In this document: positions 1-64,000 of the stretch, one piece after another
Numbering within the stretch: the first letter of the stretch is position 1
How the letters are laid out: each line of letters starts with the position of its first letter
Source of the DNA: Apostichopus japonicus
Taxonomy: Eukaryota; Echinodermata; Holothuroidea; Aspidochirotida; Stichopodidae
Assembly: GCF_037975245.1 (NCBI RefSeq)
Contig: NC_092568.1
Coordinates: forward strand, 38,032,501-38,096,500
Length of the DNA: 64,000 nt
Direction of reading: 5' to 3'
Made by a program: the position numbers and the translations under genes
The notes under the pieces: generated by a model
The model's input: the letters and a program-made list of their open reading frames with translations, nothing else
What the model was told of the DNA's origin: nothing
Database searches by the model: none

Positions 1-2296
1 GGTAATCATATCTCACGGGGAATGGATAAGTCATTTTGAGATTTTTGGATTTGCCAATTAGGAGCAACTCAGTTTTATCGTAATTACATTTAGATCCTGA
101 TGCTCTTTCATAATTTTTGATAGTTTGGAAGACGTGATCAATGCTTTCGGTATTGGCTAGCATAAAAGTGGTATCGTCAGCATGCTGAAACATGCGAGGC
201 TCAAAATGGAGAAATTTGATACCCGAAATATGGTTGTTCTTATAAATTGCTTCGCGGAACGGTTCTGCACTAATTACATACAACAGTGCCGAAATAGGGC
301 ACCCTTGCCTCACACCTCTTTTGATTTCAAAGATATTAGACAAGTAACCGTTATGCTTAATATGACTGTTGATATCTGTGTACAAAATTGCAACCCAGTT
401 ACGAAAATACTGGCCGAAACCTACTTTCTTCAAGACATTAAACAAATACTGGTGATCAACCCTATCGAAGGCCTTTAATTGATCAATTTTGAGGAGTAAA
501 CCGTCACAATTTGTTTGATTTACGTAACGGATAATATTACGAATAACCATAATATTATCAGCAATGTCTCTTCCAGGAATGCAACAGGTCTGGTCACTAG
601 AAACAATTGAACTTATAACTTTTGAAATTCTGTTAGCTAAAGCTTTCGTAATGATTTTATAATCAATATTTAGGAGGCTAATTGGTCTCCAATTTGAAAG
701 TTTCCTAAGGTCCCCTTTTTTGGGAATAAGAGAAATCATACCTGTTTTCATGGAATCGCACATCTCGTTTGATTCAAAAATAGCGCTACAAATACGAATA
801 AGAATAGGTCCAAGCACATCCCAAAAATGTTTAAAAAATTCAACAGTCAGCCCATCAAGTCCAGGGCTTTTATTAGTTTTCATTGCAACGAGGGCATTAG
901 AAAGTTCCTCTAAGGTGATCTCTTCTTCACACAACTTGATTTCCTCTTCCGAAAGAGTTTTGTCCAAATGGTGCAAAAATTCACGCTGAATATTTTCCTG
1001 AGTGTGTTCGAGCGAATAAAGATTTTTATAAAATAAGGCCTGCTCACGAAGAATTAATTCTTGATCCGTGACGATTTCACCTCTGTCCGTAAGAACCGAT
1101 CTCATTACTTTCTTTTTTTGTCTCGAGGTCTCTAGGTTTAGAAAGAATTTCGTCGACTTCTCACCTTCCTCATACCACAGTACCTTGGAACGAATAGCTG
1201 CCCCGTTAATTTCGTGCCGCAGTAAAACATTAAGACGGCTACGCAGTTCGAGAAGCCTTGTGGTGTCGTAATCACCAAATTTGTGAGCTTTAATTTGTTC
1301 GTAATTTATCTTCTTCAGCAGCAGCTTTTTCTCTTTTTCACGCCTCGATTTTTGGCGTTTGCCGAATGTAGCACTCCTAATTCTAATCTCCTTTTTAAGG
1401 TTGTCATACCATAATTTAAGTGCTGTAGAGTCAGAATGCGACGTATTTAACCAACTGTCCAAAATAAATTGTCTGATTCCTTGGCAAAAAGTATCGTCTT
1501 CTAAAAAGGAATTGTTGAAAATCCATGTACCCGGACCTCTAGGAATTAGAGTAAGGTCAAGGTATAACTCCACAATATCGTGGTCTGACGCTGGGTAATG
1601 CGAAATTTCGCATTTAACTACGTGCGGTAAAAGTTCTTTACTAATTAAAAATCTGTCAATCCTGGATCCCGAAGACATGTTACTAGATGTACGCGTAAAC
1701 TGAATTTTCGAGGGATGTTTATCCCTCCATACATCAATCAAATTAAATTTGTCCATGAGATCTTTAAGGACTTTTCTTGAAGAGTCCGGTCGAGGGCCGG
1801 GTGGAAACCTGTCTTGGTATGGGTTAATTACATTGTTAAAATCCCCGGTGAGCACAACAGGTCCGTGACAGGAGGTAATAATTCTGTCTAAATCCGAAAA
1901 GAAAGCTTTACGCTCCGCCGGCACATTGCACGGCGCATATATATTAATTACACTAATTATCTTGCCATCAATATCTATCTCCAGAACTTGTGTCCTCCCT
2001 TTGTAAGGAGTTGTATGGGAAATAACATCGAAATCACTATTATGTCTAAATAAGGAGGCAGTGCCTCTTCTTCTTGCGTCAGGGAAATTAGAAAACAAGA
2101 TTTCCCCTTCCCAATCGAGATTTGCCGCTTTAGAAATATCGTCGTCCCAAAACGTTTCTTGAAGGAGCGTTAAATCATAATTGTTCTTTCTTAACAATGC
2201 AAATAAATCTGTCCTTTTTTCTCTACCGACCAAGCCATTACAATTGAGTGTGGCGAGCTTGATCATAAGTATAAGTCCAATTAGACAGTAATACAT
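1..2296 (-). CDS. LINE ORF2, family 1 copy 1: endonuclease-reverse transcriptase, partial
   Basis: Encodes the first 765 or so residues of the retrotransposition polyprotein; the C-terminal part lies left of the window. The APE-like endonuclease comes first (LNCNGL near residue 18, LLQET near 47, GDFN near 151, SDH near 237) and nicks target DNA. The reverse transcriptase follows, including SPGLDGLTVEF, NWRPISLLN, KAFDRVDH, RQGCP and the catalytic HADD at about residues 705-708. I take the start at 2296 because this ATG overlaps a TAA (TAATG) and aligns with the family 2 start (MYY versus MYF). The frame is open further upstream to another ATG at 2383. Identical to the matching part of copy 3. 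Confidence 0.88.
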   Translation of the reverse strand, partial: MYYCLIGLILMIKLATLNCNGLVGREKRTDLFALLRKNNYDLTLLQETFWDDDISKAANLDWEGEILFSNFPDARRRGTASLFRHNSDFDVISHTTPYKGRTQVLEIDIDGKIISVINIYAPCNVPAERKAFFSDLDRIITSCHGPVVLTGDFNNVINPYQDRFPPGPRPDSSRKVLKDLMDKFNLIDVWRDKHPSKIQFTRTSSNMSSGSRIDRFLISKELLPHVVKCEISHYPASDHDIVELYLDLTLIPRGPGTWIFNNSFLEDDTFCQGIRQFILDSWLNTSHSDSTALKLWYDNLKKEIRIRSATFGKRQKSRREKEKKLLLKKINYEQIKAHKFGDYDTTRLLELRSRLNVLLRHEINGAAIRSKVLWYEEGEKSTKFFLNLETSRQKKKVMRSVLTDRGEIVTDQELILREQALFYKNLYSLEHTQENIQREFLHHLDKTLSEEEIKLCEEEITLEELSNALVAMKTNKSPGLDGLTVEFFKHFWDVLGPILIRICSAIFESNEMCDSMKTGMISLIPKKGDLRKLSNWRPISLLNIDYKIITKALANRISKVISSIVSSDQTCCIPGRDIADNIMVIRNIIRYVNQTNCDGLLLKIDQLKAFDRVDHQYLFNVLKKVGFGQYFRNWVAILYTDINSHIKHNGYLSNIFEIKRGVRQGCPISALLYVISAEPFREAIYKNNHISGIKFLHFEPRMFQHADDTTFMLANTESIDHVFQTIKNYERASGSKCNYDKTELLLIGKSKNLKMTYPFPVRYDY

Positions 2297-2431
2297 TATC
2301 GGTTCGCAGGTGTGAACAATCTTGCCGTACTTGTATTGGGCACAAACTTCTTTTTGTTTTGCTTCGTTCTGACCACCTGCCATGTGGTCTCATTCACCGA
2401 TAATTCTTCTCCACTCGACTCTCTCCCTCGT

Positions 2432-3388
2432 TTACCCGTCTCGCTTACTGTATCGACTTCTGCTGTGGTATTTATGGGGCTGCTCGTACTTGTTTCTTCT
2501 TTCTCTTCTGGTTGTGTAGGACTGCTTTTGCTTAACGTTTTTTTCAGTATTTGTAGACTCCGGTTCTACAGATTCAGTAGGGTCAGTACAGGGCGGGGGG
2601 TCAGGAACGGCGTCGGTAGTCTGAGGGTTCACAGAGTGATCGTTTTGCGACCCCTCCTCCATCTTTGTCGCATCGCTGTCTTTTGCTTCACAGTGAAAAC
2701 TTTTATGTCCACGTCCTTGGCATTTGTAACATTTCACTTTGGGACACTTGTTTTCAGAGTGTCCTTGCTGGTTACACTCCTTGCAAACGTATTGTGCACA
2801 TTCTCTCATCAAATGGTTTTCCCCCAGACATAAATTACACACACGAGTTTGTCCGTTATGCTTTAATCTCAGGTGGCTGCCGGAAACCAAAATTGAGTAC
2901 GGCAGACTCTTCTTGTTCGATGGGAGTTCAATACGGGCGTAGCGAATCCCATTTTCGACCGTAGGATGTTCCTCATAAGTTTTATGTGTCCATTCACTTT
3001 TCATGGCGCAACCGTAAGCCACTAACTTTTCCGAGAGTTCCTCATCAGAAATGAAAGCAGGAACGCCAAATAAACTCACTGTAATCAAGCTCTTGGTGAC
3101 TCCTCTAACATCACACGGTTTCCCAGCGATTACAAGACCCGTATTCTGCAGTAATTCTGCGTCACTCTTCGACTTAATGGTTAGCACCCACTCTCCTCCT
3201 ACCTTAACACAACCAAGAATATTTTCTACTCCAATGTCCTCCACTGCGGCACCCAGCACGTCTAGTGCGCTAAACGTGTGGTCGACGATCTTCACACTGT
3301 TCTCTCGTAACTCACTGTACACACCGGTACCATCGCTGCCCGCTCTCACACGTGAGGCGGGGTCAGCCATTGTTCCTACCGCTACCAA
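2432..3388 (-). CDS. LINE ORF1, family 1 copy 1: nucleic-acid-binding protein with three CCHC knuckles
   Basis: Predicted RNA-binding partner of ORF2 in the retrotransposition RNP. The 318-residue frame has an RRM-like central region (about 100-178, with LITVSLFGVP as an RNP2-like strand) and three CX2CX4HX4C zinc knuckles at about residues 184-197, 202-215 and 220-233. A charged tail follows. The second Met (residue 7, MADPAS) is a possible alternative start. The end differs from family 2: after a 7-T run at 2538-2544 (A7 in the transcript) another frame reads on with clear similarity to the family 2 ORF1 C terminus and would end at 2296-2298, overlapping the ORF2 start. This copy may therefore carry a one-base frameshift, giving an altered last 45 or so residues. 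Confidence 0.88.
   Translation of the reverse strand: MVAVGTMADPASRVRAGSDGTGVYSELRENSVKIVDHTFSALDVLGAAVEDIGVENILGCVKVGGEWVLTIKSKSDAELLQNTGLVIAGKPCDVRGVTKSLITVSLFGVPAFISDEELSEKLVAYGCAMKSEWTHKTYEEHPTVENGIRYARIELPSNKKSLPYSILVSGSHLRLKHNGQTRVCNLCLGENHLMRECAQYVCKECNQQGHSENKCPKVKCYKCQGRGHKSFHCEAKDSDATKMEEGSQNDHSVNPQTTDAVPDPPPCTDPTESVEPESTNTEKNVKQKQSYTTRRERRNKYEQPHKYHSRSRYSKRDG
2538..2544 (-). other. A7 run where family 1 ORF1 changes frame (copy 1)
   Basis: Seven A residues in the transcript. Upstream, the ORF1 frame matches family 2. Downstream, the matching C-terminal frame (TTWQVVRTKQNKKKFVPN, compare DDWTVQTRKMKNNKKKADPT in family 2) lies in the +1 phase. An extra A is the simplest explanation. 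Confidence 0.6.
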
Positions 3389-3575
3389 AGAGGCAGGCGA
3401 TAAACGTTATTTTTTCAACTTGTCTGAATAGAAAGGTTTTCCAGGTAAATGAATAAACAAGTAGTCCACAACGGTCAGAACATAGTTGCAATCCTGACAG
3501 ACACTTTTTGAAGTAGAAAAAACGGCTCAGAACGGCCAAAACAGTGAAAAATCGAGAGCACAGAAAAACACGTCT

Positions 3576-3587
3576 ACGAGAACCGGT
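3576..3587 (-). repeat. Target-site duplication, LINE copy 1 (5' side)
   Basis: ACCGGTTCTCGT, equal to 5S nt 27-38. The partner copy lies outside the window. Confidence 0.85.
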
Positions 3588-3613
3588 ATATTCAACGTGA
3601 TATGGTCGTAGAC
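3576..3613 (-). pseudogene. 5S rRNA 5' fragment (nt 1-38) upstream of LINE copy 1
   Basis: The first 38 nt of a 5S gene, interrupted by LINE copy 1. The remainder of this gene would lie at the LINE 3' end, left of the window. The last 12 nt of the fragment (3576-3587) are the target-site duplication. The TATA box and start site remain upstream of the inserted element. Confidence 0.93.
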
Positions 3614-4342
3614 ATTAGAAAGATGAAATTTAAGCTTTTTATACCCGCCCGCCCCGAGACTTATTTTGCAAAGTTGAATATTCAACTCTAGACCACCTAT
3701 ATGGTTACTTATCCCATTAAACTAAACAATGTACATTGTGTTATATGACTTGAGAAGCTATATGGTAGCATATACGCCCGGATATGATTGCCCCGATGAC
3801 TGACGCACGCACGCACACTCACCGTACTGAGAGTCTGAAGCTAGCTACGTTCGTCCGACTTGTGAACAAACCTCTTAACATAGTGTTCGTACGCTGCTCA
3901 TGGGAAGCCTAAAGTGGTCTAAAATTGCCTCAATCGACCTAATTTCTGCATCACATTTACTTCCCTTTGTGTACTCCGACATCCAAGCCACAAAAAACGA
4001 GAGATTTTGTTTGAGAACATATCAAGAAAGATGTTCTCCTGTTTCTTTTCGGCACTTTTCCTGAGGGAGAACACTCGTGCAGCGTGCATGCATGCGGAAT
4101 GATATATAGCCCTAATGATACACTTGTCTCGAATTAAAGGGAGCTGGAGAAAAACTTGTGATTGCAATGACAGGACACAACAATAGTGGTATATCATGGC
4201 AAGTCAATGTCTTCAACGGTGGTGGTGGTGGGGGGGGGGATAGGGAGGGGGAAAAACTTTTCATAACAATGACAGGATAAAACAATAGTGACAAAGAAAT
4301 AAAGAAAGAAAGGGGTGCGGTTGTGGGTGAGGAAAAATGAAA
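3614..4342 (-). repeat. 5S non-transcribed spacer between LINE copies 1 and 2
   Basis: A normal array spacer of about 729 bp carrying, in 5S orientation, the T-rich terminator, the imperfect direct repeat, a C-tract (G on this strand) and the upstream palindromes and TATA box serving the fragment at 3576-3613. Its G-tract is followed by ATAGGGAGG rather than the commoner TTTGGGAGG. The same variant occurs near 10455, 22892 and 33119. No gene is seen. Confidence 0.9.
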
Positions 4343-4436
4343 AAGTCTACGGCACCTAGTATTCCCAGGCGGTCACCCATCCAAGTACTGACTAGGCTCG
4401 ACGCTGCTTGACTTCGGTGATCGGACGAGAACCGGT
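4343..4436 (-). pseudogene. 5S rRNA 3' fragment (nt 27-120) downstream of LINE copy 2
   Basis: The displaced 3' part of the 5S gene split by LINE copy 2, including the 12-bp target duplication. It keeps the whole internal control region (A box about nt 50-61, C box about nt 80-97) and the T-run terminator, but lacks nt 1-26 and cannot make a normal 5S RNA. Confidence 0.93.
4425..4436 (-). repeat. Target-site duplication, LINE copy 2 (3' side)
   Basis: ACCGGTTCTCGT directly after the poly(A) tail of copy 2. Matches 9792-9803, and can be extended by one C/G to 13 bp on both sides. Confidence 0.92.
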
Positions 4437-4453
4437 TTTTTTTTTTTTTTTTT
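4437..4453 (-). repeat. Poly(A) tail of LINE copy 2
   Basis: A run of T on the plus strand (A on the element strand) between element and target duplication. One further T at 4436 may belong to either. Confidence 0.9.
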
Positions 4454-4462
4454 ATTGACGGA

Positions 4463-4478
4463 AGAACCCACTGGTTCT
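4463..4478 (-). other. 3'-terminal hairpin of LINE copy 2
   Basis: Element strand reads AGAACC-AGTG-GGTTCT: a perfect 6-bp stem with an AGTG loop, about 10 nt before the poly(A). Family 1 has the same loop with a different stem that still pairs (10699-10716). Likely an RNA signal for recognition by the element's reverse transcriptase (inference). Confidence 0.65.
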
Positions 4479-4623
4479 CCGATTGAATGTACAGATATTA
4501 ACATGGTTACAAGAAATAAAGAAAGAGAATATATATAAAACTATAACAATAATACAACACTATCAATACAATCATGCACAACAATAAAAAAAGTAATCCT
4601 AGAATGGGGAAGGCATGAGAAAA

Positions 4624-7600
4624 TTAACTGTCAAACTTGTACTCGTAGGAGCCATCTTCAAGAGGATTGAGAATGACGTCACCTTGAGTAAACAACTCCC
4701 AAAATGTAGAAATGTCTTTTTTCTTTACAAAATAGTGGAATAAGAAATCGATTTTCTTTCGTAGTGAATTATGAAAGAAGTTTTGAATATTAATGTGTTT
4801 TTCTCCGTTCAGGAGGCTAACACGAGTGGTCCAAACAACTTTTTTGAAAGTGTTTAGAATAAAATCAATCGAAATTGTCTCATGCCTCCTATGATTGAGT
4901 TCCATACCTAAGATAGTAATTTGCCTCCATTTATCATTGTTGCTGATTTTACAGATTTTCTGAAGCTTCTTGATAATATCTCTCCAGAGAAGATTTACGG
5001 TTTTGCAATCGACAAAAAGATGCAAGACAGTTTCATTATGGTTCTTACATAAGGTACATAAAGGAGAGTCAACTAGCTTAAAAAGATACAACTTATCGTT
5101 ACAGAATAAAATATTATGAAGAATACGGAAATCGAGGTCACTATCGTGAAAAGCTTTTAGACCTTTGTAGATATTGGTCCACCTATGTTCAAAAGAGACA
5201 TCGTTAAAAACGTGTTTCCAGTGGATTTCGCCTTTTGGAATTGTTGAGACGGCCTCCCTAAGGAGATCAGTTGCATTCCTGACACTAACGGAGGACGCAT
5301 CTAGCGTGGTGTCACCACAAGAGAGGGTGAGTGAAAGTGACTCATTGTCATTTTGACTGACAATTTTATCGCCCGAATAGATTTGTTCGAGCCAATCTTT
5401 TGGAAAAGCCTTCAAAATAGATGTGACGTAATCAAATACATCATCAACATCAAGTTTACAAGTTGGGTTGGCCATAGTAATGGCTTCATGGATACCCTCC
5501 GCGGGAAGCCGTCTTGGGATCATTTCATACATAAGGTCGCCTACAAAAATAATACCACCTTCAATGAAATCTCTGTTAAAGAGGGTTTCGCCAGTTTCAT
5601 TTACAATAAATGGATTATGGAACAGCGGTTGCATAAGAATTTCTTCCCTGTTCACTGGAGGGCATAACTTTTTATCCGTTAGCCTTTTCCAGGCACTCAA
5701 CAACTCATCATAATACGGTAAAAGTTTTCTCATAGAATTGCTATGAGGTAAAATACGAAATACGTGTAAACCTAGTTTCATATAGTCATAATGGTTTAGA
5801 AAATAGAGCATTAAATCTTTTAACATCGGATTGATACTGTTGCTAAGTAGTTTACAGATGTACTTCATACGTAAAGCGTCTCTCTTTAGAAAAAGGTCAC
5901 AAAGGTTAAGGCCACCTTTGTCTACAGGTTGAAGAAGAACATTGTAGGATATGCCAGGTTTCTTACCTCCCCACATAAATTCGATAACACTTTCTTTCAA
6001 AGAGTCTCCTACCCATTTAGGGACCGGAATAATAGTAGCAAGATATGTCAGTCTTGAGACAACTAGAGAATTTACAACAAGAGCTCTGCCTTTAAAGGAG
6101 AGGTTCCGCCCTTTCCACCTCTTGAGAACATTGCAACAAGAGGCAGTCTTGGTTTTCCAGTTTTCTCTTTCAAGAGCATCCTTATCATTGCCGATACAAA
6201 CACCAAGCACTTCTATAAAATCGTTCCTAATCGGAAAATTGAACTCGTCTTTTCGTACTTTGCCCTTTCCGAGCACTAGTAACTCGGTTTTCTCTACATT
6301 ACACTTAGAGCCAGAGGCGCCTTCATACAGGTTAATAACATTTTGTACGGACTTAACACTAGAAGTATCAGAGAGAAAGAAAGTGGTATCATCTGCATGT
6401 TGAAACATTTTAGCTTCATGATGCATAAACTTAATACCAATTACACTCTTACTTTTGTAAATAGCGTCATGAAATGGTTCAGCAGATAATACATATAAAA
6501 TAGCAGAAATTGGACAACCCTGGCGAACCCCTCTCTGAATATGAAAAGTATCTGAAATATAACCATTGTGTTTAATACAGCCTTGAATATCGTTGTAGAG
6601 GATTTTAACCCAGTTAATTAAATTAGTACCGAAACCCATCCTTTGTAAAACATTAATAAGATATTCATGGTTTACTCGATCGAAGGCTTTTAATTGATCA
6701 ATTTTAAGAACATAGCCCTCCAGTTTGTTTTCGTTAACATAATTAATAATATTTCTCATAGCCAGAACATTGTCGGCAATATCTCTGCCGGGAACACAAC
6801 AGGTCTGGTCACTAGAGACAAGGCAATTGATAACCCTAGAGATTCTATTGGCCAGAGCCTTTGTGATTATTTTGTAGTCTGTGTTCAAAAGACTAATCGG
6901 TCTCCAATTCTTAAGTTTCCTCAAATCCCCTTTCTTGGGTATCAAAGTAATTAGGCCTGTTTTCATAGAATTACACATTTCATGTGTTTTGTAAATTTCT
7001 TTCGTCAGTTTGAGAAAAACCTCCCCCAATACATCCCAAAATTCCTTATAAAACTCAACAGTGAGTCCGTCTAAACCAGGGCTTTTACTCGACTCCATAT
7101 CAAGAAGTGATTTTTGGAGTTCTGTAGCCGAAATGTCCCCCTCACATGACTGAGAATCAGGTTCGGACAACGTTTTAGAAAGCTGGCTAAGTAATACCTC
7201 CCTCTGAATACTCACTGACGGTTCTGCGGTGTACAGCGTTTTGTAAAATCTGGCCTGTTCGTGGATAATGTCGTCTTGATCGTTAATGATCGCGCCCTCG
7301 TCGGTGAGAATCTGGCGCATTACTTTTTTGCTTTGTCGAGATTTTTCTAAATTGAGGAAAAATTTTGACGAACGTTCTCCTTCTTCGAACCACTTGATTC
7401 TCGATCTAAGCGCGGCTCCTCTGATATCTGGGCGGGTCGTCTCGTCTAGCTGAAATTCTAAATTCCGTAGCCTTGTAGTGTCGTAGTCTTGATATTTTTG
7501 CGCTTTCGCCCTTTCGTGGTTGATTGTTTCCTTAGTTTTCTTTGATGTGTACGCGAGAGTCTGCTTTTGACCTTGGTAAATTTGATTGCAGTCCTTTTTA

Positions 7601-8495
7601 GTGAATCTTTCAAAACGTCATACCACTGGAGGATATTATTGTCGTAACAAGTCTTCTGTTTTTCTCGCTCGATGAGATCTCTTATTTCCGAACAGAAGGA
7701 TGTGTCCTCGAGTATGGAGTTATTAAAGATCCATACACCGGGGCCCCTAGGAAAAAGGGTAAAGTCAAGTTTAAGTTCAACCATGTCGTGATCAGAATCG
7801 GGATAGCGAGAGATGGAGCATGATTTGACGTAGCGAACTAGCTGTTTGTTTAAAAGAAATCTATCAATCCTGGAAGCGGTTTTGTGGTTGCTGGCTGTTC
7901 TTGTAAATTGGATTAAAGAAGGGTGGCGCTCTCTCCAAATATCGACAAGCTCGTATTCCGTCATAATAAGTTTCAGAGATTTTCGAGAAGAGTCCGGGTT
8001 AGGTGTTGTTGGGTATTTATCCACGTAAGTATTAAGAACGGTATTGAAGTCTCCCGCTAGAATAATTGGTTCAGGCACGTTGCGGAGTTTTCTTGAAATA
8101 TCTTCTAGGAATTGTTTTCGTTCGCTCGGCGTGTTTGGAGCATAGATGTTAAAAACTGTAAAAGACTGTCCATCCACAGTAATACTTAATTTTAAAAAGC
8201 GACCGTTTATATCCGGTTCGAAGTGGTGTACATCGATATCGCTACCCTTCCTAATTAAACAACTCGTTCCCCTTCGTCTCGAGGGAGAATAGAAGGAAGA
8301 TAAAATATCGCCATCCCATTCAAGTTTGGCCTGGTCATGAATTGACTGGTCCCAAAAGGTTTCTTGTAATAAAACAAGGTCAAATTTGTTTTTAGAAACG
8401 TGAGAGAATAACCCTCTTCTTTTATCTTGATTGATCAGTCCGTTGCAATTTAGGCAGGCGAGTAAAAACATTATAACGGTGAGTGAAAAATACAT
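4624..8495 (-). pseudogene. LINE ORF2, family 2 copy 2, broken by one frameshift
   Basis: Same protein as the intact ORF2 of copy 4 (17058-20930), but missing one T in a TTT run at about 7524-7526. The N-terminal frame (7458-8495) covers the endonuclease and ends after 345 residues with a frameshifted tail. The rest continues in another frame, open from about 7525 down to 4624, with its first Met at 7320. It keeps the reverse transcriptase (SPGLDGLTVEF, DQTCCVPGRD, KAFDRVNH, RQGCP, HADD) and the CCHC finger. About 31 residues differ from copy 4 by eye, most of them in the C-terminal third. It starts 2 nt after the ORF1 stop (TAACGATG). The missing base could be a real mutation or a homopolymer sequencing error. 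Confidence 0.88.
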
Positions 8496-8497
8496 CG

Positions 8498-9592
8498 TTA
8501 ATGCTGGTCTAGTGATGGCTGGCGAGGTTGAAAATTACGTGCTTTGGCTAGGTTGGGTGTAGGGTCGGCTTTCTTTTTGTTGTTTTTCATTTTCCTCGTT
8601 TGGACAGTCCAATCGTCATCACTAGAGAGGTTCCGTTTCTGCGAGGTTGAGTTGTCTTCTTTCTCTGTGTTCTGTGTCGCTGGGTCTGTGGTTTCATTAT
8701 TTCTCGGTTTCGGTTGGGAGCTATTAATCTTTCGGCTTGGTTTGTTTTCGTTTTCTGCTGGGGTCTGTTTGTCTGTTTCGATCGTTTCACGTGGCTGGGG
8801 GTTGTCCGGGATATCTTGGATTGTTGTATTATCTTGTTCTGCGCAGGCCGAATCATTTGTTTCCATTTCTGAGGTATTGTTGTCTTCTTTGGGTGTAGGG
8901 GGAGTAGTAGGGCAGTCGAAACTTTTGTGCCCGAATTGCTGGCACCTGTAACATTTCACCCGCGGGCATTTACTTTCGCTGTGACCCTGCATACCGCATT
9001 CTTTGCAAGTATATTGCTTACACTCTCTCATGATATGGTCCGAGCTAAGGCAAATGTTGCATACCCGGGATTGTCCGTTATGCTTCAATCGAAGATGGAC
9101 TCCAGATATGAAAATGGAGTACGGAAGGCTCTTTGCGTTGGACGGGAGTTCTAACCTAATATATCTTATCCCGTTCTCTACATTGGGAAAGTCCTCATAG
9201 GTTTTGTGGGTCCATGCGCTCTTGAGTATGCACCCAAATTCTCTAAGCTTATCTGACAGTTCGTCGTCATCTATGAAAACTGGTACCCCAAACAAACTCA
9301 CAGTGAGTAGGTTCCTTGTTACCCCTCGTACTTCGTATCCTACACCATCAATCAGTACGCCAGCCTCCTGTAGAAGCTCTACATCTGTCGTTTCCTTAAG
9401 TGTTACGATCCATTGCCCGTTGGAATTCACACAACCGAGAATGTTTTCTTTCCCAATGTCATCAGATAGCGCGCGAAGGACATCACGGGCTTCAAATTTA
9501 TTATCGGTGATACGTACACTGTTGTTTTTCATAACCGCACAGCGTTTCTGTGTGCTGCTTTGAACAGCGGTAGTGGATTTCGCGGAATCCAT
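8498..9592 (-). CDS. LINE ORF1, family 2 copy 2: three-CCHC nucleic-acid-binding protein
   Basis: 364-residue ORF1 protein, identical to that of copy 4. It has a central RRM-like region (about residues 95-172, LLTVSLFGVP then LPYSIFISGVHLRLKH) followed by three CX2CX4HX4C knuckles at about 178-191, 196-209 and 214-227. A long polar tail rich in T, N, E, Q and K ends with a basic stretch (KMKNNKKK). The expected role is binding the element RNA and assembling the RNP. The stop TAA is followed after 2 nt by the ORF2 ATG, suggesting termination-reinitiation for ORF2. It lies in front of a frameshifted ORF2, so this copy could at most supply ORF1 in trans. Confidence 0.92.
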   Translation of the reverse strand: MDSAKSTTAVQSSTQKRCAVMKNNSVRITDNKFEARDVLRALSDDIGKENILGCVNSNGQWIVTLKETTDVELLQEAGVLIDGVGYEVRGVTRNLLTVSLFGVPVFIDDDELSDKLREFGCILKSAWTHKTYEDFPNVENGIRYIRLELPSNAKSLPYSIFISGVHLRLKHNGQSRVCNICLSSDHIMRECKQYTCKECGMQGHSESKCPRVKCYRCQQFGHKSFDCPTTPPTPKEDNNTSEMETNDSACAEQDNTTIQDIPDNPQPRETIETDKQTPAENENKPSRKINSSQPKPRNNETTDPATQNTEKEDNSTSQKRNLSSDDDWTVQTRKMKNNKKKADPTPNLAKARNFQPRQPSLDQH

Positions 9593-9791
9593 GCTCGTTG
9601 AGGTGAAGACCGCGTGCGTCGGAGACGCAGCGGAGTGACACGAAAAATGCAGTCAAAACACAAATTATTCACCAAAAATCCTAAATAGAACAACTAAAAT
9701 GTCCGCTGATCACAAACACATCAGCCGATGGCCACGGTTCCGAAAAAGAACGGAAGGAAAGGGGTAAAAAATACGAACAAACACGTGAACG

Positions 9792-9803
9792 ACGAGAACC
9801 GGT
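9792..9803 (-). repeat. Target-site duplication, LINE copy 2 (5' side)
   Basis: ACCGGTTCTCGT, identical to 4425-4436. The next base (C on the element strand) also matches the target. Confidence 0.92.
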
Positions 9804-9829
9804 ATATTCAACGTGATATGGTCGTAGAC
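9792..9829 (-). pseudogene. 5S rRNA 5' fragment (nt 1-38) upstream of LINE copy 2
   Basis: The 5' piece of the 5S gene whose 3' piece is at 4343-4436. Together they account for the complete gene plus a duplicated nt 27-38. Its TATA box and start site are intact and point into the LINE. Confidence 0.94.
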
Positions 9830-10559
9830 ATTAGAAAGATGAAATTTAAGCTTTTTATACCCGCCCGCCCCGAGACTTATTTTGCAAAGTTGAATATTCA
9901 ACTCTAGACCACCTATATGGTTACTTATCCCATTAAACTAAACAATGTACATTGTGTTATATGACTTGAGAAGCTATATGGTAGCATATACGCCCGGATA
10001 TGATTGCCCCGATGACTGACGCACGCACGCACACTCACCGTACTGAGAGTCTGAAGCTAGCTACGTTCGTCCGACTTGTGAACAAACCTCTTAACATAGT
10101 GTTCGTACGCTGCTCATGGGAAGCCTAAAGTGGTCTAAAATTGCCTCAATCGACCTAATTTCTGCATCACATTTACTTCCCTTTGTGTACTCCGACATCC
10201 AAGCCACAAAAAACGAGAGATTTTGTTTGAGAACATATCAAGAAAGATGTTCTCCTGTTTCTTTTCGGCACTTTTCCTGAGGGAGAACACTCGTGCAGCG
10301 TGCATGCATGCGGAATGATATATAGCCCTAATGATACACTTGTCTCGAATTAAAGGGAGCTGGAGAAAAACTTGTGATTGCAATGACAGGACACAACAAT
10401 AGTGGTATATCATGGCAAGTCAATGTCTTCAACGGTGGTGGTGGTGGGGGGGGGGGATAGGGAGGGGGAAAAACTTTTCATAACAATGACAGGATAAAAC
10501 AATAGTGACAAAGAAATAAAGAAAGAAAGGGGTGCGGTTGTGGGTGAGGAAAAATGAAA
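9830..10559 (-). repeat. 5S spacer between LINE copies 2 and 3
   Basis: One standard spacer of about 730 bp with no insertion and no recognisable gene. It carries the ATAG variant beside the G-tract, as do 3614-4342 and 22265-22994. Confidence 0.9.
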
Positions 10560-10650
10560 AAGTCTACGGCACCTAGTATTCCCAGGCGGTCACCCATCCA
10601 AGTACTGACTAGGCTCGACGCTGCTTGACTTCGGTGATCGGACGAGAACC

Positions 10651-10653
<3 letters not shown>
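10560..10653 (-). pseudogene. 5S rRNA 3' fragment (nt 27-120) downstream of LINE copy 3
   Basis: The 3' piece of the 5S gene split by LINE copy 3; its partner is 16006-16043. The internal promoter and terminator are preserved behind the element's long A tail. Confidence 0.93.
10642..10653 (-). repeat. Target-site duplication, LINE copy 3 (3' side)
   Basis: ACCGGTTCTCGT abutting the poly(A) of copy 3. Matches 16006-16017. Confidence 0.92.

Positions 10654-10691
<38 letters not shown>
10654..10691 (-). repeat. Poly(A) tail of LINE copy 3
   Basis: About 38 T on the plus strand, clearly longer than the tails of copies 2 and 4. Consistent with a young insertion, although homopolymer length is error-prone. 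Confidence 0.9.
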
Positions 10692-10693
<2 letters not shown>

Positions 10694-10698
10694 TTGAC

Positions 10699-10716
10699 GG
10701 TAACCCACTGGTTACC
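10699..10716 (-). other. 3'-terminal hairpin of LINE copy 3
   Basis: Element strand GGTAACC-AGTG-GGTTACC: a perfect 7-bp stem with an AGTG loop, 8 nt from the poly(A). It has the same loop and position as in family 2, but a different stem that still pairs. Confidence 0.7.
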
Positions 10717-10814
10717 CATAAACTTTACAAGTACAAAAATTAAATATTATGATCAAACTGAAAAGAGATAAACATCAAGTTAAGCAAGTCAAAAACAAAG
10801 TTAAAAAGAAAAGT

Positions 10815-13800
10815 TCACTGGTCTAATGTATATACATAGGAGTCATTGTCTGCCTCACACGACGTCGGAATGTCATTTTGACTGAACGTTTCCCAAAATC
10901 TGTCAATCTTATTTTTGCTTCTCAAGGAATTGTAAACAATCTTGAGTTTCTGCTGCACTGAGTTGTGAAAGAATCTTTCCAAATCGACAGGACGCTCAAG
11001 ATTTATGACACTCACTCTGCTATTCCAGACAACGTTTTTGTAGCAATTGAGGAGAAAATCAAACAAGAGGTTACTTTGTTTGTTCGCCGATTTGTTTGTT
11101 TCTGGTTCACAGTCTCCGAAGAGAGTGACCTTCCTCCATCGCTGGACGTCGTGTGAGGCGTTGACACGTGAAAGCTTATCTATAAGTCGTCTCCAAACAG
11201 GATAGGTTATATTACAATCTAGAAAGAGGTGGGAAGTGGTTTCTACCTCGGACTTACAAAATGTACAAAGAGGTGAATCAATCATTTTACACACATACAT
11301 CTTATGATTCGTAAAAAGAACATTGTGTCTGATCTTAAAATCTATGTCGGCATCACTAAACAACTTAAAACCCGAGTACACACTCTTCCAAATTTTGTTA
11401 AAATCGAGCTCTGGGTAGATCTTTAACCAGTACACTTCTCCAATGGGTTTGACGGTAGCGCGTTGGTGAAACAGTTGAATCGCGCTTTTTGTGTTAAGTG
11501 TGGTTGAACTAACCCAGTAATTTTCTCTCTCGCCTTGAAAATCCAACTGAAAGCTCTCCTCGTTGTCAATGGCAACAAGGGTGTCGCTTTCTAGAATTGT
11601 CGGGAGCCAGTGATCGGGGAGTGCTTTGCACAGTTTGTCGGTTAATTCTCTCACTTCGTCAATGGTCATCGAATTATCCGGATCACTTAGCAAAATGAGC
11701 TCATGAATTGCCTCACTAGGCATTCTTCTCGGCAATATTTCGTACATAAGGTCCCTTACACAGAGAATTCCCCCCGAAATGAAAGACTTATCAAGAAACA
11801 TTTTACCTTTCGAATCCCGTAGAAGGTGATTATGAAAGAGGGGTTGGGACAGAATTTCCTCCCTGTTGTCAGGTGGGCGGAGTCTGTCCTCGGTCAGCTT
11901 TCGCCAAGCAAGTAACATTTCCCGGACATAACCTGGTAATTTACGTAATGACTTAAAGTCCGGTAACATTTTCAAAACTTGCAGCCCCATGTTCATGTTT
12001 TCATACTGGTTAAAGTTATAAACAAGTAAAGCTTTCAACATTTCATTGATTTCGTTTCTTTGAATTTTGCCAATAATTTTTAATCTGAGTGCATCTCTTC
12101 TCTGTTTGAGGTCAAAAAGATTGAGTCCCCCTTTCTCAACGGGGAGCGTTAACACATCGTAACTAATGAGGTGTTTTCCATGACCCCAAAAAAAATCAAT
12201 AACATTCTTACGATAATCAGTACAAACCCAATCTGGTACACAGACAACGGTCGCCATATAAATAAAACGTGACGCCACCAGGGCGTTTACAACAAGCGTT
12301 TTGCCTTTGAAGGACAATTTGCGCCCCTTCCAGCGCTTCAGAACCGTTCCGCGCTTAGCACTAAGTTCTTCCCAATTTTCTCTTTCGACAATGCGGTCGT
12401 CATTCCCTACCGCAACCCCAAGTACCGTTAGGTAATCATATCTCACGGGGAATGGATAAGTCATTTTGAGATTTTTGGATTTGCCAATTAGGAGCAACTC
12501 AGTTTTATCGTAATTACATTTAGATCCTGATGCTCTTTCATAATTTTTGATAGTTTGGAAGACGTGATCAATGCTTTCGGTATTGGCTAGCATAAAAGTG
12601 GTATCGTCAGCATGCTGAAACATGCGAGGCTCAAAATGGAGAAATTTGATACCCGAAATATGGTTGTTCTTATAAATTGCTTCGCGGAACGGTTCTGCAC
12701 TAATTACATACAACAGTGCCGAAATAGGGCACCCTTGCCTCACACCTCTTTTGATTTCAAAGATATTAGACAAGTAACCGTTATGCTTAATATGACTGTT
12801 GATATCTGTGTACAAAATTGCAACCCAGTTACGAAAATACTGGCCGAAACCTACTTTCTTCAAGACATTAAACAAATACTGGTGATCAACCCTATCGAAG
12901 GCCTTTAATTGATCAATTTTGAGGAGTAAACCGTCACAATTTGTTTGATTTACGTAACGGATAATATTACGAATAACCATAATATTATCAGCAATGTCTC
13001 TTCCAGGAATGCAACAGGTCTGGTCACTAGAAACAATTGAACTTATAACTTTTGAAATTCTGTTAGCTAAAGCTTTCGTAATGATTTTATAATCAATATT
13101 TAGGAGGCTAATTGGTCTCCAATTTGAAAGTTTCCTAAGGTCCCCTTTTTTGGGAATAAGAGAAATCATACCTGTTTTCATGGAATCGCACATCTCGTTT
13201 GATTCAAAAATAGCGCTACAAATACGAATAAGAATAGGTCCAAGCACATCCCAAAAATGTTTAAAAAATTCAACAGTCAGCCCATCAAGTCCAGGGCTTT
13301 TATTAGTTTTCATTGCAACGAGGGCATTAGAAAGTTCCTCTAAGGTGATCTCTTCTTCACACAACTTGATTTCCTCTTCCGAAAGAGTTTTGTCCAAATG
13401 GTGCAAAAATTCACGCTGAATATTTTCCTGAGTGTGTTCGAGCGAATAAAGATTTTTATAAAATAAGGCCTGCTCACGAAGAATTAATTCTTGATCCGTG
13501 ACGATTTCACCTCTGTCCGTAAGAACCGATCTCATTACTTTCTTTTTTTGTCTCGAGGTCTCTAGGTTTAGAAAGAATTTCGTCGACTTCTCACCTTCCT
13601 CATACCACAGTACCTTGGAACGAATAGCTGCCCCGTTAATTTCGTGCCGCAGTAAAACATTAAGACGGCTACGCAGTTCGAGAAGCCTTGTGGTGTCGTA
13701 ATCACCAAATTTGTGAGCTTTAATTTGTTCGTAATTTATCTTCTTCAGCAGCAGCTTTTTCTCTTTTTCACGCCTCGATTTTTGGCGTTTGCCGAATGTA

Positions 13801-14726
13801 GCACTCCTAATTCTAATCTCCTTTTTAAGGTTGTCATACCATAATTTAAGTGCTGTAGAGTCAGAATGCGACGTATTTAACCAACTGTCCAAAATAAATT
13901 GTCTGATTCCTTGGCAAAAAGTATCGTCTTCTAAAAAGGAATTGTTGAAAATCCATGTACCCGGACCTCTAGGAATTAGAGTAAGGTCAAGGTATAACTC
14001 CACAATATCGTGGTCTGACGCTGGGTAATGCGAAATTTCGCATTTAACTACGTGCGGTAAAAGTTCTTTACTAATTAAAAATCTGTCAATCCTGGATCCC
14101 GAAGACATGTTACTAGATGTACGCGTAAACTGAATTTTCGAGGGATGTTTATCCCTCCATACATCAATCAAATTAAATTTGTCCATGAGATCTTTAAGGA
14201 CTTTTCTTGAAGAGTCCGGTCGAGGGCCGGGTGGAAACCTGTCTTGGTATGGGTTAATTACATTGTTAAAATCCCCGGTGAGCACAACAGGTCCGTGACA
14301 GGAGGTAATAATTCTGTCTAAATCCGAAAAGAAAGCTTTACGCTCCGCCGGCACATTGCACGGCGCATATATATTAATTACACTAATTATCTTGCCATCA
14401 ATATCTATCTCCAGAACTTGTGTCCTCCCTTTGTAAGGAGTTGTATGGGAAATAACATCGAAATCACTATTATGTCTAAATAAGGAGGCAGTGCCTCTTC
14501 TTCTTGCGTCAGGGAAATTAGAAAACAAGATTTCCCCTTCCCAATCGAGATTTGCCGCTTTAGAAATATCGTCGTCCCAAAACGTTTCTTGAAGGAGCGT
14601 TAAATCATAATTGTTCTTTCTTAACAATGCAAATAAATCTGTCCTTTTTTCTCTACCGACCAAGCCATTACAATTGAGTGTGGCGAGCTTGATCATAAGT
14701 ATAAGTCCAATTAGACAGTAATACAT
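10815..14726 (-). CDS. LINE ORF2, family 1 copy 3: endonuclease-reverse transcriptase (intact)
   Basis: The 1,303-residue polyprotein that nicks the 5S target and copies element RNA onto it. APE-type endonuclease: LNCNGL near 18, catalytic Glu in LLQET near 47, INIYAPC near 118, GDFN near 151-154, RIDRF near 212, SDH near 237-239. Reverse transcriptase: SPGLDGLTVEF near 477, NWRPISLLN near 535, DQTCCIPGRDI near 568, KIDQLKAFDRVDH near 603, RQGCP near 663, HADD at 705-708. A C-terminal zinc finger CX2CX8HX4C lies near 1154-1171. I chose the ATG at 14726 because it aligns with the family 2 start and overlaps a TAA (TAATG). The frame is open to an upstream ATG at 14813, which would add 29 residues. 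The usual aromatic before ADD is His here. Confidence 0.92.
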   Translation of the reverse strand: MYYCLIGLILMIKLATLNCNGLVGREKRTDLFALLRKNNYDLTLLQETFWDDDISKAANLDWEGEILFSNFPDARRRGTASLFRHNSDFDVISHTTPYKGRTQVLEIDIDGKIISVINIYAPCNVPAERKAFFSDLDRIITSCHGPVVLTGDFNNVINPYQDRFPPGPRPDSSRKVLKDLMDKFNLIDVWRDKHPSKIQFTRTSSNMSSGSRIDRFLISKELLPHVVKCEISHYPASDHDIVELYLDLTLIPRGPGTWIFNNSFLEDDTFCQGIRQFILDSWLNTSHSDSTALKLWYDNLKKEIRIRSATFGKRQKSRREKEKKLLLKKINYEQIKAHKFGDYDTTRLLELRSRLNVLLRHEINGAAIRSKVLWYEEGEKSTKFFLNLETSRQKKKVMRSVLTDRGEIVTDQELILREQALFYKNLYSLEHTQENIQREFLHHLDKTLSEEEIKLCEEEITLEELSNALVAMKTNKSPGLDGLTVEFFKHFWDVLGPILIRICSAIFESNEMCDSMKTGMISLIPKKGDLRKLSNWRPISLLNIDYKIITKALANRISKVISSIVSSDQTCCIPGRDIADNIMVIRNIIRYVNQTNCDGLLLKIDQLKAFDRVDHQYLFNVLKKVGFGQYFRNWVAILYTDINSHIKHNGYLSNIFEIKRGVRQGCPISALLYVISAEPFREAIYKNNHISGIKFLHFEPRMFQHADDTTFMLANTESIDHVFQTIKNYERASGSKCNYDKTELLLIGKSKNLKMTYPFPVRYDYLTVLGVAVGNDDRIVERENWEELSAKRGTVLKRWKGRKLSFKGKTLVVNALVASRFIYMATVVCVPDWVCTDYRKNVIDFFWGHGKHLISYDVLTLPVEKGGLNLFDLKQRRDALRLKIIGKIQRNEINEMLKALLVYNFNQYENMNMGLQVLKMLPDFKSLRKLPGYVREMLLAWRKLTEDRLRPPDNREEILSQPLFHNHLLRDSKGKMFLDKSFISGGILCVRDLMYEILPRRMPSEAIHELILLSDPDNSMTIDEVRELTDKLCKALPDHWLPTILESDTLVAIDNEESFQLDFQGERENYWVSSTTLNTKSAIQLFHQRATVKPIGEVYWLKIYPELDFNKIWKSVYSGFKLFSDADIDFKIRHNVLFTNHKMYVCKMIDSPLCTFCKSEVETTSHLFLDCNITYPVWRRLIDKLSRVNASHDVQRWRKVTLFGDCEPETNKSANKQSNLLFDFLLNCYKNVVWNSRVSVINLERPVDLERFFHNSVQQKLKIVYNSLRSKNKIDRFWETFSQNDIPTSCEADNDSYVYTLDQ

Positions 14727-14861
14727 TATCGGTTCGCAGGTGTGAACAATCTTGCCGTACTTGTATTGGGCACAAACTTCTTTTTGTTTTGCTTCGTTCT
14801 GACCACCTGCCATGTGGTCTCATTCACCGATAATTCTTCTCCACTCGACTCTCTCCCTCGT

Positions 14862-15818
14862 TTACCCGTCTCGCTTACTGTATCGACTTCTGCTGTGGTA
14901 TTTATGGGGCTGCTCGTACTTGTTTCTTCTTTCTCTTCTGGTTGTGTAGGACTGCTTTTGCTTAACGTTTTTTTCAGTATTTGTAGACTCCGGTTCTACA
15001 GATTCAGTAGGGTCAGTACAGGGCGGGGGGTCAGGAACGGCGTCGGTAGTCTGAGGGTTCACAGAGTGATCGTTTTGCGACCCCTCCTCCATCTTTGTCG
15101 CATCGCTGTCTTTTGCTTCACAGTGAAAACTTTTATGTCCACGTCCTTGGCATTTGTAACATTTCACTTTGGGACACTTGTTTTCAGAGTGTCCTTGCTG
15201 GTTACACTCCTTGCAAACGTATTGTGCACATTCTCTCATCAAATGGTTTTCCCCCAGACATAAATTACACACACGAGTTTGTCCGTTATGCTTTAATCTC
15301 AGGTGGCTGCCGGAAACCAAAATTGAGTACGGCAGACTCTTCTTGTTCGATGGGAGTTCAATACGGGCGTAGCGAATCCCATTTTCGACCGTAGGATGTT
15401 CCTCATAAGTTTTATGTGTCCATTCACTTTTCATGGCGCAACCGTAAGCCACTAACTTTTCCGAGAGTTCCTCATCAGAAATGAAAGCAGGAACGCCAAA
15501 TAAACTCACTGTAATCAAGCTCTTGGTGACTCCTCTAACATCACACGGTTTCCCAGCGATTACAAGACCCGTATTCTGCAGTAATTCTGCGTCACTCTTC
15601 GACTTAATGGTTAGCACCCACTCTCCTCCTACCTTAACACAACCAAGAATATTTTCTACTCCAATGTCCTCCACTGCGGCACCCAGCACGTCTAGTGCGC
15701 TAAACGTGTGGTCGACGATCTTCACACTGTTCTCTCGTAACTCACTGTACACACCGGTACCATCGCTGCCCGCTCTCACACGTGAGGCGGGGTCAGCCAT
15801 TGTTCCTACCGCTACCAA
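14862..15818 (-). CDS. LINE ORF1, family 1 copy 3: three-CCHC nucleic-acid-binding protein, C terminus probably shifted
   Basis: Same 318-residue product as copy 1: RRM-like region about 100-178, then zinc knuckles at about 184-197, 202-215 and 220-233. Compared with the 364-residue family 2 ORF1, homology is lost after the A7 run at 14968-14974. It resumes in the +1 frame (SETGKR, TTWQVVRTKQNKKKF) and would end in a TAA at 14726-14728 that overlaps the ORF2 ATG. The expected ancestral length is then near 363. A -1 slip at this A_AAA_AAC-like run reads straight into a TAA, so ordinary -1 recoding would not restore the tail. A one-base insertion fixed before copies 1 and 3 separated is most likely. 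The knuckles are unaffected. Confidence 0.88.
   Translation of the reverse strand: MVAVGTMADPASRVRAGSDGTGVYSELRENSVKIVDHTFSALDVLGAAVEDIGVENILGCVKVGGEWVLTIKSKSDAELLQNTGLVIAGKPCDVRGVTKSLITVSLFGVPAFISDEELSEKLVAYGCAMKSEWTHKTYEEHPTVENGIRYARIELPSNKKSLPYSILVSGSHLRLKHNGQTRVCNLCLGENHLMRECAQYVCKECNQQGHSENKCPKVKCYKCQGRGHKSFHCEAKDSDATKMEEGSQNDHSVNPQTTDAVPDPPPCTDPTESVEPESTNTEKNVKQKQSYTTRRERRNKYEQPHKYHSRSRYSKRDG
14968..14974 (-). other. A7 run where family 1 ORF1 changes frame (copy 3)
   Basis: Counterpart of 2538-2544. The same homopolymer length in both family 1 copies argues against an isolated read error. Confidence 0.6.
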
Positions 15819-16005
15819 AGAGGCAGGCGATAAACGTTATTTTTTCAACTTGTCTGAATAGAAAGGTTTTCCAGGTAAATGAATAAACAAGTAGTCCACA
15901 ACGGTCAGAACATAGTTGCAATCCTGACAGACACTTTTTGAAGTAGAAAAAACGGCTCAGAACGGCCAAAACAGTGAAAAATCGAGAGCACAGAAAAACA
16001 CGTCT

Positions 16006-16017
16006 ACGAGAACCGGT
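16006..16017 (-). repeat. Target-site duplication, LINE copy 3 (5' side)
   Basis: ACCGGTTCTCGT, identical to 10642-10653. Confidence 0.92.
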
Positions 16018-16043
16018 ATATTCAACGTGATATGGTCGTAGAC
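16006..16043 (-). pseudogene. 5S rRNA 5' fragment (nt 1-38) upstream of LINE copy 3
   Basis: Partner of 10560-10653. Promoter-proximal part of the split gene with the TATA box intact upstream. Confidence 0.94.
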
Positions 16044-16773
16044 ATTAGAAAGATGAAATTTAAGCTTTTTATACCCGCCCGCCCCGAGACTTATTTTGCA
16101 AAGTTGAATATTCAACTCTAGACCACCTATATGGTTACTTATCCCATTAAACTAAACAATGTACATTGTGTTATATGACTTGAGAAGCTATATGGTAGCA
16201 TATACGCCCGGATATGATTGCCCCGATGACTGACGCACGCACGCACACTCACCGTACTGAGAGTCTGAAGCTAGCTACGTTCGTCCGACTTGTGAACAAA
16301 CCTCTTAACATAGTGTTCGTACGCTGCTCATGGGAAGCCTAAAGTGGTCTAAAATTGCCTCAATCGACCTAATTTCTGCATCACATTTACTTCCCTTTGT
16401 GTACTCCGACATCCAAGCCACAAAAAACGAGAGATTTTGTTTGAGAACATATCAAGAAAGATGTTCTCCTGTTTCTTTTCGGCACTTTTCCTGAGGGAGA
16501 ACACTCGTGCAGCGTGCATGCATGCGGAATGATATATAGCCCTAATGATACACTTGTCTCGAATTAAAGGGAGCTGGAGAAAAACTTGTGATTGCAATGA
16601 CAGGACACAACAATAGTGGTATATCATGGCAAGTCAATGTCTTCAACGGTGGTGGTGGTGGGGGGGGGGGTTTGGGAGGGGGAAAAACTTTTCATAACAA
16701 TGACAGGATAAAACAATAGTGACAAAGAAATAAAGAAAGAAAGGGGTGCGGTTGTGGGTGAGGAAAAATGAAA
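16044..16773 (-). repeat. 5S spacer between LINE copies 3 and 4
   Basis: One spacer of about 730 bp with no gene seen. It carries the common TTTGGGAGG variant after the G-tract, unlike the equivalent spacer between copies 1 and 2, so the 12.43-kb blocks are not perfect duplicates here. Confidence 0.9.
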
Positions 16774-16867
16774 AAGTCTACGGCACCTAGTATTCCCAGG
16801 CGGTCACCCATCCAAGTACTGACTAGGCTCGACGCTGCTTGACTTCGGTGATCGGACGAGAACCGGT
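16774..16867 (-). pseudogene. 5S rRNA 3' fragment (nt 27-120) downstream of LINE copy 4
   Basis: The 3' piece of the 5S gene split by LINE copy 4; partner 22227-22264. The internal control region is complete. Confidence 0.93.
16856..16867 (-). repeat. Target-site duplication, LINE copy 4 (3' side)
   Basis: ACCGGTTCTCGT after the poly(A) of copy 4. Matches 22227-22238. Confidence 0.92.
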
Positions 16868-16888
16868 TTTTTTTTTTTTTTTTTTTTT
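16868..16888 (-). repeat. Poly(A) tail of LINE copy 4
   Basis: About 21 T on the plus strand, preceded on the element strand by CGTCAATAAA, so an AATAAA motif runs into the tail. Confidence 0.9.
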
Positions 16889-16897
16889 ATTGACGGA

Positions 16898-16913
16898 AAA
16901 ACCCACTGGTTCT
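16898..16913 (-). other. 3'-terminal hairpin of LINE copy 4
   Basis: Element strand AGAACC-AGTG-GGTTTT. It differs from copy 2 by one base in the stem, but a G-U pair keeps the stem closed. Confidence 0.6.
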
Positions 16914-17057
16914 CCGATTGAATGTACAGATATTAACATGGTTACAAGAAATAAAGAAAGAGAATATATATAAAACTATAACAATAATACAACACTATCG
17001 ATACAATCATGCACAACAATAAAAGAGTAATCCTAGATTGGGGAAGGCAAGAGAAAA

Positions 17058-20000
17058 TTAACTGTCAAACTTGTACTCGTAGGAGCCATCTTCAAGAGGA
17101 TTGAGAATGACGTCACCTTGAGTAAACAACTCCCAAAATGTAGAAATTTCTTTTTTCTTTACAAAATAGTGGAATAAGAAATCGATTTTCTTTCGTAGTG
17201 AATTATGAAAGAAGTTTTGAATATTAATGTGCTTTTCCCCGTTCAGGAGGCTAACACGAGTGGTCCAAACAACTTTTTTGAAAGTGTTTAGAATAAAATC
17301 AATCGAGATTGTCTCATTCCTCTTATAATTGAGTTCCATACCTAAGATTGTTATTTGCCTCCATTTATCATTGTTGTTGATTTTACAGATTTTCTGAAGC
17401 TTCTTGATAATATCTCTCCAGAGAAGATTTACGGTTTTGCAATCGACAAAAAGATGCAAGACAGTTTCATTATGGTTCTTACATAAGGTACATAAAGGAG
17501 AGTCAACTAGCTTAAAAAGATACAACTTATCGTTACAGAATAAAATATTATGAAGAAGGCGGAAATCTAGGTCACTATCGTGAAAAGCTTTTAGACCTTT
17601 GTAGACATTGGTCCACCTATGTTCAAAAGAGATATCGTTAAAAACGTGTTTCCAGTGTATTTCTCCTTTTGGGATTGTTGAGACGGCCTCCCTTAGGAGA
17701 TCAGTTGCATTCCTGACACTAACGGTGGATGCATCTAGCGTGGTATCACCACAAGAGAGAGTGAGTGAAAGTGACTCATTGTCATTTTGACTAACAATTT
17801 TATCGCCCGAATAGATTTGTTCAAGCCAATCTTTTGGGAAAGCCTTCAAAATAGATGTGACGTAATCATGTACGTCATCAATATTAAGTTTACAATTTGG
17901 GTTGGCCATAGTAATGGCTTCGTGGATACCCTCTGCGGGAAGCCGTCTTGGGATCATTTCATACATAAGATCGCCTACAAAAATAATACCACCTTCAATG
18001 AAATCTCTGTTAAAGAGGGTATCGTAAGTGTCATTTATAATAAATGGATTATGGAACAGCGGTTGCATAAGAATTTCATCCCTGTTCACTGGTGGGCATA
18101 ACTTTTTATCGGTTAGCTTTTTCCAGGCACTCAACATCTCATAATAATACGGTAAAAGTTTTCTCATAGAATTGCTATGAGGTAAAATACGGAACACGTG
18201 TAAACCTAGTTTCATATATTCATAATGATTCAGAAAATAGAGCATTAAACTTTTTAACATCGGATTGATACTGTTGCTAAGTAGTTTACAGATGTACTTC
18301 ATACGTAAAGCGTCTCTTTTTAGAAAAATGTCACAAAGGTTAAGGCCACCTTTGTCTACAGGTTGAAGTAGAACATTGTAGGATATGCAAGGTTTCTTAC
18401 CTCCCCACATAAATTCGATAACACTTTCTTTCAAAGAGTCTCCTACCCATTTAGGGACCGGAATAATAGTAGCAAGATATGTCAGTCTTGAGACAACTAG
18501 AGAATTTACAACAAGAGCTCTGCCTTTAAAGGAGAGGTTCCGCCCTTTCCACCTCTTGAGAACATTGCAACAAGAGGCAGTCTTGGTTTTCCAGTTTTCT
18601 CTTTCAAGAGCATCCTTATCATTGCCGATACAAACACCAAGCACTTCTATAAAATCGTTCCTAATAGGAAAGTTGAACTCGTCTTTTCGTACTTTGCCCT
18701 TTCCGAGCACTAGTAACTCGGTTTTCTCTACATTACACTTAGAGCCAGAGGCGCCTTCATACAGGTTAATAACATTTTGTACGGACTTAACACTAGAAGT
18801 ATCAGAGAGAAAGAAAGTGGTATCATCTGCATGTTGAAACATTTTAGCTTCATGATGCATAAACTTAATACCAACTATACTCTTACTTTTGTAGATAGCG
18901 TCATGAAATGGTTCAGCAGATAATACATATAAAATAGCAGAAATTGGACAACCCTGGCGAACCCCTCTCTGAATATGAAAAGCATCTGAAATATAACCAT
19001 TGTGTTTAATACAGCCTTGAATATCGTTGTAAAGGATTTTAACCCAGTTAATTAAAGTAGTACCGAAACCCATCCTTTGTAAAACATTAATAAGATATTC
19101 ATGGTTTACACGATCGAAGGCTTTTAATTGATCAATTTTAAGAACATAGCCCTCCAGTTTGTTTTCGTTAACATAATTAATAATATTTCTCATAGCCAGA
19201 ACATTGTCGGCAATATCTCTGCCGGGAACACAACAGGTCTGGTCACTAGAGACAAGGCAATTGATAACCCTAGAGATTCTATTGGCCAGAGCCTTTGTGA
19301 TTATTTTGTAGTCTGTGTTCAAAAGACTAATCGGTCTCCAATTCTTAAGTTTCCTCAAATCCCCTTTCTTGGGTATCAAAGTAATTAGGCCTGTTTTCAT
19401 AGAATTACACATTTCATGTGTTTTGTAAATTTCTTTCGTCAGTTTGAGAAAAACCTCCCCCAATACATCCCAAAATTCCTTATAAAACTCAACAGTGAGT
19501 CCGTCTAAACCAGGGCTTTTACTCGACTCCATATCAAAAAGTGATTTTTGGAGTTCTGTAGCCGAAATGTCCCCCTCACATGACTGAGAATCAGGTTCGG
19601 ACAACGTTTTAGAAAGCTGGCTAAGTAATACCTCCCTCTGAATACTCACTGACGGTTCTGCGGTGTACAGCATTTTGTAAAATCTGGCCTGTTCGTGGAT
19701 AATATCGTCTTGATCGTTAATGATCGCGCCCTCGTCGGTGAGAATCTGGCGCATTACTTTTTTGCTTTGTCGAGATTTTTCTAAATTGAGGAAAAATTTT
19801 GACGAACGTTCTCCTTCTTCGAACCACTTGATTCTCGATCTAAGCGCGGCTCCTCTGATATCTGCGCGGGTCGTCTCGTCTAGCTGAAATTCTAAATTCC
19901 GTAGCCTTGTAGTGTCGTAGTCTTGATATTTTTGCGCTTTCGCCCTTTCGTGGTTGATTTGTTTCCTTAGTTTTCTTTGATGTGTACGCGAGAGTCTGCT

Positions 20001-20930
20001 TTTGACCTTGGTAAATTGGATTGCAGTCCTTTTTAGTGAATCTTTCAAAACGTCATACCACTGGAGGATATTATTGTCGTAACAAGTCTTCTGTTTTTCT
20101 CGCTCGATGAGATCTCTTATTTCCGAACAGAAGGATGTGTCCTCGAGTATGGAGTTATTAAAGATCCATACACCGGGGCCCCTAGGAAAAAGGGTAAAGT
20201 CAAGTTTAAGTTCAACCATGTCGTGATCAGAATCGGGATAGCGAGAGATGGAGCATGATTTGACGTAGCGAACTAGCTGTTTGTTTAAAAGAAATCTATC
20301 AATCCTGGAAGCGGTTTTGTGGTTGCTGGCTGTTCTTGTAAATTGGATTAAAGAAGGGTGGCGCTCTCTCCAAATATCGACAAGCTCGTATTCCGTCATA
20401 ATAAGTTTCAGAGATTTTCGAGAAGAGTCCGGGTTAGGTGTTGTTGGGTATTTATCCACGTAAGTATTAAGAACGGTATTGAAGTCTCCCGCTAGAATAA
20501 TTGGTTCAGGCACGTTGCGGAGTTTTCTTGAAATATCTTCTAGGAATTGTTTTCGTTCGCTCGGCGTGTTTGGAGCATAGATGTTAAAAACTGTAAAAGA
20601 CTGTCCATCCACAGTAATACTTAATTTTAAAAAGCGACCGTTTATATCCGGTTCGAAGTGGTGTACATCGATATCGCTACCCTTCCTAATTAAACAACTC
20701 GTTCCCCTTCGTCTCGAGGGAGAATAGAAGGAAGATAAAATATCGCCATCCCATTCAAGTTTGGCCTGGTCATGAATTGACTGGTCCCAAAAGGTTTCTT
20801 GTAATAAAACAAGGTCAAATTTGTTTTTAGAAACGTGAGAGAATAACCCTCTTCTTTTATCCTGATTGATCAGTCCGTTGCAATTTAGGCAGGCGAGTAA
20901 AAACATTATAACAGTGAGTGAAAAATACAT
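17058..20930 (-). CDS. LINE ORF2, family 2 copy 4: endonuclease-reverse transcriptase (intact)
   Basis: 1,290-residue polyprotein. The APE-type endonuclease spans about residues 10-245: LNCNGL near 15-20, LLQET with Glu45, FNIYAP near 115, GDFN 148-151, RIDRF near 209, SDH 234-236. The reverse transcriptase spans about 470-780: SPGLDGLTVEF, NWRPISLLN, DQTCCVPGRDI, KIDQLKAFDRVNH, RQGCP and HADD at 700-703. The thumb and connection region follow, then a C-terminal zinc finger (SPLCTLCKNHNETVLHLFVDC order, CX2CX8HX4C). The ATG lies 2 nt after the ORF1 stop, so translation probably depends on reinitiation. By eye it is about half identical to family 1 ORF2 in the conserved blocks. His replaces the usual Tyr/Phe before ADD. 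Confidence 0.93.
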   Translation of the reverse strand: MYFSLTVIMFLLACLNCNGLINQDKRRGLFSHVSKNKFDLVLLQETFWDQSIHDQAKLEWDGDILSSFYSPSRRRGTSCLIRKGSDIDVHHFEPDINGRFLKLSITVDGQSFTVFNIYAPNTPSERKQFLEDISRKLRNVPEPIILAGDFNTVLNTYVDKYPTTPNPDSSRKSLKLIMTEYELVDIWRERHPSLIQFTRTASNHKTASRIDRFLLNKQLVRYVKSCSISRYPDSDHDMVELKLDFTLFPRGPGVWIFNNSILEDTSFCSEIRDLIEREKQKTCYDNNILQWYDVLKDSLKRTAIQFTKVKSRLSRTHQRKLRKQINHERAKAQKYQDYDTTRLRNLEFQLDETTRADIRGAALRSRIKWFEEGERSSKFFLNLEKSRQSKKVMRQILTDEGAIINDQDDIIHEQARFYKMLYTAEPSVSIQREVLLSQLSKTLSEPDSQSCEGDISATELQKSLFDMESSKSPGLDGLTVEFYKEFWDVLGEVFLKLTKEIYKTHEMCNSMKTGLITLIPKKGDLRKLKNWRPISLLNTDYKIITKALANRISRVINCLVSSDQTCCVPGRDIADNVLAMRNIINYVNENKLEGYVLKIDQLKAFDRVNHEYLINVLQRMGFGTTLINWVKILYNDIQGCIKHNGYISDAFHIQRGVRQGCPISAILYVLSAEPFHDAIYKSKSIVGIKFMHHEAKMFQHADDTTFFLSDTSSVKSVQNVINLYEGASGSKCNVEKTELLVLGKGKVRKDEFNFPIRNDFIEVLGVCIGNDKDALERENWKTKTASCCNVLKRWKGRNLSFKGRALVVNSLVVSRLTYLATIIPVPKWVGDSLKESVIEFMWGGKKPCISYNVLLQPVDKGGLNLCDIFLKRDALRMKYICKLLSNSINPMLKSLMLYFLNHYEYMKLGLHVFRILPHSNSMRKLLPYYYEMLSAWKKLTDKKLCPPVNRDEILMQPLFHNPFIINDTYDTLFNRDFIEGGIIFVGDLMYEMIPRRLPAEGIHEAITMANPNCKLNIDDVHDYVTSILKAFPKDWLEQIYSGDKIVSQNDNESLSLTLSCGDTTLDASTVSVRNATDLLREAVSTIPKGEIHWKHVFNDISFEHRWTNVYKGLKAFHDSDLDFRLLHNILFCNDKLYLFKLVDSPLCTLCKNHNETVLHLFVDCKTVNLLWRDIIKKLQKICKINNNDKWRQITILGMELNYKRNETISIDFILNTFKKVVWTTRVSLLNGEKHINIQNFFHNSLRKKIDFLFHYFVKKKEISTFWELFTQGDVILNPLEDGSYEYKFDS

Positions 20931-20932
20931 CG

Positions 20933-22027
20933 TTAATGCTGGTCTAGTGATGGCTGGCGAGGTTGAAAATTACGTGCTTTGGCTAGGTTGGGTGTAGGGT
21001 CGGCTTTCTTTTTGTTGTTTTTCATTTTCCTCGTTTGGACAGTCCAATCGTCATCACTAGAGAGGTTCCGTTTCTGCGAGGTTGAGTTGTCTTCTTTCTC
21101 TGTGTTCTGTGTCGCTGGGTCTGTGGTTTCATTATTTCTCGGTTTCGGTTGGGAGCTATTAATCTTTCGGCTTGGTTTGTTTTCGTTTTCTGCTGGGGTC
21201 TGTTTGTCTGTTTCGATCGTTTCACGTGGCTGGGGGTTGTCCGGGATATCTTGGATTGTTGTATTATCTTGTTCTGCGCAGGCCGAATCATTTGTTTCCA
21301 TTTCTGAGGTATTGTTGTCTTCTTTGGGTGTAGGGGGAGTAGTAGGGCAGTCGAAACTTTTGTGCCCGAATTGCTGGCACCTGTAACATTTCACCCGCGG
21401 GCATTTACTTTCGCTGTGACCCTGCATACCGCATTCTTTGCAAGTATATTGCTTACACTCTCTCATGATATGGTCCGAGCTAAGGCAAATGTTGCATACC
21501 CGGGATTGTCCGTTATGCTTCAATCGAAGATGGACTCCAGATATGAAAATGGAGTACGGAAGGCTCTTTGCGTTGGACGGGAGTTCTAACCTGATATATC
21601 TTATCCCGTTCTCTACATTGGGAAAGTCCTCATAGGTTTTGTGGGTCCATGCGCTCTTGAGTATGCACCCAAATTCTCTAAGCTTATCTGACAGTTCGTC
21701 GTCATCTATGAAAACTGGTACCCCAAACAAACTCACAGTGAGTAGGTTCCTTGTTACCCCTCGTACTTCGTATCCTACACCATCAATCAGTACGCCAGCC
21801 TCCTGTAGAAGCTCTACATCTGTCGTTTCCTTAAGTGTTACGATCCATTGCCCGTTGGAATTCACACAACCGAGAATGTTTTCTTTCCCAATGTCATCAG
21901 ATAGCGCGCGAAGGACATCACGGGCTTCAAATTTATTATCGGTGATACGTACACTGTTGTTTTTCATAACCGCACAGCGTTTCTGTGTGCTGCTTTGAAC
22001 AGCGGTAGTGGATTTCGCGGAATCCAT
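20933..22027 (-). CDS. LINE ORF1, family 2 copy 4: three-CCHC nucleic-acid-binding protein
   Basis: 364 residues. The N-terminal region (about 25-90) resembles family 1 around NSVRITDNKFEARDVL and ENILGCV. A central RRM-like fold is inferred from LLTVSLFGVP and the following alternation to about residue 172. Three CCHC knuckles follow (178-191, 196-209, 214-227), then a low-complexity polar tail and a basic C terminus. Its likely role is coating the element RNA. Stop and ORF2 start are arranged as TAACGATG. Identical in protein sequence to copy 2 although the two elements differ elsewhere, which points to a recent common source or conversion of the 5' half. Confidence 0.92.
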   Translation of the reverse strand: MDSAKSTTAVQSSTQKRCAVMKNNSVRITDNKFEARDVLRALSDDIGKENILGCVNSNGQWIVTLKETTDVELLQEAGVLIDGVGYEVRGVTRNLLTVSLFGVPVFIDDDELSDKLREFGCILKSAWTHKTYEDFPNVENGIRYIRLELPSNAKSLPYSIFISGVHLRLKHNGQSRVCNICLSSDHIMRECKQYTCKECGMQGHSESKCPRVKCYRCQQFGHKSFDCPTTPPTPKEDNNTSEMETNDSACAEQDNTTIQDIPDNPQPRETIETDKQTPAENENKPSRKINSSQPKPRNNETTDPATQNTEKEDNSTSQKRNLSSDDDWTVQTRKMKNNKKKADPTPNLAKARNFQPRQPSLDQH

Positions 22028-22226
22028 GCTCGTTGAGGTGAAGACCGCGTGCGTCGGAGACGCAGCGGAGTGACACGAAAAATGCAGTCAAAACACAAAT
22101 TATTCACCAAAAATCCTAAATAGAACAACTAAAATGTCCGCTGATCACAAACACATCAGCCGATGGCCACGGTTTCGAAAAAGAACGGAAGGAGAGGGGT
22201 AAAAAATACGAACAAACACGAGAACG

Positions 22227-22238
22227 ACGAGAACCGGT
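22227..22238 (-). repeat. Target-site duplication, LINE copy 4 (5' side)
   Basis: ACCGGTTCTCGT, identical to 16856-16867. Confidence 0.92.
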
Positions 22239-22264
22239 ATATTCAACGTGATATGGTCGTAGAC
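22227..22264 (-). pseudogene. 5S rRNA 5' fragment (nt 1-38) upstream of LINE copy 4
   Basis: Partner of 16774-16867. The last interrupted gene before the intact array. Confidence 0.94.
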
Positions 22265-22994
22265 ATTAGAAAGATGAAATTTAAGCTTTTTATACCCGCC
22301 CGCCCCGAGACTTATTTTGCAAAGTTGAATATTCAACTCTAGACCACCTATATGGTTACTTATCCCATTAAACTAAACAATGTACATTGTGTTATATGAC
22401 TTGAGAAGCTATATGGTAGCATATACGCCCGGATATGATTGCCCCGATGACTGACGCACGCACGCACACTCACCGTACTGAGAGTCTGAAGCTAGCTACG
22501 TTCGTCCGACTTGTGAACAAACCTCTTAACATAGTGTTCGTACGCTGCTCATGGGAAGCCTAAAGTGGTCTAAAATTGCCTCAATCGACCTAATTTCTGC
22601 ATCACATTTACTTCCCTTTGTGTACTCCGACATCCAAGCCACAAAAAACGAGAGATTTTGTTTGAGAACATATCAAGAAAGATGTTCTCCTGTTTCTTTT
22701 CGGCACTTTTCCTGAGGGAGAACACTCGTGCAGCGTGCATGCATGCGGAATGATATATAGCCCTAATGATACACTTGTCTCGAATTAAAGGGAGCTGGAG
22801 AAAAACTTGTGATTGCAATGACAGGACACAACAATAGTGGTATATCATGGCAAGTCAATGTCTTCAACGGTGGTGGTGGTGGGGGGGGGGGATAGGGAGG
22901 GGGAAAAACTTTTCATAACAATGACAGGATAAAACAATAGTGACAAAGAAATAAAGAAAGAAAGGGGTGCGGTTGTGGGTGAGGAAAAATGAAA

Positions 22995-23114
22995 AAGTCT
23001 ACGGCACCTAGTATTCCCAGGCGGTCACCCATCCAAGTACTGACTAGGCTCGACGCTGCTTGACTTCGGTGATCGGACGAGAACCGGTATATTCAACGTG
23101 ATATGGTCGTAGAC
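22995..23114 (-). rRNA. 5S ribosomal RNA
   Basis: First complete gene right of the LINE cluster. Structural RNA of the large ribosomal subunit, made by Pol III. The 5' GUCUACG pairs exactly with the 3' CGUAGAC to form helix I. Internal A box AGTCAAGCAGCG (nt 50-61) and C box TGGATGGGTGACCG (nt 80-93) are present, and a T5 terminator follows. The two 3' U residues are included by convention. Confidence 0.97.
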
Positions 23115-23849
23115 ATTAGAAAGATGAAATTTAAGCTTTTTATACCCGCCCGCCCCGAGACTTATTTTGCAAAGTTGAATATTCAACTCTAGACCACCTA
23201 TATGGTTACTTATCCCATTAAACTAAACAATGTACATTGTGTTATATGACTTGAGAAGCTATATGGTAGCATATACGCCCGGATATGATTGCCCCGATGA
23301 CTGACGCACGCACGCACACTCACCGTACTGAGAGTCTGAAGCTAGCTACGTTCGTCCGACTTGTGAACAAACCTCTTAACATAGTGTTCGTACGCTGCTC
23401 ATGGGAAGCCTAAAGTGGTCTAAAATTGCCTCAATCGACCTAATTTCTGCATCACATTTACTTCCCTTTGTGTACTCCGACATCCAAGCCACAAAAAACG
23501 AGAGATTTTGTTTGAGAACATATCAAGAAAGATGTTCTCCTGTTTCTTTTCGGCACTTTTCCTGAGGGAGAACACTCGTGCAGCGTGCATGCATGCGGAA
23601 TGATATATAGCCCTAATGATACACTTGTCTCGAATTAAAGGGAGCTGGAGAAAAACTTGTGATTGCAATGACAGGACACAACAATAGTGGTATATCATGG
23701 CAAGTCAATGTCTTCAACGGTGGTGGTGGTGGGGGGGGGGGGGGGGTTTGGGAGGGGGAAAAACTTTTCATAACAATGACAGGATAAAACAATAGTGACA
23801 AAGAAATAAAGAAAGAAAGGGGTGCGGTTGTGGGTGAGGAAAAATGAAA

Positions 23850-23969
23850 AAGTCTACGGCACCTAGTATTCCCAGGCGGTCACCCATCCAAGTACTGACT
23901 AGGCTCGACGCTGCTTGACTTCGGTGATCGGACGAGAACCGGTATATTCAACGTGATATGGTCGTAGAC
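23850..23969 (-). rRNA. 5S ribosomal RNA
   Basis: 855 bp from the previous gene. Matches the array consensus; the spacer between has a long G-tract. Confidence 0.97.
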
Positions 23970-24701
23970 ATTAGAAAGATGAAATTTAAGCTTTTTATAC
24001 CCGCCCGCCCCGAGACTTATTTTGCAAAGTTGAATATTCAACTCTAGACCACCTATATGGTTACTTATCCCATTAAACTAAACAATGTACATTGTGTTAT
24101 ATGACTTGAGAAGCTATATGGTAGCATATACGCCCGGATATGATTGCCCCGATGACTGACGCACGCACGCACACTCACCGTACTGAGAGTCTGAAGCTAG
24201 CTACGTTCGTCCGACTTGTGAACAAACCTCTTAACATAGTGTTCGTACGCTGCTCATGGGAAGCCTAAAGTGGTCTAAAATTGCCTCAATCGACCTAATT
24301 TCTGCATCACATTTACTTCCCTTTGTGTACTCCGACATCCAAGCCACAAAAAACGAGAGATTTTGTTTGAGAACATATCAAGAAAGATGTTCTCCTGTTT
24401 CTTTTCGGCACTTTTCCTGAGGGAGAACACTCGTGCAGCGTGCATGCATGCGGAATGATATATAGCCCTAATGATACACTTGTCTCGAATTAAAGGGAGC
24501 TGGAGAAAAACTTGTGATTGCAATGACAGGACACAACAATAGTGGTATATCATGGCAAGTCAATGTCTTCAACGGTGGTGGTGGTGGGGGGGGGGGGGTT
24601 TGGGAGGGGGAAAAACTTTTCATAACAATGACAGGATAAAACAATAGTGACAAAGAAATAAAGAAAGAAAGGGGTGCGGTTGTGGGTGAGGAAAAATGAA
24701 A

Positions 24702-24821
24702 AAGTCTACGGCACCTAGTATTCCCAGGCGGTCACCCATCCAAGTACTGACTAGGCTCGACGCTGCTTGACTTCGGTGATCGGACGAGAACCGGTATATT
24801 CAACGTGATATGGTCGTAGAC
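24702..24821 (-). rRNA. 5S ribosomal RNA
   Basis: 852 bp from the previous gene. Consensus sequence. Confidence 0.97.
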
Positions 24822-25552
24822 ATTAGAAAGATGAAATTTAAGCTTTTTATACCCGCCCGCCCCGAGACTTATTTTGCAAAGTTGAATATTCAACTCTAGA
24901 CCACCTATATGGTTACTTATCCCATTAAACTAAACAATGTACATTGTGTTATATGACTTGAGAAGCTATATGGTAGCATATACGCCCGGATATGATTGCC
25001 CCGATGACTGACGCACGCACGCACACTCACCGTACTGAGAGTCTGAAGCTAGCTACGTTCGTCCGACTTGTGAACAAACCTCTTAACATAGTGTTCGTAC
25101 GCTGCTCATGGGAAGCCTAAAGTGGTCTAAAATTGCCTCAATCGACCTAATTTCTGCATCACATTTACTTCCCTTTGTGTACTCCGACATCCAAGCCACA
25201 AAAAACGAGAGATTTTGTTTGAGAACATATCAAGAAAGATGTTCTCCTGTTTCTTTTCGGCACTTTTCCTGAGGGAGAACACTCGTGCAGCGTGCATGCA
25301 TGCGGAATGATATATAGCCCTAATGATACACTTGTCTCGAATTAAAGGGAGCTGGAGAAAAACTTGTGATTGCAATGACAGGACACAACAATAGTGGTAT
25401 ATCATGGCAAGTCAATGTCTTCAACGGTGGTGGTGGTGGGGGGGGGGGGTTTGGGAGGGGGAAAAACTTTTCATAACAATGACAGGATAAAACAATAGTG
25501 ACAAAGAAATAAAGAAAGAAAGGGGTGCGGTTGTGGGTGAGGAAAAATGAAA

Positions 25553-25672
25553 AAGTCTACGGCACCTAGTATTCCCAGGCGGTCACCCATCCAAGTACTG
25601 ACTAGGCTCGACGCTGCTTGACTTCGGTGATCGGACGAGAACCGGTATATTCAACGTGATATGGTCGTAGAC
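25553..25672 (-). rRNA. 5S ribosomal RNA
   Basis: 851 bp from the previous gene. Consensus sequence. Confidence 0.97.
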
Positions 25673-26406
25673 ATTAGAAAGATGAAATTTAAGCTTTTTA
25701 TACCCGCCCGCCCCGAGACTTATTTTGCAAAGTTGAATATTCAACTCTAGACCACCTATATGGTTACTTATCCCATTAAACTAAACAATGTACATTGTGT
25801 TATATGACTTGAGAAGCTATATGGTAGCATATACGCCCGGATATGATTGCCCCGATGACTGACGCACGCACGCACACTCACCGTACTGAGAGTCTGAAGC
25901 TAGCTACGTTCGTCCGACTTGTGAACAAACCTCTTAACATAGTGTTCGTACGCTGCTCATGGGAAGCCTAAAGTGGTCTAAAATTGCCTCAATCGACCTA
26001 ATTTCTGCATCACATTTACTTCCCTTTGTGTACTCCGACATCCAAGCCACAAAAAACGAGAGATTTTGTTTGAGAACATATCAAGAAAGATGTTCTCCTG
26101 TTTCTTTTCGGCACTTTTCCTGAGGGAGAACACTCGTGCAGCGTGCATGCATGCGGAATGATATATAGCCCTAATGATACACTTGTCTCGAATTAAAGGG
26201 AGCTGGAGAAAAACTTGTGATTGCAATGACAGGACACAACAATAGTGGTATATCATGGCAAGTCAATGTCTTCAACGGTGGTGGTGGTGGGGGGGGGGGG
26301 GGGTTTGGGAGGGGGAAAAACTTTTCATAACAATGACAGGATAAAACAATAGTGACAAAGAAATAAAGAAAGAAAGGGGTGCGGTTGTGGGTGAGGAAAA
26401 ATGAAA

Positions 26407-26526
26407 AAGTCTACGGCACCTAGTATTCCCAGGCGGTCACCCATCCAAGTACTGACTAGGCTCGACGCTGCTTGACTTCGGTGATCGGACGAGAACCGGT
26501 ATATTCAACGTGATATGGTCGTAGAC
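26407..26526 (-). rRNA. 5S ribosomal RNA
   Basis: 854 bp from the previous gene. Consensus sequence. Confidence 0.97.
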
Positions 26527-27257
26527 ATTAGAAAGATGAAATTTAAGCTTTTTATACCCGCCCGCCCCGAGACTTATTTTGCAAAGTTGAATATTCAACT
26601 CTAGACCACCTATATGGTTACTTATCCCATTAAACTAAACAATGTACATTGTGTTATATGACTTGAGAAGCTATATGGTAGCATATACGCCCGGATATGA
26701 TTGCCCCGATGACTGACGCACGCACGCACACTCACCGTACTGAGAGTCTGAAGCTAGCTACGTTCGTCCGACTTGTGAACAAACCTCTTAACATAGTGTT
26801 CGTACGCTGCTCATGGGAAGCCTAAAGTGGTCTAAAATTGCCTCAATCGACCTAATTTCTGCATCACATTTACTTCCCTTTGTGTACTCCGACATCCAAG
26901 CCACAAAAAACGAGAGATTTTGTTTGAGAACATATCAAGAAAGATGTTCTCCTGTTTCTTTTCGGCACTTTTCCTGAGGGAGAACACTCGTGCAGCGTGC
27001 ATGCATGCGGAATGATATATAGCCCTAATGATACACTTGTCTCGAATTAAAGGGAGCTGGAGAAAAACTTGTGATTGCAATGACAGGACACAACAATAGT
27101 GGTATATCATGGCAAGTCAATGTCTTCAACGGTGGTGGTGGTGGGGGGGGGGGGTTTGGGAGGGGGAAAAACTTTTCATAACAATGACAGGATAAAACAA
27201 TAGTGACAAAGAAATAAAGAAAGAAAGGGGTGCGGTTGTGGGTGAGGAAAAATGAAA

Positions 27258-27377
27258 AAGTCTACGGCACCTAGTATTCCCAGGCGGTCACCCATCCAAG
27301 TACTGACTAGGCTCGACGCTGCTTGACTTCGGTGATCGGACGAGAACCGGTATATTCAACGTGATATGGTCGTAGAC
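27258..27377 (-). rRNA. 5S ribosomal RNA
   Basis: 851 bp from the previous gene. Consensus sequence. Confidence 0.97.
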
Positions 27378-28110
27378 ATTAGAAAGATGAAATTTAAGCT
27401 TTTTATACCCGCCCGCCCCGAGACTTATTTTGCAAAGTTGAATATTCAACTCTAGACCACCTATATGGTTACTTATCCCATTAAACTAAACAATGTACAT
27501 TGTGTTATATGACTTGAGAAGCTATATGGTAGCATATACGCCCGGATATGATTGCCCCGATGACTGACGCACGCACGCACACTCACCGTACTGAGAGTCT
27601 GAAGCTAGCTACGTTCGTCCGACTTGTGAACAAACCTCTTAACATAGTGTTCGTACGCTGCTCATGGGAAGCCTAAAGTGGTCTAAAATTGCCTCAATCG
27701 ACCTAATTTCTGCATCACATTTACTTCCCTTTGTGTACTCCGACATCCAAGCCACAAAAAACGAGAGATTTTGTTTGAGAACATATCAAGAAAGATGTTC
27801 TCCTGTTTCTTTTCGGCACTTTTCCTGAGGGAGAACACTCGTGCAGCGTGCATGCATGCGGAATGATATATAGCCCTAATGATACACTTGTCTCGAATTA
27901 AAGGGAGCTGGAGAAAAACTTGTGATTGCAATGACAGGACACAACAATAGTGGTATATCATGGCAAGTCAATGTCTTCAACGGTGGTGGTGGTGGGGGGG
28001 GGGGGGGTTTGGGAGGGGGAAAAACTTTTCATAACAATGACAGGATAAAACAATAGTGACAAAGAAATAAAGAAAGAAAGGGGTGCGGTTGTGGGTGAGG
28101 AAAAATGAAA

Positions 28111-28230
28111 AAGTCTACGGCACCTAGTATTCCCAGGCGGTCACCCATCCAAGTACTGACTAGGCTCGACGCTGCTTGACTTCGGTGATCGGACGAGAAC
28201 CGGTATATTCAACGTGATATGGTCGTAGAC
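28111..28230 (-). rRNA. 5S ribosomal RNA
   Basis: 853 bp from the previous gene. Consensus sequence. Confidence 0.97.
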
Positions 28231-28963
28231 ATTAGAAAGATGAAATTTAAGCTTTTTATACCCGCCCGCCCCGAGACTTATTTTGCAAAGTTGAATATTC
28301 AACTCTAGACCACCTATATGGTTACTTATCCCATTAAACTAAACAATGTACATTGTGTTATATGACTTGAGAAGCTATATGGTAGCATATACGCCCGGAT
28401 ATGATTGCCCCGATGACTGACGCACGCACGCACACTCACCGTACTGAGAGTCTGAAGCTAGCTACGTTCGTCCGACTTGTGAACAAACCTCTTAACATAG
28501 TGTTCGTACGCTGCTCATGGGAAGCCTAAAGTGGTCTAAAATTGCCTCAATCGACCTAATTTCTGCATCACATTTACTTCCCTTTGTGTACTCCGACATC
28601 CAAGCCACAAAAAACGAGAGATTTTGTTTGAGAACATATCAAGAAAGATGTTCTCCTGTTTCTTTTCGGCACTTTTCCTGAGGGAGAACACTCGTGCAGC
28701 GTGCATGCATGCGGAATGATATATAGCCCTAATGATACACTTGTCTCGAATTAAAGGGAGCTGGAGAAAAACTTGTGATTGCAATGACAGGACACAACAA
28801 TAGTGGTATATCATGGCAAGTCAATGTCTTCAACGGTGGTGGTGGTGGGGGGGGGGGGGGTTTGGGAGGGGGAAAAACTTTTCATAACAATGACAGGATA
28901 AAACAATAGTGACAAAGAAATAAAGAAAGAAAGGGGTGCGGTTGTGGGTGAGGAAAAATGAAA

Positions 28964-29083
28964 AAGTCTACGGCACCTAGTATTCCCAGGCGGTCACCCA
29001 TCCAAGTACTGACTAGGCTCGACGCTGCTTGACTTCGGTGATCGGACGAGAACCGGTATATTCAACGTGATATGGTCGTAGAC
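28964..29083 (-). rRNA. 5S ribosomal RNA
   Basis: 853 bp from the previous gene. Consensus sequence. Confidence 0.97.
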
Positions 29084-29815
29084 ATTAGAAAGATGAAATT
29101 TAAGCTTTTTATACCCGCCCGCCCCGAGACTTATTTTGCAAAGTTGAATATTCAACTCTAGACCACCTATATGGTTACTTATCCCATTAAACTAAACAAT
29201 GTACATTGTGTTATATGACTTGAGAAGCTATATGGTAGCATATACGCCCGGATATGATTGCCCCGATGACTGACGCACGCACGCACACTCACCGTACTGA
29301 GAGTCTGAAGCTAGCTACGTTCGTCCGACTTGTGAACAAACCTCTTAACATAGTGTTCGTACGCTGCTCATGGGAAGCCTAAAGTGGTCTAAAATTGCCT
29401 CAATCGACCTAATTTCTGCATCACATTTACTTCCCTTTGTGTACTCCGACATCCAAGCCACAAAAAACGAGAGATTTTGTTTGAGAACATATCAAGAAAG
29501 ATGTTCTCCTGTTTCTTTTCGGCACTTTTCCTGAGGGAGAACACTCGTGCAGCGTGCATGCATGCGGAATGATATATAGCCCTAATGATACACTTGTCTC
29601 GAATTAAAGGGAGCTGGAGAAAAACTTGTGATTGCAATGACAGGACACAACAATAGTGGTATATCATGGCAAGTCAATGTCTTCAACGGTGGTGGTGGTG
29701 GGGGGGGGGGGGGTTGGGAGGGGGAAAAACTTTTCATAACAATGACAGGATAAAACAATAGTGACAAAGAAATAAAGAAAGAAAGGGGTGCGGTTGTGGG
29801 TGAGGAAAAATGAAA

Positions 29816-29935
29816 AAGTCTACGGCACCTAGTATTCCCAGGCGGTCACCCATCCAAGTACTGACTAGGCTCGACGCTGCTTGACTTCGGTGATCGGACG
29901 AGAACCGGTATATTCAACGTGATATGGTCGTAGAC
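29816..29935 (-). rRNA. 5S ribosomal RNA
   Basis: 852 bp from the previous gene. Its 3'-side spacer has TTGGGAGG (one T fewer) after the G-tract. Confidence 0.97.
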
Positions 29936-30666
29936 ATTAGAAAGATGAAATTTAAGCTTTTTATACCCGCCCGCCCCGAGACTTATTTTGCAAAGTTGAA
30001 TATTCAACTCTAGACCACCTATATGGTTACTTATCCCATTAAACTAAACAATGTACATTGTGTTATATGACTTGAGAAGCTATATGGTAGCATATACGCC
30101 CGGATATGATTGCCCCGATGACTGACGCACGCACGCACACTCACCGTACTGAGAGTCTGAAGCTAGCTACGTTCGTCCGACTTGTGAACAAACCTCTTAA
30201 CATAGTGTTCGTACGCTGCTCATGGGAAGCCTAAAGTGGTCTAAAATTGCCTCAATCGACCTAATTTCTGCATCACATTTACTTCCCTTTGTGTACTCCG
30301 ACATCCAAGCCACAAAAAACGAGAGATTTTGTTTGAGAACATATCAAGAAAGATGTTCTCCTGTTTCTTTTCGGCACTTTTCCTGAGGGAGAACACTCGT
30401 GCAGCGTGCATGCATGCGGAATGATATATAGCCCTAATGATACACTTGTCTCGAATTAAAGGGAGCTGGAGAAAAACTTGTGATTGCAATGACAGGACAC
30501 AACAATAGTGGTATATCATGGCAAGTCAATGTCTTCAACGGTGGTGGTGGTGGGGGGGGGGGGTTTGGGAGGGGGAAAAACTTTTCATAACAATGACAGG
30601 ATAAAACAATAGTGACAAAGAAATAAAGAAAGAAAGGGGTGCGGTTGTGGGTGAGGAAAAATGAAA

Positions 30667-30786
30667 AAGTCTACGGCACCTAGTATTCCCAGGCGGTCAC
30701 CCATCCAAGTACTGACTAGGCTCGACGCTGCTTGACTTCGGTGATCGGACGAGAACCGGTATATTCAACGTGATATGGTCGTAGAC
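30667..30786 (-). rRNA. 5S ribosomal RNA
   Basis: 851 bp from the previous gene. Consensus sequence. Confidence 0.97.
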
Positions 30787-31519
30787 ATTAGAAAGATGAA
30801 ATTTAAGCTTTTTATACCCGCCCGCCCCGAGACTTATTTTGCAAAGTTGAATATTCAACTCTAGACCACCTATATGGTTACTTATCCCATTAAACTAAAC
30901 AATGTACATTGTGTTATATGACTTGAGAAGCTATATGGTAGCATATACGCCCGGATATGATTGCCCCGATGACTGACGCACGCACGCACACTCACCGTAC
31001 TGAGAGTCTGAAGCTAGCTACGTTCGTCCGACTTGTGAACAAACCTCTTAACATAGTGTTCGTACGCTGCTCATGGGAAGCCTAAAGTGGTCTAAAATTG
31101 CCTCAATCGACCTAATTTCTGCATCACATTTACTTCCCTTTGTGTACTCCGACATCCAAGCCACAAAAAACGAGAGATTTTGTTTGAGAACATATCAAGA
31201 AAGATGTTCTCCTGTTTCTTTTCGGCACTTTTCCTGAGGGAGAACACTCGTGCAGCGTGCATGCATGCGGAATGATATATAGCCCTAATGATACACTTGT
31301 CTCGAATTAAAGGGAGCTGGAGAAAAACTTGTGATTGCAATGACAGGACACAACAATAGTGGTATATCATGGCAAGTCAATGTCTTCAACGGTGGTGGTG
31401 GTGGGGGGGGGGGGGGTTTGGGAGGGGGAAAAACTTTTCATAACAATGACAGGATAAAACAATAGTGACAAAGAAATAAAGAAAGAAAGGGGTGCGGTTG
31501 TGGGTGAGGAAAAATGAAA

Positions 31520-31639
31520 AAGTCTACGGCACCTAGTATTCCCAGGCGGTCACCCATCCAAGTACTGACTAGGCTCGACGCTGCTTGACTTCGGTGATCG
31601 GACGAGAACCGGTATATTCAACGTGATATGGTCGTAGAC
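31520..31639 (-). rRNA. 5S ribosomal RNA
   Basis: 853 bp from the previous gene. Consensus sequence. Confidence 0.97.
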
Positions 31640-32371
31640 ATTAGAAAGATGAAATTTAAGCTTTTTATACCCGCCCGCCCCGAGACTTATTTTGCAAAGT
31701 TGAATATTCAACTCTAGACCACCTATATGGTTACTTATCCCATTAAACTAAACAATGTACATTGTGTTATATGACTTGAGAAGCTATATGGTAGCATATA
31801 CGCCCGGATATGATTGCCCCGATGACTGACGCACGCACGCACACTCACCGTACTGAGAGTCTGAAGCTAGCTACGTTCGTCCGACTTGTGAACAAACCTC
31901 TTAACATAGTGTTCGTACGCTGCTCATGGGAAGCCTAAAGTGGTCTAAAATTGCCTCAATCGACCTAATTTCTGCATCACATTTACTTCCCTTTGTGTAC
32001 TCCGACATCCAAGCCACAAAAAACGAGAGATTTTGTTTGAGAACATATCAAGAAAGATGTTCTCCTGTTTCTTTTCGGCACTTTTCCTGAGGGAGAACAC
32101 TCGTGCAGCGTGCATGCATGCGGAATGATATATAGCCCTAATGATACACTTGTCTCGAATTAAAGGGAGCTGGAGAAAAACTTGTGATTGCAATGACAGG
32201 ACACAACAATAGTGGTATATCATGGCAAGTCAATGTCTTCAACGGTGGTGGTGGTGGGGGGGGGGGGGTTTGGGAGGGGGAAAAACTTTTCATAACAATG
32301 ACAGGATAAAACAATAGTGACAAAGAAATAAAGAAAGAAAGGGGTGCGGTTGTGGGTGAGGAAAAATGAAA

Positions 32372-32491
32372 AAGTCTACGGCACCTAGTATTCCCAGGCG
32401 GTCACCCATCCAAGTACTGACTAGGCTCGACGCTGCTTGACTTCGGTGATCGGACGAGAACCGGTATATTCAACGTGATATGGTCGTAGAC
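32372..32491 (-). rRNA. 5S ribosomal RNA
   Basis: 852 bp from the previous gene. Consensus sequence. Confidence 0.97.
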
Positions 32492-33220
32492 ATTAGAAAG
32501 ATGAAATTTAAGCTTTTTATACCCGCCCGCCCCGAGACTTATTTTGCAAAGTTGAATATTCAACTCTAGACCACCTATATGGTTACTTATCCCATTAAAC
32601 TAAACAATGTACATTGTGTTATATGACTTGAGAAGCTATATGGTAGCATATACGCCCGGATATGATTGCCCCGATGACTGACGCACGCACGCACACTCAC
32701 CGTACTGAGAGTCTGAAGCTAGCTACGTTCGTCCGACTTGTGAACAAACCTCTTAACATAGTGTTCGTACGCTGCTCATGGGAAGCCTAAAGTGGTCTAA
32801 AATTGCCTCAATCGACCTAATTTCTGCATCACATTTACTTCCCTTTGTGTACTCCGACATCCAAGCCACAAAAAACGAGAGATTTTGTTTGAGAACATAT
32901 CAAGAAAGATGTTCTCCTGTTTCTTTTCGGCACTTTTCCTGAGGGAGAACACTCGTGCAGCGTGCATGCATGCGGAATGATATATAGCCCTAATGATACA
33001 CTTGTCTCGAATTAAAGGGAGCTGGAGAAAAACTTGTGATTGCAATGACAGGACACAACAATAGTGGTATATCATGGCAAGTCAATGTCTTCAACGGTGG
33101 TGGTGGTGGGGGGGGGGATAGGGAGGGGGAAAAACTTTTCATAACAATGACAGGATAAAACAATAGTGACAAAGAAATAAAGAAAGAAAGGGGTGCGGTT
33201 GTGGGTGAGGAAAAATGAAA

Positions 33221-33340
33221 AAGTCTACGGCACCTAGTATTCCCAGGCGGTCACCCATCCAAGTACTGACTAGGCTCGACGCTGCTTGACTTCGGTGATC
33301 GGACGAGAACCGGTATATTCAACGTGATATGGTCGTAGAC
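33221..33340 (-). rRNA. 5S ribosomal RNA
   Basis: 849 bp from the previous gene, the shortest unit. Its 3'-side spacer has the ATAG variant otherwise seen next to the LINEs. Confidence 0.97.
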
Positions 33341-34071
33341 ATTAGAAAGATGAAATTTAAGCTTTTTATACCCGCCCGCCCCGAGACTTATTTTGCAAAG
33401 TTGAATATTCAACTCTAGACCACCTATATGGTTACTTATCCCATTAAACTAAACAATGTACATTGTGTTATATGACTTGAGAAGCTATATGGTAGCATAT
33501 ACGCCCGGATATGATTGCCCCGATGACTGACGCACGCACGCACACTCACCGTACTGAGAGTCTGAAGCTAGCTACGTTCGTCCGACTTGTGAACAAACCT
33601 CTTAACATAGTGTTCGTACGCTGCTCATGGGAAGCCTAAAGTGGTCTAAAATTGCCTCAATCGACCTAATTTCTGCATCACATTTACTTCCCTTTGTGTA
33701 CTCCGACATCCAAGCCACAAAAAACGAGAGATTTTGTTTGAGAACATATCAAGAAAGATGTTCTCCTGTTTCTTTTCGGCACTTTTCCTGAGGGAGAACA
33801 CTCGTGCAGCGTGCATGCATGCGGAATGATATATAGCCCTAATGATACACTTGTCTCGAATTAAAGGGAGCTGGAGAAAAACTTGTGATTGCAATGACAG
33901 GACACAACAATAGTGGTATATCATGGCAAGTCAATGTCTTCAACGGTGGTGGTGGTGGGGGGGGGGGGTTTGGGAGGGGGAAAAACTTTTCATAACAATG
34001 ACAGGATAAAACAATAGTGACAAAGAAATAAAGAAAGAAAGGGGTGCGGTTGTGGGTGAGGAAAAATGAAA

Positions 34072-34191
34072 AAGTCTACGGCACCTAGTATTCCCAGGCG
34101 GTCACCCATCCAAGTACTGACTAGGCTCGACGCTGCTTGACTTCGGTGATCGGACGAGAACCGGTATATTCAACGTGATATGGTCGTAGAC
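34072..34191 (-). rRNA. 5S ribosomal RNA
   Basis: 851 bp from the previous gene. Consensus sequence. Confidence 0.97.
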
Positions 34192-34923
34192 ATTAGAAAG
34201 ATGAAATTTAAGCTTTTTATACCCGCCCGCCCCGAGACTTATTTTGCAAAGTTGAATATTCAACTCTAGACCACCTATATGGTTACTTATCCCATTAAAC
34301 TAAACAATGTACATTGTGTTATATGACTTGAGAAGCTATATGGTAGCATATACGCCCGGATATGATTGCCCCGATGACTGACGCACGCACGCACACTCAC
34401 CGTACTGAGAGTCTGAAGCTAGCTACGTTCGTCCGACTTGTGAACAAACCTCTTAACATAGTGTTCGTACGCTGCTCATGGGAAGCCTAAAGTGGTCTAA
34501 AATTGCCTCAATCGACCTAATTTCTGCATCACATTTACTTCCCTTTGTGTACTCCGACATCCAAGCCACAAAAAACGAGAGATTTTGTTTGAGAACATAT
34601 CAAGAAAGATGTTCTCCTGTTTCTTTTCGGCACTTTTCCTGAGGGAGAACACTCGTGCAGCGTGCATGCATGCGGAATGATATATAGCCCTAATGATACA
34701 CTTGTCTCGAATTAAAGGGAGCTGGAGAAAAACTTGTGATTGCAATGACAGGACACAACAATAGTGGTATATCATGGCAAGTCAATGTCTTCAACGGTGG
34801 TGGTGGTGGGGGGGGGGGGGTTTGGGAGGGGGAAAAACTTTTCATAACAATGACAGGATAAAACAATAGTGACAAAGAAATAAAGAAAGAAAGGGGTGCG
34901 GTTGTGGGTGAGGAAAAATGAAA

Positions 34924-35043
34924 AAGTCTACGGCACCTAGTATTCCCAGGCGGTCACCCATCCAAGTACTGACTAGGCTCGACGCTGCTTGACTTCGGTG
35001 ATCGGACGAGAACCGGTATATTCAACGTGATATGGTCGTAGAC
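34924..35043 (-). rRNA. 5S ribosomal RNA
   Basis: 852 bp from the previous gene. Consensus sequence. Confidence 0.97.
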
Positions 35044-35777
35044 ATTAGAAAGATGAAATTTAAGCTTTTTATACCCGCCCGCCCCGAGACTTATTTTGCA
35101 AAGTTGAATATTCAACTCTAGACCACCTATATGGTTACTTATCCCATTAAACTAAACAATGTACATTGTGTTATATGACTTGAGAAGCTATATGGTAGCA
35201 TATACGCCCGGATATGATTGCCCCGATGACTGACGCACGCACGCACACTCACCGTACTGAGAGTCTGAAGCTAGCTACGTTCGTCCGACTTGTGAACAAA
35301 CCTCTTAACATAGTGTTCGTACGCTGCTCATGGGAAGCCTAAAGTGGTCTAAAATTGCCTCAATCGACCTAATTTCTGCATCACATTTACTTCCCTTTGT
35401 GTACTCCGACACATCCAAGCCACAAAAAACGAGAGATTTTGTTTGAGAACATATCAAGAAAGATGTTCTCCTGTTTCTTTTCGGCACTTTTCCTGAGGGA
35501 GAACACTCGTGCAGCGTGCATGCATGCGGAATGATATATAGCCCTAATGATACACTTGTCTCGAATTAAAGGGAGCTGGAGAAAAACTTGTGATTGCAAT
35601 GACAGGACACAACAATAGTGGTATATCATGGCAAGTCAATGTCTTCAACGGTGGTGGTGGTGGGGGGGGGGGGGTTTGGGAGGGGGAAAAACTTTTCATA
35701 ACAATGACAGGATAAAACAATAGTGACAAAGAAATAAAGAAAGAAAGGGGTGCGGTTGTGGGTGAGGAAAAATGAAA

Positions 35778-35897
35778 AAGTCTACGGCACCTAGTATTCC
35801 CAGGCGGTCACCCATCCAAGTACTGACTAGGCTCGACGCTGCTTGACTTCGGTGATCGGACGAGAACCGGTATATTCAACGTGATATGGTCGTAGAC
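35778..35897 (-). rRNA. 5S ribosomal RNA
   Basis: 854 bp from the previous gene. The spacer on its 3' side has an AC duplication near 35411. Confidence 0.97.
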
Positions 35898-36632
35898 ATT
35901 AGAAAGATGAAATTTAAGCTTTTTATACCCGCCCGCCCCGAGACTTATTTTGCAAAGTTGAATATTCAACTCTAGACCACCTATATGGTTACTTATCCCA
36001 TTAAACTAAACAATGTACATTGTGTTATATGACTTGAGAAGCTATATGGTAGCATATACGCCCGGATATGATTGCCCCGATGACTGACGCACGCACGCAC
36101 ACTCACCGTACTGAGAGTCTGAAGCTAGCTACGTTCGTCCGACTTGTGAACAAACCTCTTAACATAGTGTTCGTACGCTGCTCATGGAGGAAGCCTAAAG
36201 TGGTCTAAAATTGCCTCAATCGACCTAATTTCTGCATCACATTTACTTCCCTTTGTGTACTCCGACATCCAAGCCACAAAAAAACGAGAGATTTTGTTTG
36301 AGAACATATCAAGAAAGATGTTCTCCTGTTTCTTTTCGGCACTTTTCCTGAGGGAGAACACTCGTGCAGCGTGCATGCATGCGGAATGATATATAGCCCT
36401 AATGATACACTTGTCTCGAATTAAAGGGAGCTGGAGAAAAACTTGTGATTGCAATGACAGGACACAACAATAGTGGTATATCATGGCAAGTCAATGTCTT
36501 CAACGGTGGTGGTGGTGGGGGGGGGGGGGTTTGGGAGGGGGAAAAACTTTTCATAACAATGACAGGATAAAACAATAGTGACAAAGAAATAAAGAAAGAA
36601 AGGGGTGCGGTTGTGGGTGAGGAAAAATGAAA

Positions 36633-36752
36633 AAGTCTACGGCACCTAGTATTCCCAGGCGGTCACCCATCCAAGTACTGACTAGGCTCGACGCTGCTTG
36701 ACTTCGGTGATCGGACGAGAACCGGTATATTCAACGTGATATGGTCGTAGAC
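36633..36752 (-). rRNA. 5S ribosomal RNA
   Basis: 855 bp from the previous gene. The 3'-side spacer has extra bases near 36187 and an extra A near 36287. Confidence 0.97.
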
Positions 36753-37487
36753 ATTAGAAAGATGAAATTTAAGCTTTTTATACCCGCCCGCCCCGAGACT
36801 TATTTTGCAAAGTTGAATATTCAACTCTAGACCACCTATATGGTTACTTATCCCATTAAACTAAACAATGTACATTGTGTTATATGACTTGAGAAGCTAT
36901 ATGGTAGCATATACGCCCGGATATGATTGCCCCGATGACTGACGCACGCACGCACACTCACCGTACTGAGAGTCTGAAGCTAGCTACGTTCGTCCGACTT
37001 GTGAACAAACCTCTTAACATAGTGTTCGTACGCTGCTCATGGGAAGCCTAAAGTGGTCTAAAATTGCCTCAATCGACCTAATTTCTGCATCACATTTACT
37101 TCCCTTTGTGTACTCCGACATCCAAGCCACAAAAAACGAGAGATTTTGTTTGAGAACATATCAAGAAAGATGTTCTCCTGTTTCTTTTCGGCACTTTTCC
37201 TGAGGGAGAACACTCGTGCAGCGTGCATGCATGCGGAATGATATATAGCCCTAATGATACACTTGTCTCGAATTAAAGGGAGCTGGAGAAAAACTTGTGA
37301 TTGCCAATGACAGGACACAACAATAGTGGTATATCATGGCAAGTCAATGTCTTCAACGGTGGTGGTGGTGGGGGGGGGGGGGGGTTTGGGAGGGGGAAAA
37401 ACTTTTCATAACAATGACAGGATAAAACAATAGTGACAAAGAAATAAAGAAAGAAAGGGGTGCGGTTGTGGGTGAGGAAAAATGAAA

Positions 37488-37607
37488 AAGTCTACGGCAC
37501 CTAGTATTCCCAGGCGGTCACCCATCCAAGTACTGACTAGGCTCGACGCTGCTTGACTTCGGTGATCGGACGAGAACCGGTATATTCAACGTGATATGGT
37601 CGTAGAC
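37488..37607 (-). rRNA. 5S ribosomal RNA
   Basis: 855 bp from the previous gene. The 3'-side spacer has an extra C near 37304. Confidence 0.97.
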
Positions 37608-38340
37608 ATTAGAAAGATGAAATTTAAGCTTTTTATACCCGCCCGCCCCGAGACTTATTTTGCAAAGTTGAATATTCAACTCTAGACCACCTATATGGTT
37701 ACTTATCCCATTAAACTAAACAATGTACATTGTGTTATATGACTTGAGAAGCTATATGGTAGCATATACGCCCGGATATGATTGCCCCGATGACTGACGC
37801 ACGCACGCACACTCACCGTACTGAGAGTCTGAAGCTAGCTACGTTCGTCCGACTTGTGAACAAACCTCTTAACATAGTGTTCGTACGCTGCTCATGGGAA
37901 GCCTAAAGTGGTCTAAAATTGCCTCAATCGACCTAATTTCTGCATCACATTTACTTCCCTTTGTGTACTCCGACATCCAAGCCACAAAAAACGAGAGATT
38001 TTGTTTGAGAACATATCAAGAAAGATGTTCTCCTGTTTCTTTTCGGCACTTTTCCTGAGGGAGAACACTCGTGCAGCGTGCATGCATGCGGAATGATATA
38101 TAGCCCTAATGATACACTTGTCTCGAATTAAAGGGAGCTGGAGAAAAACTTGTGATTGCAATGACAGGACACAACAATAGTGGTATATCATGGCAAGTCA
38201 ATGTCTTCAACGGTGGTGGTGGTGGGGGGGGGGGGGGTTTGGGAGGGGGAAAAACTTTTCATAACAATGACAGGATAAAACAATAGTGACAAAGAAATAA
38301 AGAAAGAAAGGGGTGCGGTTGTGGGTGAGGAAAAATGAAA

Positions 38341-38460
38341 AAGTCTACGGCACCTAGTATTCCCAGGCGGTCACCCATCCAAGTACTGACTAGGCTCGAC
38401 GCTGCTTGACTTCGGTGATCGGACGAGAACCGGTATATTCAACGTGATATGGTCGTAGAC
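38341..38460 (-). rRNA. 5S ribosomal RNA
   Basis: 853 bp from the previous gene. Consensus sequence. Confidence 0.97.
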
Positions 38461-39194
38461 ATTAGAAAGATGAAATTTAAGCTTTTTATACCCGCCCGCC
38501 CCGAGACTTATTTTGCAAAGTTGAATATTCAACTCTAGACCACCTATATGGTTACTTATCCCATTAAACTAAACAATGTACATTGTGTTATATGACTTGA
38601 GAAGCTATATGGTAGCATATACGCCCGGATATGATTGCCCCGATGACTGACGCACGCACGCACACTCACCGTACTGAGAGTCTGAAGCTAGCTACGTTCG
38701 TCCGACTTGTGAACAAACCTCTTAACATAGTGTTCGTACGCTGCTCATGGGAAGCCTAAAGTGGTCTAAAATTGCCTCAATCGACCTAATTTCTGCATCA
38801 CATTTACTTCCCTTTGTGTACTCCGACATCCAAGCCACAAAAAACGAGAGATTTTGTTTGAGAACATATCAAGAAAGATGTTCTCCTGTTTCTTTTCGGC
38901 ACTTTTCCTGAGGGAGAACACTCGTGCAGCGTGCATGCATGCGGAATGATATATAGCCCTAATGATACACTTGTCTCGAATTAAAGGGAGCTGGAGAAAA
39001 ACTTGTGATTGCAATGACAGGACACAACAATAGTGGTATATCATGGCAAGTCAATGTCTTCAACGGTGGTGGTGGTGGGGGGGGGGGGGGGTTTGGGAGG
39101 GGGAAAAACTTTTCATAACAATGACAGGATAAAACAATAGTGACAAAGAAATAAAGAAAGAAAGGGGTGCGGTTGTGGGTGAGGAAAAATGAAA

Positions 39195-39314
39195 AAGTCT
39201 ACGGCACCTAGTATTCCCAGGCGGTCACCCATCCAAGTACTGACTAGGCTCGACGCTGCTTGACTTCGGTGATCGGACGAGAACCGGTATATTCAACGTG
39301 ATATGGTCGTAGAC
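39195..39314 (-). rRNA. 5S ribosomal RNA
   Basis: 854 bp from the previous gene. Consensus sequence. Confidence 0.97.
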
Positions 39315-40046
39315 ATTAGAAAGATGAAATTTAAGCTTTTTATACCCGCCCGCCCCGAGACTTATTTTGCAAAGTTGAATATTCAACTCTAGACCACCTA
39401 TATGGTTACTTATCCCATTAAACTAAACAATGTACATTGTGTTATATGACTTGAGAAGCTATATGGTAGCATATACGCCCGGATATGATTGCCCCGATGA
39501 CTGACGCACGCACGCACACTCACCGTACTGAGAGTCTGAAGCTAGCTACGTTCGTCCGACTTGTGAACAAACCTCTTAACATAGTGTTCGTACGCTGCTC
39601 ATGGGAAGCCTAAAGTGGTCTAAAATTGCCTCAATCGACCTAATTTCTGCATCACATTTACTTCCCTTTGTGTACTCCGACATCCAAGCCACAAAAAACG
39701 AGAGATTTTGTTTGAGAACATATCAAGAAAGATGTTCTCCTGTTTCTTTTCGGCACTTTTCCTGAGGAGAACACTCGTGCAGCGTGCATGCATGCGGAAT
39801 GATATATAGCCCTAATGATACACTTGTCTCGAATTAAAGGGAGCTGGAGAAAAACTTGTGATTGCAATGACAGGACACAACAATAGTGGTATATCATGGC
39901 AAGTCAATGTCTTCAACGGTGGTGGTGGTGGGGGGGGGGGGGGTTTGGGAGGGGGAAAAACTTTTCATAACAATGACAGGATAAAACAATAGTGACAAAG
40001 AAATAAAGAAAGAAAGGGGTGCGGTTGTGGGTGAGGAAAAATGAAA

Positions 40047-40166
40047 AAGTCTACGGCACCTAGTATTCCCAGGCGGTCACCCATCCAAGTACTGACTAGG
40101 CTCGACGCTGCTTGACTTCGGTGATCGGACGAGAACCGGTATATTCAACGTGATATGGTCGTAGAC
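40047..40166 (-). rRNA. 5S ribosomal RNA
   Basis: 852 bp from the previous gene. The 3'-side spacer lacks one G near 39768, as do two distant units. Confidence 0.97.
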
Positions 40167-40897
40167 ATTAGAAAGATGAAATTTAAGCTTTTTATACCCG
40201 CCCGCCCCGAGACTTATTTTGCAAAGTTGAATATTCAACTCTAGACCACCTATATGGTTACTTATCCCATTAAACTAAACAATGTACATTGTGTTATATG
40301 ACTTGAGAAGCTATATGGTAGCATATACGCCCGGATATGATTGCCCCGATGACTGACGCACGCACGCACACTCACCGTACTGAGAGTCTGAAGCTAGCTA
40401 CGTTCGTCCGACTTGTGAACAAACCTCTTAACATAGTGTTCGTACGCTGCTCATGGGAAGCCTAAAGTGGTCTAAAATTGCCTCAATCGACCTAATTTCT
40501 GCATCACATTTACTTCCCTTTGTGTACTCCGACATCCAAGCCACAAAAAACGAGAGATTTTGTTTGAGAACATATCAAGAAAGATGTTCTCCTGTTTCTT
40601 TTCGGCACTTTTCCTGAGGGAGAACACTCGTGCAGCGTGCATGCATGCGGAATGATATATAGCCCTAATGATACACTTGTCTCGAATTAAAGGGAGCTGG
40701 AGAAAAACTTGTGATTGCAATGACAGGACACAACAATAGTGGTATATCATGGCAAGTCAATGTCTTCAACGGTGGTGGTGGTGGGGGGGGGGGGGTTTGG
40801 GAGGGGGAAAAACTTTCATAACAATGACAGGATAAAACAATAGTGACAAAGAAATAAAGAAAGAAAGGGGTGCGGTTGTGGGTGAGGAAAAATGAAA

Positions 40898-41017
40898 AAG
40901 TCTACGGCACCTAGTATTCCCAGGCGGTCACCCATCCAAGTACTGACTAGGCTCGACGCTGCTTGACTTCGGTGATCGGACGAGAACCGGTATATTCAAC
41001 GTGATATGGTCGTAGAC
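40898..41017 (-). rRNA. 5S ribosomal RNA
   Basis: 851 bp from the previous gene. The 3'-side spacer lacks one T near 40815. Confidence 0.97.
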
Positions 41018-41751
41018 ATTAGAAAGATGAAATTTAAGCTTTTTATACCCGCCCGCCCCGAGACTTATTTTGCAAAGTTGAATATTCAACTCTAGACCAC
41101 CTATATGGTTACTTATCCCATTAAACTAAACAATGTACATTGTGTTATATGACTTGAGAAGCTATATGGTAGCATATACGCCCGGATATGATTGCCCCGA
41201 TGACTGACGCACGCACGCACACTCACCGTACTGAGAGTCTGAAGCTAGCTACGTTCGTCCGACTTGTGAACAAACCTCTTAACATAGTGTTCGTACGCTG
41301 CTCATGGGAAGCCTAAAGTGGTCTAAAATTGCCTCAATCGACCTAATTTCTGCATCACATTTACTTCCCTTTGTGTACTCCGACATCCAAGCCACAAAAA
41401 ACGAGAGATTTTGTTTGAGAACATATCAAGAAAGATGTTCTCCTGTTTCTTTTCGGCACTTTTCCTGAGGGAGAACACTCGTGCAGCGTGCATGCATGCG
41501 GAATGATATATAGCCCTAATGATACACTTGTCTCGAATTAAAGGGAGCTGGAGAAAAACTTGTGATTGCAATGACAGGACACAACAATAGTGGTATATCA
41601 TGGCAAGTCAATGTCTTCAACGGTGGTGGTGGTGGGGGGGGGGGGGGGTTTGGGAGGGGGAAAAACTTTTCATAACAATGACAGGATAAAACAATAGTGA
41701 CAAAGAAATAAAGAAAGAAAGGGGTGCGGTTGTGGGTGAGGAAAAATGAAA

Positions 41752-41871
41752 AAGTCTACGGCACCTAGTATTCCCAGGCGGTCACCCATCCAAGTACTGA
41801 CTAGGCTCGACGCTGCTTGACTTCGGTGATCGGACGAGAACCGGTATATTCAACGTGATATGGTCGTAGAC
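41752..41871 (-). rRNA. 5S ribosomal RNA
   Basis: 854 bp from the previous gene. Consensus sequence. Confidence 0.97.
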
Positions 41872-42605
41872 ATTAGAAAGATGAAATTTAAGCTTTTTAT
41901 ACCCGCCCGCCCCGAGACTTATTTTGCAAAGTTGAATATTCAACTCTAGACCACCTATATGGTTACTTATCCCATTAAACTAAACAATGTACATTGTGTT
42001 ATATGACTTGAGAAGCTATATGGTAGCATATACGCCCGGATATGATTGCCCCGATGACTGACGCACGCACGCACACTCACCGTACTGAGAGTCTGAAGCT
42101 AGCTACGTTCGTCCGACTTGTGAACAAACCTCTTAACATAGTGTTCGTACGCTGCTCATGGGAAGCCTAAAGTGGTCTAAAATTGCCTCAATCGACCTAA
42201 TTTCTGCATCACATTTACTTCCCTTTGTGTACTCCGACATCCAAGCCACAAAAAACGAGAGATTTTGTTTGAGAACATATCAAGAAAGATGTTCTCCTGT
42301 TTCTTTTCGGCACTTTTCCTGAGGGAGAACACTCGTGCAGCGTGCATGCATGCGGAATGATATATAGCCCTAATGATACACTTGTCTCGAATTAAAGGGA
42401 GCTGGAGAAAAACTTGTGATTGCAATGACAGGACACAACAATAGTGGTATATCATGGCAAGTCAATGTCTTCAACGGTGGTGGTGGTGGGGGGGGGGGGG
42501 GGTTTGGGAGGGGGAAAAACTTTTCATAACAATGACAGGATAAAACAATAGTGACAAAGAAATAAAGAAAGAAAGGGGTGCGGTTGTGGGTGAGGAAAAA
42601 TGAAA

Positions 42606-42725
42606 AAGTCTACGGCACCTAGTATTCCCAGGCGGTCACCCATCCAAGTACTGACTAGGCTCGACGCTGCTTGACTTCGGTGATCGGACGAGAACCGGTA
42701 TATTCAACGTGATATGGTCGTAGAC
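42606..42725 (-). rRNA. 5S ribosomal RNA
   Basis: 854 bp from the previous gene. Consensus sequence. Confidence 0.97.
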
Positions 42726-43459
42726 ATTAGAAAGATGAAATTTAAGCTTTTTATACCCGCCCGCCCCGAGACTTATTTTGCAAAGTTGAATATTCAACTC
42801 TAGACCACCTATATGGTTACTTATCCCATTAAACTAAACAATGTACATTGTGTTATATGACTTGAGAAGCTATATGGTAGCATATACGCCCGGATATGAT
42901 TGCCCCGATGACTGACGCACGCACGCACACTCACCGTACTGAGAGTCTGAAGCTAGCTACGTTCGTCCGACTTGTGAACAAACCTCTTAACATAGTGTTC
43001 GTACGCTGCTCATGGGAAGCCTAAAGTGGTCTAAAATTGCCTCAATCGACCTAATTTCTGCATCACATTTACTTCCCTTTGTGTACTCCGACATCCAAGC
43101 CACAAAAAACGAGAGATTTTGTTTGAGAACATATCAAGAAAGATGTTCTCCTGTTTCTTTTCGGCACTTTTCCTGAGGGAGAACACTCGTGCAGCGTGCA
43201 TGCATGCGGAATGATATATAGCCCTAATGATACACTTGTCTCGAATTAAAGGGAGCTGGAGAAAAACTTGTGATTGCAATGACAGGACACAACAATAGTG
43301 GTATATCATGGCAAGTCAATGTCTTCAACGGTGGTGGTGGTGGGGGGGGGGGGGGGTTTGGGAGGGGGAAAAACTTTTCATAACAATGACAGGATAAAAC
43401 AATAGTGACAAAGAAATAAAGAAAGAAAGGGGTGCGGTTGTGGGTGAGGAAAAATGAAA

Positions 43460-43579
43460 AAGTCTACGGCACCTAGTATTCCCAGGCGGTCACCCATCCA
43501 AGTACTGACTAGGCTCGACGCTGCTTGACTTCGGTGATCGGACGAGAACCGGTATATTCAACGTGATATGGTCGTAGAC
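43460..43579 (-). rRNA. 5S ribosomal RNA
   Basis: 854 bp from the previous gene. Consensus sequence. Confidence 0.97.
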
Positions 43580-44313
43580 ATTAGAAAGATGAAATTTAAG
43601 CTTTTTATACCCGCCCGCCCCGAGACTTATTTTGCAAAGTTGAATATTCAACTCTAGACCACCTATATGGTTACTTATCCCATTAAACTAAACAATGTAC
43701 ATTGTGTTATATGACTTGAGAAGCTATATGGTAGCATATACGCCCGGATATGATTGCCCCGATGACTGACGCACGCACGCACACTCACCGTACTGAGAGT
43801 CTGAAGCTAGCTACGTTCGTCCGACTTGTGAACAAACCTCTTAACATAGTGTTCGTACGCTGCTCATGGGAAGCCTAAAGTGGTCTAAAATTGCCTCAAT
43901 CGACCTAATTTCTGCATCACATTTACTTCCCTTTGTGTACTCCGACATCCAAGCCACAAAAAACGAGAGATTTTGTTTGAGAACATATCAAGAAAGATGT
44001 TCTCCTGTTTCTTTTCGGCACTTTTCCTGAGGGAGAACACTCGTGCAGCGTGCATGCATGCGGAATGATATATAGCCCTAATGATACACTTGTCTCGAAT
44101 TAAAGGGAGCTGGAGAAAAACTTGTGATTGCAATGACAGGACACAACAATAGTGGTATATCATGGCAAGTCAATGTCTTCAACGGTGGTGGTGGTGGGGG
44201 GGGGGGGGGGTTTGGGAGGGGGAAAAACTTTTCATAACAATGACAGGATAAAACAATAGTGACAAAGAAATAAAGAAAGAAAGGGGTGCGGTTGTGGGTG
44301 AGGAAAAATGAAA

Positions 44314-44433
44314 AAGTCTACGGCACCTAGTATTCCCAGGCGGTCACCCATCCAAGTACTGACTAGGCTCGACGCTGCTTGACTTCGGTGATCGGACGAG
44401 AACCGGTATATTCAACGTGATATGGTCGTAGAC
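44314..44433 (-). rRNA. 5S ribosomal RNA
   Basis: 854 bp from the previous gene. Consensus sequence. Confidence 0.97.
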
Positions 44434-45165
44434 ATTAGAAAGATGAAATTTAAGCTTTTTATACCCGCCCGCCCCGAGACTTATTTTGCAAAGTTGAATA
44501 TTCAACTCTAGACCACCTATATGGTTACTTATCCCATTAAACTAAACAATGTACATTGTGTTATATGACTTGAGAAGCTATATGGTAGCATATACGCCCG
44601 GATATGATTGCCCCGATGACTGACGCACGCACGCACACTCACCGTACTGAGAGTCTGAAGCTAGCTACGTTCGTCCGACTTGTGAACAAACCTCTTAACA
44701 TAGTGTTCGTACGCTGCTCATGGGAAGCCTAAAGTGGTCTAAAATTGCCTCAATCGACCTAATTTCTGCATCACATTTACTTCCCTTTGTGTACTCCGAC
44801 ATCCAAGCCACAAAAAACGAGAGATTTTGTTTGAGAACATATCAAGAAAGATGTTCTCCTGTTTCTTTTCGGCACTTTTCCTGAGGGAGAACACTCGTGC
44901 AGCGTGCATGCATGCGGAATGATATATAGCCCTAATGATACACTTGTCTCGAATTAAAGGGAGCTGGAGAAAAACTTGTGATTGCAATGACAGGACACAA
45001 CAATAGTGGTATATCATGGCAAGTCAATGTCTTCAACGGTGGTGGTGGTGGGGGGGGGGGGGTTTGGGAGGGGGAAAAACTTTTCATAACAATGACAGGA
45101 TAAAACAATAGTGACAAAGAAATAAAGAAAGAAAGGGGTGCGGTTGTGGGTGAGGAAAAATGAAA

Positions 45166-45285
45166 AAGTCTACGGCACCTAGTATTCCCAGGCGGTCACC
45201 CATCCAAGTACTGACTAGGCTCGACGCTGCTTGACTTCGGTGATCGGACGAGAACCGGTATATTCAACGTGATATGGTCGTAGAC
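45166..45285 (-). rRNA. 5S ribosomal RNA
   Basis: 852 bp from the previous gene. One C is lost in the GC-rich stretch beside its TATA box near 45325. Confidence 0.97.
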
Positions 45286-46015
45286 ATTAGAAAGATGAAA
45301 TTTAAGCTTTTTATACCCGCCCGCCCGAGACTTATTTTGCAAAGTTGAATATTCAACTCTAGACCACCTATATGGTTACTTATCCCATTAAACTAAACAA
45401 TGTACATTGTGTTATATGACTTGAGAAGCTATATGGTAGCATATACGCCCGGATATGATTGCCCCGATGACTGACGCACGCACGCACACTCACCGTACTG
45501 AGAGTCTGAAGCTAGCTACGTTCGTCCGACTTGTGAACAAACCTCTTAACATAGTGTTCGTACGCTGCTCATGGGAAGCCTAAAGTGGTCTAAAATTGCC
45601 TCAATCGACCTAATTTCTGCATCACATTTACTTCCCTTTGTGTACTCCGACATCCAAGCCACAAAAAACGAGAGATTTTGTTTGAGAACATATCAAGAAA
45701 GATGTTCTCCTGTTTCTTTTCGGCACTTTTCCTGAGGGAGAACACTCGTGCAGCGTGCATGCATGCGGAATGATATATAGCCCTAATGATACACTTGTCT
45801 CGAATTAAAGGGAGCTGGAGAAAAACTTGTGATTGCAATGACAGGACACAACAATAGTGGTATATCATGGCAAGTCAATGTCTTCAACGGTGGTGGTGGT
45901 GGGGGGGGGGGGTTTGGGAGGGGGAAAAACTTTTCATAACAATGACAGGATAAAACAATAGTGACAAAGAAATAAAGAAAGAAAGGGGTGCGGTTGTGGG
46001 TGAGGAAAAATGAAA

Positions 46016-46135
46016 AAGTCTACGGCACCTAGTATTCCCAGGCGGTCACCCATCCAAGTACTGACTAGGCTCGACGCTGCTTGACTTCGGTGATCGGACG
46101 AGAACCGGTATATTCAACGTGATATGGTCGTAGAC
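46016..46135 (-). rRNA. 5S ribosomal RNA
   Basis: 850 bp from the previous gene. Consensus sequence. Confidence 0.97.
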
Positions 46136-46869
46136 ATTAGAAAGATGAAATTTAAGCTTTTTATACCCGCCCGCCCCGAGACTTATTTTGCAAAGTTGAA
46201 TATTCAACTCTAGACCACCTATATGGTTACTTATCCCATTAAACTAAACAATGTACATTGTGTTATATGACTTGAGAAGCTATATGGTAGCATATACGCC
46301 CGGATATGATTGCCCCGATGACTGACGCACGCACGCACACTCACCGTACTGAGAGTCTGAAGCTAGCTACGTTCGTCCGACTTGTGAACAAACCTCTTAA
46401 CATAGTGTTCGTACGCTGCTCATGGGAAGCCTAAAGTGGTCTAAAATTGCCTCAATCGACCTAATTTCTGCATCACATTTACTTCCCTTTGTGTACTCCG
46501 ACATCCAAGCCACAAAAAACGAGAGATTTTGTTTGAGAACATATCAAGAAAGATGTTCTCCTGTTTCTTTTCGGCACTTTTCCTGAGGGAGAACACTCGT
46601 GCAGCGTGCATGCATGCGGAATGATATATAGCCCTAATGATACACTTGTCTCGAATTAAAGGGAGCTGGAGAAAAACTTGTGATTGCAATGACAGGACAC
46701 AACAATAGTGGTATATCATGGCAAGTCAATGTCTTCAACGGTGGTGGTGGTGGGGGGGGGGGGGGGTTTGGGAGGGGGAAAAACTTTTCATAACAATGAC
46801 AGGATAAAACAATAGTGACAAAGAAATAAAGAAAGAAAGGGGTGCGGTTGTGGGTGAGGAAAAATGAAA

Positions 46870-46989
46870 AAGTCTACGGCACCTAGTATTCCCAGGCGGT
46901 CACCCATCCAAGTACTGACTAGGCTCGACGCTGCTTGACTTCGGTGATCGGACGAGAACCGGTATATTCAACGTGATATGGTCGTAGAC
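46870..46989 (-). rRNA. 5S ribosomal RNA
   Basis: 854 bp from the previous gene. Consensus sequence. Confidence 0.97.
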
Positions 46990-47721
46990 ATTAGAAAGAT
47001 GAAATTTAAGCTTTTTATACCCGCCCGCCCCGAGACTTATTTTGCAAAGTTGAATATTCAACTCTAGACCACCTATATGGTTACTTATCCCATTAAACTA
47101 AACAATGTACATTGTGTTATATGACTTGAGAAGCTATATGGTAGCATATACGCCCGGATATGATTGCCCCGATGACTGACGCACGCACGCACACTCACCG
47201 TACTGAGAGTCTGAAGCTAGCTACGTTCGTCCGACTTGTGAACAAACCTCTTAACATAGTGTTCGTACGCTGCTCATGGGAAGCCTAAAGTGGTCTAAAA
47301 TTGCCTCAATCGACCTAATTTCTGCATCACATTTACTTCCCTTTGTGTACTCCGACATCCAAGCCACAAAAAACGAGAGATTTTGTTTGAGAACATATCA
47401 AGAAAGATGTTCTCCTGTTTCTTTTCGGCACTTTTCCTGAGGGAGAACACTCGTGCAGCGTGCATGCATGCGGAATGATATATAGCCCTAATGATACACT
47501 TGTCTCGAATTAAAGGGAGCTGGAGAAAAACTTGTGATTGCAATGACAGGACACAACAATAGTGGTATATCATGGCAAGTCAATGTCTTCAACGGTGGTG
47601 GTGGTGGGGGGGGGGGGTTTGGGAGGGGGGAAAAACTTTTCATAACAATGACAGGATAAAACAATAGTGACAAAGAAATAAAGAAAGAAAGGGGTGCGGT
47701 TGTGGGTGAGGAAAAATGAAA

Positions 47722-47841
47722 AAGTCTACGGCACCTAGTATTCCCAGGCGGTCACCCATCCAAGTACTGACTAGGCTCGACGCTGCTTGACTTCGGTGAT
47801 CGGACGAGAACCGGTATATTCAACGTGATATGGTCGTAGAC
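47722..47841 (-). rRNA. 5S ribosomal RNA
   Basis: 852 bp from the previous gene. The 3'-side spacer has one extra G after the TTT near 47628. Confidence 0.97.
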
Positions 47842-48572
47842 ATTAGAAAGATGAAATTTAAGCTTTTTATACCCGCCCGCCCCGAGACTTATTTTGCAAA
47901 GTTGAATATTCAACTCTAGACCACCTATATGGTTACTTATCCCATTAAACTAAACAATGTACATTGTGTTATATGACTTGAGAAGCTATATGGTAGCATA
48001 TACGCCCGGATATGATTGCCCCGATGACTGACGCACGCACGCACACTCACCGTACTGAGAGTCTGAAGCTAGCTACGTCGTCCGACTTGTGAACAAACCT
48101 CTTAACATAGTGTTCGTACGCTGCTCATGGGAAGCCTAAAGTGGTCTAAAATTGCCTCAATCGACCTAATTTCTGCATCACATTTACTTCCCTTTGTGTA
48201 CTCCGACATCCAAGCCACAAAAAACGAGAGATTTTGTTTGAGAACATATCAAGAAAGATGTTCTCCTGTTTCTTTTCGGCACTTTTCCTGAGGGAGAACA
48301 CTCGTGCAGCGTGCATGCATGCGGAATGATATATAGCCCTAATGATACACTTGTCTCGAATTAAAGGGAGCTGGAGAAAAACTTGTGATTGCAATGACAG
48401 GACACAACAATAGTGGTATATCATGGCAAGTCAATGTCTTCAACGGTGGTGGTGGTGGGGGGGGGGGGGTTTGGGAGGGGGAAAAACTTTTCATAACAAT
48501 GACAGGATAAAACAATAGTGACAAAGAAATAAAGAAAGAAAGGGGTGCGGTTGTGGGTGAGGAAAAATGAAA

Positions 48573-48692
48573 AAGTCTACGGCACCTAGTATTCCCAGGC
48601 GGTCACCCATCCAAGTACTGACTAGGCTCGACGCTGCTTGACTTCGGTGATCGGACGAGAACCGGTATATTCAACGTGATATGGTCGTAGAC
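48573..48692 (-). rRNA. 5S ribosomal RNA
   Basis: 851 bp from the previous gene. The 3'-side spacer lacks one T near 48079. Confidence 0.97.
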
Positions 48693-49423
48693 ATTAGAAA
48701 GATGAAATTTAAGCTTTTTATACCCGCCCGCCCCGAGACTTATTTTGCAAAGTTGAATATTCAACTCTAGACCACCTATATGGTTACTTATCCCATTAAA
48801 CTAAACAATGTACATTGTGTTATATGACTTGAGAAGCTATATGGTAGCATATACGCCCGGATATGATTGCCCCGATGACTGACGCACGCACGCACACTCA
48901 CCGTACTGAGAGTCTGAAGCTAGCTACGTTCGTCCGACTTGTGAACAAACCTCTTAACATAGTGTTCGTACGCTGCTCATGGGAAGCCTAAAGTGGTCTA
49001 AAATTGCCTCAATCGACCTAATTTCTGCATCACATTTACTTCCCTTTGTGTACTCCGACATCCAAGCCACAAAAAACGAGAGATTTTGTTTGAGAACATA
49101 TCAAGAAAGATGTTCTCCTGTTTCTTTTCGGCACTTTTCCTGAGGGAGAACACTCGTGCAGCGTGCATGCATGCGGAATGATATATAGCCCTAATGATAC
49201 ACTTGTCTCGAATTAAAGGGAGCTGGAGAAAAACTTGTGATTGCAATGACAGGACACAACAATAGTGGTATATCATGGCAAGTCAATGTCTTCAACGGTG
49301 GTGGTGGTGGGGGGGGGGGGGTTTGGAGGGGGAAAAACTTTTCATAACAATGACAGGATAAAACAATAGTGACAAAGAAATAAAGAAAGAAAGGGGTGCG
49401 GTTGTGGGTGAGGAAAAATGAAA

Positions 49424-49543
49424 AAGTCTACGGCACCTAGTATTCCCAGGCGGTCACCCATCCAAGTACTGACTAGGCTCGACGCTGCTTGACTTCGGTG
49501 ATCGGACGAGAACCGGTATATTCAACGTGATATGGTCGTAGAC
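49424..49543 (-). rRNA. 5S ribosomal RNA
   Basis: 851 bp from the previous gene. The 3'-side spacer lacks one G after the TTT near 49325. Confidence 0.97.
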
Positions 49544-50279
49544 ATTAGAAAGATGAAATTTAAGCTTTTTATACCCGCCCGCCCCGAGACTTATTTTGCA
49601 AAGTTGAATATTCAACTCTAGACCACCTATATGGTTACTTATCCCATTAAACTAAACAATGTACATTGTGTTATATGACTTGAGAAGCTATATGGTAGCA
49701 TATACGCCCGGATATGATTGCCCCGATGACTGACGCACGCACGCACACTCACCGTACTGAGAGTCTGAAGCTAGCTACGTTCGTCCGACTTGTGAACAAA
49801 CCTCTTAACATAGTGTTCGTACGCTGCTCATGGGAAGCCTAAAGTGGTCTAAAATTGCCTCAATCGACCTAATTTCTGCATCACATTTACTTCCCTTTGT
49901 GTACTCCGACATCCAAGCCACAAAAAACGAGAGATTTTGTTTGAGAACATATCAAGAAAGATGTTCTCCTGTTTCTTTTCGGCACTTTTCCTGAGGGAGA
50001 ACACTCGTGCAGCGTGCATGCATGCGGAATGATATATAGCCCTAATGATACACTTGTCTCGAATTAAAGGGAGCTGGAGAAAAACTTGTGATTGCAATGA
50101 CAGGACACAACAATAGTGGTATATCATGGCAAGTCAATGTCTTCAACGGTGGTGGTGGTGGGGGGGGGGGGGGGGGTTTGGGAGGGGGAAAAACTTTTCA
50201 TAACAATGACAGGATAAAACAATAGTGACAAAGAAATAAAGAAAGAAAGGGGTGCGGTTGTGGGTGAGGAAAAATGAAA

Positions 50280-50399
50280 AAGTCTACGGCACCTAGTATT
50301 CCCAGGCGGTCACCCATCCAAGTACTGACTAGGCTCGACGCTGCTTGACTTCGGTGATCGGACGAGAACCGGTATATTCAACGTGATATGGTCGTAGAC
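50280..50399 (-). rRNA. 5S ribosomal RNA
   Basis: 856 bp from the previous gene, the longest left-array unit, because of a longer G-tract. Confidence 0.97.
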
Positions 50400-51132
50400 A
50401 TTAGAAAGATGAAATTTAAGCTTTTTATACCCGCCCGCCCCGAGACTTATTTTGCAAAGTTGAATATTCAACTCTAGACCACCTATATGGTTACTTATCC
50501 CATTAAACTAAACAATGTACATTGTGTTATATGACTTGAGAAGCTATATGGTAGCATATACGCCCGGATATGATTGCCCCGATGACTGACGCACGCACGC
50601 ACACTCACCGTACTGAGAGTCTGAAGCTAGCTACGTTCGTCCGACTTGTGAACAAACCTCTTAACATAGTGTTCGTACGCTGCTCATGGGAAGCCTAAAG
50701 TGGTCTAAAATTGCCTCAATCGACCTAATTTCTGCATCACATTTACTTCCCTTTGTGTACTCCGACATCCAAGCCACAAAAAACGAGAGATTTTGTTTGA
50801 GAACATATCAAGAAAGATGTTCTCCTGTTTCTTTTCGGCACTTTTCCTGAGGGAGAACACTCGTGCAGCGTGCATGCATGCGGAATGATATATAGCCCTA
50901 ATGATACACTTGTCTCGAATTAAAGGGAGCTGGAGAAAAACTTGTGATTGCAATGACAGGACACAACAATAGTGGTATATCATGGCAAGTCAATGTCTTC
51001 AACGGTGGTGGTGGTGGGGGGGGGGGGGTTTGGGAGGGGGACAAAACTTTTCATAACAATGACAGGATAAAACAATAGTGACAAAGAAATAAAGAAAGAA
51101 AGGGGTGCGGTTGTGGGTGAGGAAAAATGAAA

Positions 51133-51252
51133 AAGTCTACGGCACCTAGTATTCCCAGGCGGTCACCCATCCAAGTACTGACTAGGCTCGACGCTGCTTG
51201 ACTTCGGTGATCGGACGAGAACCGGTATATTCAACGTGATATGGTCGTAGAC
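51133..51252 (-). rRNA. 5S ribosomal RNA
   Basis: 853 bp from the previous gene. A C interrupts the A-run near 51042 in the 3'-side spacer. Confidence 0.97.
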
Positions 51253-51984
51253 ATTAGAAAGATGAAATTTAAGCTTTTTATACCCGCCCGCCCCGAGACT
51301 TATTTTGCAAAGTTGAATATTCAACTCTAGACCACCTATATGGTTACTTATCCCATTAAACTAAACAATGTACATTGTGTTATATGACTTGAGAAGCTAT
51401 ATGGTAGCATATACGCCCGGATATGATTGCCCCGATGACTGACGCACGCACGCACACTCACCGTACTGAGAGTCTGAAGCTAGCTACGTTCGTCCGACTT
51501 GTGAACAAACCTCTTAACATAGTGTTCGTACGCTGCTCATGGGAAGCCTAAAGTGGTCTAAAATTGCCTCAATCGACCTAATTTCTGCATCACATTTACT
51601 TCCCTTTGTGTACTCCGACATCCAAGCCACAAAAAACGAGAGATTTTGTTTGAGAACATATCAAGAAAGATGTTCTCCTGTTTCTTTTCGGCACTTTTCC
51701 TGAGGGAGAACACTCGTGCAGCGTGCATGCATGCGGAATGATATATAGCCCTAATGATACACTTGTCTCGAATTAAAGGGAGCTGGAGAAAAACTTGTGA
51801 TTGCAATGACAGGACACAACAATAGTGGTATATCATGGCAAGTCAATGTCTTCAACGGTGGTGGTGGTGGGGGGGGGGGGGGTTTGGGAGGGGGAAAAAC
51901 TTTCATAACAATGACAGGATAAAACAATAGTGACAAAGAAATAAAGAAAGAAAGGGGTGCGGTTGTGGGTGAGGAAAAATGAAA

Positions 51985-52104
51985 AAGTCTACGGCACCTA
52001 GTATTCCCAGGCGGTCACCCATCCAAGTACTGACTAGGCTCGACGCTGCTTGACTTCGGTGATCGGACGAGAACCGGTATATTCAACGTGATATGGTCGT
52101 AGAC
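51985..52104 (-). rRNA. 5S ribosomal RNA
   Basis: 852 bp from the previous gene. The 3'-side spacer lacks one T near 51902, as at 40815. Confidence 0.97.
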
Positions 52105-52835
52105 ATTAGAAAGATGAAATTTAAGCTTTTTATACCCGCCCGCCCCGAGACTTATTTGCAAAGTTGAATATTCAACTCTAGACCACCTATATGGTTACTT
52201 ATCCCATTAAACTAAACAATGTACATTGTGTTATATGACTTGAGAAGCTATATGGTAGCATATACGCCCGGATATGATTGCCCCGATGACTGACGCACGC
52301 ACGCACACTCACCGTACTGAGAGTCTGAAGCTAGCTACGTTCGTCCGACTTGTGAACAAACCTCTTAACATAGTGTTCGTACGCTGCTCATGGGAAGCCT
52401 AAAGTGGTCTAAAATTGCCTCAATCGACCTAATTTCTGCATCACATTTACTTCCCTTTGTGTACTCCGACATCCAAGCCACAAAAAACGAGAGATTTTGT
52501 TTGAGAACATATCAAGAAAGATGTTCTCCTGTTTCTTTTCGGCACTTTTCCTGAGGAGAACACTCGTGCAGCGTGCATGCATGCGGAATGATATATAGCC
52601 CTAATGATACACTTGTCTCGAATTAAAGGGAGCTGGAGAAAAACTTGTGATTGCAATGACAGGACACAACAATAGTGGTATATCATGGCAAGTCAATGTC
52701 TTCAACGGTGGTGGTGGTGGGGGGGGGGGGGGTTTGGGAGGGGGAAAAACTTTTCATAACAATGACAGGATAAAACAATAGTGACAAAGAAATAAAGAAA
52801 GAAAGGGGTGCGGTTGTGGGTGAGGAAAAATGAAA

Positions 52836-52955
52836 AAGTCTACGGCACCTAGTATTCCCAGGCGGTCACCCATCCAAGTACTGACTAGGCTCGACGCTGC
52901 TTGACTTCGGTGATCGGACGAGAACCGGTATATTCAACGTGATATGGTCGTAGAC
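52836..52955 (-). rRNA. 5S ribosomal RNA
   Basis: 851 bp from the previous gene. The 3'-side spacer lacks one T near 52156 and one G near 52554. Confidence 0.97.
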
Positions 52956-53690
52956 ATTAGAAAGATGAAATTTAAGCTTTTTATACCCGCCCGCCCCGAG
53001 ACTTATTTTGCAAAGTTGAATATTCAACTCTAGACCACCTATATGGTTACTTATCCCATTAAACTAAACAATGTACATTGTGTTATATGACTTGAGAAGC
53101 TATATGGTAGCATATACGCCCGGATATGATTGCCCCGATGACTGACGCACGCACGCACACTCACCGTACTGAGAGTCTGAAGCTAGCTACGTTCGTCCGA
53201 CTTGTGAACAAACCTCTTAACATAGTGTTCGTACGCTGCTCATGGGAAGCCTAAAGTGGTCTAAAATTGCCTCAATCGACCTAATTTCTGCATCACATTT
53301 ACTTCCCTTTGTGTACTCCGACATCCAAGCCACAAAAAACGAGAGATTTTGTTTGAGAACATATCAAGAAAGATGTTCTCCTGTTTCTTTTCGGCACTTT
53401 TCCTGAGGGAGAACACTCGTGCAGCGTGCATGCATGCGGAATGATATATAGCCCTAATGATACACTTGTCTCGAATTAAAGGGAGCTGGAGAAAAACTTG
53501 TGATTGCAATGACAGGACACAACAATAGTGGTATATCATGGCAAGTCAATGTCTTCAACGGTGGTGGTGGTGGGGGGGGGGGGGGGGGTTTGGAGGGGGA
53601 AAAACTTTTCATAACAATGACAGGATAAAACAATAGTGACAAAGAAATAAAGAAAGAAAGGGGTGCGGTTGTGGGTGAGGAAAAATGAAA

Positions 53691-53810
53691 AAGTCTACGG
53701 CACCTAGTATTCCCAGGCGGTCACCCATCCAAGTACTGACTAGGCTCGACGCTGCTTGACTTCGGTGATCGGACGAGAACCGGTATATTCAACGTGATAT
53801 GGTCGTAGAC
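53691..53810 (-). rRNA. 5S ribosomal RNA
   Basis: 855 bp from the previous gene; last complete minus-strand gene. The spacer to its right, which runs into the gap, has several one-base losses (near 53842, 53910 and 54260). Confidence 0.97.
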
Positions 53811-54541
53811 ATTAGAAAGATGAAATTTAAGCTTTTTATACCGCCCGCCCCGAGACTTATTTTGCAAAGTTGAATATTCAACTCTAGACCACCTATATGG
53901 TTACTTATCCATTAAACTAAACAATGTACATTGTGTTATATGACTTGAGAAGCTATATGGTAGCATATACGCCCGGATATGATTGCCCCGATGACTGACG
54001 CACGCACGCACACTCACCGTACTGAGAGTCTGAAGCTAGCTACGTTCGTCCGACTTGTGAACAAACCTCTTAACATAGTGTTCGTACGCTGCTCATGGGA
54101 AGCCTAAAGTGGTCTAAAATTGCCTCAATCGACCTAATTTCTGCATCACATTTACTTCCCTTTGTGTACTCCGACATCCAAGCCACAAAAAACGAGAGAT
54201 TTTGTTTGAGAACATATCAAGAAAGATGTTCTCCTGTTTCTTTTCGGCACTTTTCCTGAGGAGAACACTCGTGCAGCGTGCATGCATGCGGAATGATATA
54301 TAGCCCTAATGATACACTTGTCTCGAATTAAAGGGAGCTGGAGAAAAACTTGTGATTGCAATGACAGGACACAACAATAGTGGTATATCATGGCAAGTCA
54401 ATGTCTTCAACGGTGGTGGTGGTGGGGGGGGGGGGGGTTTGGGGAGGGGAAAAACTTTTCATAACAATGACAGGATAAAACAATAGTGACAAAGAAATAA
54501 AGAAAGAAAGGGGTGCGGGTTGTGGGTGAGGAAAAATGAAA

Positions 54542-54546
54542 AAGTC
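54542..54546 (-). rRNA. 5S ribosomal RNA, 3' end only, cut by assembly gap
   Basis: The last five bases of the next minus-strand 5S gene before the N run. Recognised only from its position in the repeat. Confidence 0.8.
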
Positions 54547-54646
54547 NNNNNNNNNNNNNNNNNNNNNNNNNNNNNNNNNNNNNNNNNNNNNNNNNNNNNN
54601 NNNNNNNNNNNNNNNNNNNNNNNNNNNNNNNNNNNNNNNNNNNNNN
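54547..54646. other. Assembly gap of 100 N
   Basis: Exactly 100 N, the usual placeholder for a gap of unknown size. Array orientation flips across it, and the flanking sequence on both sides has extra one-base errors. Confidence 0.98.
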
Positions 54647-54828
54647 TCGGGGCAATCATATCCGGGCGTATTGCTACCATATAGCTTCTCAAGTCATATA
54701 ACACAATGTACATTGTTTAGTTTAATGGGATAAGTAACCATATAGGTGGTCTAGAGTTGAATATTCAACTTTGCAAAATAAGTCTCGGGGCGGGCGGGTA
54801 TAAAAAGCTTAAATTTCATCTTTCTAAT

Positions 54829-54948
54829 GTCTACGACCATATCACGTTGAATATACCGGTTCTCGTCCGATCACCGAAGTCAAGCAGCGTCGAGCCTAGT
54901 CAGTACTTGGATGGGTGACCGCCTGGGAATACTAGGTGCCGTAGACTT
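54829..54948 (+). rRNA. 5S ribosomal RNA
   Basis: First complete plus-strand gene after the gap. Consensus sequence with the TATA box upstream and T5 terminator downstream. Confidence 0.97.
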
Positions 54949-55555
54949 TTTCATTTTTCCTCACCCCACAACCGCACCCCTTTCTTTCTTTATTTCTTTG
55001 TCACTATTGTTTTATCCTGTCATTGTTATGAAAAGTTTTTCCCCCTCCCAAACCCCCCCCCCCCCACCACCACCACCGTTGAAGACATTGACTTGCCATG
55101 ATATACCACTATTGTTGTGTCCTGTCATTGCAATCACAAGTTTTTCTCCAGCTCCCTTTAATTCGAGACAAGTGTATCATTAGGGCTATATATCATTCCG
55201 CATGCATGCACGCTGCACGAGTGTTCTCCCTCAGGAAAAGTGCCGAAAAGAAACAGGAGAACATCTTTCTTGATATGTTCTCAAACAAAATCTCTCGTTT
55301 TTTGTGGCTTGGATGTCGGAGTACACAAAGGGAAGTAAATGTGATGCAGAAATTAGGTCGATTGAGGCAATTTTAGACCACTTTAGGCTTCCCATGAGCA
55401 GCGTACGAACACTATGTTAAGAGGTTTGTTCACAAGTCGGACGAACGTAGCTAGCTTCAGACTCTCAGTACGGTGAGTGTGCGTGCGTGCGTCAGTCATC
55501 GGGGCAATCATATCCGGGCGTATATGCTACCATATAGCTTCTCAAGTCATATAAC

Positions 55556-55569
55556 ACAATGTACATTGT
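55556..55569. promoter_or_regulatory. 14-bp palindrome upstream of 5S (representative)
   Basis: ACAATGTACATTGT, exact, at -126 to -113, also 56411-56424. Function unknown. Confidence 0.45.
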
Positions 55570-55607
55570 TTAGTTTAATGGGATAAGTAACCATATAGGT
55601 GGTCTAG

Positions 55608-55623
55608 AGTTGAATATTCAACT
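55608..55623. promoter_or_regulatory. 16-bp palindrome upstream of 5S (representative)
   Basis: AGTTGAATATTCAACT, exact, at -74 to -59. Repeats at the same distance in each unit (for example 56463-56478). Possible protein-binding site; function unknown. Confidence 0.5.
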
Positions 55624-55651
55624 TTGCAAAATAAGTCTCGGGGCGGGCGGG

Positions 55652-55658
55652 TATAAAA
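55652..55658 (+). promoter_or_regulatory. TATA box of 5S unit (representative)
   Basis: TATAAAA at -30 to -24 relative to the gene at 55682, directly after GGGGCGGGCGGG. Present at the same distance in every unit checked (for example 56507-56513). An upstream TATA at -30 is known to help position Pol III on 5S genes in several invertebrates and fungi. Confidence 0.75.
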
Positions 55659-55681
55659 AGCTTAAATTTCATCTTTCTAAT

Positions 55682-55801
55682 GTCTACGACCATATCACGT
55701 TGAATATACCGGTTCTCGTCCGATCACCGAAGTCAAGCAGCGTCGAGCCTAGTCAGTACTTGGATGGGTGACCGCCTGGGAATACTAGGTGCCGTAGACT
55801 T
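55682..55801 (+). rRNA. 5S ribosomal RNA
   Basis: 853 bp after the previous gene. Consensus sequence; used here as the reference unit for the regulatory sites below. Confidence 0.97.
55731..55778 (+). promoter_or_regulatory. 5S internal control region (representative)
   Basis: nt 50-97 of the gene: A box AGTCAAGCAGCG, intermediate element, and C box TGGATGGGTGACCGCCT, the TFIIIA/TFIIIC-binding region in animal 5S genes. The LINE target (nt 27-38) lies just outside it. Confidence 0.8.
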
Positions 55802-55811
55802 TTTCATTTTT
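55800..55811 (+). terminator. Pol III terminator, two T5 runs (representative)
   Basis: TTTTT at 55800-55804 and again at 55807-55811, separated by CA. Four or more T on the coding strand end Pol III transcription; the second run would act as a backup. Same in all units. Confidence 0.85.
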
Positions 55812-55853
55812 CCTCACCCACAACCGCACCCCTTTCTTTCTTTATTTCTTTGT

Positions 55854-55896
55854 CACTATTGTTTTATCCTGTCATTGTTATGAAAAGTTTTTCCCC
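55854..55896 (+). repeat. Imperfect direct repeat within spacer, first copy
   Basis: Begins CACTATTGTTTTATCCTGTC and ends AAGTTTTTCCCC. Resembles 55962-56004 at about 80 percent by eye. Lies about 50 bp after the 5S gene. Confidence 0.7.
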
Positions 55897-55904
55897 CTCC
55901 CAAA

Positions 55905-55932
55905 CCCCCCCCCCCCCCCCACCACCACCACC
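55905..55932 (+). repeat. C homopolymer and (ACC)n tract in spacer (representative)
   Basis: About 16 C followed by four ACC repeats. The opposite strand is (GGT)4 plus a G run and GGGAGGGGG, with G-quadruplex potential. Its length varies from unit to unit and explains most unit-length variation. Confidence 0.85.
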
Positions 55933-55961
55933 GTTGAAGACATTGACTTGCCATGATATAC

Positions 55962-56004
55962 CACTATTGTTGTGTCCTGTCATTGCAATCACAAGTTTTT
56001 CTCC
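55962..56004 (+). repeat. Imperfect direct repeat within spacer, second copy
   Basis: CACTATTGTTGTGTCCTGTC to AAGTTTTTCTCC; the partner of 55854-55896, 108 bp downstream. Suggests an old internal duplication that included or flanked the C-tract. Confidence 0.7.
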
Positions 56005-56410
56005 AGCTCCCTTTAATTCGAGACAAGTGTATCATTAGGGCTATATATCATTCCGCATGCATGCACGCTGCACGAGTGTTCTCCCTCAGGAAAAGTGCCG
56101 AAAAGAAACAGGAGAACATCTTTCTTGATATGTTCTCAAACAAAATCTCTCGTTTTTTGTGGCTTGGATGTCGGAGTACACAAAGGGAAGTAAATGTGAT
56201 GCAGAAATTAGGTCGATTGAGGCAATTTTAGACCACTTTAGGCTTCCCATGAGCAGCGTACGAACACTATGTTAAGAGGTTTGTTCACAAGTCGGACGAA
56301 CGTAGCTAGCTTCAGACTCTCAGTACGGTGAGTGTGCGTGCGTGCGTCAGTCATCGGGGCAATCATATCCGGGCGTATATGCTACCATATAGCTTCTCAA
56401 GTCATATAAC
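56005..56410 (+). other. Central part of 5S spacer, no gene seen (representative)
   Basis: Unique-looking sequence with a GCATGCATGC palindrome at 56055-56064, a (TGCG)n stretch near 56334-56346, and a fortuitous reading frame of 92 codons running across it. The frame is broken by indels in several units, so I do not call it a gene. Confidence 0.7.
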
Positions 56411-56536
56411 ACAATGTACATTGTTTAGTTTAATGGGATAAGTAACCATATAGGTGGTCTAGAGTTGAATATTCAACTTTGCAAAATAAGTCTCGGGGCG
56501 GGCGGGTATAAAAAGCTTAAATTTCATCTTTCTAAT

Positions 56537-56656
56537 GTCTACGACCATATCACGTTGAATATACCGGTTCTCGTCCGATCACCGAAGTCAAGCAGCGTCG
56601 AGCCTAGTCAGTACTTGGATGGGTGACCGCCTGGGAATACTAGGTGCCGTAGACTT
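56537..56656 (+). rRNA. 5S ribosomal RNA
   Basis: 855 bp after the previous gene. Consensus sequence. Confidence 0.97.
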
Positions 56657-57389
56657 TTTCATTTTTCCTCACCCACAACCGCACCCCTTTCTTTCTTTAT
56701 TTCTTTGTCACTATTGTTTTATCCTGTCATTGTTATGAAAAGTTTTTCCCCCCTCCCAAACCCCCCCCCCCCCACCACCACCACCGTTGAAGACATTGAC
56801 TTGCCATGATATACCACTATTGTTGTGTCCTGTCATTGCAATCACAAGTTTTTCTCCAGCTCCCTTTAATTCGAGACAAGTGTATCATTAGGGCTATATA
56901 TCATTCCGCATGCATGCACGCTGCACGAGTGTTCTCCCTCAGGAAAAGTGCCGAAAAGAAACAGGAGAACATCTTTCTTGATATGTTCTCAAACAAAATC
57001 TCTCGTTTTTTGTGGCTTGGATGTCGGAGTACACAAAGGGAAGTAAATGTGATGCAGAAATTAGGTCGATTGAGGCAATTTTAGACCACTTTAGGCTTCC
57101 CATGAGCAGCGTACGAACACTATGTTAAGAGGTTTGTTCACAAGTCGGACGAACGTAGCTAGCTTCAGACTCTCAGTACGGTGAGTGTGCGTGCGTGCGT
57201 CAGTCATCGGGGCAATCATATCCGGGCGTATATGCTACCATATAGCTTCTCAAGTCATATAACACAATGTACATTGTTTAGTTTAATGGGATAAGTAACC
57301 ATATAGGTGGTCTAGAGTTGAATATTCAACTTTGCAAAATAAGTCTCGGGGCGGGCGGGTATAAAAAGCTTAAATTTCATCTTTCTAAT

Positions 57390-57509
57390 GTCTACGACCA
57401 TATCACGTTGAATATACCGGTTCTCGTCCGATCACCGAAGTCAAGCAGCGTCGAGCCTAGTCAGTACTTGGATGGGTGACCGCCTGGGAATACTAGGTGC
57501 CGTAGACTT
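57390..57509 (+). rRNA. 5S ribosomal RNA
   Basis: 853 bp after the previous gene. Consensus sequence. Confidence 0.97.
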
Positions 57510-58245
57510 TTTCATTTTTCCTCACCCACAACCGCACCCCTTTCTTTCTTTATTTCTTTGTCACTATTGTTTTATCCTGTCATTGTTATGAAAAGTTTTT
57601 TCCCCCCTCCCAAACCCCCCCCCCCCCACCACCACCCACCGTTGAAGACATTGACTTGCCATGATATACCACTATTGTTGTGTCCTGTCATTGCAATCAC
57701 AAGTTTTTCTCCAGCTCCCTTTAATTCGAGACAAGTGTATCATTAGGGCTATATATCATTCCGCATGCATGCACGCTGCACGAGTGTTCTCCCTCAGGAA
57801 AAGTGCCGAAAAGAAACAGGAGAACATCTTTCTTGATATGTTCTCAAACAAAATCTCTCGTTTTTTGTGGCTTGGATGTCGGAGTACACAAAGGGAAGTA
57901 AATGTGATGCAGAAATTAGGTCGATTGAGGCAATTTTAGACCACTTTAGGCTTCCCATGAGCAGCGTACGAACACTATGTTAAGAGGTTTGTTCACAAGT
58001 CGGGACGAACGTAGCTAGCTTCAGACTCTCAGTACGGTGAGTGTGCGTGCGTGCGTCAGTCATCGGGGCAATCATATCCGGGCGTATATGCTACCATATA
58101 GCTTCTCAAGTCATATAACACAATGTACATTGTTTAGTTTAATGGGATAAGTAACCATATAGGTGGTCTAGAGTTGAATATTCAACTTTGCAAAATAAGT
58201 CTCGGGGCGGGCGGGTATAAAAAGCTTAAATTTCATCTTTCTAAT

Positions 58246-58365
58246 GTCTACGACCATATCACGTTGAATATACCGGTTCTCGTCCGATCACCGAAGTCAA
58301 GCAGCGTCGAGCCTAGTCAGTACTTGGATGGGTGACCGCCTGGGAATACTAGGTGCCGTAGACTT
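58246..58365 (+). rRNA. 5S ribosomal RNA
   Basis: 856 bp after the previous gene. Consensus sequence. Confidence 0.97.
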
Positions 58366-59100
58366 TTTCATTTTTCCTCACCCACAACCGCACCCCTTTC
58401 TTTCTTTATTTCTTTGTCACTATTGTTTTATCCTGTCATTGTTATGAAAAGTTTTTCCCCCTCCCAAACCCCCCCCCCCCCCCCACCACCACCACCGTTG
58501 AAGACATTGACTTGCCATGATATACCACTATTGTTGTGTCCTGTCATTGCAATCACAAGTTTTTCTCCAGCTCCCTTTAATTCGAGACAAGTGTATCATT
58601 AGGGCTATATATCATTCCGCATGCATGCACGCTGCACGAGTGTTCTCCCTCAGGAAAAGTGCCGAAAAGAAACAGGAGAACATCTTTCTTGATATGTTCT
58701 CAAACAAAATCTCTCGTTTTTTGTGGCTTGGATGTCGGAGTACACAAAGGGAAGTAAATGTGATGCAGAAATTAGGTCGATTGAGGCAATTTTAGACCAC
58801 TTTAGGCTTCCCATGAGCAGCGTACGAACACTATGTTAAGAGGTTTGTTCACAAGTCGGACGAACGTAGCTAGCTTCAGACTCTCAGTACGGTGAGTGTG
58901 CGTGCGTGCGTCAGTCATCGGGGCAATCATATCCGGGCGTATATGCTACCATATAGCTTCTCAAGTCATATAACACAATGTACATTGTTTAGTTTAATGG
59001 GATAAGTAACCATATAGGTGGTCTAGAGTTGAATATTCAACTTTGCAAAATAAGTCTCGGGGCGGGCGGGTATAAAAAGCTTAAATTTCATCTTTCTAAT

Positions 59101-59219
59101 GTCTACGACCATATCACGTTGAATATACCGGTTCTCGTCCGATCACCGAGTCAAGCAGCGTCGAGCCTAGTCAGTACTTGGATGGGTGACCGCCTGGGAA
59201 TACTAGGTGCCGTAGACTT
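59101..59219 (+). rRNA. 5S ribosomal RNA, variant lacking one A at the A box edge
   Basis: 119 nt: reads CACCGAGTCAAG instead of CACCGAAGTCAAG, one A lost at nt 49-50 where the A box begins. The only complete gene in the window seen to differ from consensus. Either a minor pseudogene or a sequencing error. Confidence 0.9.
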
Positions 59220-59951
59220 TTTCATTTTTCCTCACCCACAACCGCACCCCTTTCTTTCTTTATTTCTTTGTCACTATTGTTTTATCCTGTCATTGTTATG
59301 AAAAGTTTTTCCCCCTCCCAAACCCCCCCCCCCCCACCACCACCACCGTTGAAGACATTGACTTGCCATGATATACCACTATTGTTGTGTCCTGTCATTG
59401 CAATCACAAGTTTTTCTCCAGCTCCCTTTAATTCGAGACAAGTGTATCATTAGGGCTATATATCATTCCGCATGCATGCACGCTGCACGAGTGTTCTCCC
59501 TCAGGAAAAGTGCCGAAAAGAAACAGGAGAACATCTTTCTTGATATGTTCTCAAACAAAATCTCTCGTTTTTTGTGGCTTGGATGTCGGAGTACACAAAG
59601 GGAAGTAAATGTGATGCAGAAATTAGGTCGATTGAGGCAATTTTAGACCACTTTAGGCTTCCCATGAGCAGCGTACGAACACTATGTTAAGAGGTTTGTT
59701 CACAAGTCGGACGAACGTAGCTAGCTTCAGACTCTCAGTACGGTGAGTGTGCGTGCGTGCGTCAGTCATCGGGGCAATCATATCCGGGCGTATATGCTAC
59801 CATATAGCTTCTCAAGTCATATAACACAATGTACATTGTTTAGTTTAATGGGATAAGTAACCATATAGGTGGTCTAGAGTTGAATATTCAACTTTGCAAA
59901 ATAAGTCTCGGGGCGGGCGGGTATAAAAAGCTTAAATTTCATCTTTCTAAT

Positions 59952-60071
59952 GTCTACGACCATATCACGTTGAATATACCGGTTCTCGTCCGATCACCGA
60001 AGTCAAGCAGCGTCGAGCCTAGTCAGTACTTGGATGGGTGACCGCCTGGGAATACTAGGTGCCGTAGACTT
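59952..60071 (+). rRNA. 5S ribosomal RNA
   Basis: 851 bp after the previous gene. Consensus sequence. Confidence 0.97.
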
Positions 60072-60803
60072 TTTCATTTTTCCTCACCCACAACCGCACC
60101 CCTTTCTTTCTTTATTTCTTTGTCACTATTGTTTTATCCTGTCATTGTTATGAAAAGTTTTTCCCCCTCCCAAACCCCCCCCCCCCCACCACCACCACCG
60201 TTGAAGACATTGACTTGCCATGATATACCACTATTGTTGTGTCCTGTCATTGCAATCACAAGTTTTTCTCCAGCTCCCTTTAATTCGAGACAAGTGTATC
60301 ATTAGGGCTATATATCATTCCGCATGCATGCACGCTGCACGAGTGTTCTCCCTCAGGAAAAGTGCCGAAAAGAAACAGGAGAACATCTTTCTTGATATGT
60401 TCTCAAACAAAATCTCTCGTTTTTTGTGGCTTGGATGTCGGAGTACACAAAGGGAAGTAAATGTGATGCAGAAATTAGGTCGATTGAGGCAATTTTAGAC
60501 CACTTTAGGCTTCCCATGAGCAGCGTACGAACACTATGTTAAGAGGTTTGTTCACAAGTCGGACGAACGTAGCTAGCTTCAGACTCTCAGTACGGTGAGT
60601 GTGCGTGCGTGCGTCAGTCATCGGGGCAATCATATCCGGGCGTATATGCTACCATATAGCTTCTCAAGTCATATAACACAATGTACATTGTTTAGTTTAA
60701 TGGGATAAGTAACCATATAGGTGGTCTAGAGTTGAATATTCAACTTTGCAAAATAAGTCTCGGGGCGGGCGGGTATAAAAAGCTTAAATTTCATCTTTCT
60801 AAT

Positions 60804-60923
60804 GTCTACGACCATATCACGTTGAATATACCGGTTCTCGTCCGATCACCGAAGTCAAGCAGCGTCGAGCCTAGTCAGTACTTGGATGGGTGACCGCCTG
60901 GGAATACTAGGTGCCGTAGACTT
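60804..60923 (+). rRNA. 5S ribosomal RNA
   Basis: 852 bp after the previous gene. Consensus sequence. Confidence 0.97.
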
Positions 60924-61654
60924 TTTCATTTTTCCTCACCCACAACCGCACCCCTTTCTTTCTTTATTTCTTTGTCACTATTGTTTTATCCTGTCATTGT
61001 TATGAAAAGTTTTTCCCCCTCCCAAACCCCCCCCCCCCCACCACCACCACCGTTGAAGACATTGACTTGCCATGATATACCACTATTGTTGTGTCCTGTC
61101 ATTGCAATCACAAGTTTTTCTCCAGCTCCCTTTAATTCGAGACAAGTGTATCATTAGGGCTATATATCATTCCGCATGCATGCACGCTGCACGAGTGTTC
61201 TCCCTCAGGAAAAGTGCCGAAAAGAAACAGGAGAACATCTTTCTTGATATGTTCTCAAACAAAATCTCTCGTTTTTTGTGGCTTGATGTCGGAGTACACA
61301 AAGGGAAGTAAATGTGATGCAGAAATTAGGTCGATTGAGGCAATTTTAGACCACTTTAGGCTTCCCATGAGCAGCGTACGAACACTATGTTAAGAGGTTT
61401 GTTCACAAGTCGGACGAACGTAGCTAGCTTCAGACTCTCAGTACGGTGAGTGTGCGTGCGTGCGTCAGTCATCGGGGCAATCATATCCGGGCGTATATGC
61501 TACCATATAGCTTCTCAAGTCATATAACACAATGTACATTGTTTAGTTTAATGGGATAAGTAACCATATAGGTGGTCTAGAGTTGAATATTCAACTTTGC
61601 AAAATAAGTCTCGGGGCGGGCGGGTATAAAAAGCTTAAATTTCATCTTTCTAAT

Positions 61655-61774
61655 GTCTACGACCATATCACGTTGAATATACCGGTTCTCGTCCGATCAC
61701 CGAAGTCAAGCAGCGTCGAGCCTAGTCAGTACTTGGATGGGTGACCGCCTGGGAATACTAGGTGCCGTAGACTT
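61655..61774 (+). rRNA. 5S ribosomal RNA
   Basis: 851 bp after the previous gene. Consensus sequence. Confidence 0.97.
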
Positions 61775-62507
61775 TTTCATTTTTCCTCACCCACAACCGC
61801 ACCCCTTTCTTTCTTTATTTCTTTGTCACTATTGTTTTATCCTGTCATTGTTATGAAAAGTTTTTCCCCCTCCCAAACCCCCCCCCCCCCCACCACCACC
61901 ACCGTTGAAGACATTGACTTGCCATGATATACCACTATTGTTGTGTCCTGTCATTGCAATCACAAGTTTTTCTCCAGCTCCCTTTAATTCGAGACAAGTG
62001 TATCATTAGGGCTATATATCATTCCGCATGCATGCACGCTGCACGAGTGTTCTCCCTCAGGAAAAGTGCCGAAAAGAAACAGGAGAACATCTTTCTTGAT
62101 ATGTTCTCAAACAAAATCTCTCGTTTTTTGTGGCTTGGATGTCGGAGTACACAAAGGGAAGTAAATGTGATGCAGAAATTAGGTCGATTGAGGCAATTTT
62201 AGACCACTTTAGGCTTCCCATGAGCAGCGTACGAACACTATGTTAAGAGGTTTGTTCACAAGTCGGACGAACGTAGCTAGCTTCAGACTCTCAGTACGGT
62301 GAGTGTGCGTGCGTGCGTCAGTCATCGGGGCAATCATATCCGGGCGTATATGCTACCATATAGCTTCTCAAGTCATATAACACAATGTACATTGTTTAGT
62401 TTAATGGGATAAGTAACCATATAGGTGGTCTAGAGTTGAATATTCAACTTTGCAAAATAAGTCTCGGGGCGGGCGGGTATAAAAAGCTTAAATTTCATCT
62501 TTCTAAT

Positions 62508-62627
62508 GTCTACGACCATATCACGTTGAATATACCGGTTCTCGTCCGATCACCGAAGTCAAGCAGCGTCGAGCCTAGTCAGTACTTGGATGGGTGACCG
62601 CCTGGGAATACTAGGTGCCGTAGACTT
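62508..62627 (+). rRNA. 5S ribosomal RNA
   Basis: 853 bp after the previous gene. Consensus sequence. Confidence 0.97.
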
Positions 62628-63365
62628 TTTCATTTTTCCTCACCCACAACCGCACCCCTTTCTTTCTTTATTTCTTTGTCACTATTGTTTTATCCTGTCA
62701 TTGTTATGAAAAGTTTTTCCCCCTCCCAAACCCCCCCCCCCCCACCACCACCACCGTTGAAGACATTGACTTGCCATGATATACCACTACCACTATTGTT
62801 GTGTCCTGTCATTGCAATCACAAGTTTTTCTCCAGCTCCCTTTAATTCGAGACAAGTGTATCATTAGGGCTATATATCATTCCGCATGCATGCACGCTGC
62901 ACGAGTGTTCTCCCTCAGGAAAAGTGCCGAAAAGAAACAGGAGAACATCTTTCTTGATATGTTCTCAAACAAAATCTCTCGTTTTTTGTGGCTTGGATGT
63001 CGGAGTACACAAAGGGAAGTAAATGTGATGCAGAAATTAGGTCGATTGAGGCAATTTTAGACCACTTTAGGCTTCCCATGAGCAGCGTACGAACACTATG
63101 TTAAGAGGTTTGTTCACAAGTCGGACGAACGTAGCTAGCTTCAGACTCTCAGTACGGTGAGTGTGCGTGCGTGCGTCAGTCATCGGGGCAATCATATCCG
63201 GGCGTATATGCTACCATATAGCTTCTCAAGTCATATAACACAATGTACATTGTTTAGTTTAATGGGATAAGTAACCATATAGGTGGTCTAGAGTTGAATA
63301 TTCAACTTTGCAAAATAAGTCTCGGGGCGGGCGGGTATAAAAAGCTTAAATTTCATCTTTCTAAT

Positions 63366-63485
63366 GTCTACGACCATATCACGTTGAATATACCGGTTCT
63401 CGTCCGATCACCGAAGTCAAGCAGCGTCGAGCCTAGTCAGTACTTGGATGGGTGACCGCCTGGGAATACTAGGTGCCGTAGACTT
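63366..63485 (+). rRNA. 5S ribosomal RNA
   Basis: 858 bp after the previous gene, the longest unit, owing to a 6-bp duplication in the spacer. Last complete gene. Confidence 0.97.
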
Positions 63486-64000
63486 TTTCATTTTTCCTCA
63501 CCCACAACCGCACCCCTTTCTTTCTTTATTTCTTTGTCACTATTGTTTTATCCTGTCATTGTTATGAAAAGTTTTTCCCCCTCCCAACCCCCCCCCCCAC
63601 CACCACCACCGTTGAAGACATTGACTTGCCATGATATACCACTATTGTTGTGTCCTGTCATTGCAATCACAAGTTTTTCTCCAGCTCCCTTTAATTCGAG
63701 ACAAGTGTATCATTAGGGCTATATATCATTCCGCATGCATGCACGCTGCACGAGTGTTCTCCCTCAGGAAAAGTGCCGAAAAGAAACAGGAGAACATCTT
63801 TCTTGATATGTTCTCAAACAAAATCTCTCGTTTTTTGTGGCTTGGATGTCGGAGTACACAAAGGGAAGTAAATGTGATGCAGAAATTAGGTCGATTGAGG
63901 CAATTTTAGACCACTTTAGGCTTCCCATGAGCAGCGTACGAACACTATGTTAAGAGGTTTGTTCACAAGTCGGACGAACGTAGCTAGCTTCAGACTCTCA

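Follow-up and report, generated by a model that had tools for sequence, protein, structure and literature searches.

Two diverged LINE families at the same nucleotides of the 5S rRNA gene in Apostichopus japonicus

Two diverged LINE families, which we call A and B, are joined to the same nucleotides of the 5S rRNA gene in Apostichopus japonicus. We consider it probable, at roughly 0.7, that they are old sister families of the L1 group with an APE-type endonuclease and candidate members of the Tx1 clade, that they enter 5S genes by TPRT at a site inherited from their common ancestor, and that a block holding one element of each family was afterwards duplicated. LINEs that insert into 5S genes are already known from Mutsu; what is of interest here is the diverged pair at one site, its sister families in satellites, the cross-hits between the two kinds of target and a clustered difference in the endonuclease. 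A single genome holds two same-site families at ~50% divergence, five sister families at another site and rare cross-hits.

Insertion joints and element structure in the 5S array

The window, by which we mean the whole stretch of 64,000 nt that was analysed (GCF_037975245.1, NC_092568.1:38,032,501-38,096,500; the genome comprises 671.6 Mb in 35 contigs), lies within a large 5S rRNA array with a unit of ~852 bp. All 51 Rfam matches in the window are to 5S, and the three low-scoring ones are copies split by a LINE. Four LINE copies, A1, B1, A2 and B2, lie at the left edge on the minus strand, in the same direction as the 5S gene (Table 1). With 5S nucleotides numbered from the Rfam matches, the 5' end of each of the four elements meets nt 38 and its 3' end meets nt 27 via poly(A). 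All four 5' joints read GAATAT, then ACCGGTTCTCGT, then the element, and the three 3' joints within the window read poly(A), then ACCGGTTCTCGT, then CCGATC; the 3' joint of A1 lies upstream of the window (C8:38030716) and is identical in form. These readings bear out the first-pass annotation, which had described four such joints with nt 27-38 duplicated, and specify the duplication as 11 or 12 nt, since nt 27 is an A and is indistinguishable from poly(A). Genome-wide, the poly(A)-5S joint pattern has 17 matches against none for its control, and the exact 34-base empty site occurs 2,651 times against none for the reversed control.

Table 1. Features of the window, with positions counted from its first nucleotide
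Feature	Position	Strand	Remark
Copy A1, 5' part (ORF1 and part of ORF2), family A	1..3575	-	Continues upstream to C8:38030716
5S nt 27-38 (ACCGGTTCTCGT), A1 5' target-site copy	3576..3587	-	
5S nt 27-38, B1 3' target-site copy	4425..4436	-	A27 indistinguishable from poly(A)
Copy B1, family B, 5,355 nt	4437..9791	-	ORF2 frame broken; identical to upstream B copy
5S nt 27-38, B1 5' target-site copy	9792..9803	-	
5S nt 27-38, A2 3' target-site copy	10642..10653	-	
Copy A2, family A, 5,352 nt	10654..16005	-	ORF1 and ORF2 open
A2 3' hairpin, GGGTAACC-AGTG-GGTTACCG	10698..10717	-	Ahead of poly(A)
A2 ORF2, 1,332 aa	10818..14813	-	APE-type endonuclease, reverse transcriptase, C-terminal zf-RVT slightly below cut-off (Pfam)
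A2 endonuclease hairpin window, HPSKIQFTRTSSNMSSG	14097..14147	-	A/B-only residues concentrated
A2 ORF1, 312 aa from first Met	14865..15800	-	Three CCHC motifs by eye
5S nt 27-38, A2 5' target-site copy	16006..16017	-	
5S nt 27-38, B2 3' target-site copy	16856..16867	-	
Copy B2, family B, 5,359 nt	16868..22226	-	ORF1 and ORF2 open
B2 3' hairpin, GGAGAACC-AGTG-GGTTTTTC	16896..16915	-	Ahead of poly(A)
B2 ORF2, 1,290 aa from first Met	17061..20930	-	APE-type endonuclease, reverse transcriptase, zf-RVT slightly below cut-off (Pfam)
B2 endonuclease hairpin window, HPSLIQFTRTASNHKTA	20310..20360	-	
B2 ORF1, 364 aa from first Met	20936..22027	-	CCHC zinc knuckle, zf-CCHC (Pfam)
5S nt 27-38, B2 5' target-site copy	22227..22238	-	
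First of the uninterrupted 5S genes, an empty target	22996..23114	-	Rfam

A and B are L1-group non-LTR retrotransposons with an APE-type endonuclease and a reverse transcriptase in one ORF. Both PF03372 and PF00078 are present in ORF2 of each family, and the zf-RVT match falls slightly below its cut-off of 27.5 bits (27.2 in A2, 26.8 in B2). The best match of B ORF2 among solved structures is L1 ORF2p, at 299.7 bits versus 72.3 bits for the best R2, and L1-EN is the first structural match of an AlphaFold model of the B endonuclease (mean pLDDT 70, with the hairpin itself below 50). An element of the R2 type, with a restriction-like endonuclease, is excluded because the endonuclease is APE-type and N-terminal, not restriction-like and C-terminal. 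Members of the Tx1 clade, to which Mutsu belongs, have two ORFs, the first with zinc knuckles. Two ORFs are present in both families here, and the knuckles are indicated in B by zf-CCHC and in A by eye and by the 54% identity of its ORF1 to B ORF1 over 286 aa, A ORF1 having no match in Pfam. Together with the strict insertion into a multicopy sequence described below, this makes A and B likely candidates for that clade. The wide difference between the families that the first-pass annotation had noted is evident in ORF1 and again in ORF2, which is 52% identical between them. One scan of viral contigs for relatives returned none.

The same annotation had spoken of four insertions. The four joints are real, but they stand for only two, perhaps three, events: a block of ~12.43 kb, consisting of A, a 5S unit, B and a 5S unit, is tandemly duplicated at 99.27% identity over 22,955 bp and extends upstream of the window. 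A1 and A2 differ by four poly(A) bases in 5,352 and are otherwise the same; a third B copy, which lies shortly upstream of the window, matches B1 at every position. This repeat and the near-identity of the copies rule out four independent insertions. B1 and B2 differ in 88 of 5,360 columns, 76 of the 88 within the 3' half. The window thus records one A event and one B event, with perhaps another B insertion, or instead a conversion, and then duplication.

Genome-wide placement of families A and B

Exact tail patterns applied to the whole genome gave four A tails, on contigs C8 and C17, and 14 B tails, on C8, C17 and C22. Every one lies in a 5S array (A 4/4, B 14/14), and no A or B tail outside 5S genes was found among these exact-pattern tails genome-wide, so that the copies with unrelated flanks for which the first-pass annotation had suggested looking did not appear. 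All four A tails are joined at nt 27, as are 12 of the 14 B tails (one of the 12, L037, in a 5S gene carrying a single-base variant), giving 16 of 18 exact joints for the two families together. One of the two off-site B tails is broken by a run of C and has one additional C ahead of nt 28; the other is joined at nt 29. Searches with the ORF2 proteins of the two families are consistent with 5S-only placement among the 35 of 4,488 and 36 of 4,470 first-look candidates that were scored. Since the tail patterns were exact and the scored candidates few, diverged copies elsewhere could escape; the exact B count itself omits at least one divergent copy, at C17:22648041, whose degenerate tail adjoins 5S.

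The arrays on C17 and C22 are 5S by Rfam and belong to other types than that on C8, the C17 unit measuring 195 bp and the C17-type target reading GACTAT where the C8-type reads GAATAT. As different 5S types have been hit, the insertions on separate contigs are independent. Judged by distinct truncations, leaders or targets, there have been at least seven B events (the window block, L036, L016, L025, L026, the L034/L035 pair and L037), and C8-type and C17-type targets imply at least two A events. These insertions bear directly on the idea that array homogenisation alone, with one A and one B insertion copied by unequal exchange, produced what we see. The idea draws on the 99.27% identity of the 12.43-kb repeat and on the sameness of A1 and A2 (save poly(A)) and of B1 and the upstream B; it accounts for how many copies the window holds, not for the coincidence of A and B, and the insertions on C17 and C22, which sit in other 5S types with truncations and flanks of their own, refute it as a full account. 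We regard it as highly improbable.

At the 5' end, all five full-length A loci, three of which are tandem duplicates, are joined exactly after nt 38, and all six matches to the B 5' pattern, L036 among them, are joined to nt 38. Four truncated events have their joints at nt 36-38 with a two-base overlap (one event), near nt 30-31 (two) and at nt 36 (one, of lineage G). L036 and L037 carry an additional 5S stretch, nt 20-38, between target and element, with one added T in L037. The target gene of L037 is C17-type and its additional stretch C8-type; such a donor-type piece suggests a template RNA whose start point lay within the interrupted 5S gene or ahead of it, and the extra stretch in both loci is most simply read as a leader that this RNA took over from its donor 5S gene. 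The two are sisters in the tree (97/99), so the leader may have been gained once and inherited by L037 from an L036-like parent. A 5S leader may also aid precise 5' joining through homology.

Locati et al. reportedly found in 2017, for maternal and somatic 5S of zebrafish, that differences between 5S sequences gave different target sites. Zebrafish 5S types are tied to different non-LTR elements in the excerpt of PMC5513064 available to us; the sites of the zebrafish elements differ by 5S type, whereas A and B use one site across several types. Jockey-like LINEs tied to satellite DNA occur in the 5S arrays of Tribolium freemani and are, like A and B, LINEs of such arrays, but the available portion of the source (PMC11202950) does not link them to one 5S nucleotide. 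The closest likeness by description, on which the comparison is based, is to Mutsu, a LINE of ~5.5 kb with two ORFs in zebrafish 5S genes (PMC11202950, PMC3706591; both in excerpt): A and B are likewise inserted in 5S, with two ORFs and lengths of 5,352 and 5,359 nt.

Sister families, satellites and shared use of nt 27

Protein searches of the same genome recovered families C (six copies in the tree), D, E, F and G, with 46-54% identity to A/B ORF2. Trees were computed from 20 ORF2 rows drawn from 30 loci (L028-L057), after L029 and L035 had been set aside as near-duplicates, and L032 and L051-L057 as broken or truncated. With human L1 as outgroup, A and B form one branch (99/100), as do D and F (98/95) and E and G (95/86). 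When the endonuclease and the outgroup are left out, A and B still stand together against the rest (100/99), which rules out their kinship as an effect of selection on that domain; the D+F and E+G branches are then not recovered, and G joins C (82/94). In these trees the two families therefore do not fall in different clades, an outcome that the first-pass annotation had held to be damaging, but group together against five other families. A root on the A branch, on the B branch, or on the branch that separates the pair from the other families is not rejected (AU p 0.086, 0.144 and 0.176), and with the root unfixed 5S-first and satellite-first histories are indistinguishable.

Directly after the tail, 14 of 16 C-G loci have a tandem repeat, and in L051 and L057 a repeat lies upstream of the element; its unit is 165 bp at the measured C, E and G loci and 156 bp at the measured D and F loci. 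We take these satellites to be tRNA-like on the strength of stretches resembling an A box and a B box. ARAGORN, with the bacterial code, found no tRNA genes in seven of the satellite loci, and Rfam returned nothing at gathering score in four of those seven. Of 19 satellite joints, 11 (two of them showing single-base variants) lie before (A)TGGCTTGGCGCACTG and six before TTGGCGCACTG. Likeness in primary sequence between the 5S and satellite targets was considered and rejected, as 514, 1744 and 1440 of 2000 shuffles gave equally good alignments. Dewa, placed in the spacer of zebrafish tRNA-Leu by the available part of PMC3706591, also uses a tRNA-related repeat, but the C-G elements sit in the tRNA-like part itself.

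5S nt 27 is not private to A and B. Of 53 C/D/E/G-type tails (reversed control, 11), 26 were placed: 17 show the exact satellite pattern, which lists 19 tails in all with two outside the 53; four more were read as satellite (L038, L040, L042, L052); and five, representing about four events, are at 5S nt 27, all on C17. As the gapped pattern gave 128 matches in its reversed control versus five, that count by itself is meaningless, and the result rests on the five places, each read individually, at which poly(A) is joined to CCGGTTCTCGTC. A D copy at 5S matches L038, which resides in a satellite, at 96.0% of 1,527 columns, and a truncated G insertion at 5S, present in two copies, matches L048, likewise in a satellite, at 96.1% of 431 columns. 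Lineages H and I have one 5S tail each and are known from 301 bases each. At least six lineages (A, B, D, G, H and I) thus use nt 27, and only A and B do so exclusively in this sample. With the poly(A) of D, G, H and I at nt 27, and D and G also in satellites, some of this use must be separate or crossed over.

The arrival of D, G, H and I at nt 27 (5/53 tails) amounts to another route to the site, and speaks against the explanation by inheritance.

Could all six lineages have converged separately on a favoured spot, nt 27 being easily nicked or presented by Pol III chromatin? Convergence would fit the single 3' joint shared by six lineages with distinct 3' UTRs, and the residence of D and G otherwise in tandem repeats that contain segments resembling the A and B boxes. 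It also has a precedent in Keno and Utopia, which, according to the available part of PMC4640811, arrived independently at the same nucleotides of the U2 snRNA gene. That pair resembles A and B in being two families at the same nucleotides of one gene; it is a clear case of convergence, with unrelated endonucleases, whereas A and B have a common endonuclease type and ancestry. Moreover, A and B copies elsewhere were not found, the two stand together in the tree, the D, G, H and I cases are rare (about four events), and the 5S and satellite sites have no alignable similarity beyond chance. We judge convergence unlikely. With neither family encountered outside 5S in these searches, and both on one branch, shared ancestry of their site choice is the simpler reading. 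The first-pass annotation had proposed that the site was either kept from a common ancestor or reached by convergence; shared ancestry is favoured for A and B, but the proposal was too narrow, as D, G, H and I are at nt 27 too.

Endonuclease hairpin, 3' hairpin and a possible insertion route

A comparison of endonuclease columns, with one row for each of seven families, gave 20 columns common to A and B alone, seven of which fall inside a 19-column window (HPSxIQFT--RTxSN and on). The clustering has a hypergeometric p of 2e-4, with no correction for the 21 possible family pairs; each of the remaining 20 pairs has between 0 and 2 columns there, and two of the seven columns reflect one shared length difference. 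Spacing between a conserved T and S is nine residues in A, B and human L1 and 11 in C-G. These columns align with the L1 β-hairpin loop 193-202, which, in the excerpt of PMC8565326 available to us, enters the DNA minor groove, in an endonuclease whose contacts are mostly to the DNA backbone. Because earlier L1 loop swaps left nicking specificity unchanged, according to the same excerpt, the hairpin may be only part of target reading. Human L1 resembles A and B in its APE endonuclease fold, reverse transcriptase and poly(A) tail; its target is there given as the 5'-TTTTT/AA consensus, not one gene (PMC8565326), whereas A and B are 5S-bound and have a conserved 3' hairpin. The set of families narrows the candidate target reader to a hairpin of 17-19 residues and bears on site choice by APE-type LINE endonucleases, for which swaps between these natural relatives offer a direct test.

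The loop also bears on a further alternative, overlapping with our preferred reading, in which 5S specificity is ancestral to A-I and C-G later moved to tRNA-like satellites with a residual taste for 5S. The use of both targets by D and G agrees with this, as do the hairpin loop of nine residues in A/B and human L1 (11 in C-G) and the roots on the A or B branch that were not rejected; but every root is weakly supported and the L1 outgroup is very distant (branch 6.6), and we entertain this history only tentatively.

Directly before the A-rich tail, all nine lineages (A-I) have a hairpin whose stem is 8 bp long and whose loop is, in most of them, AGTG. Across 12 sequences, 93.8% of cells are paired, and the covariation score is 0.434; shuffles average 0.223, with none of 500 reaching the real value, and sliding gives no more than 0.144. 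Three pairs have changed on both sides, a number reached by 106 of 500 shuffles and hence not above chance. The conservation of this element suggests that the lineages offer the reverse transcriptase a common RNA handle.

Under inherited site choice with TPRT, the reading that we prefer, the ORF2 endonuclease would nick the bottom strand between 5S nt 26 and 27, and the poly(A) end, with the conserved hairpin just before it, would prime reverse transcription at the nick. The top strand would be cut after nt 38. Site choice would have passed to both families from their common ancestor, with the target read in part by the endonuclease β-hairpin, and at least one lineage would use a template RNA whose start lies within the interrupted 5S gene or ahead of it. 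Duplication of the A+B block inside the array would afterwards have produced the four copies that the window contains.

The same material may possibly record a switch of specificity within one genome, a scenario that we consider rather doubtful. A single LINE radiation with one covarying 3' hairpin would have split into the 5S-only A and B and the satellite families C-G, the split being marked by the clustered change in the endonuclease β-hairpin; D and G (H and I by tail) would now be crossing to the identical 5S phosphodiester, and some templates with a donor-5S leader would reflect transcription entering from the host gene.

These insertions also give a view of the load that LINEs place on 5S arrays: the three tail patterns locate 23 tails in 5S (four A, 14 B and five others) against the 2,651 empty exact sites.

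5S array types across contigs

The genome contains at least three types of 5S array, carried on the contigs C8, C17 and C22. By analogy with zebrafish, these could represent stage-specific 5S types.

Array types and coordinates of features
Feature	Location	Property
5S array of the window	C8	unit ~852 bp
5S array at loci L021 and L031	C17	195-bp unit
5S array at locus L027	C22	spacer ~80% like that of C8
Strand switch of the window array	window 53811-54828	minus-strand 5S matches up to 53810, plus-strand from 54829
Uninterrupted 5S copy	window 59101-59218	118 nt; 100.6 bits vs 108.5 bits for the rest of the array
Three B-family tails (L025-L027)	C22:1668299-1676138	nt 27 joint in each

Among the 5S matches in the window, the gap at the strand switch measures 1,018 bases, compared with a usual spacer of ~733.

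LINE insertions within 5S arrays

The three poly(A)-bearing B tails on C22 lie inside 8 kb, and two of them are truncated at different points, so this small 5S array has been struck repeatedly. On C17, two 3-kb stretches (L023 and L024) separated by 17.7 kb are 99.8% identical and carry an identical truncated insertion of the related family G; the pair is a segmental duplication rather than two separate insertion events.

Two B copies (L036 and L037) bear an additional 5S stretch, nt 20-38, at their 5' ends. At L037, the surrounding 5S gene is of the C17 type (GACTAT), yet the additional piece is of the C8 type (GAATAT).

tRNA-like satellites as LINE hosts

The flanks of L038-L053 and L057 consist of tandem tRNA-like satellites, with units of 165 and 156 bp, which are spread over many contigs and house five LINE families. 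The 165-bp type has two favoured LINE joints.
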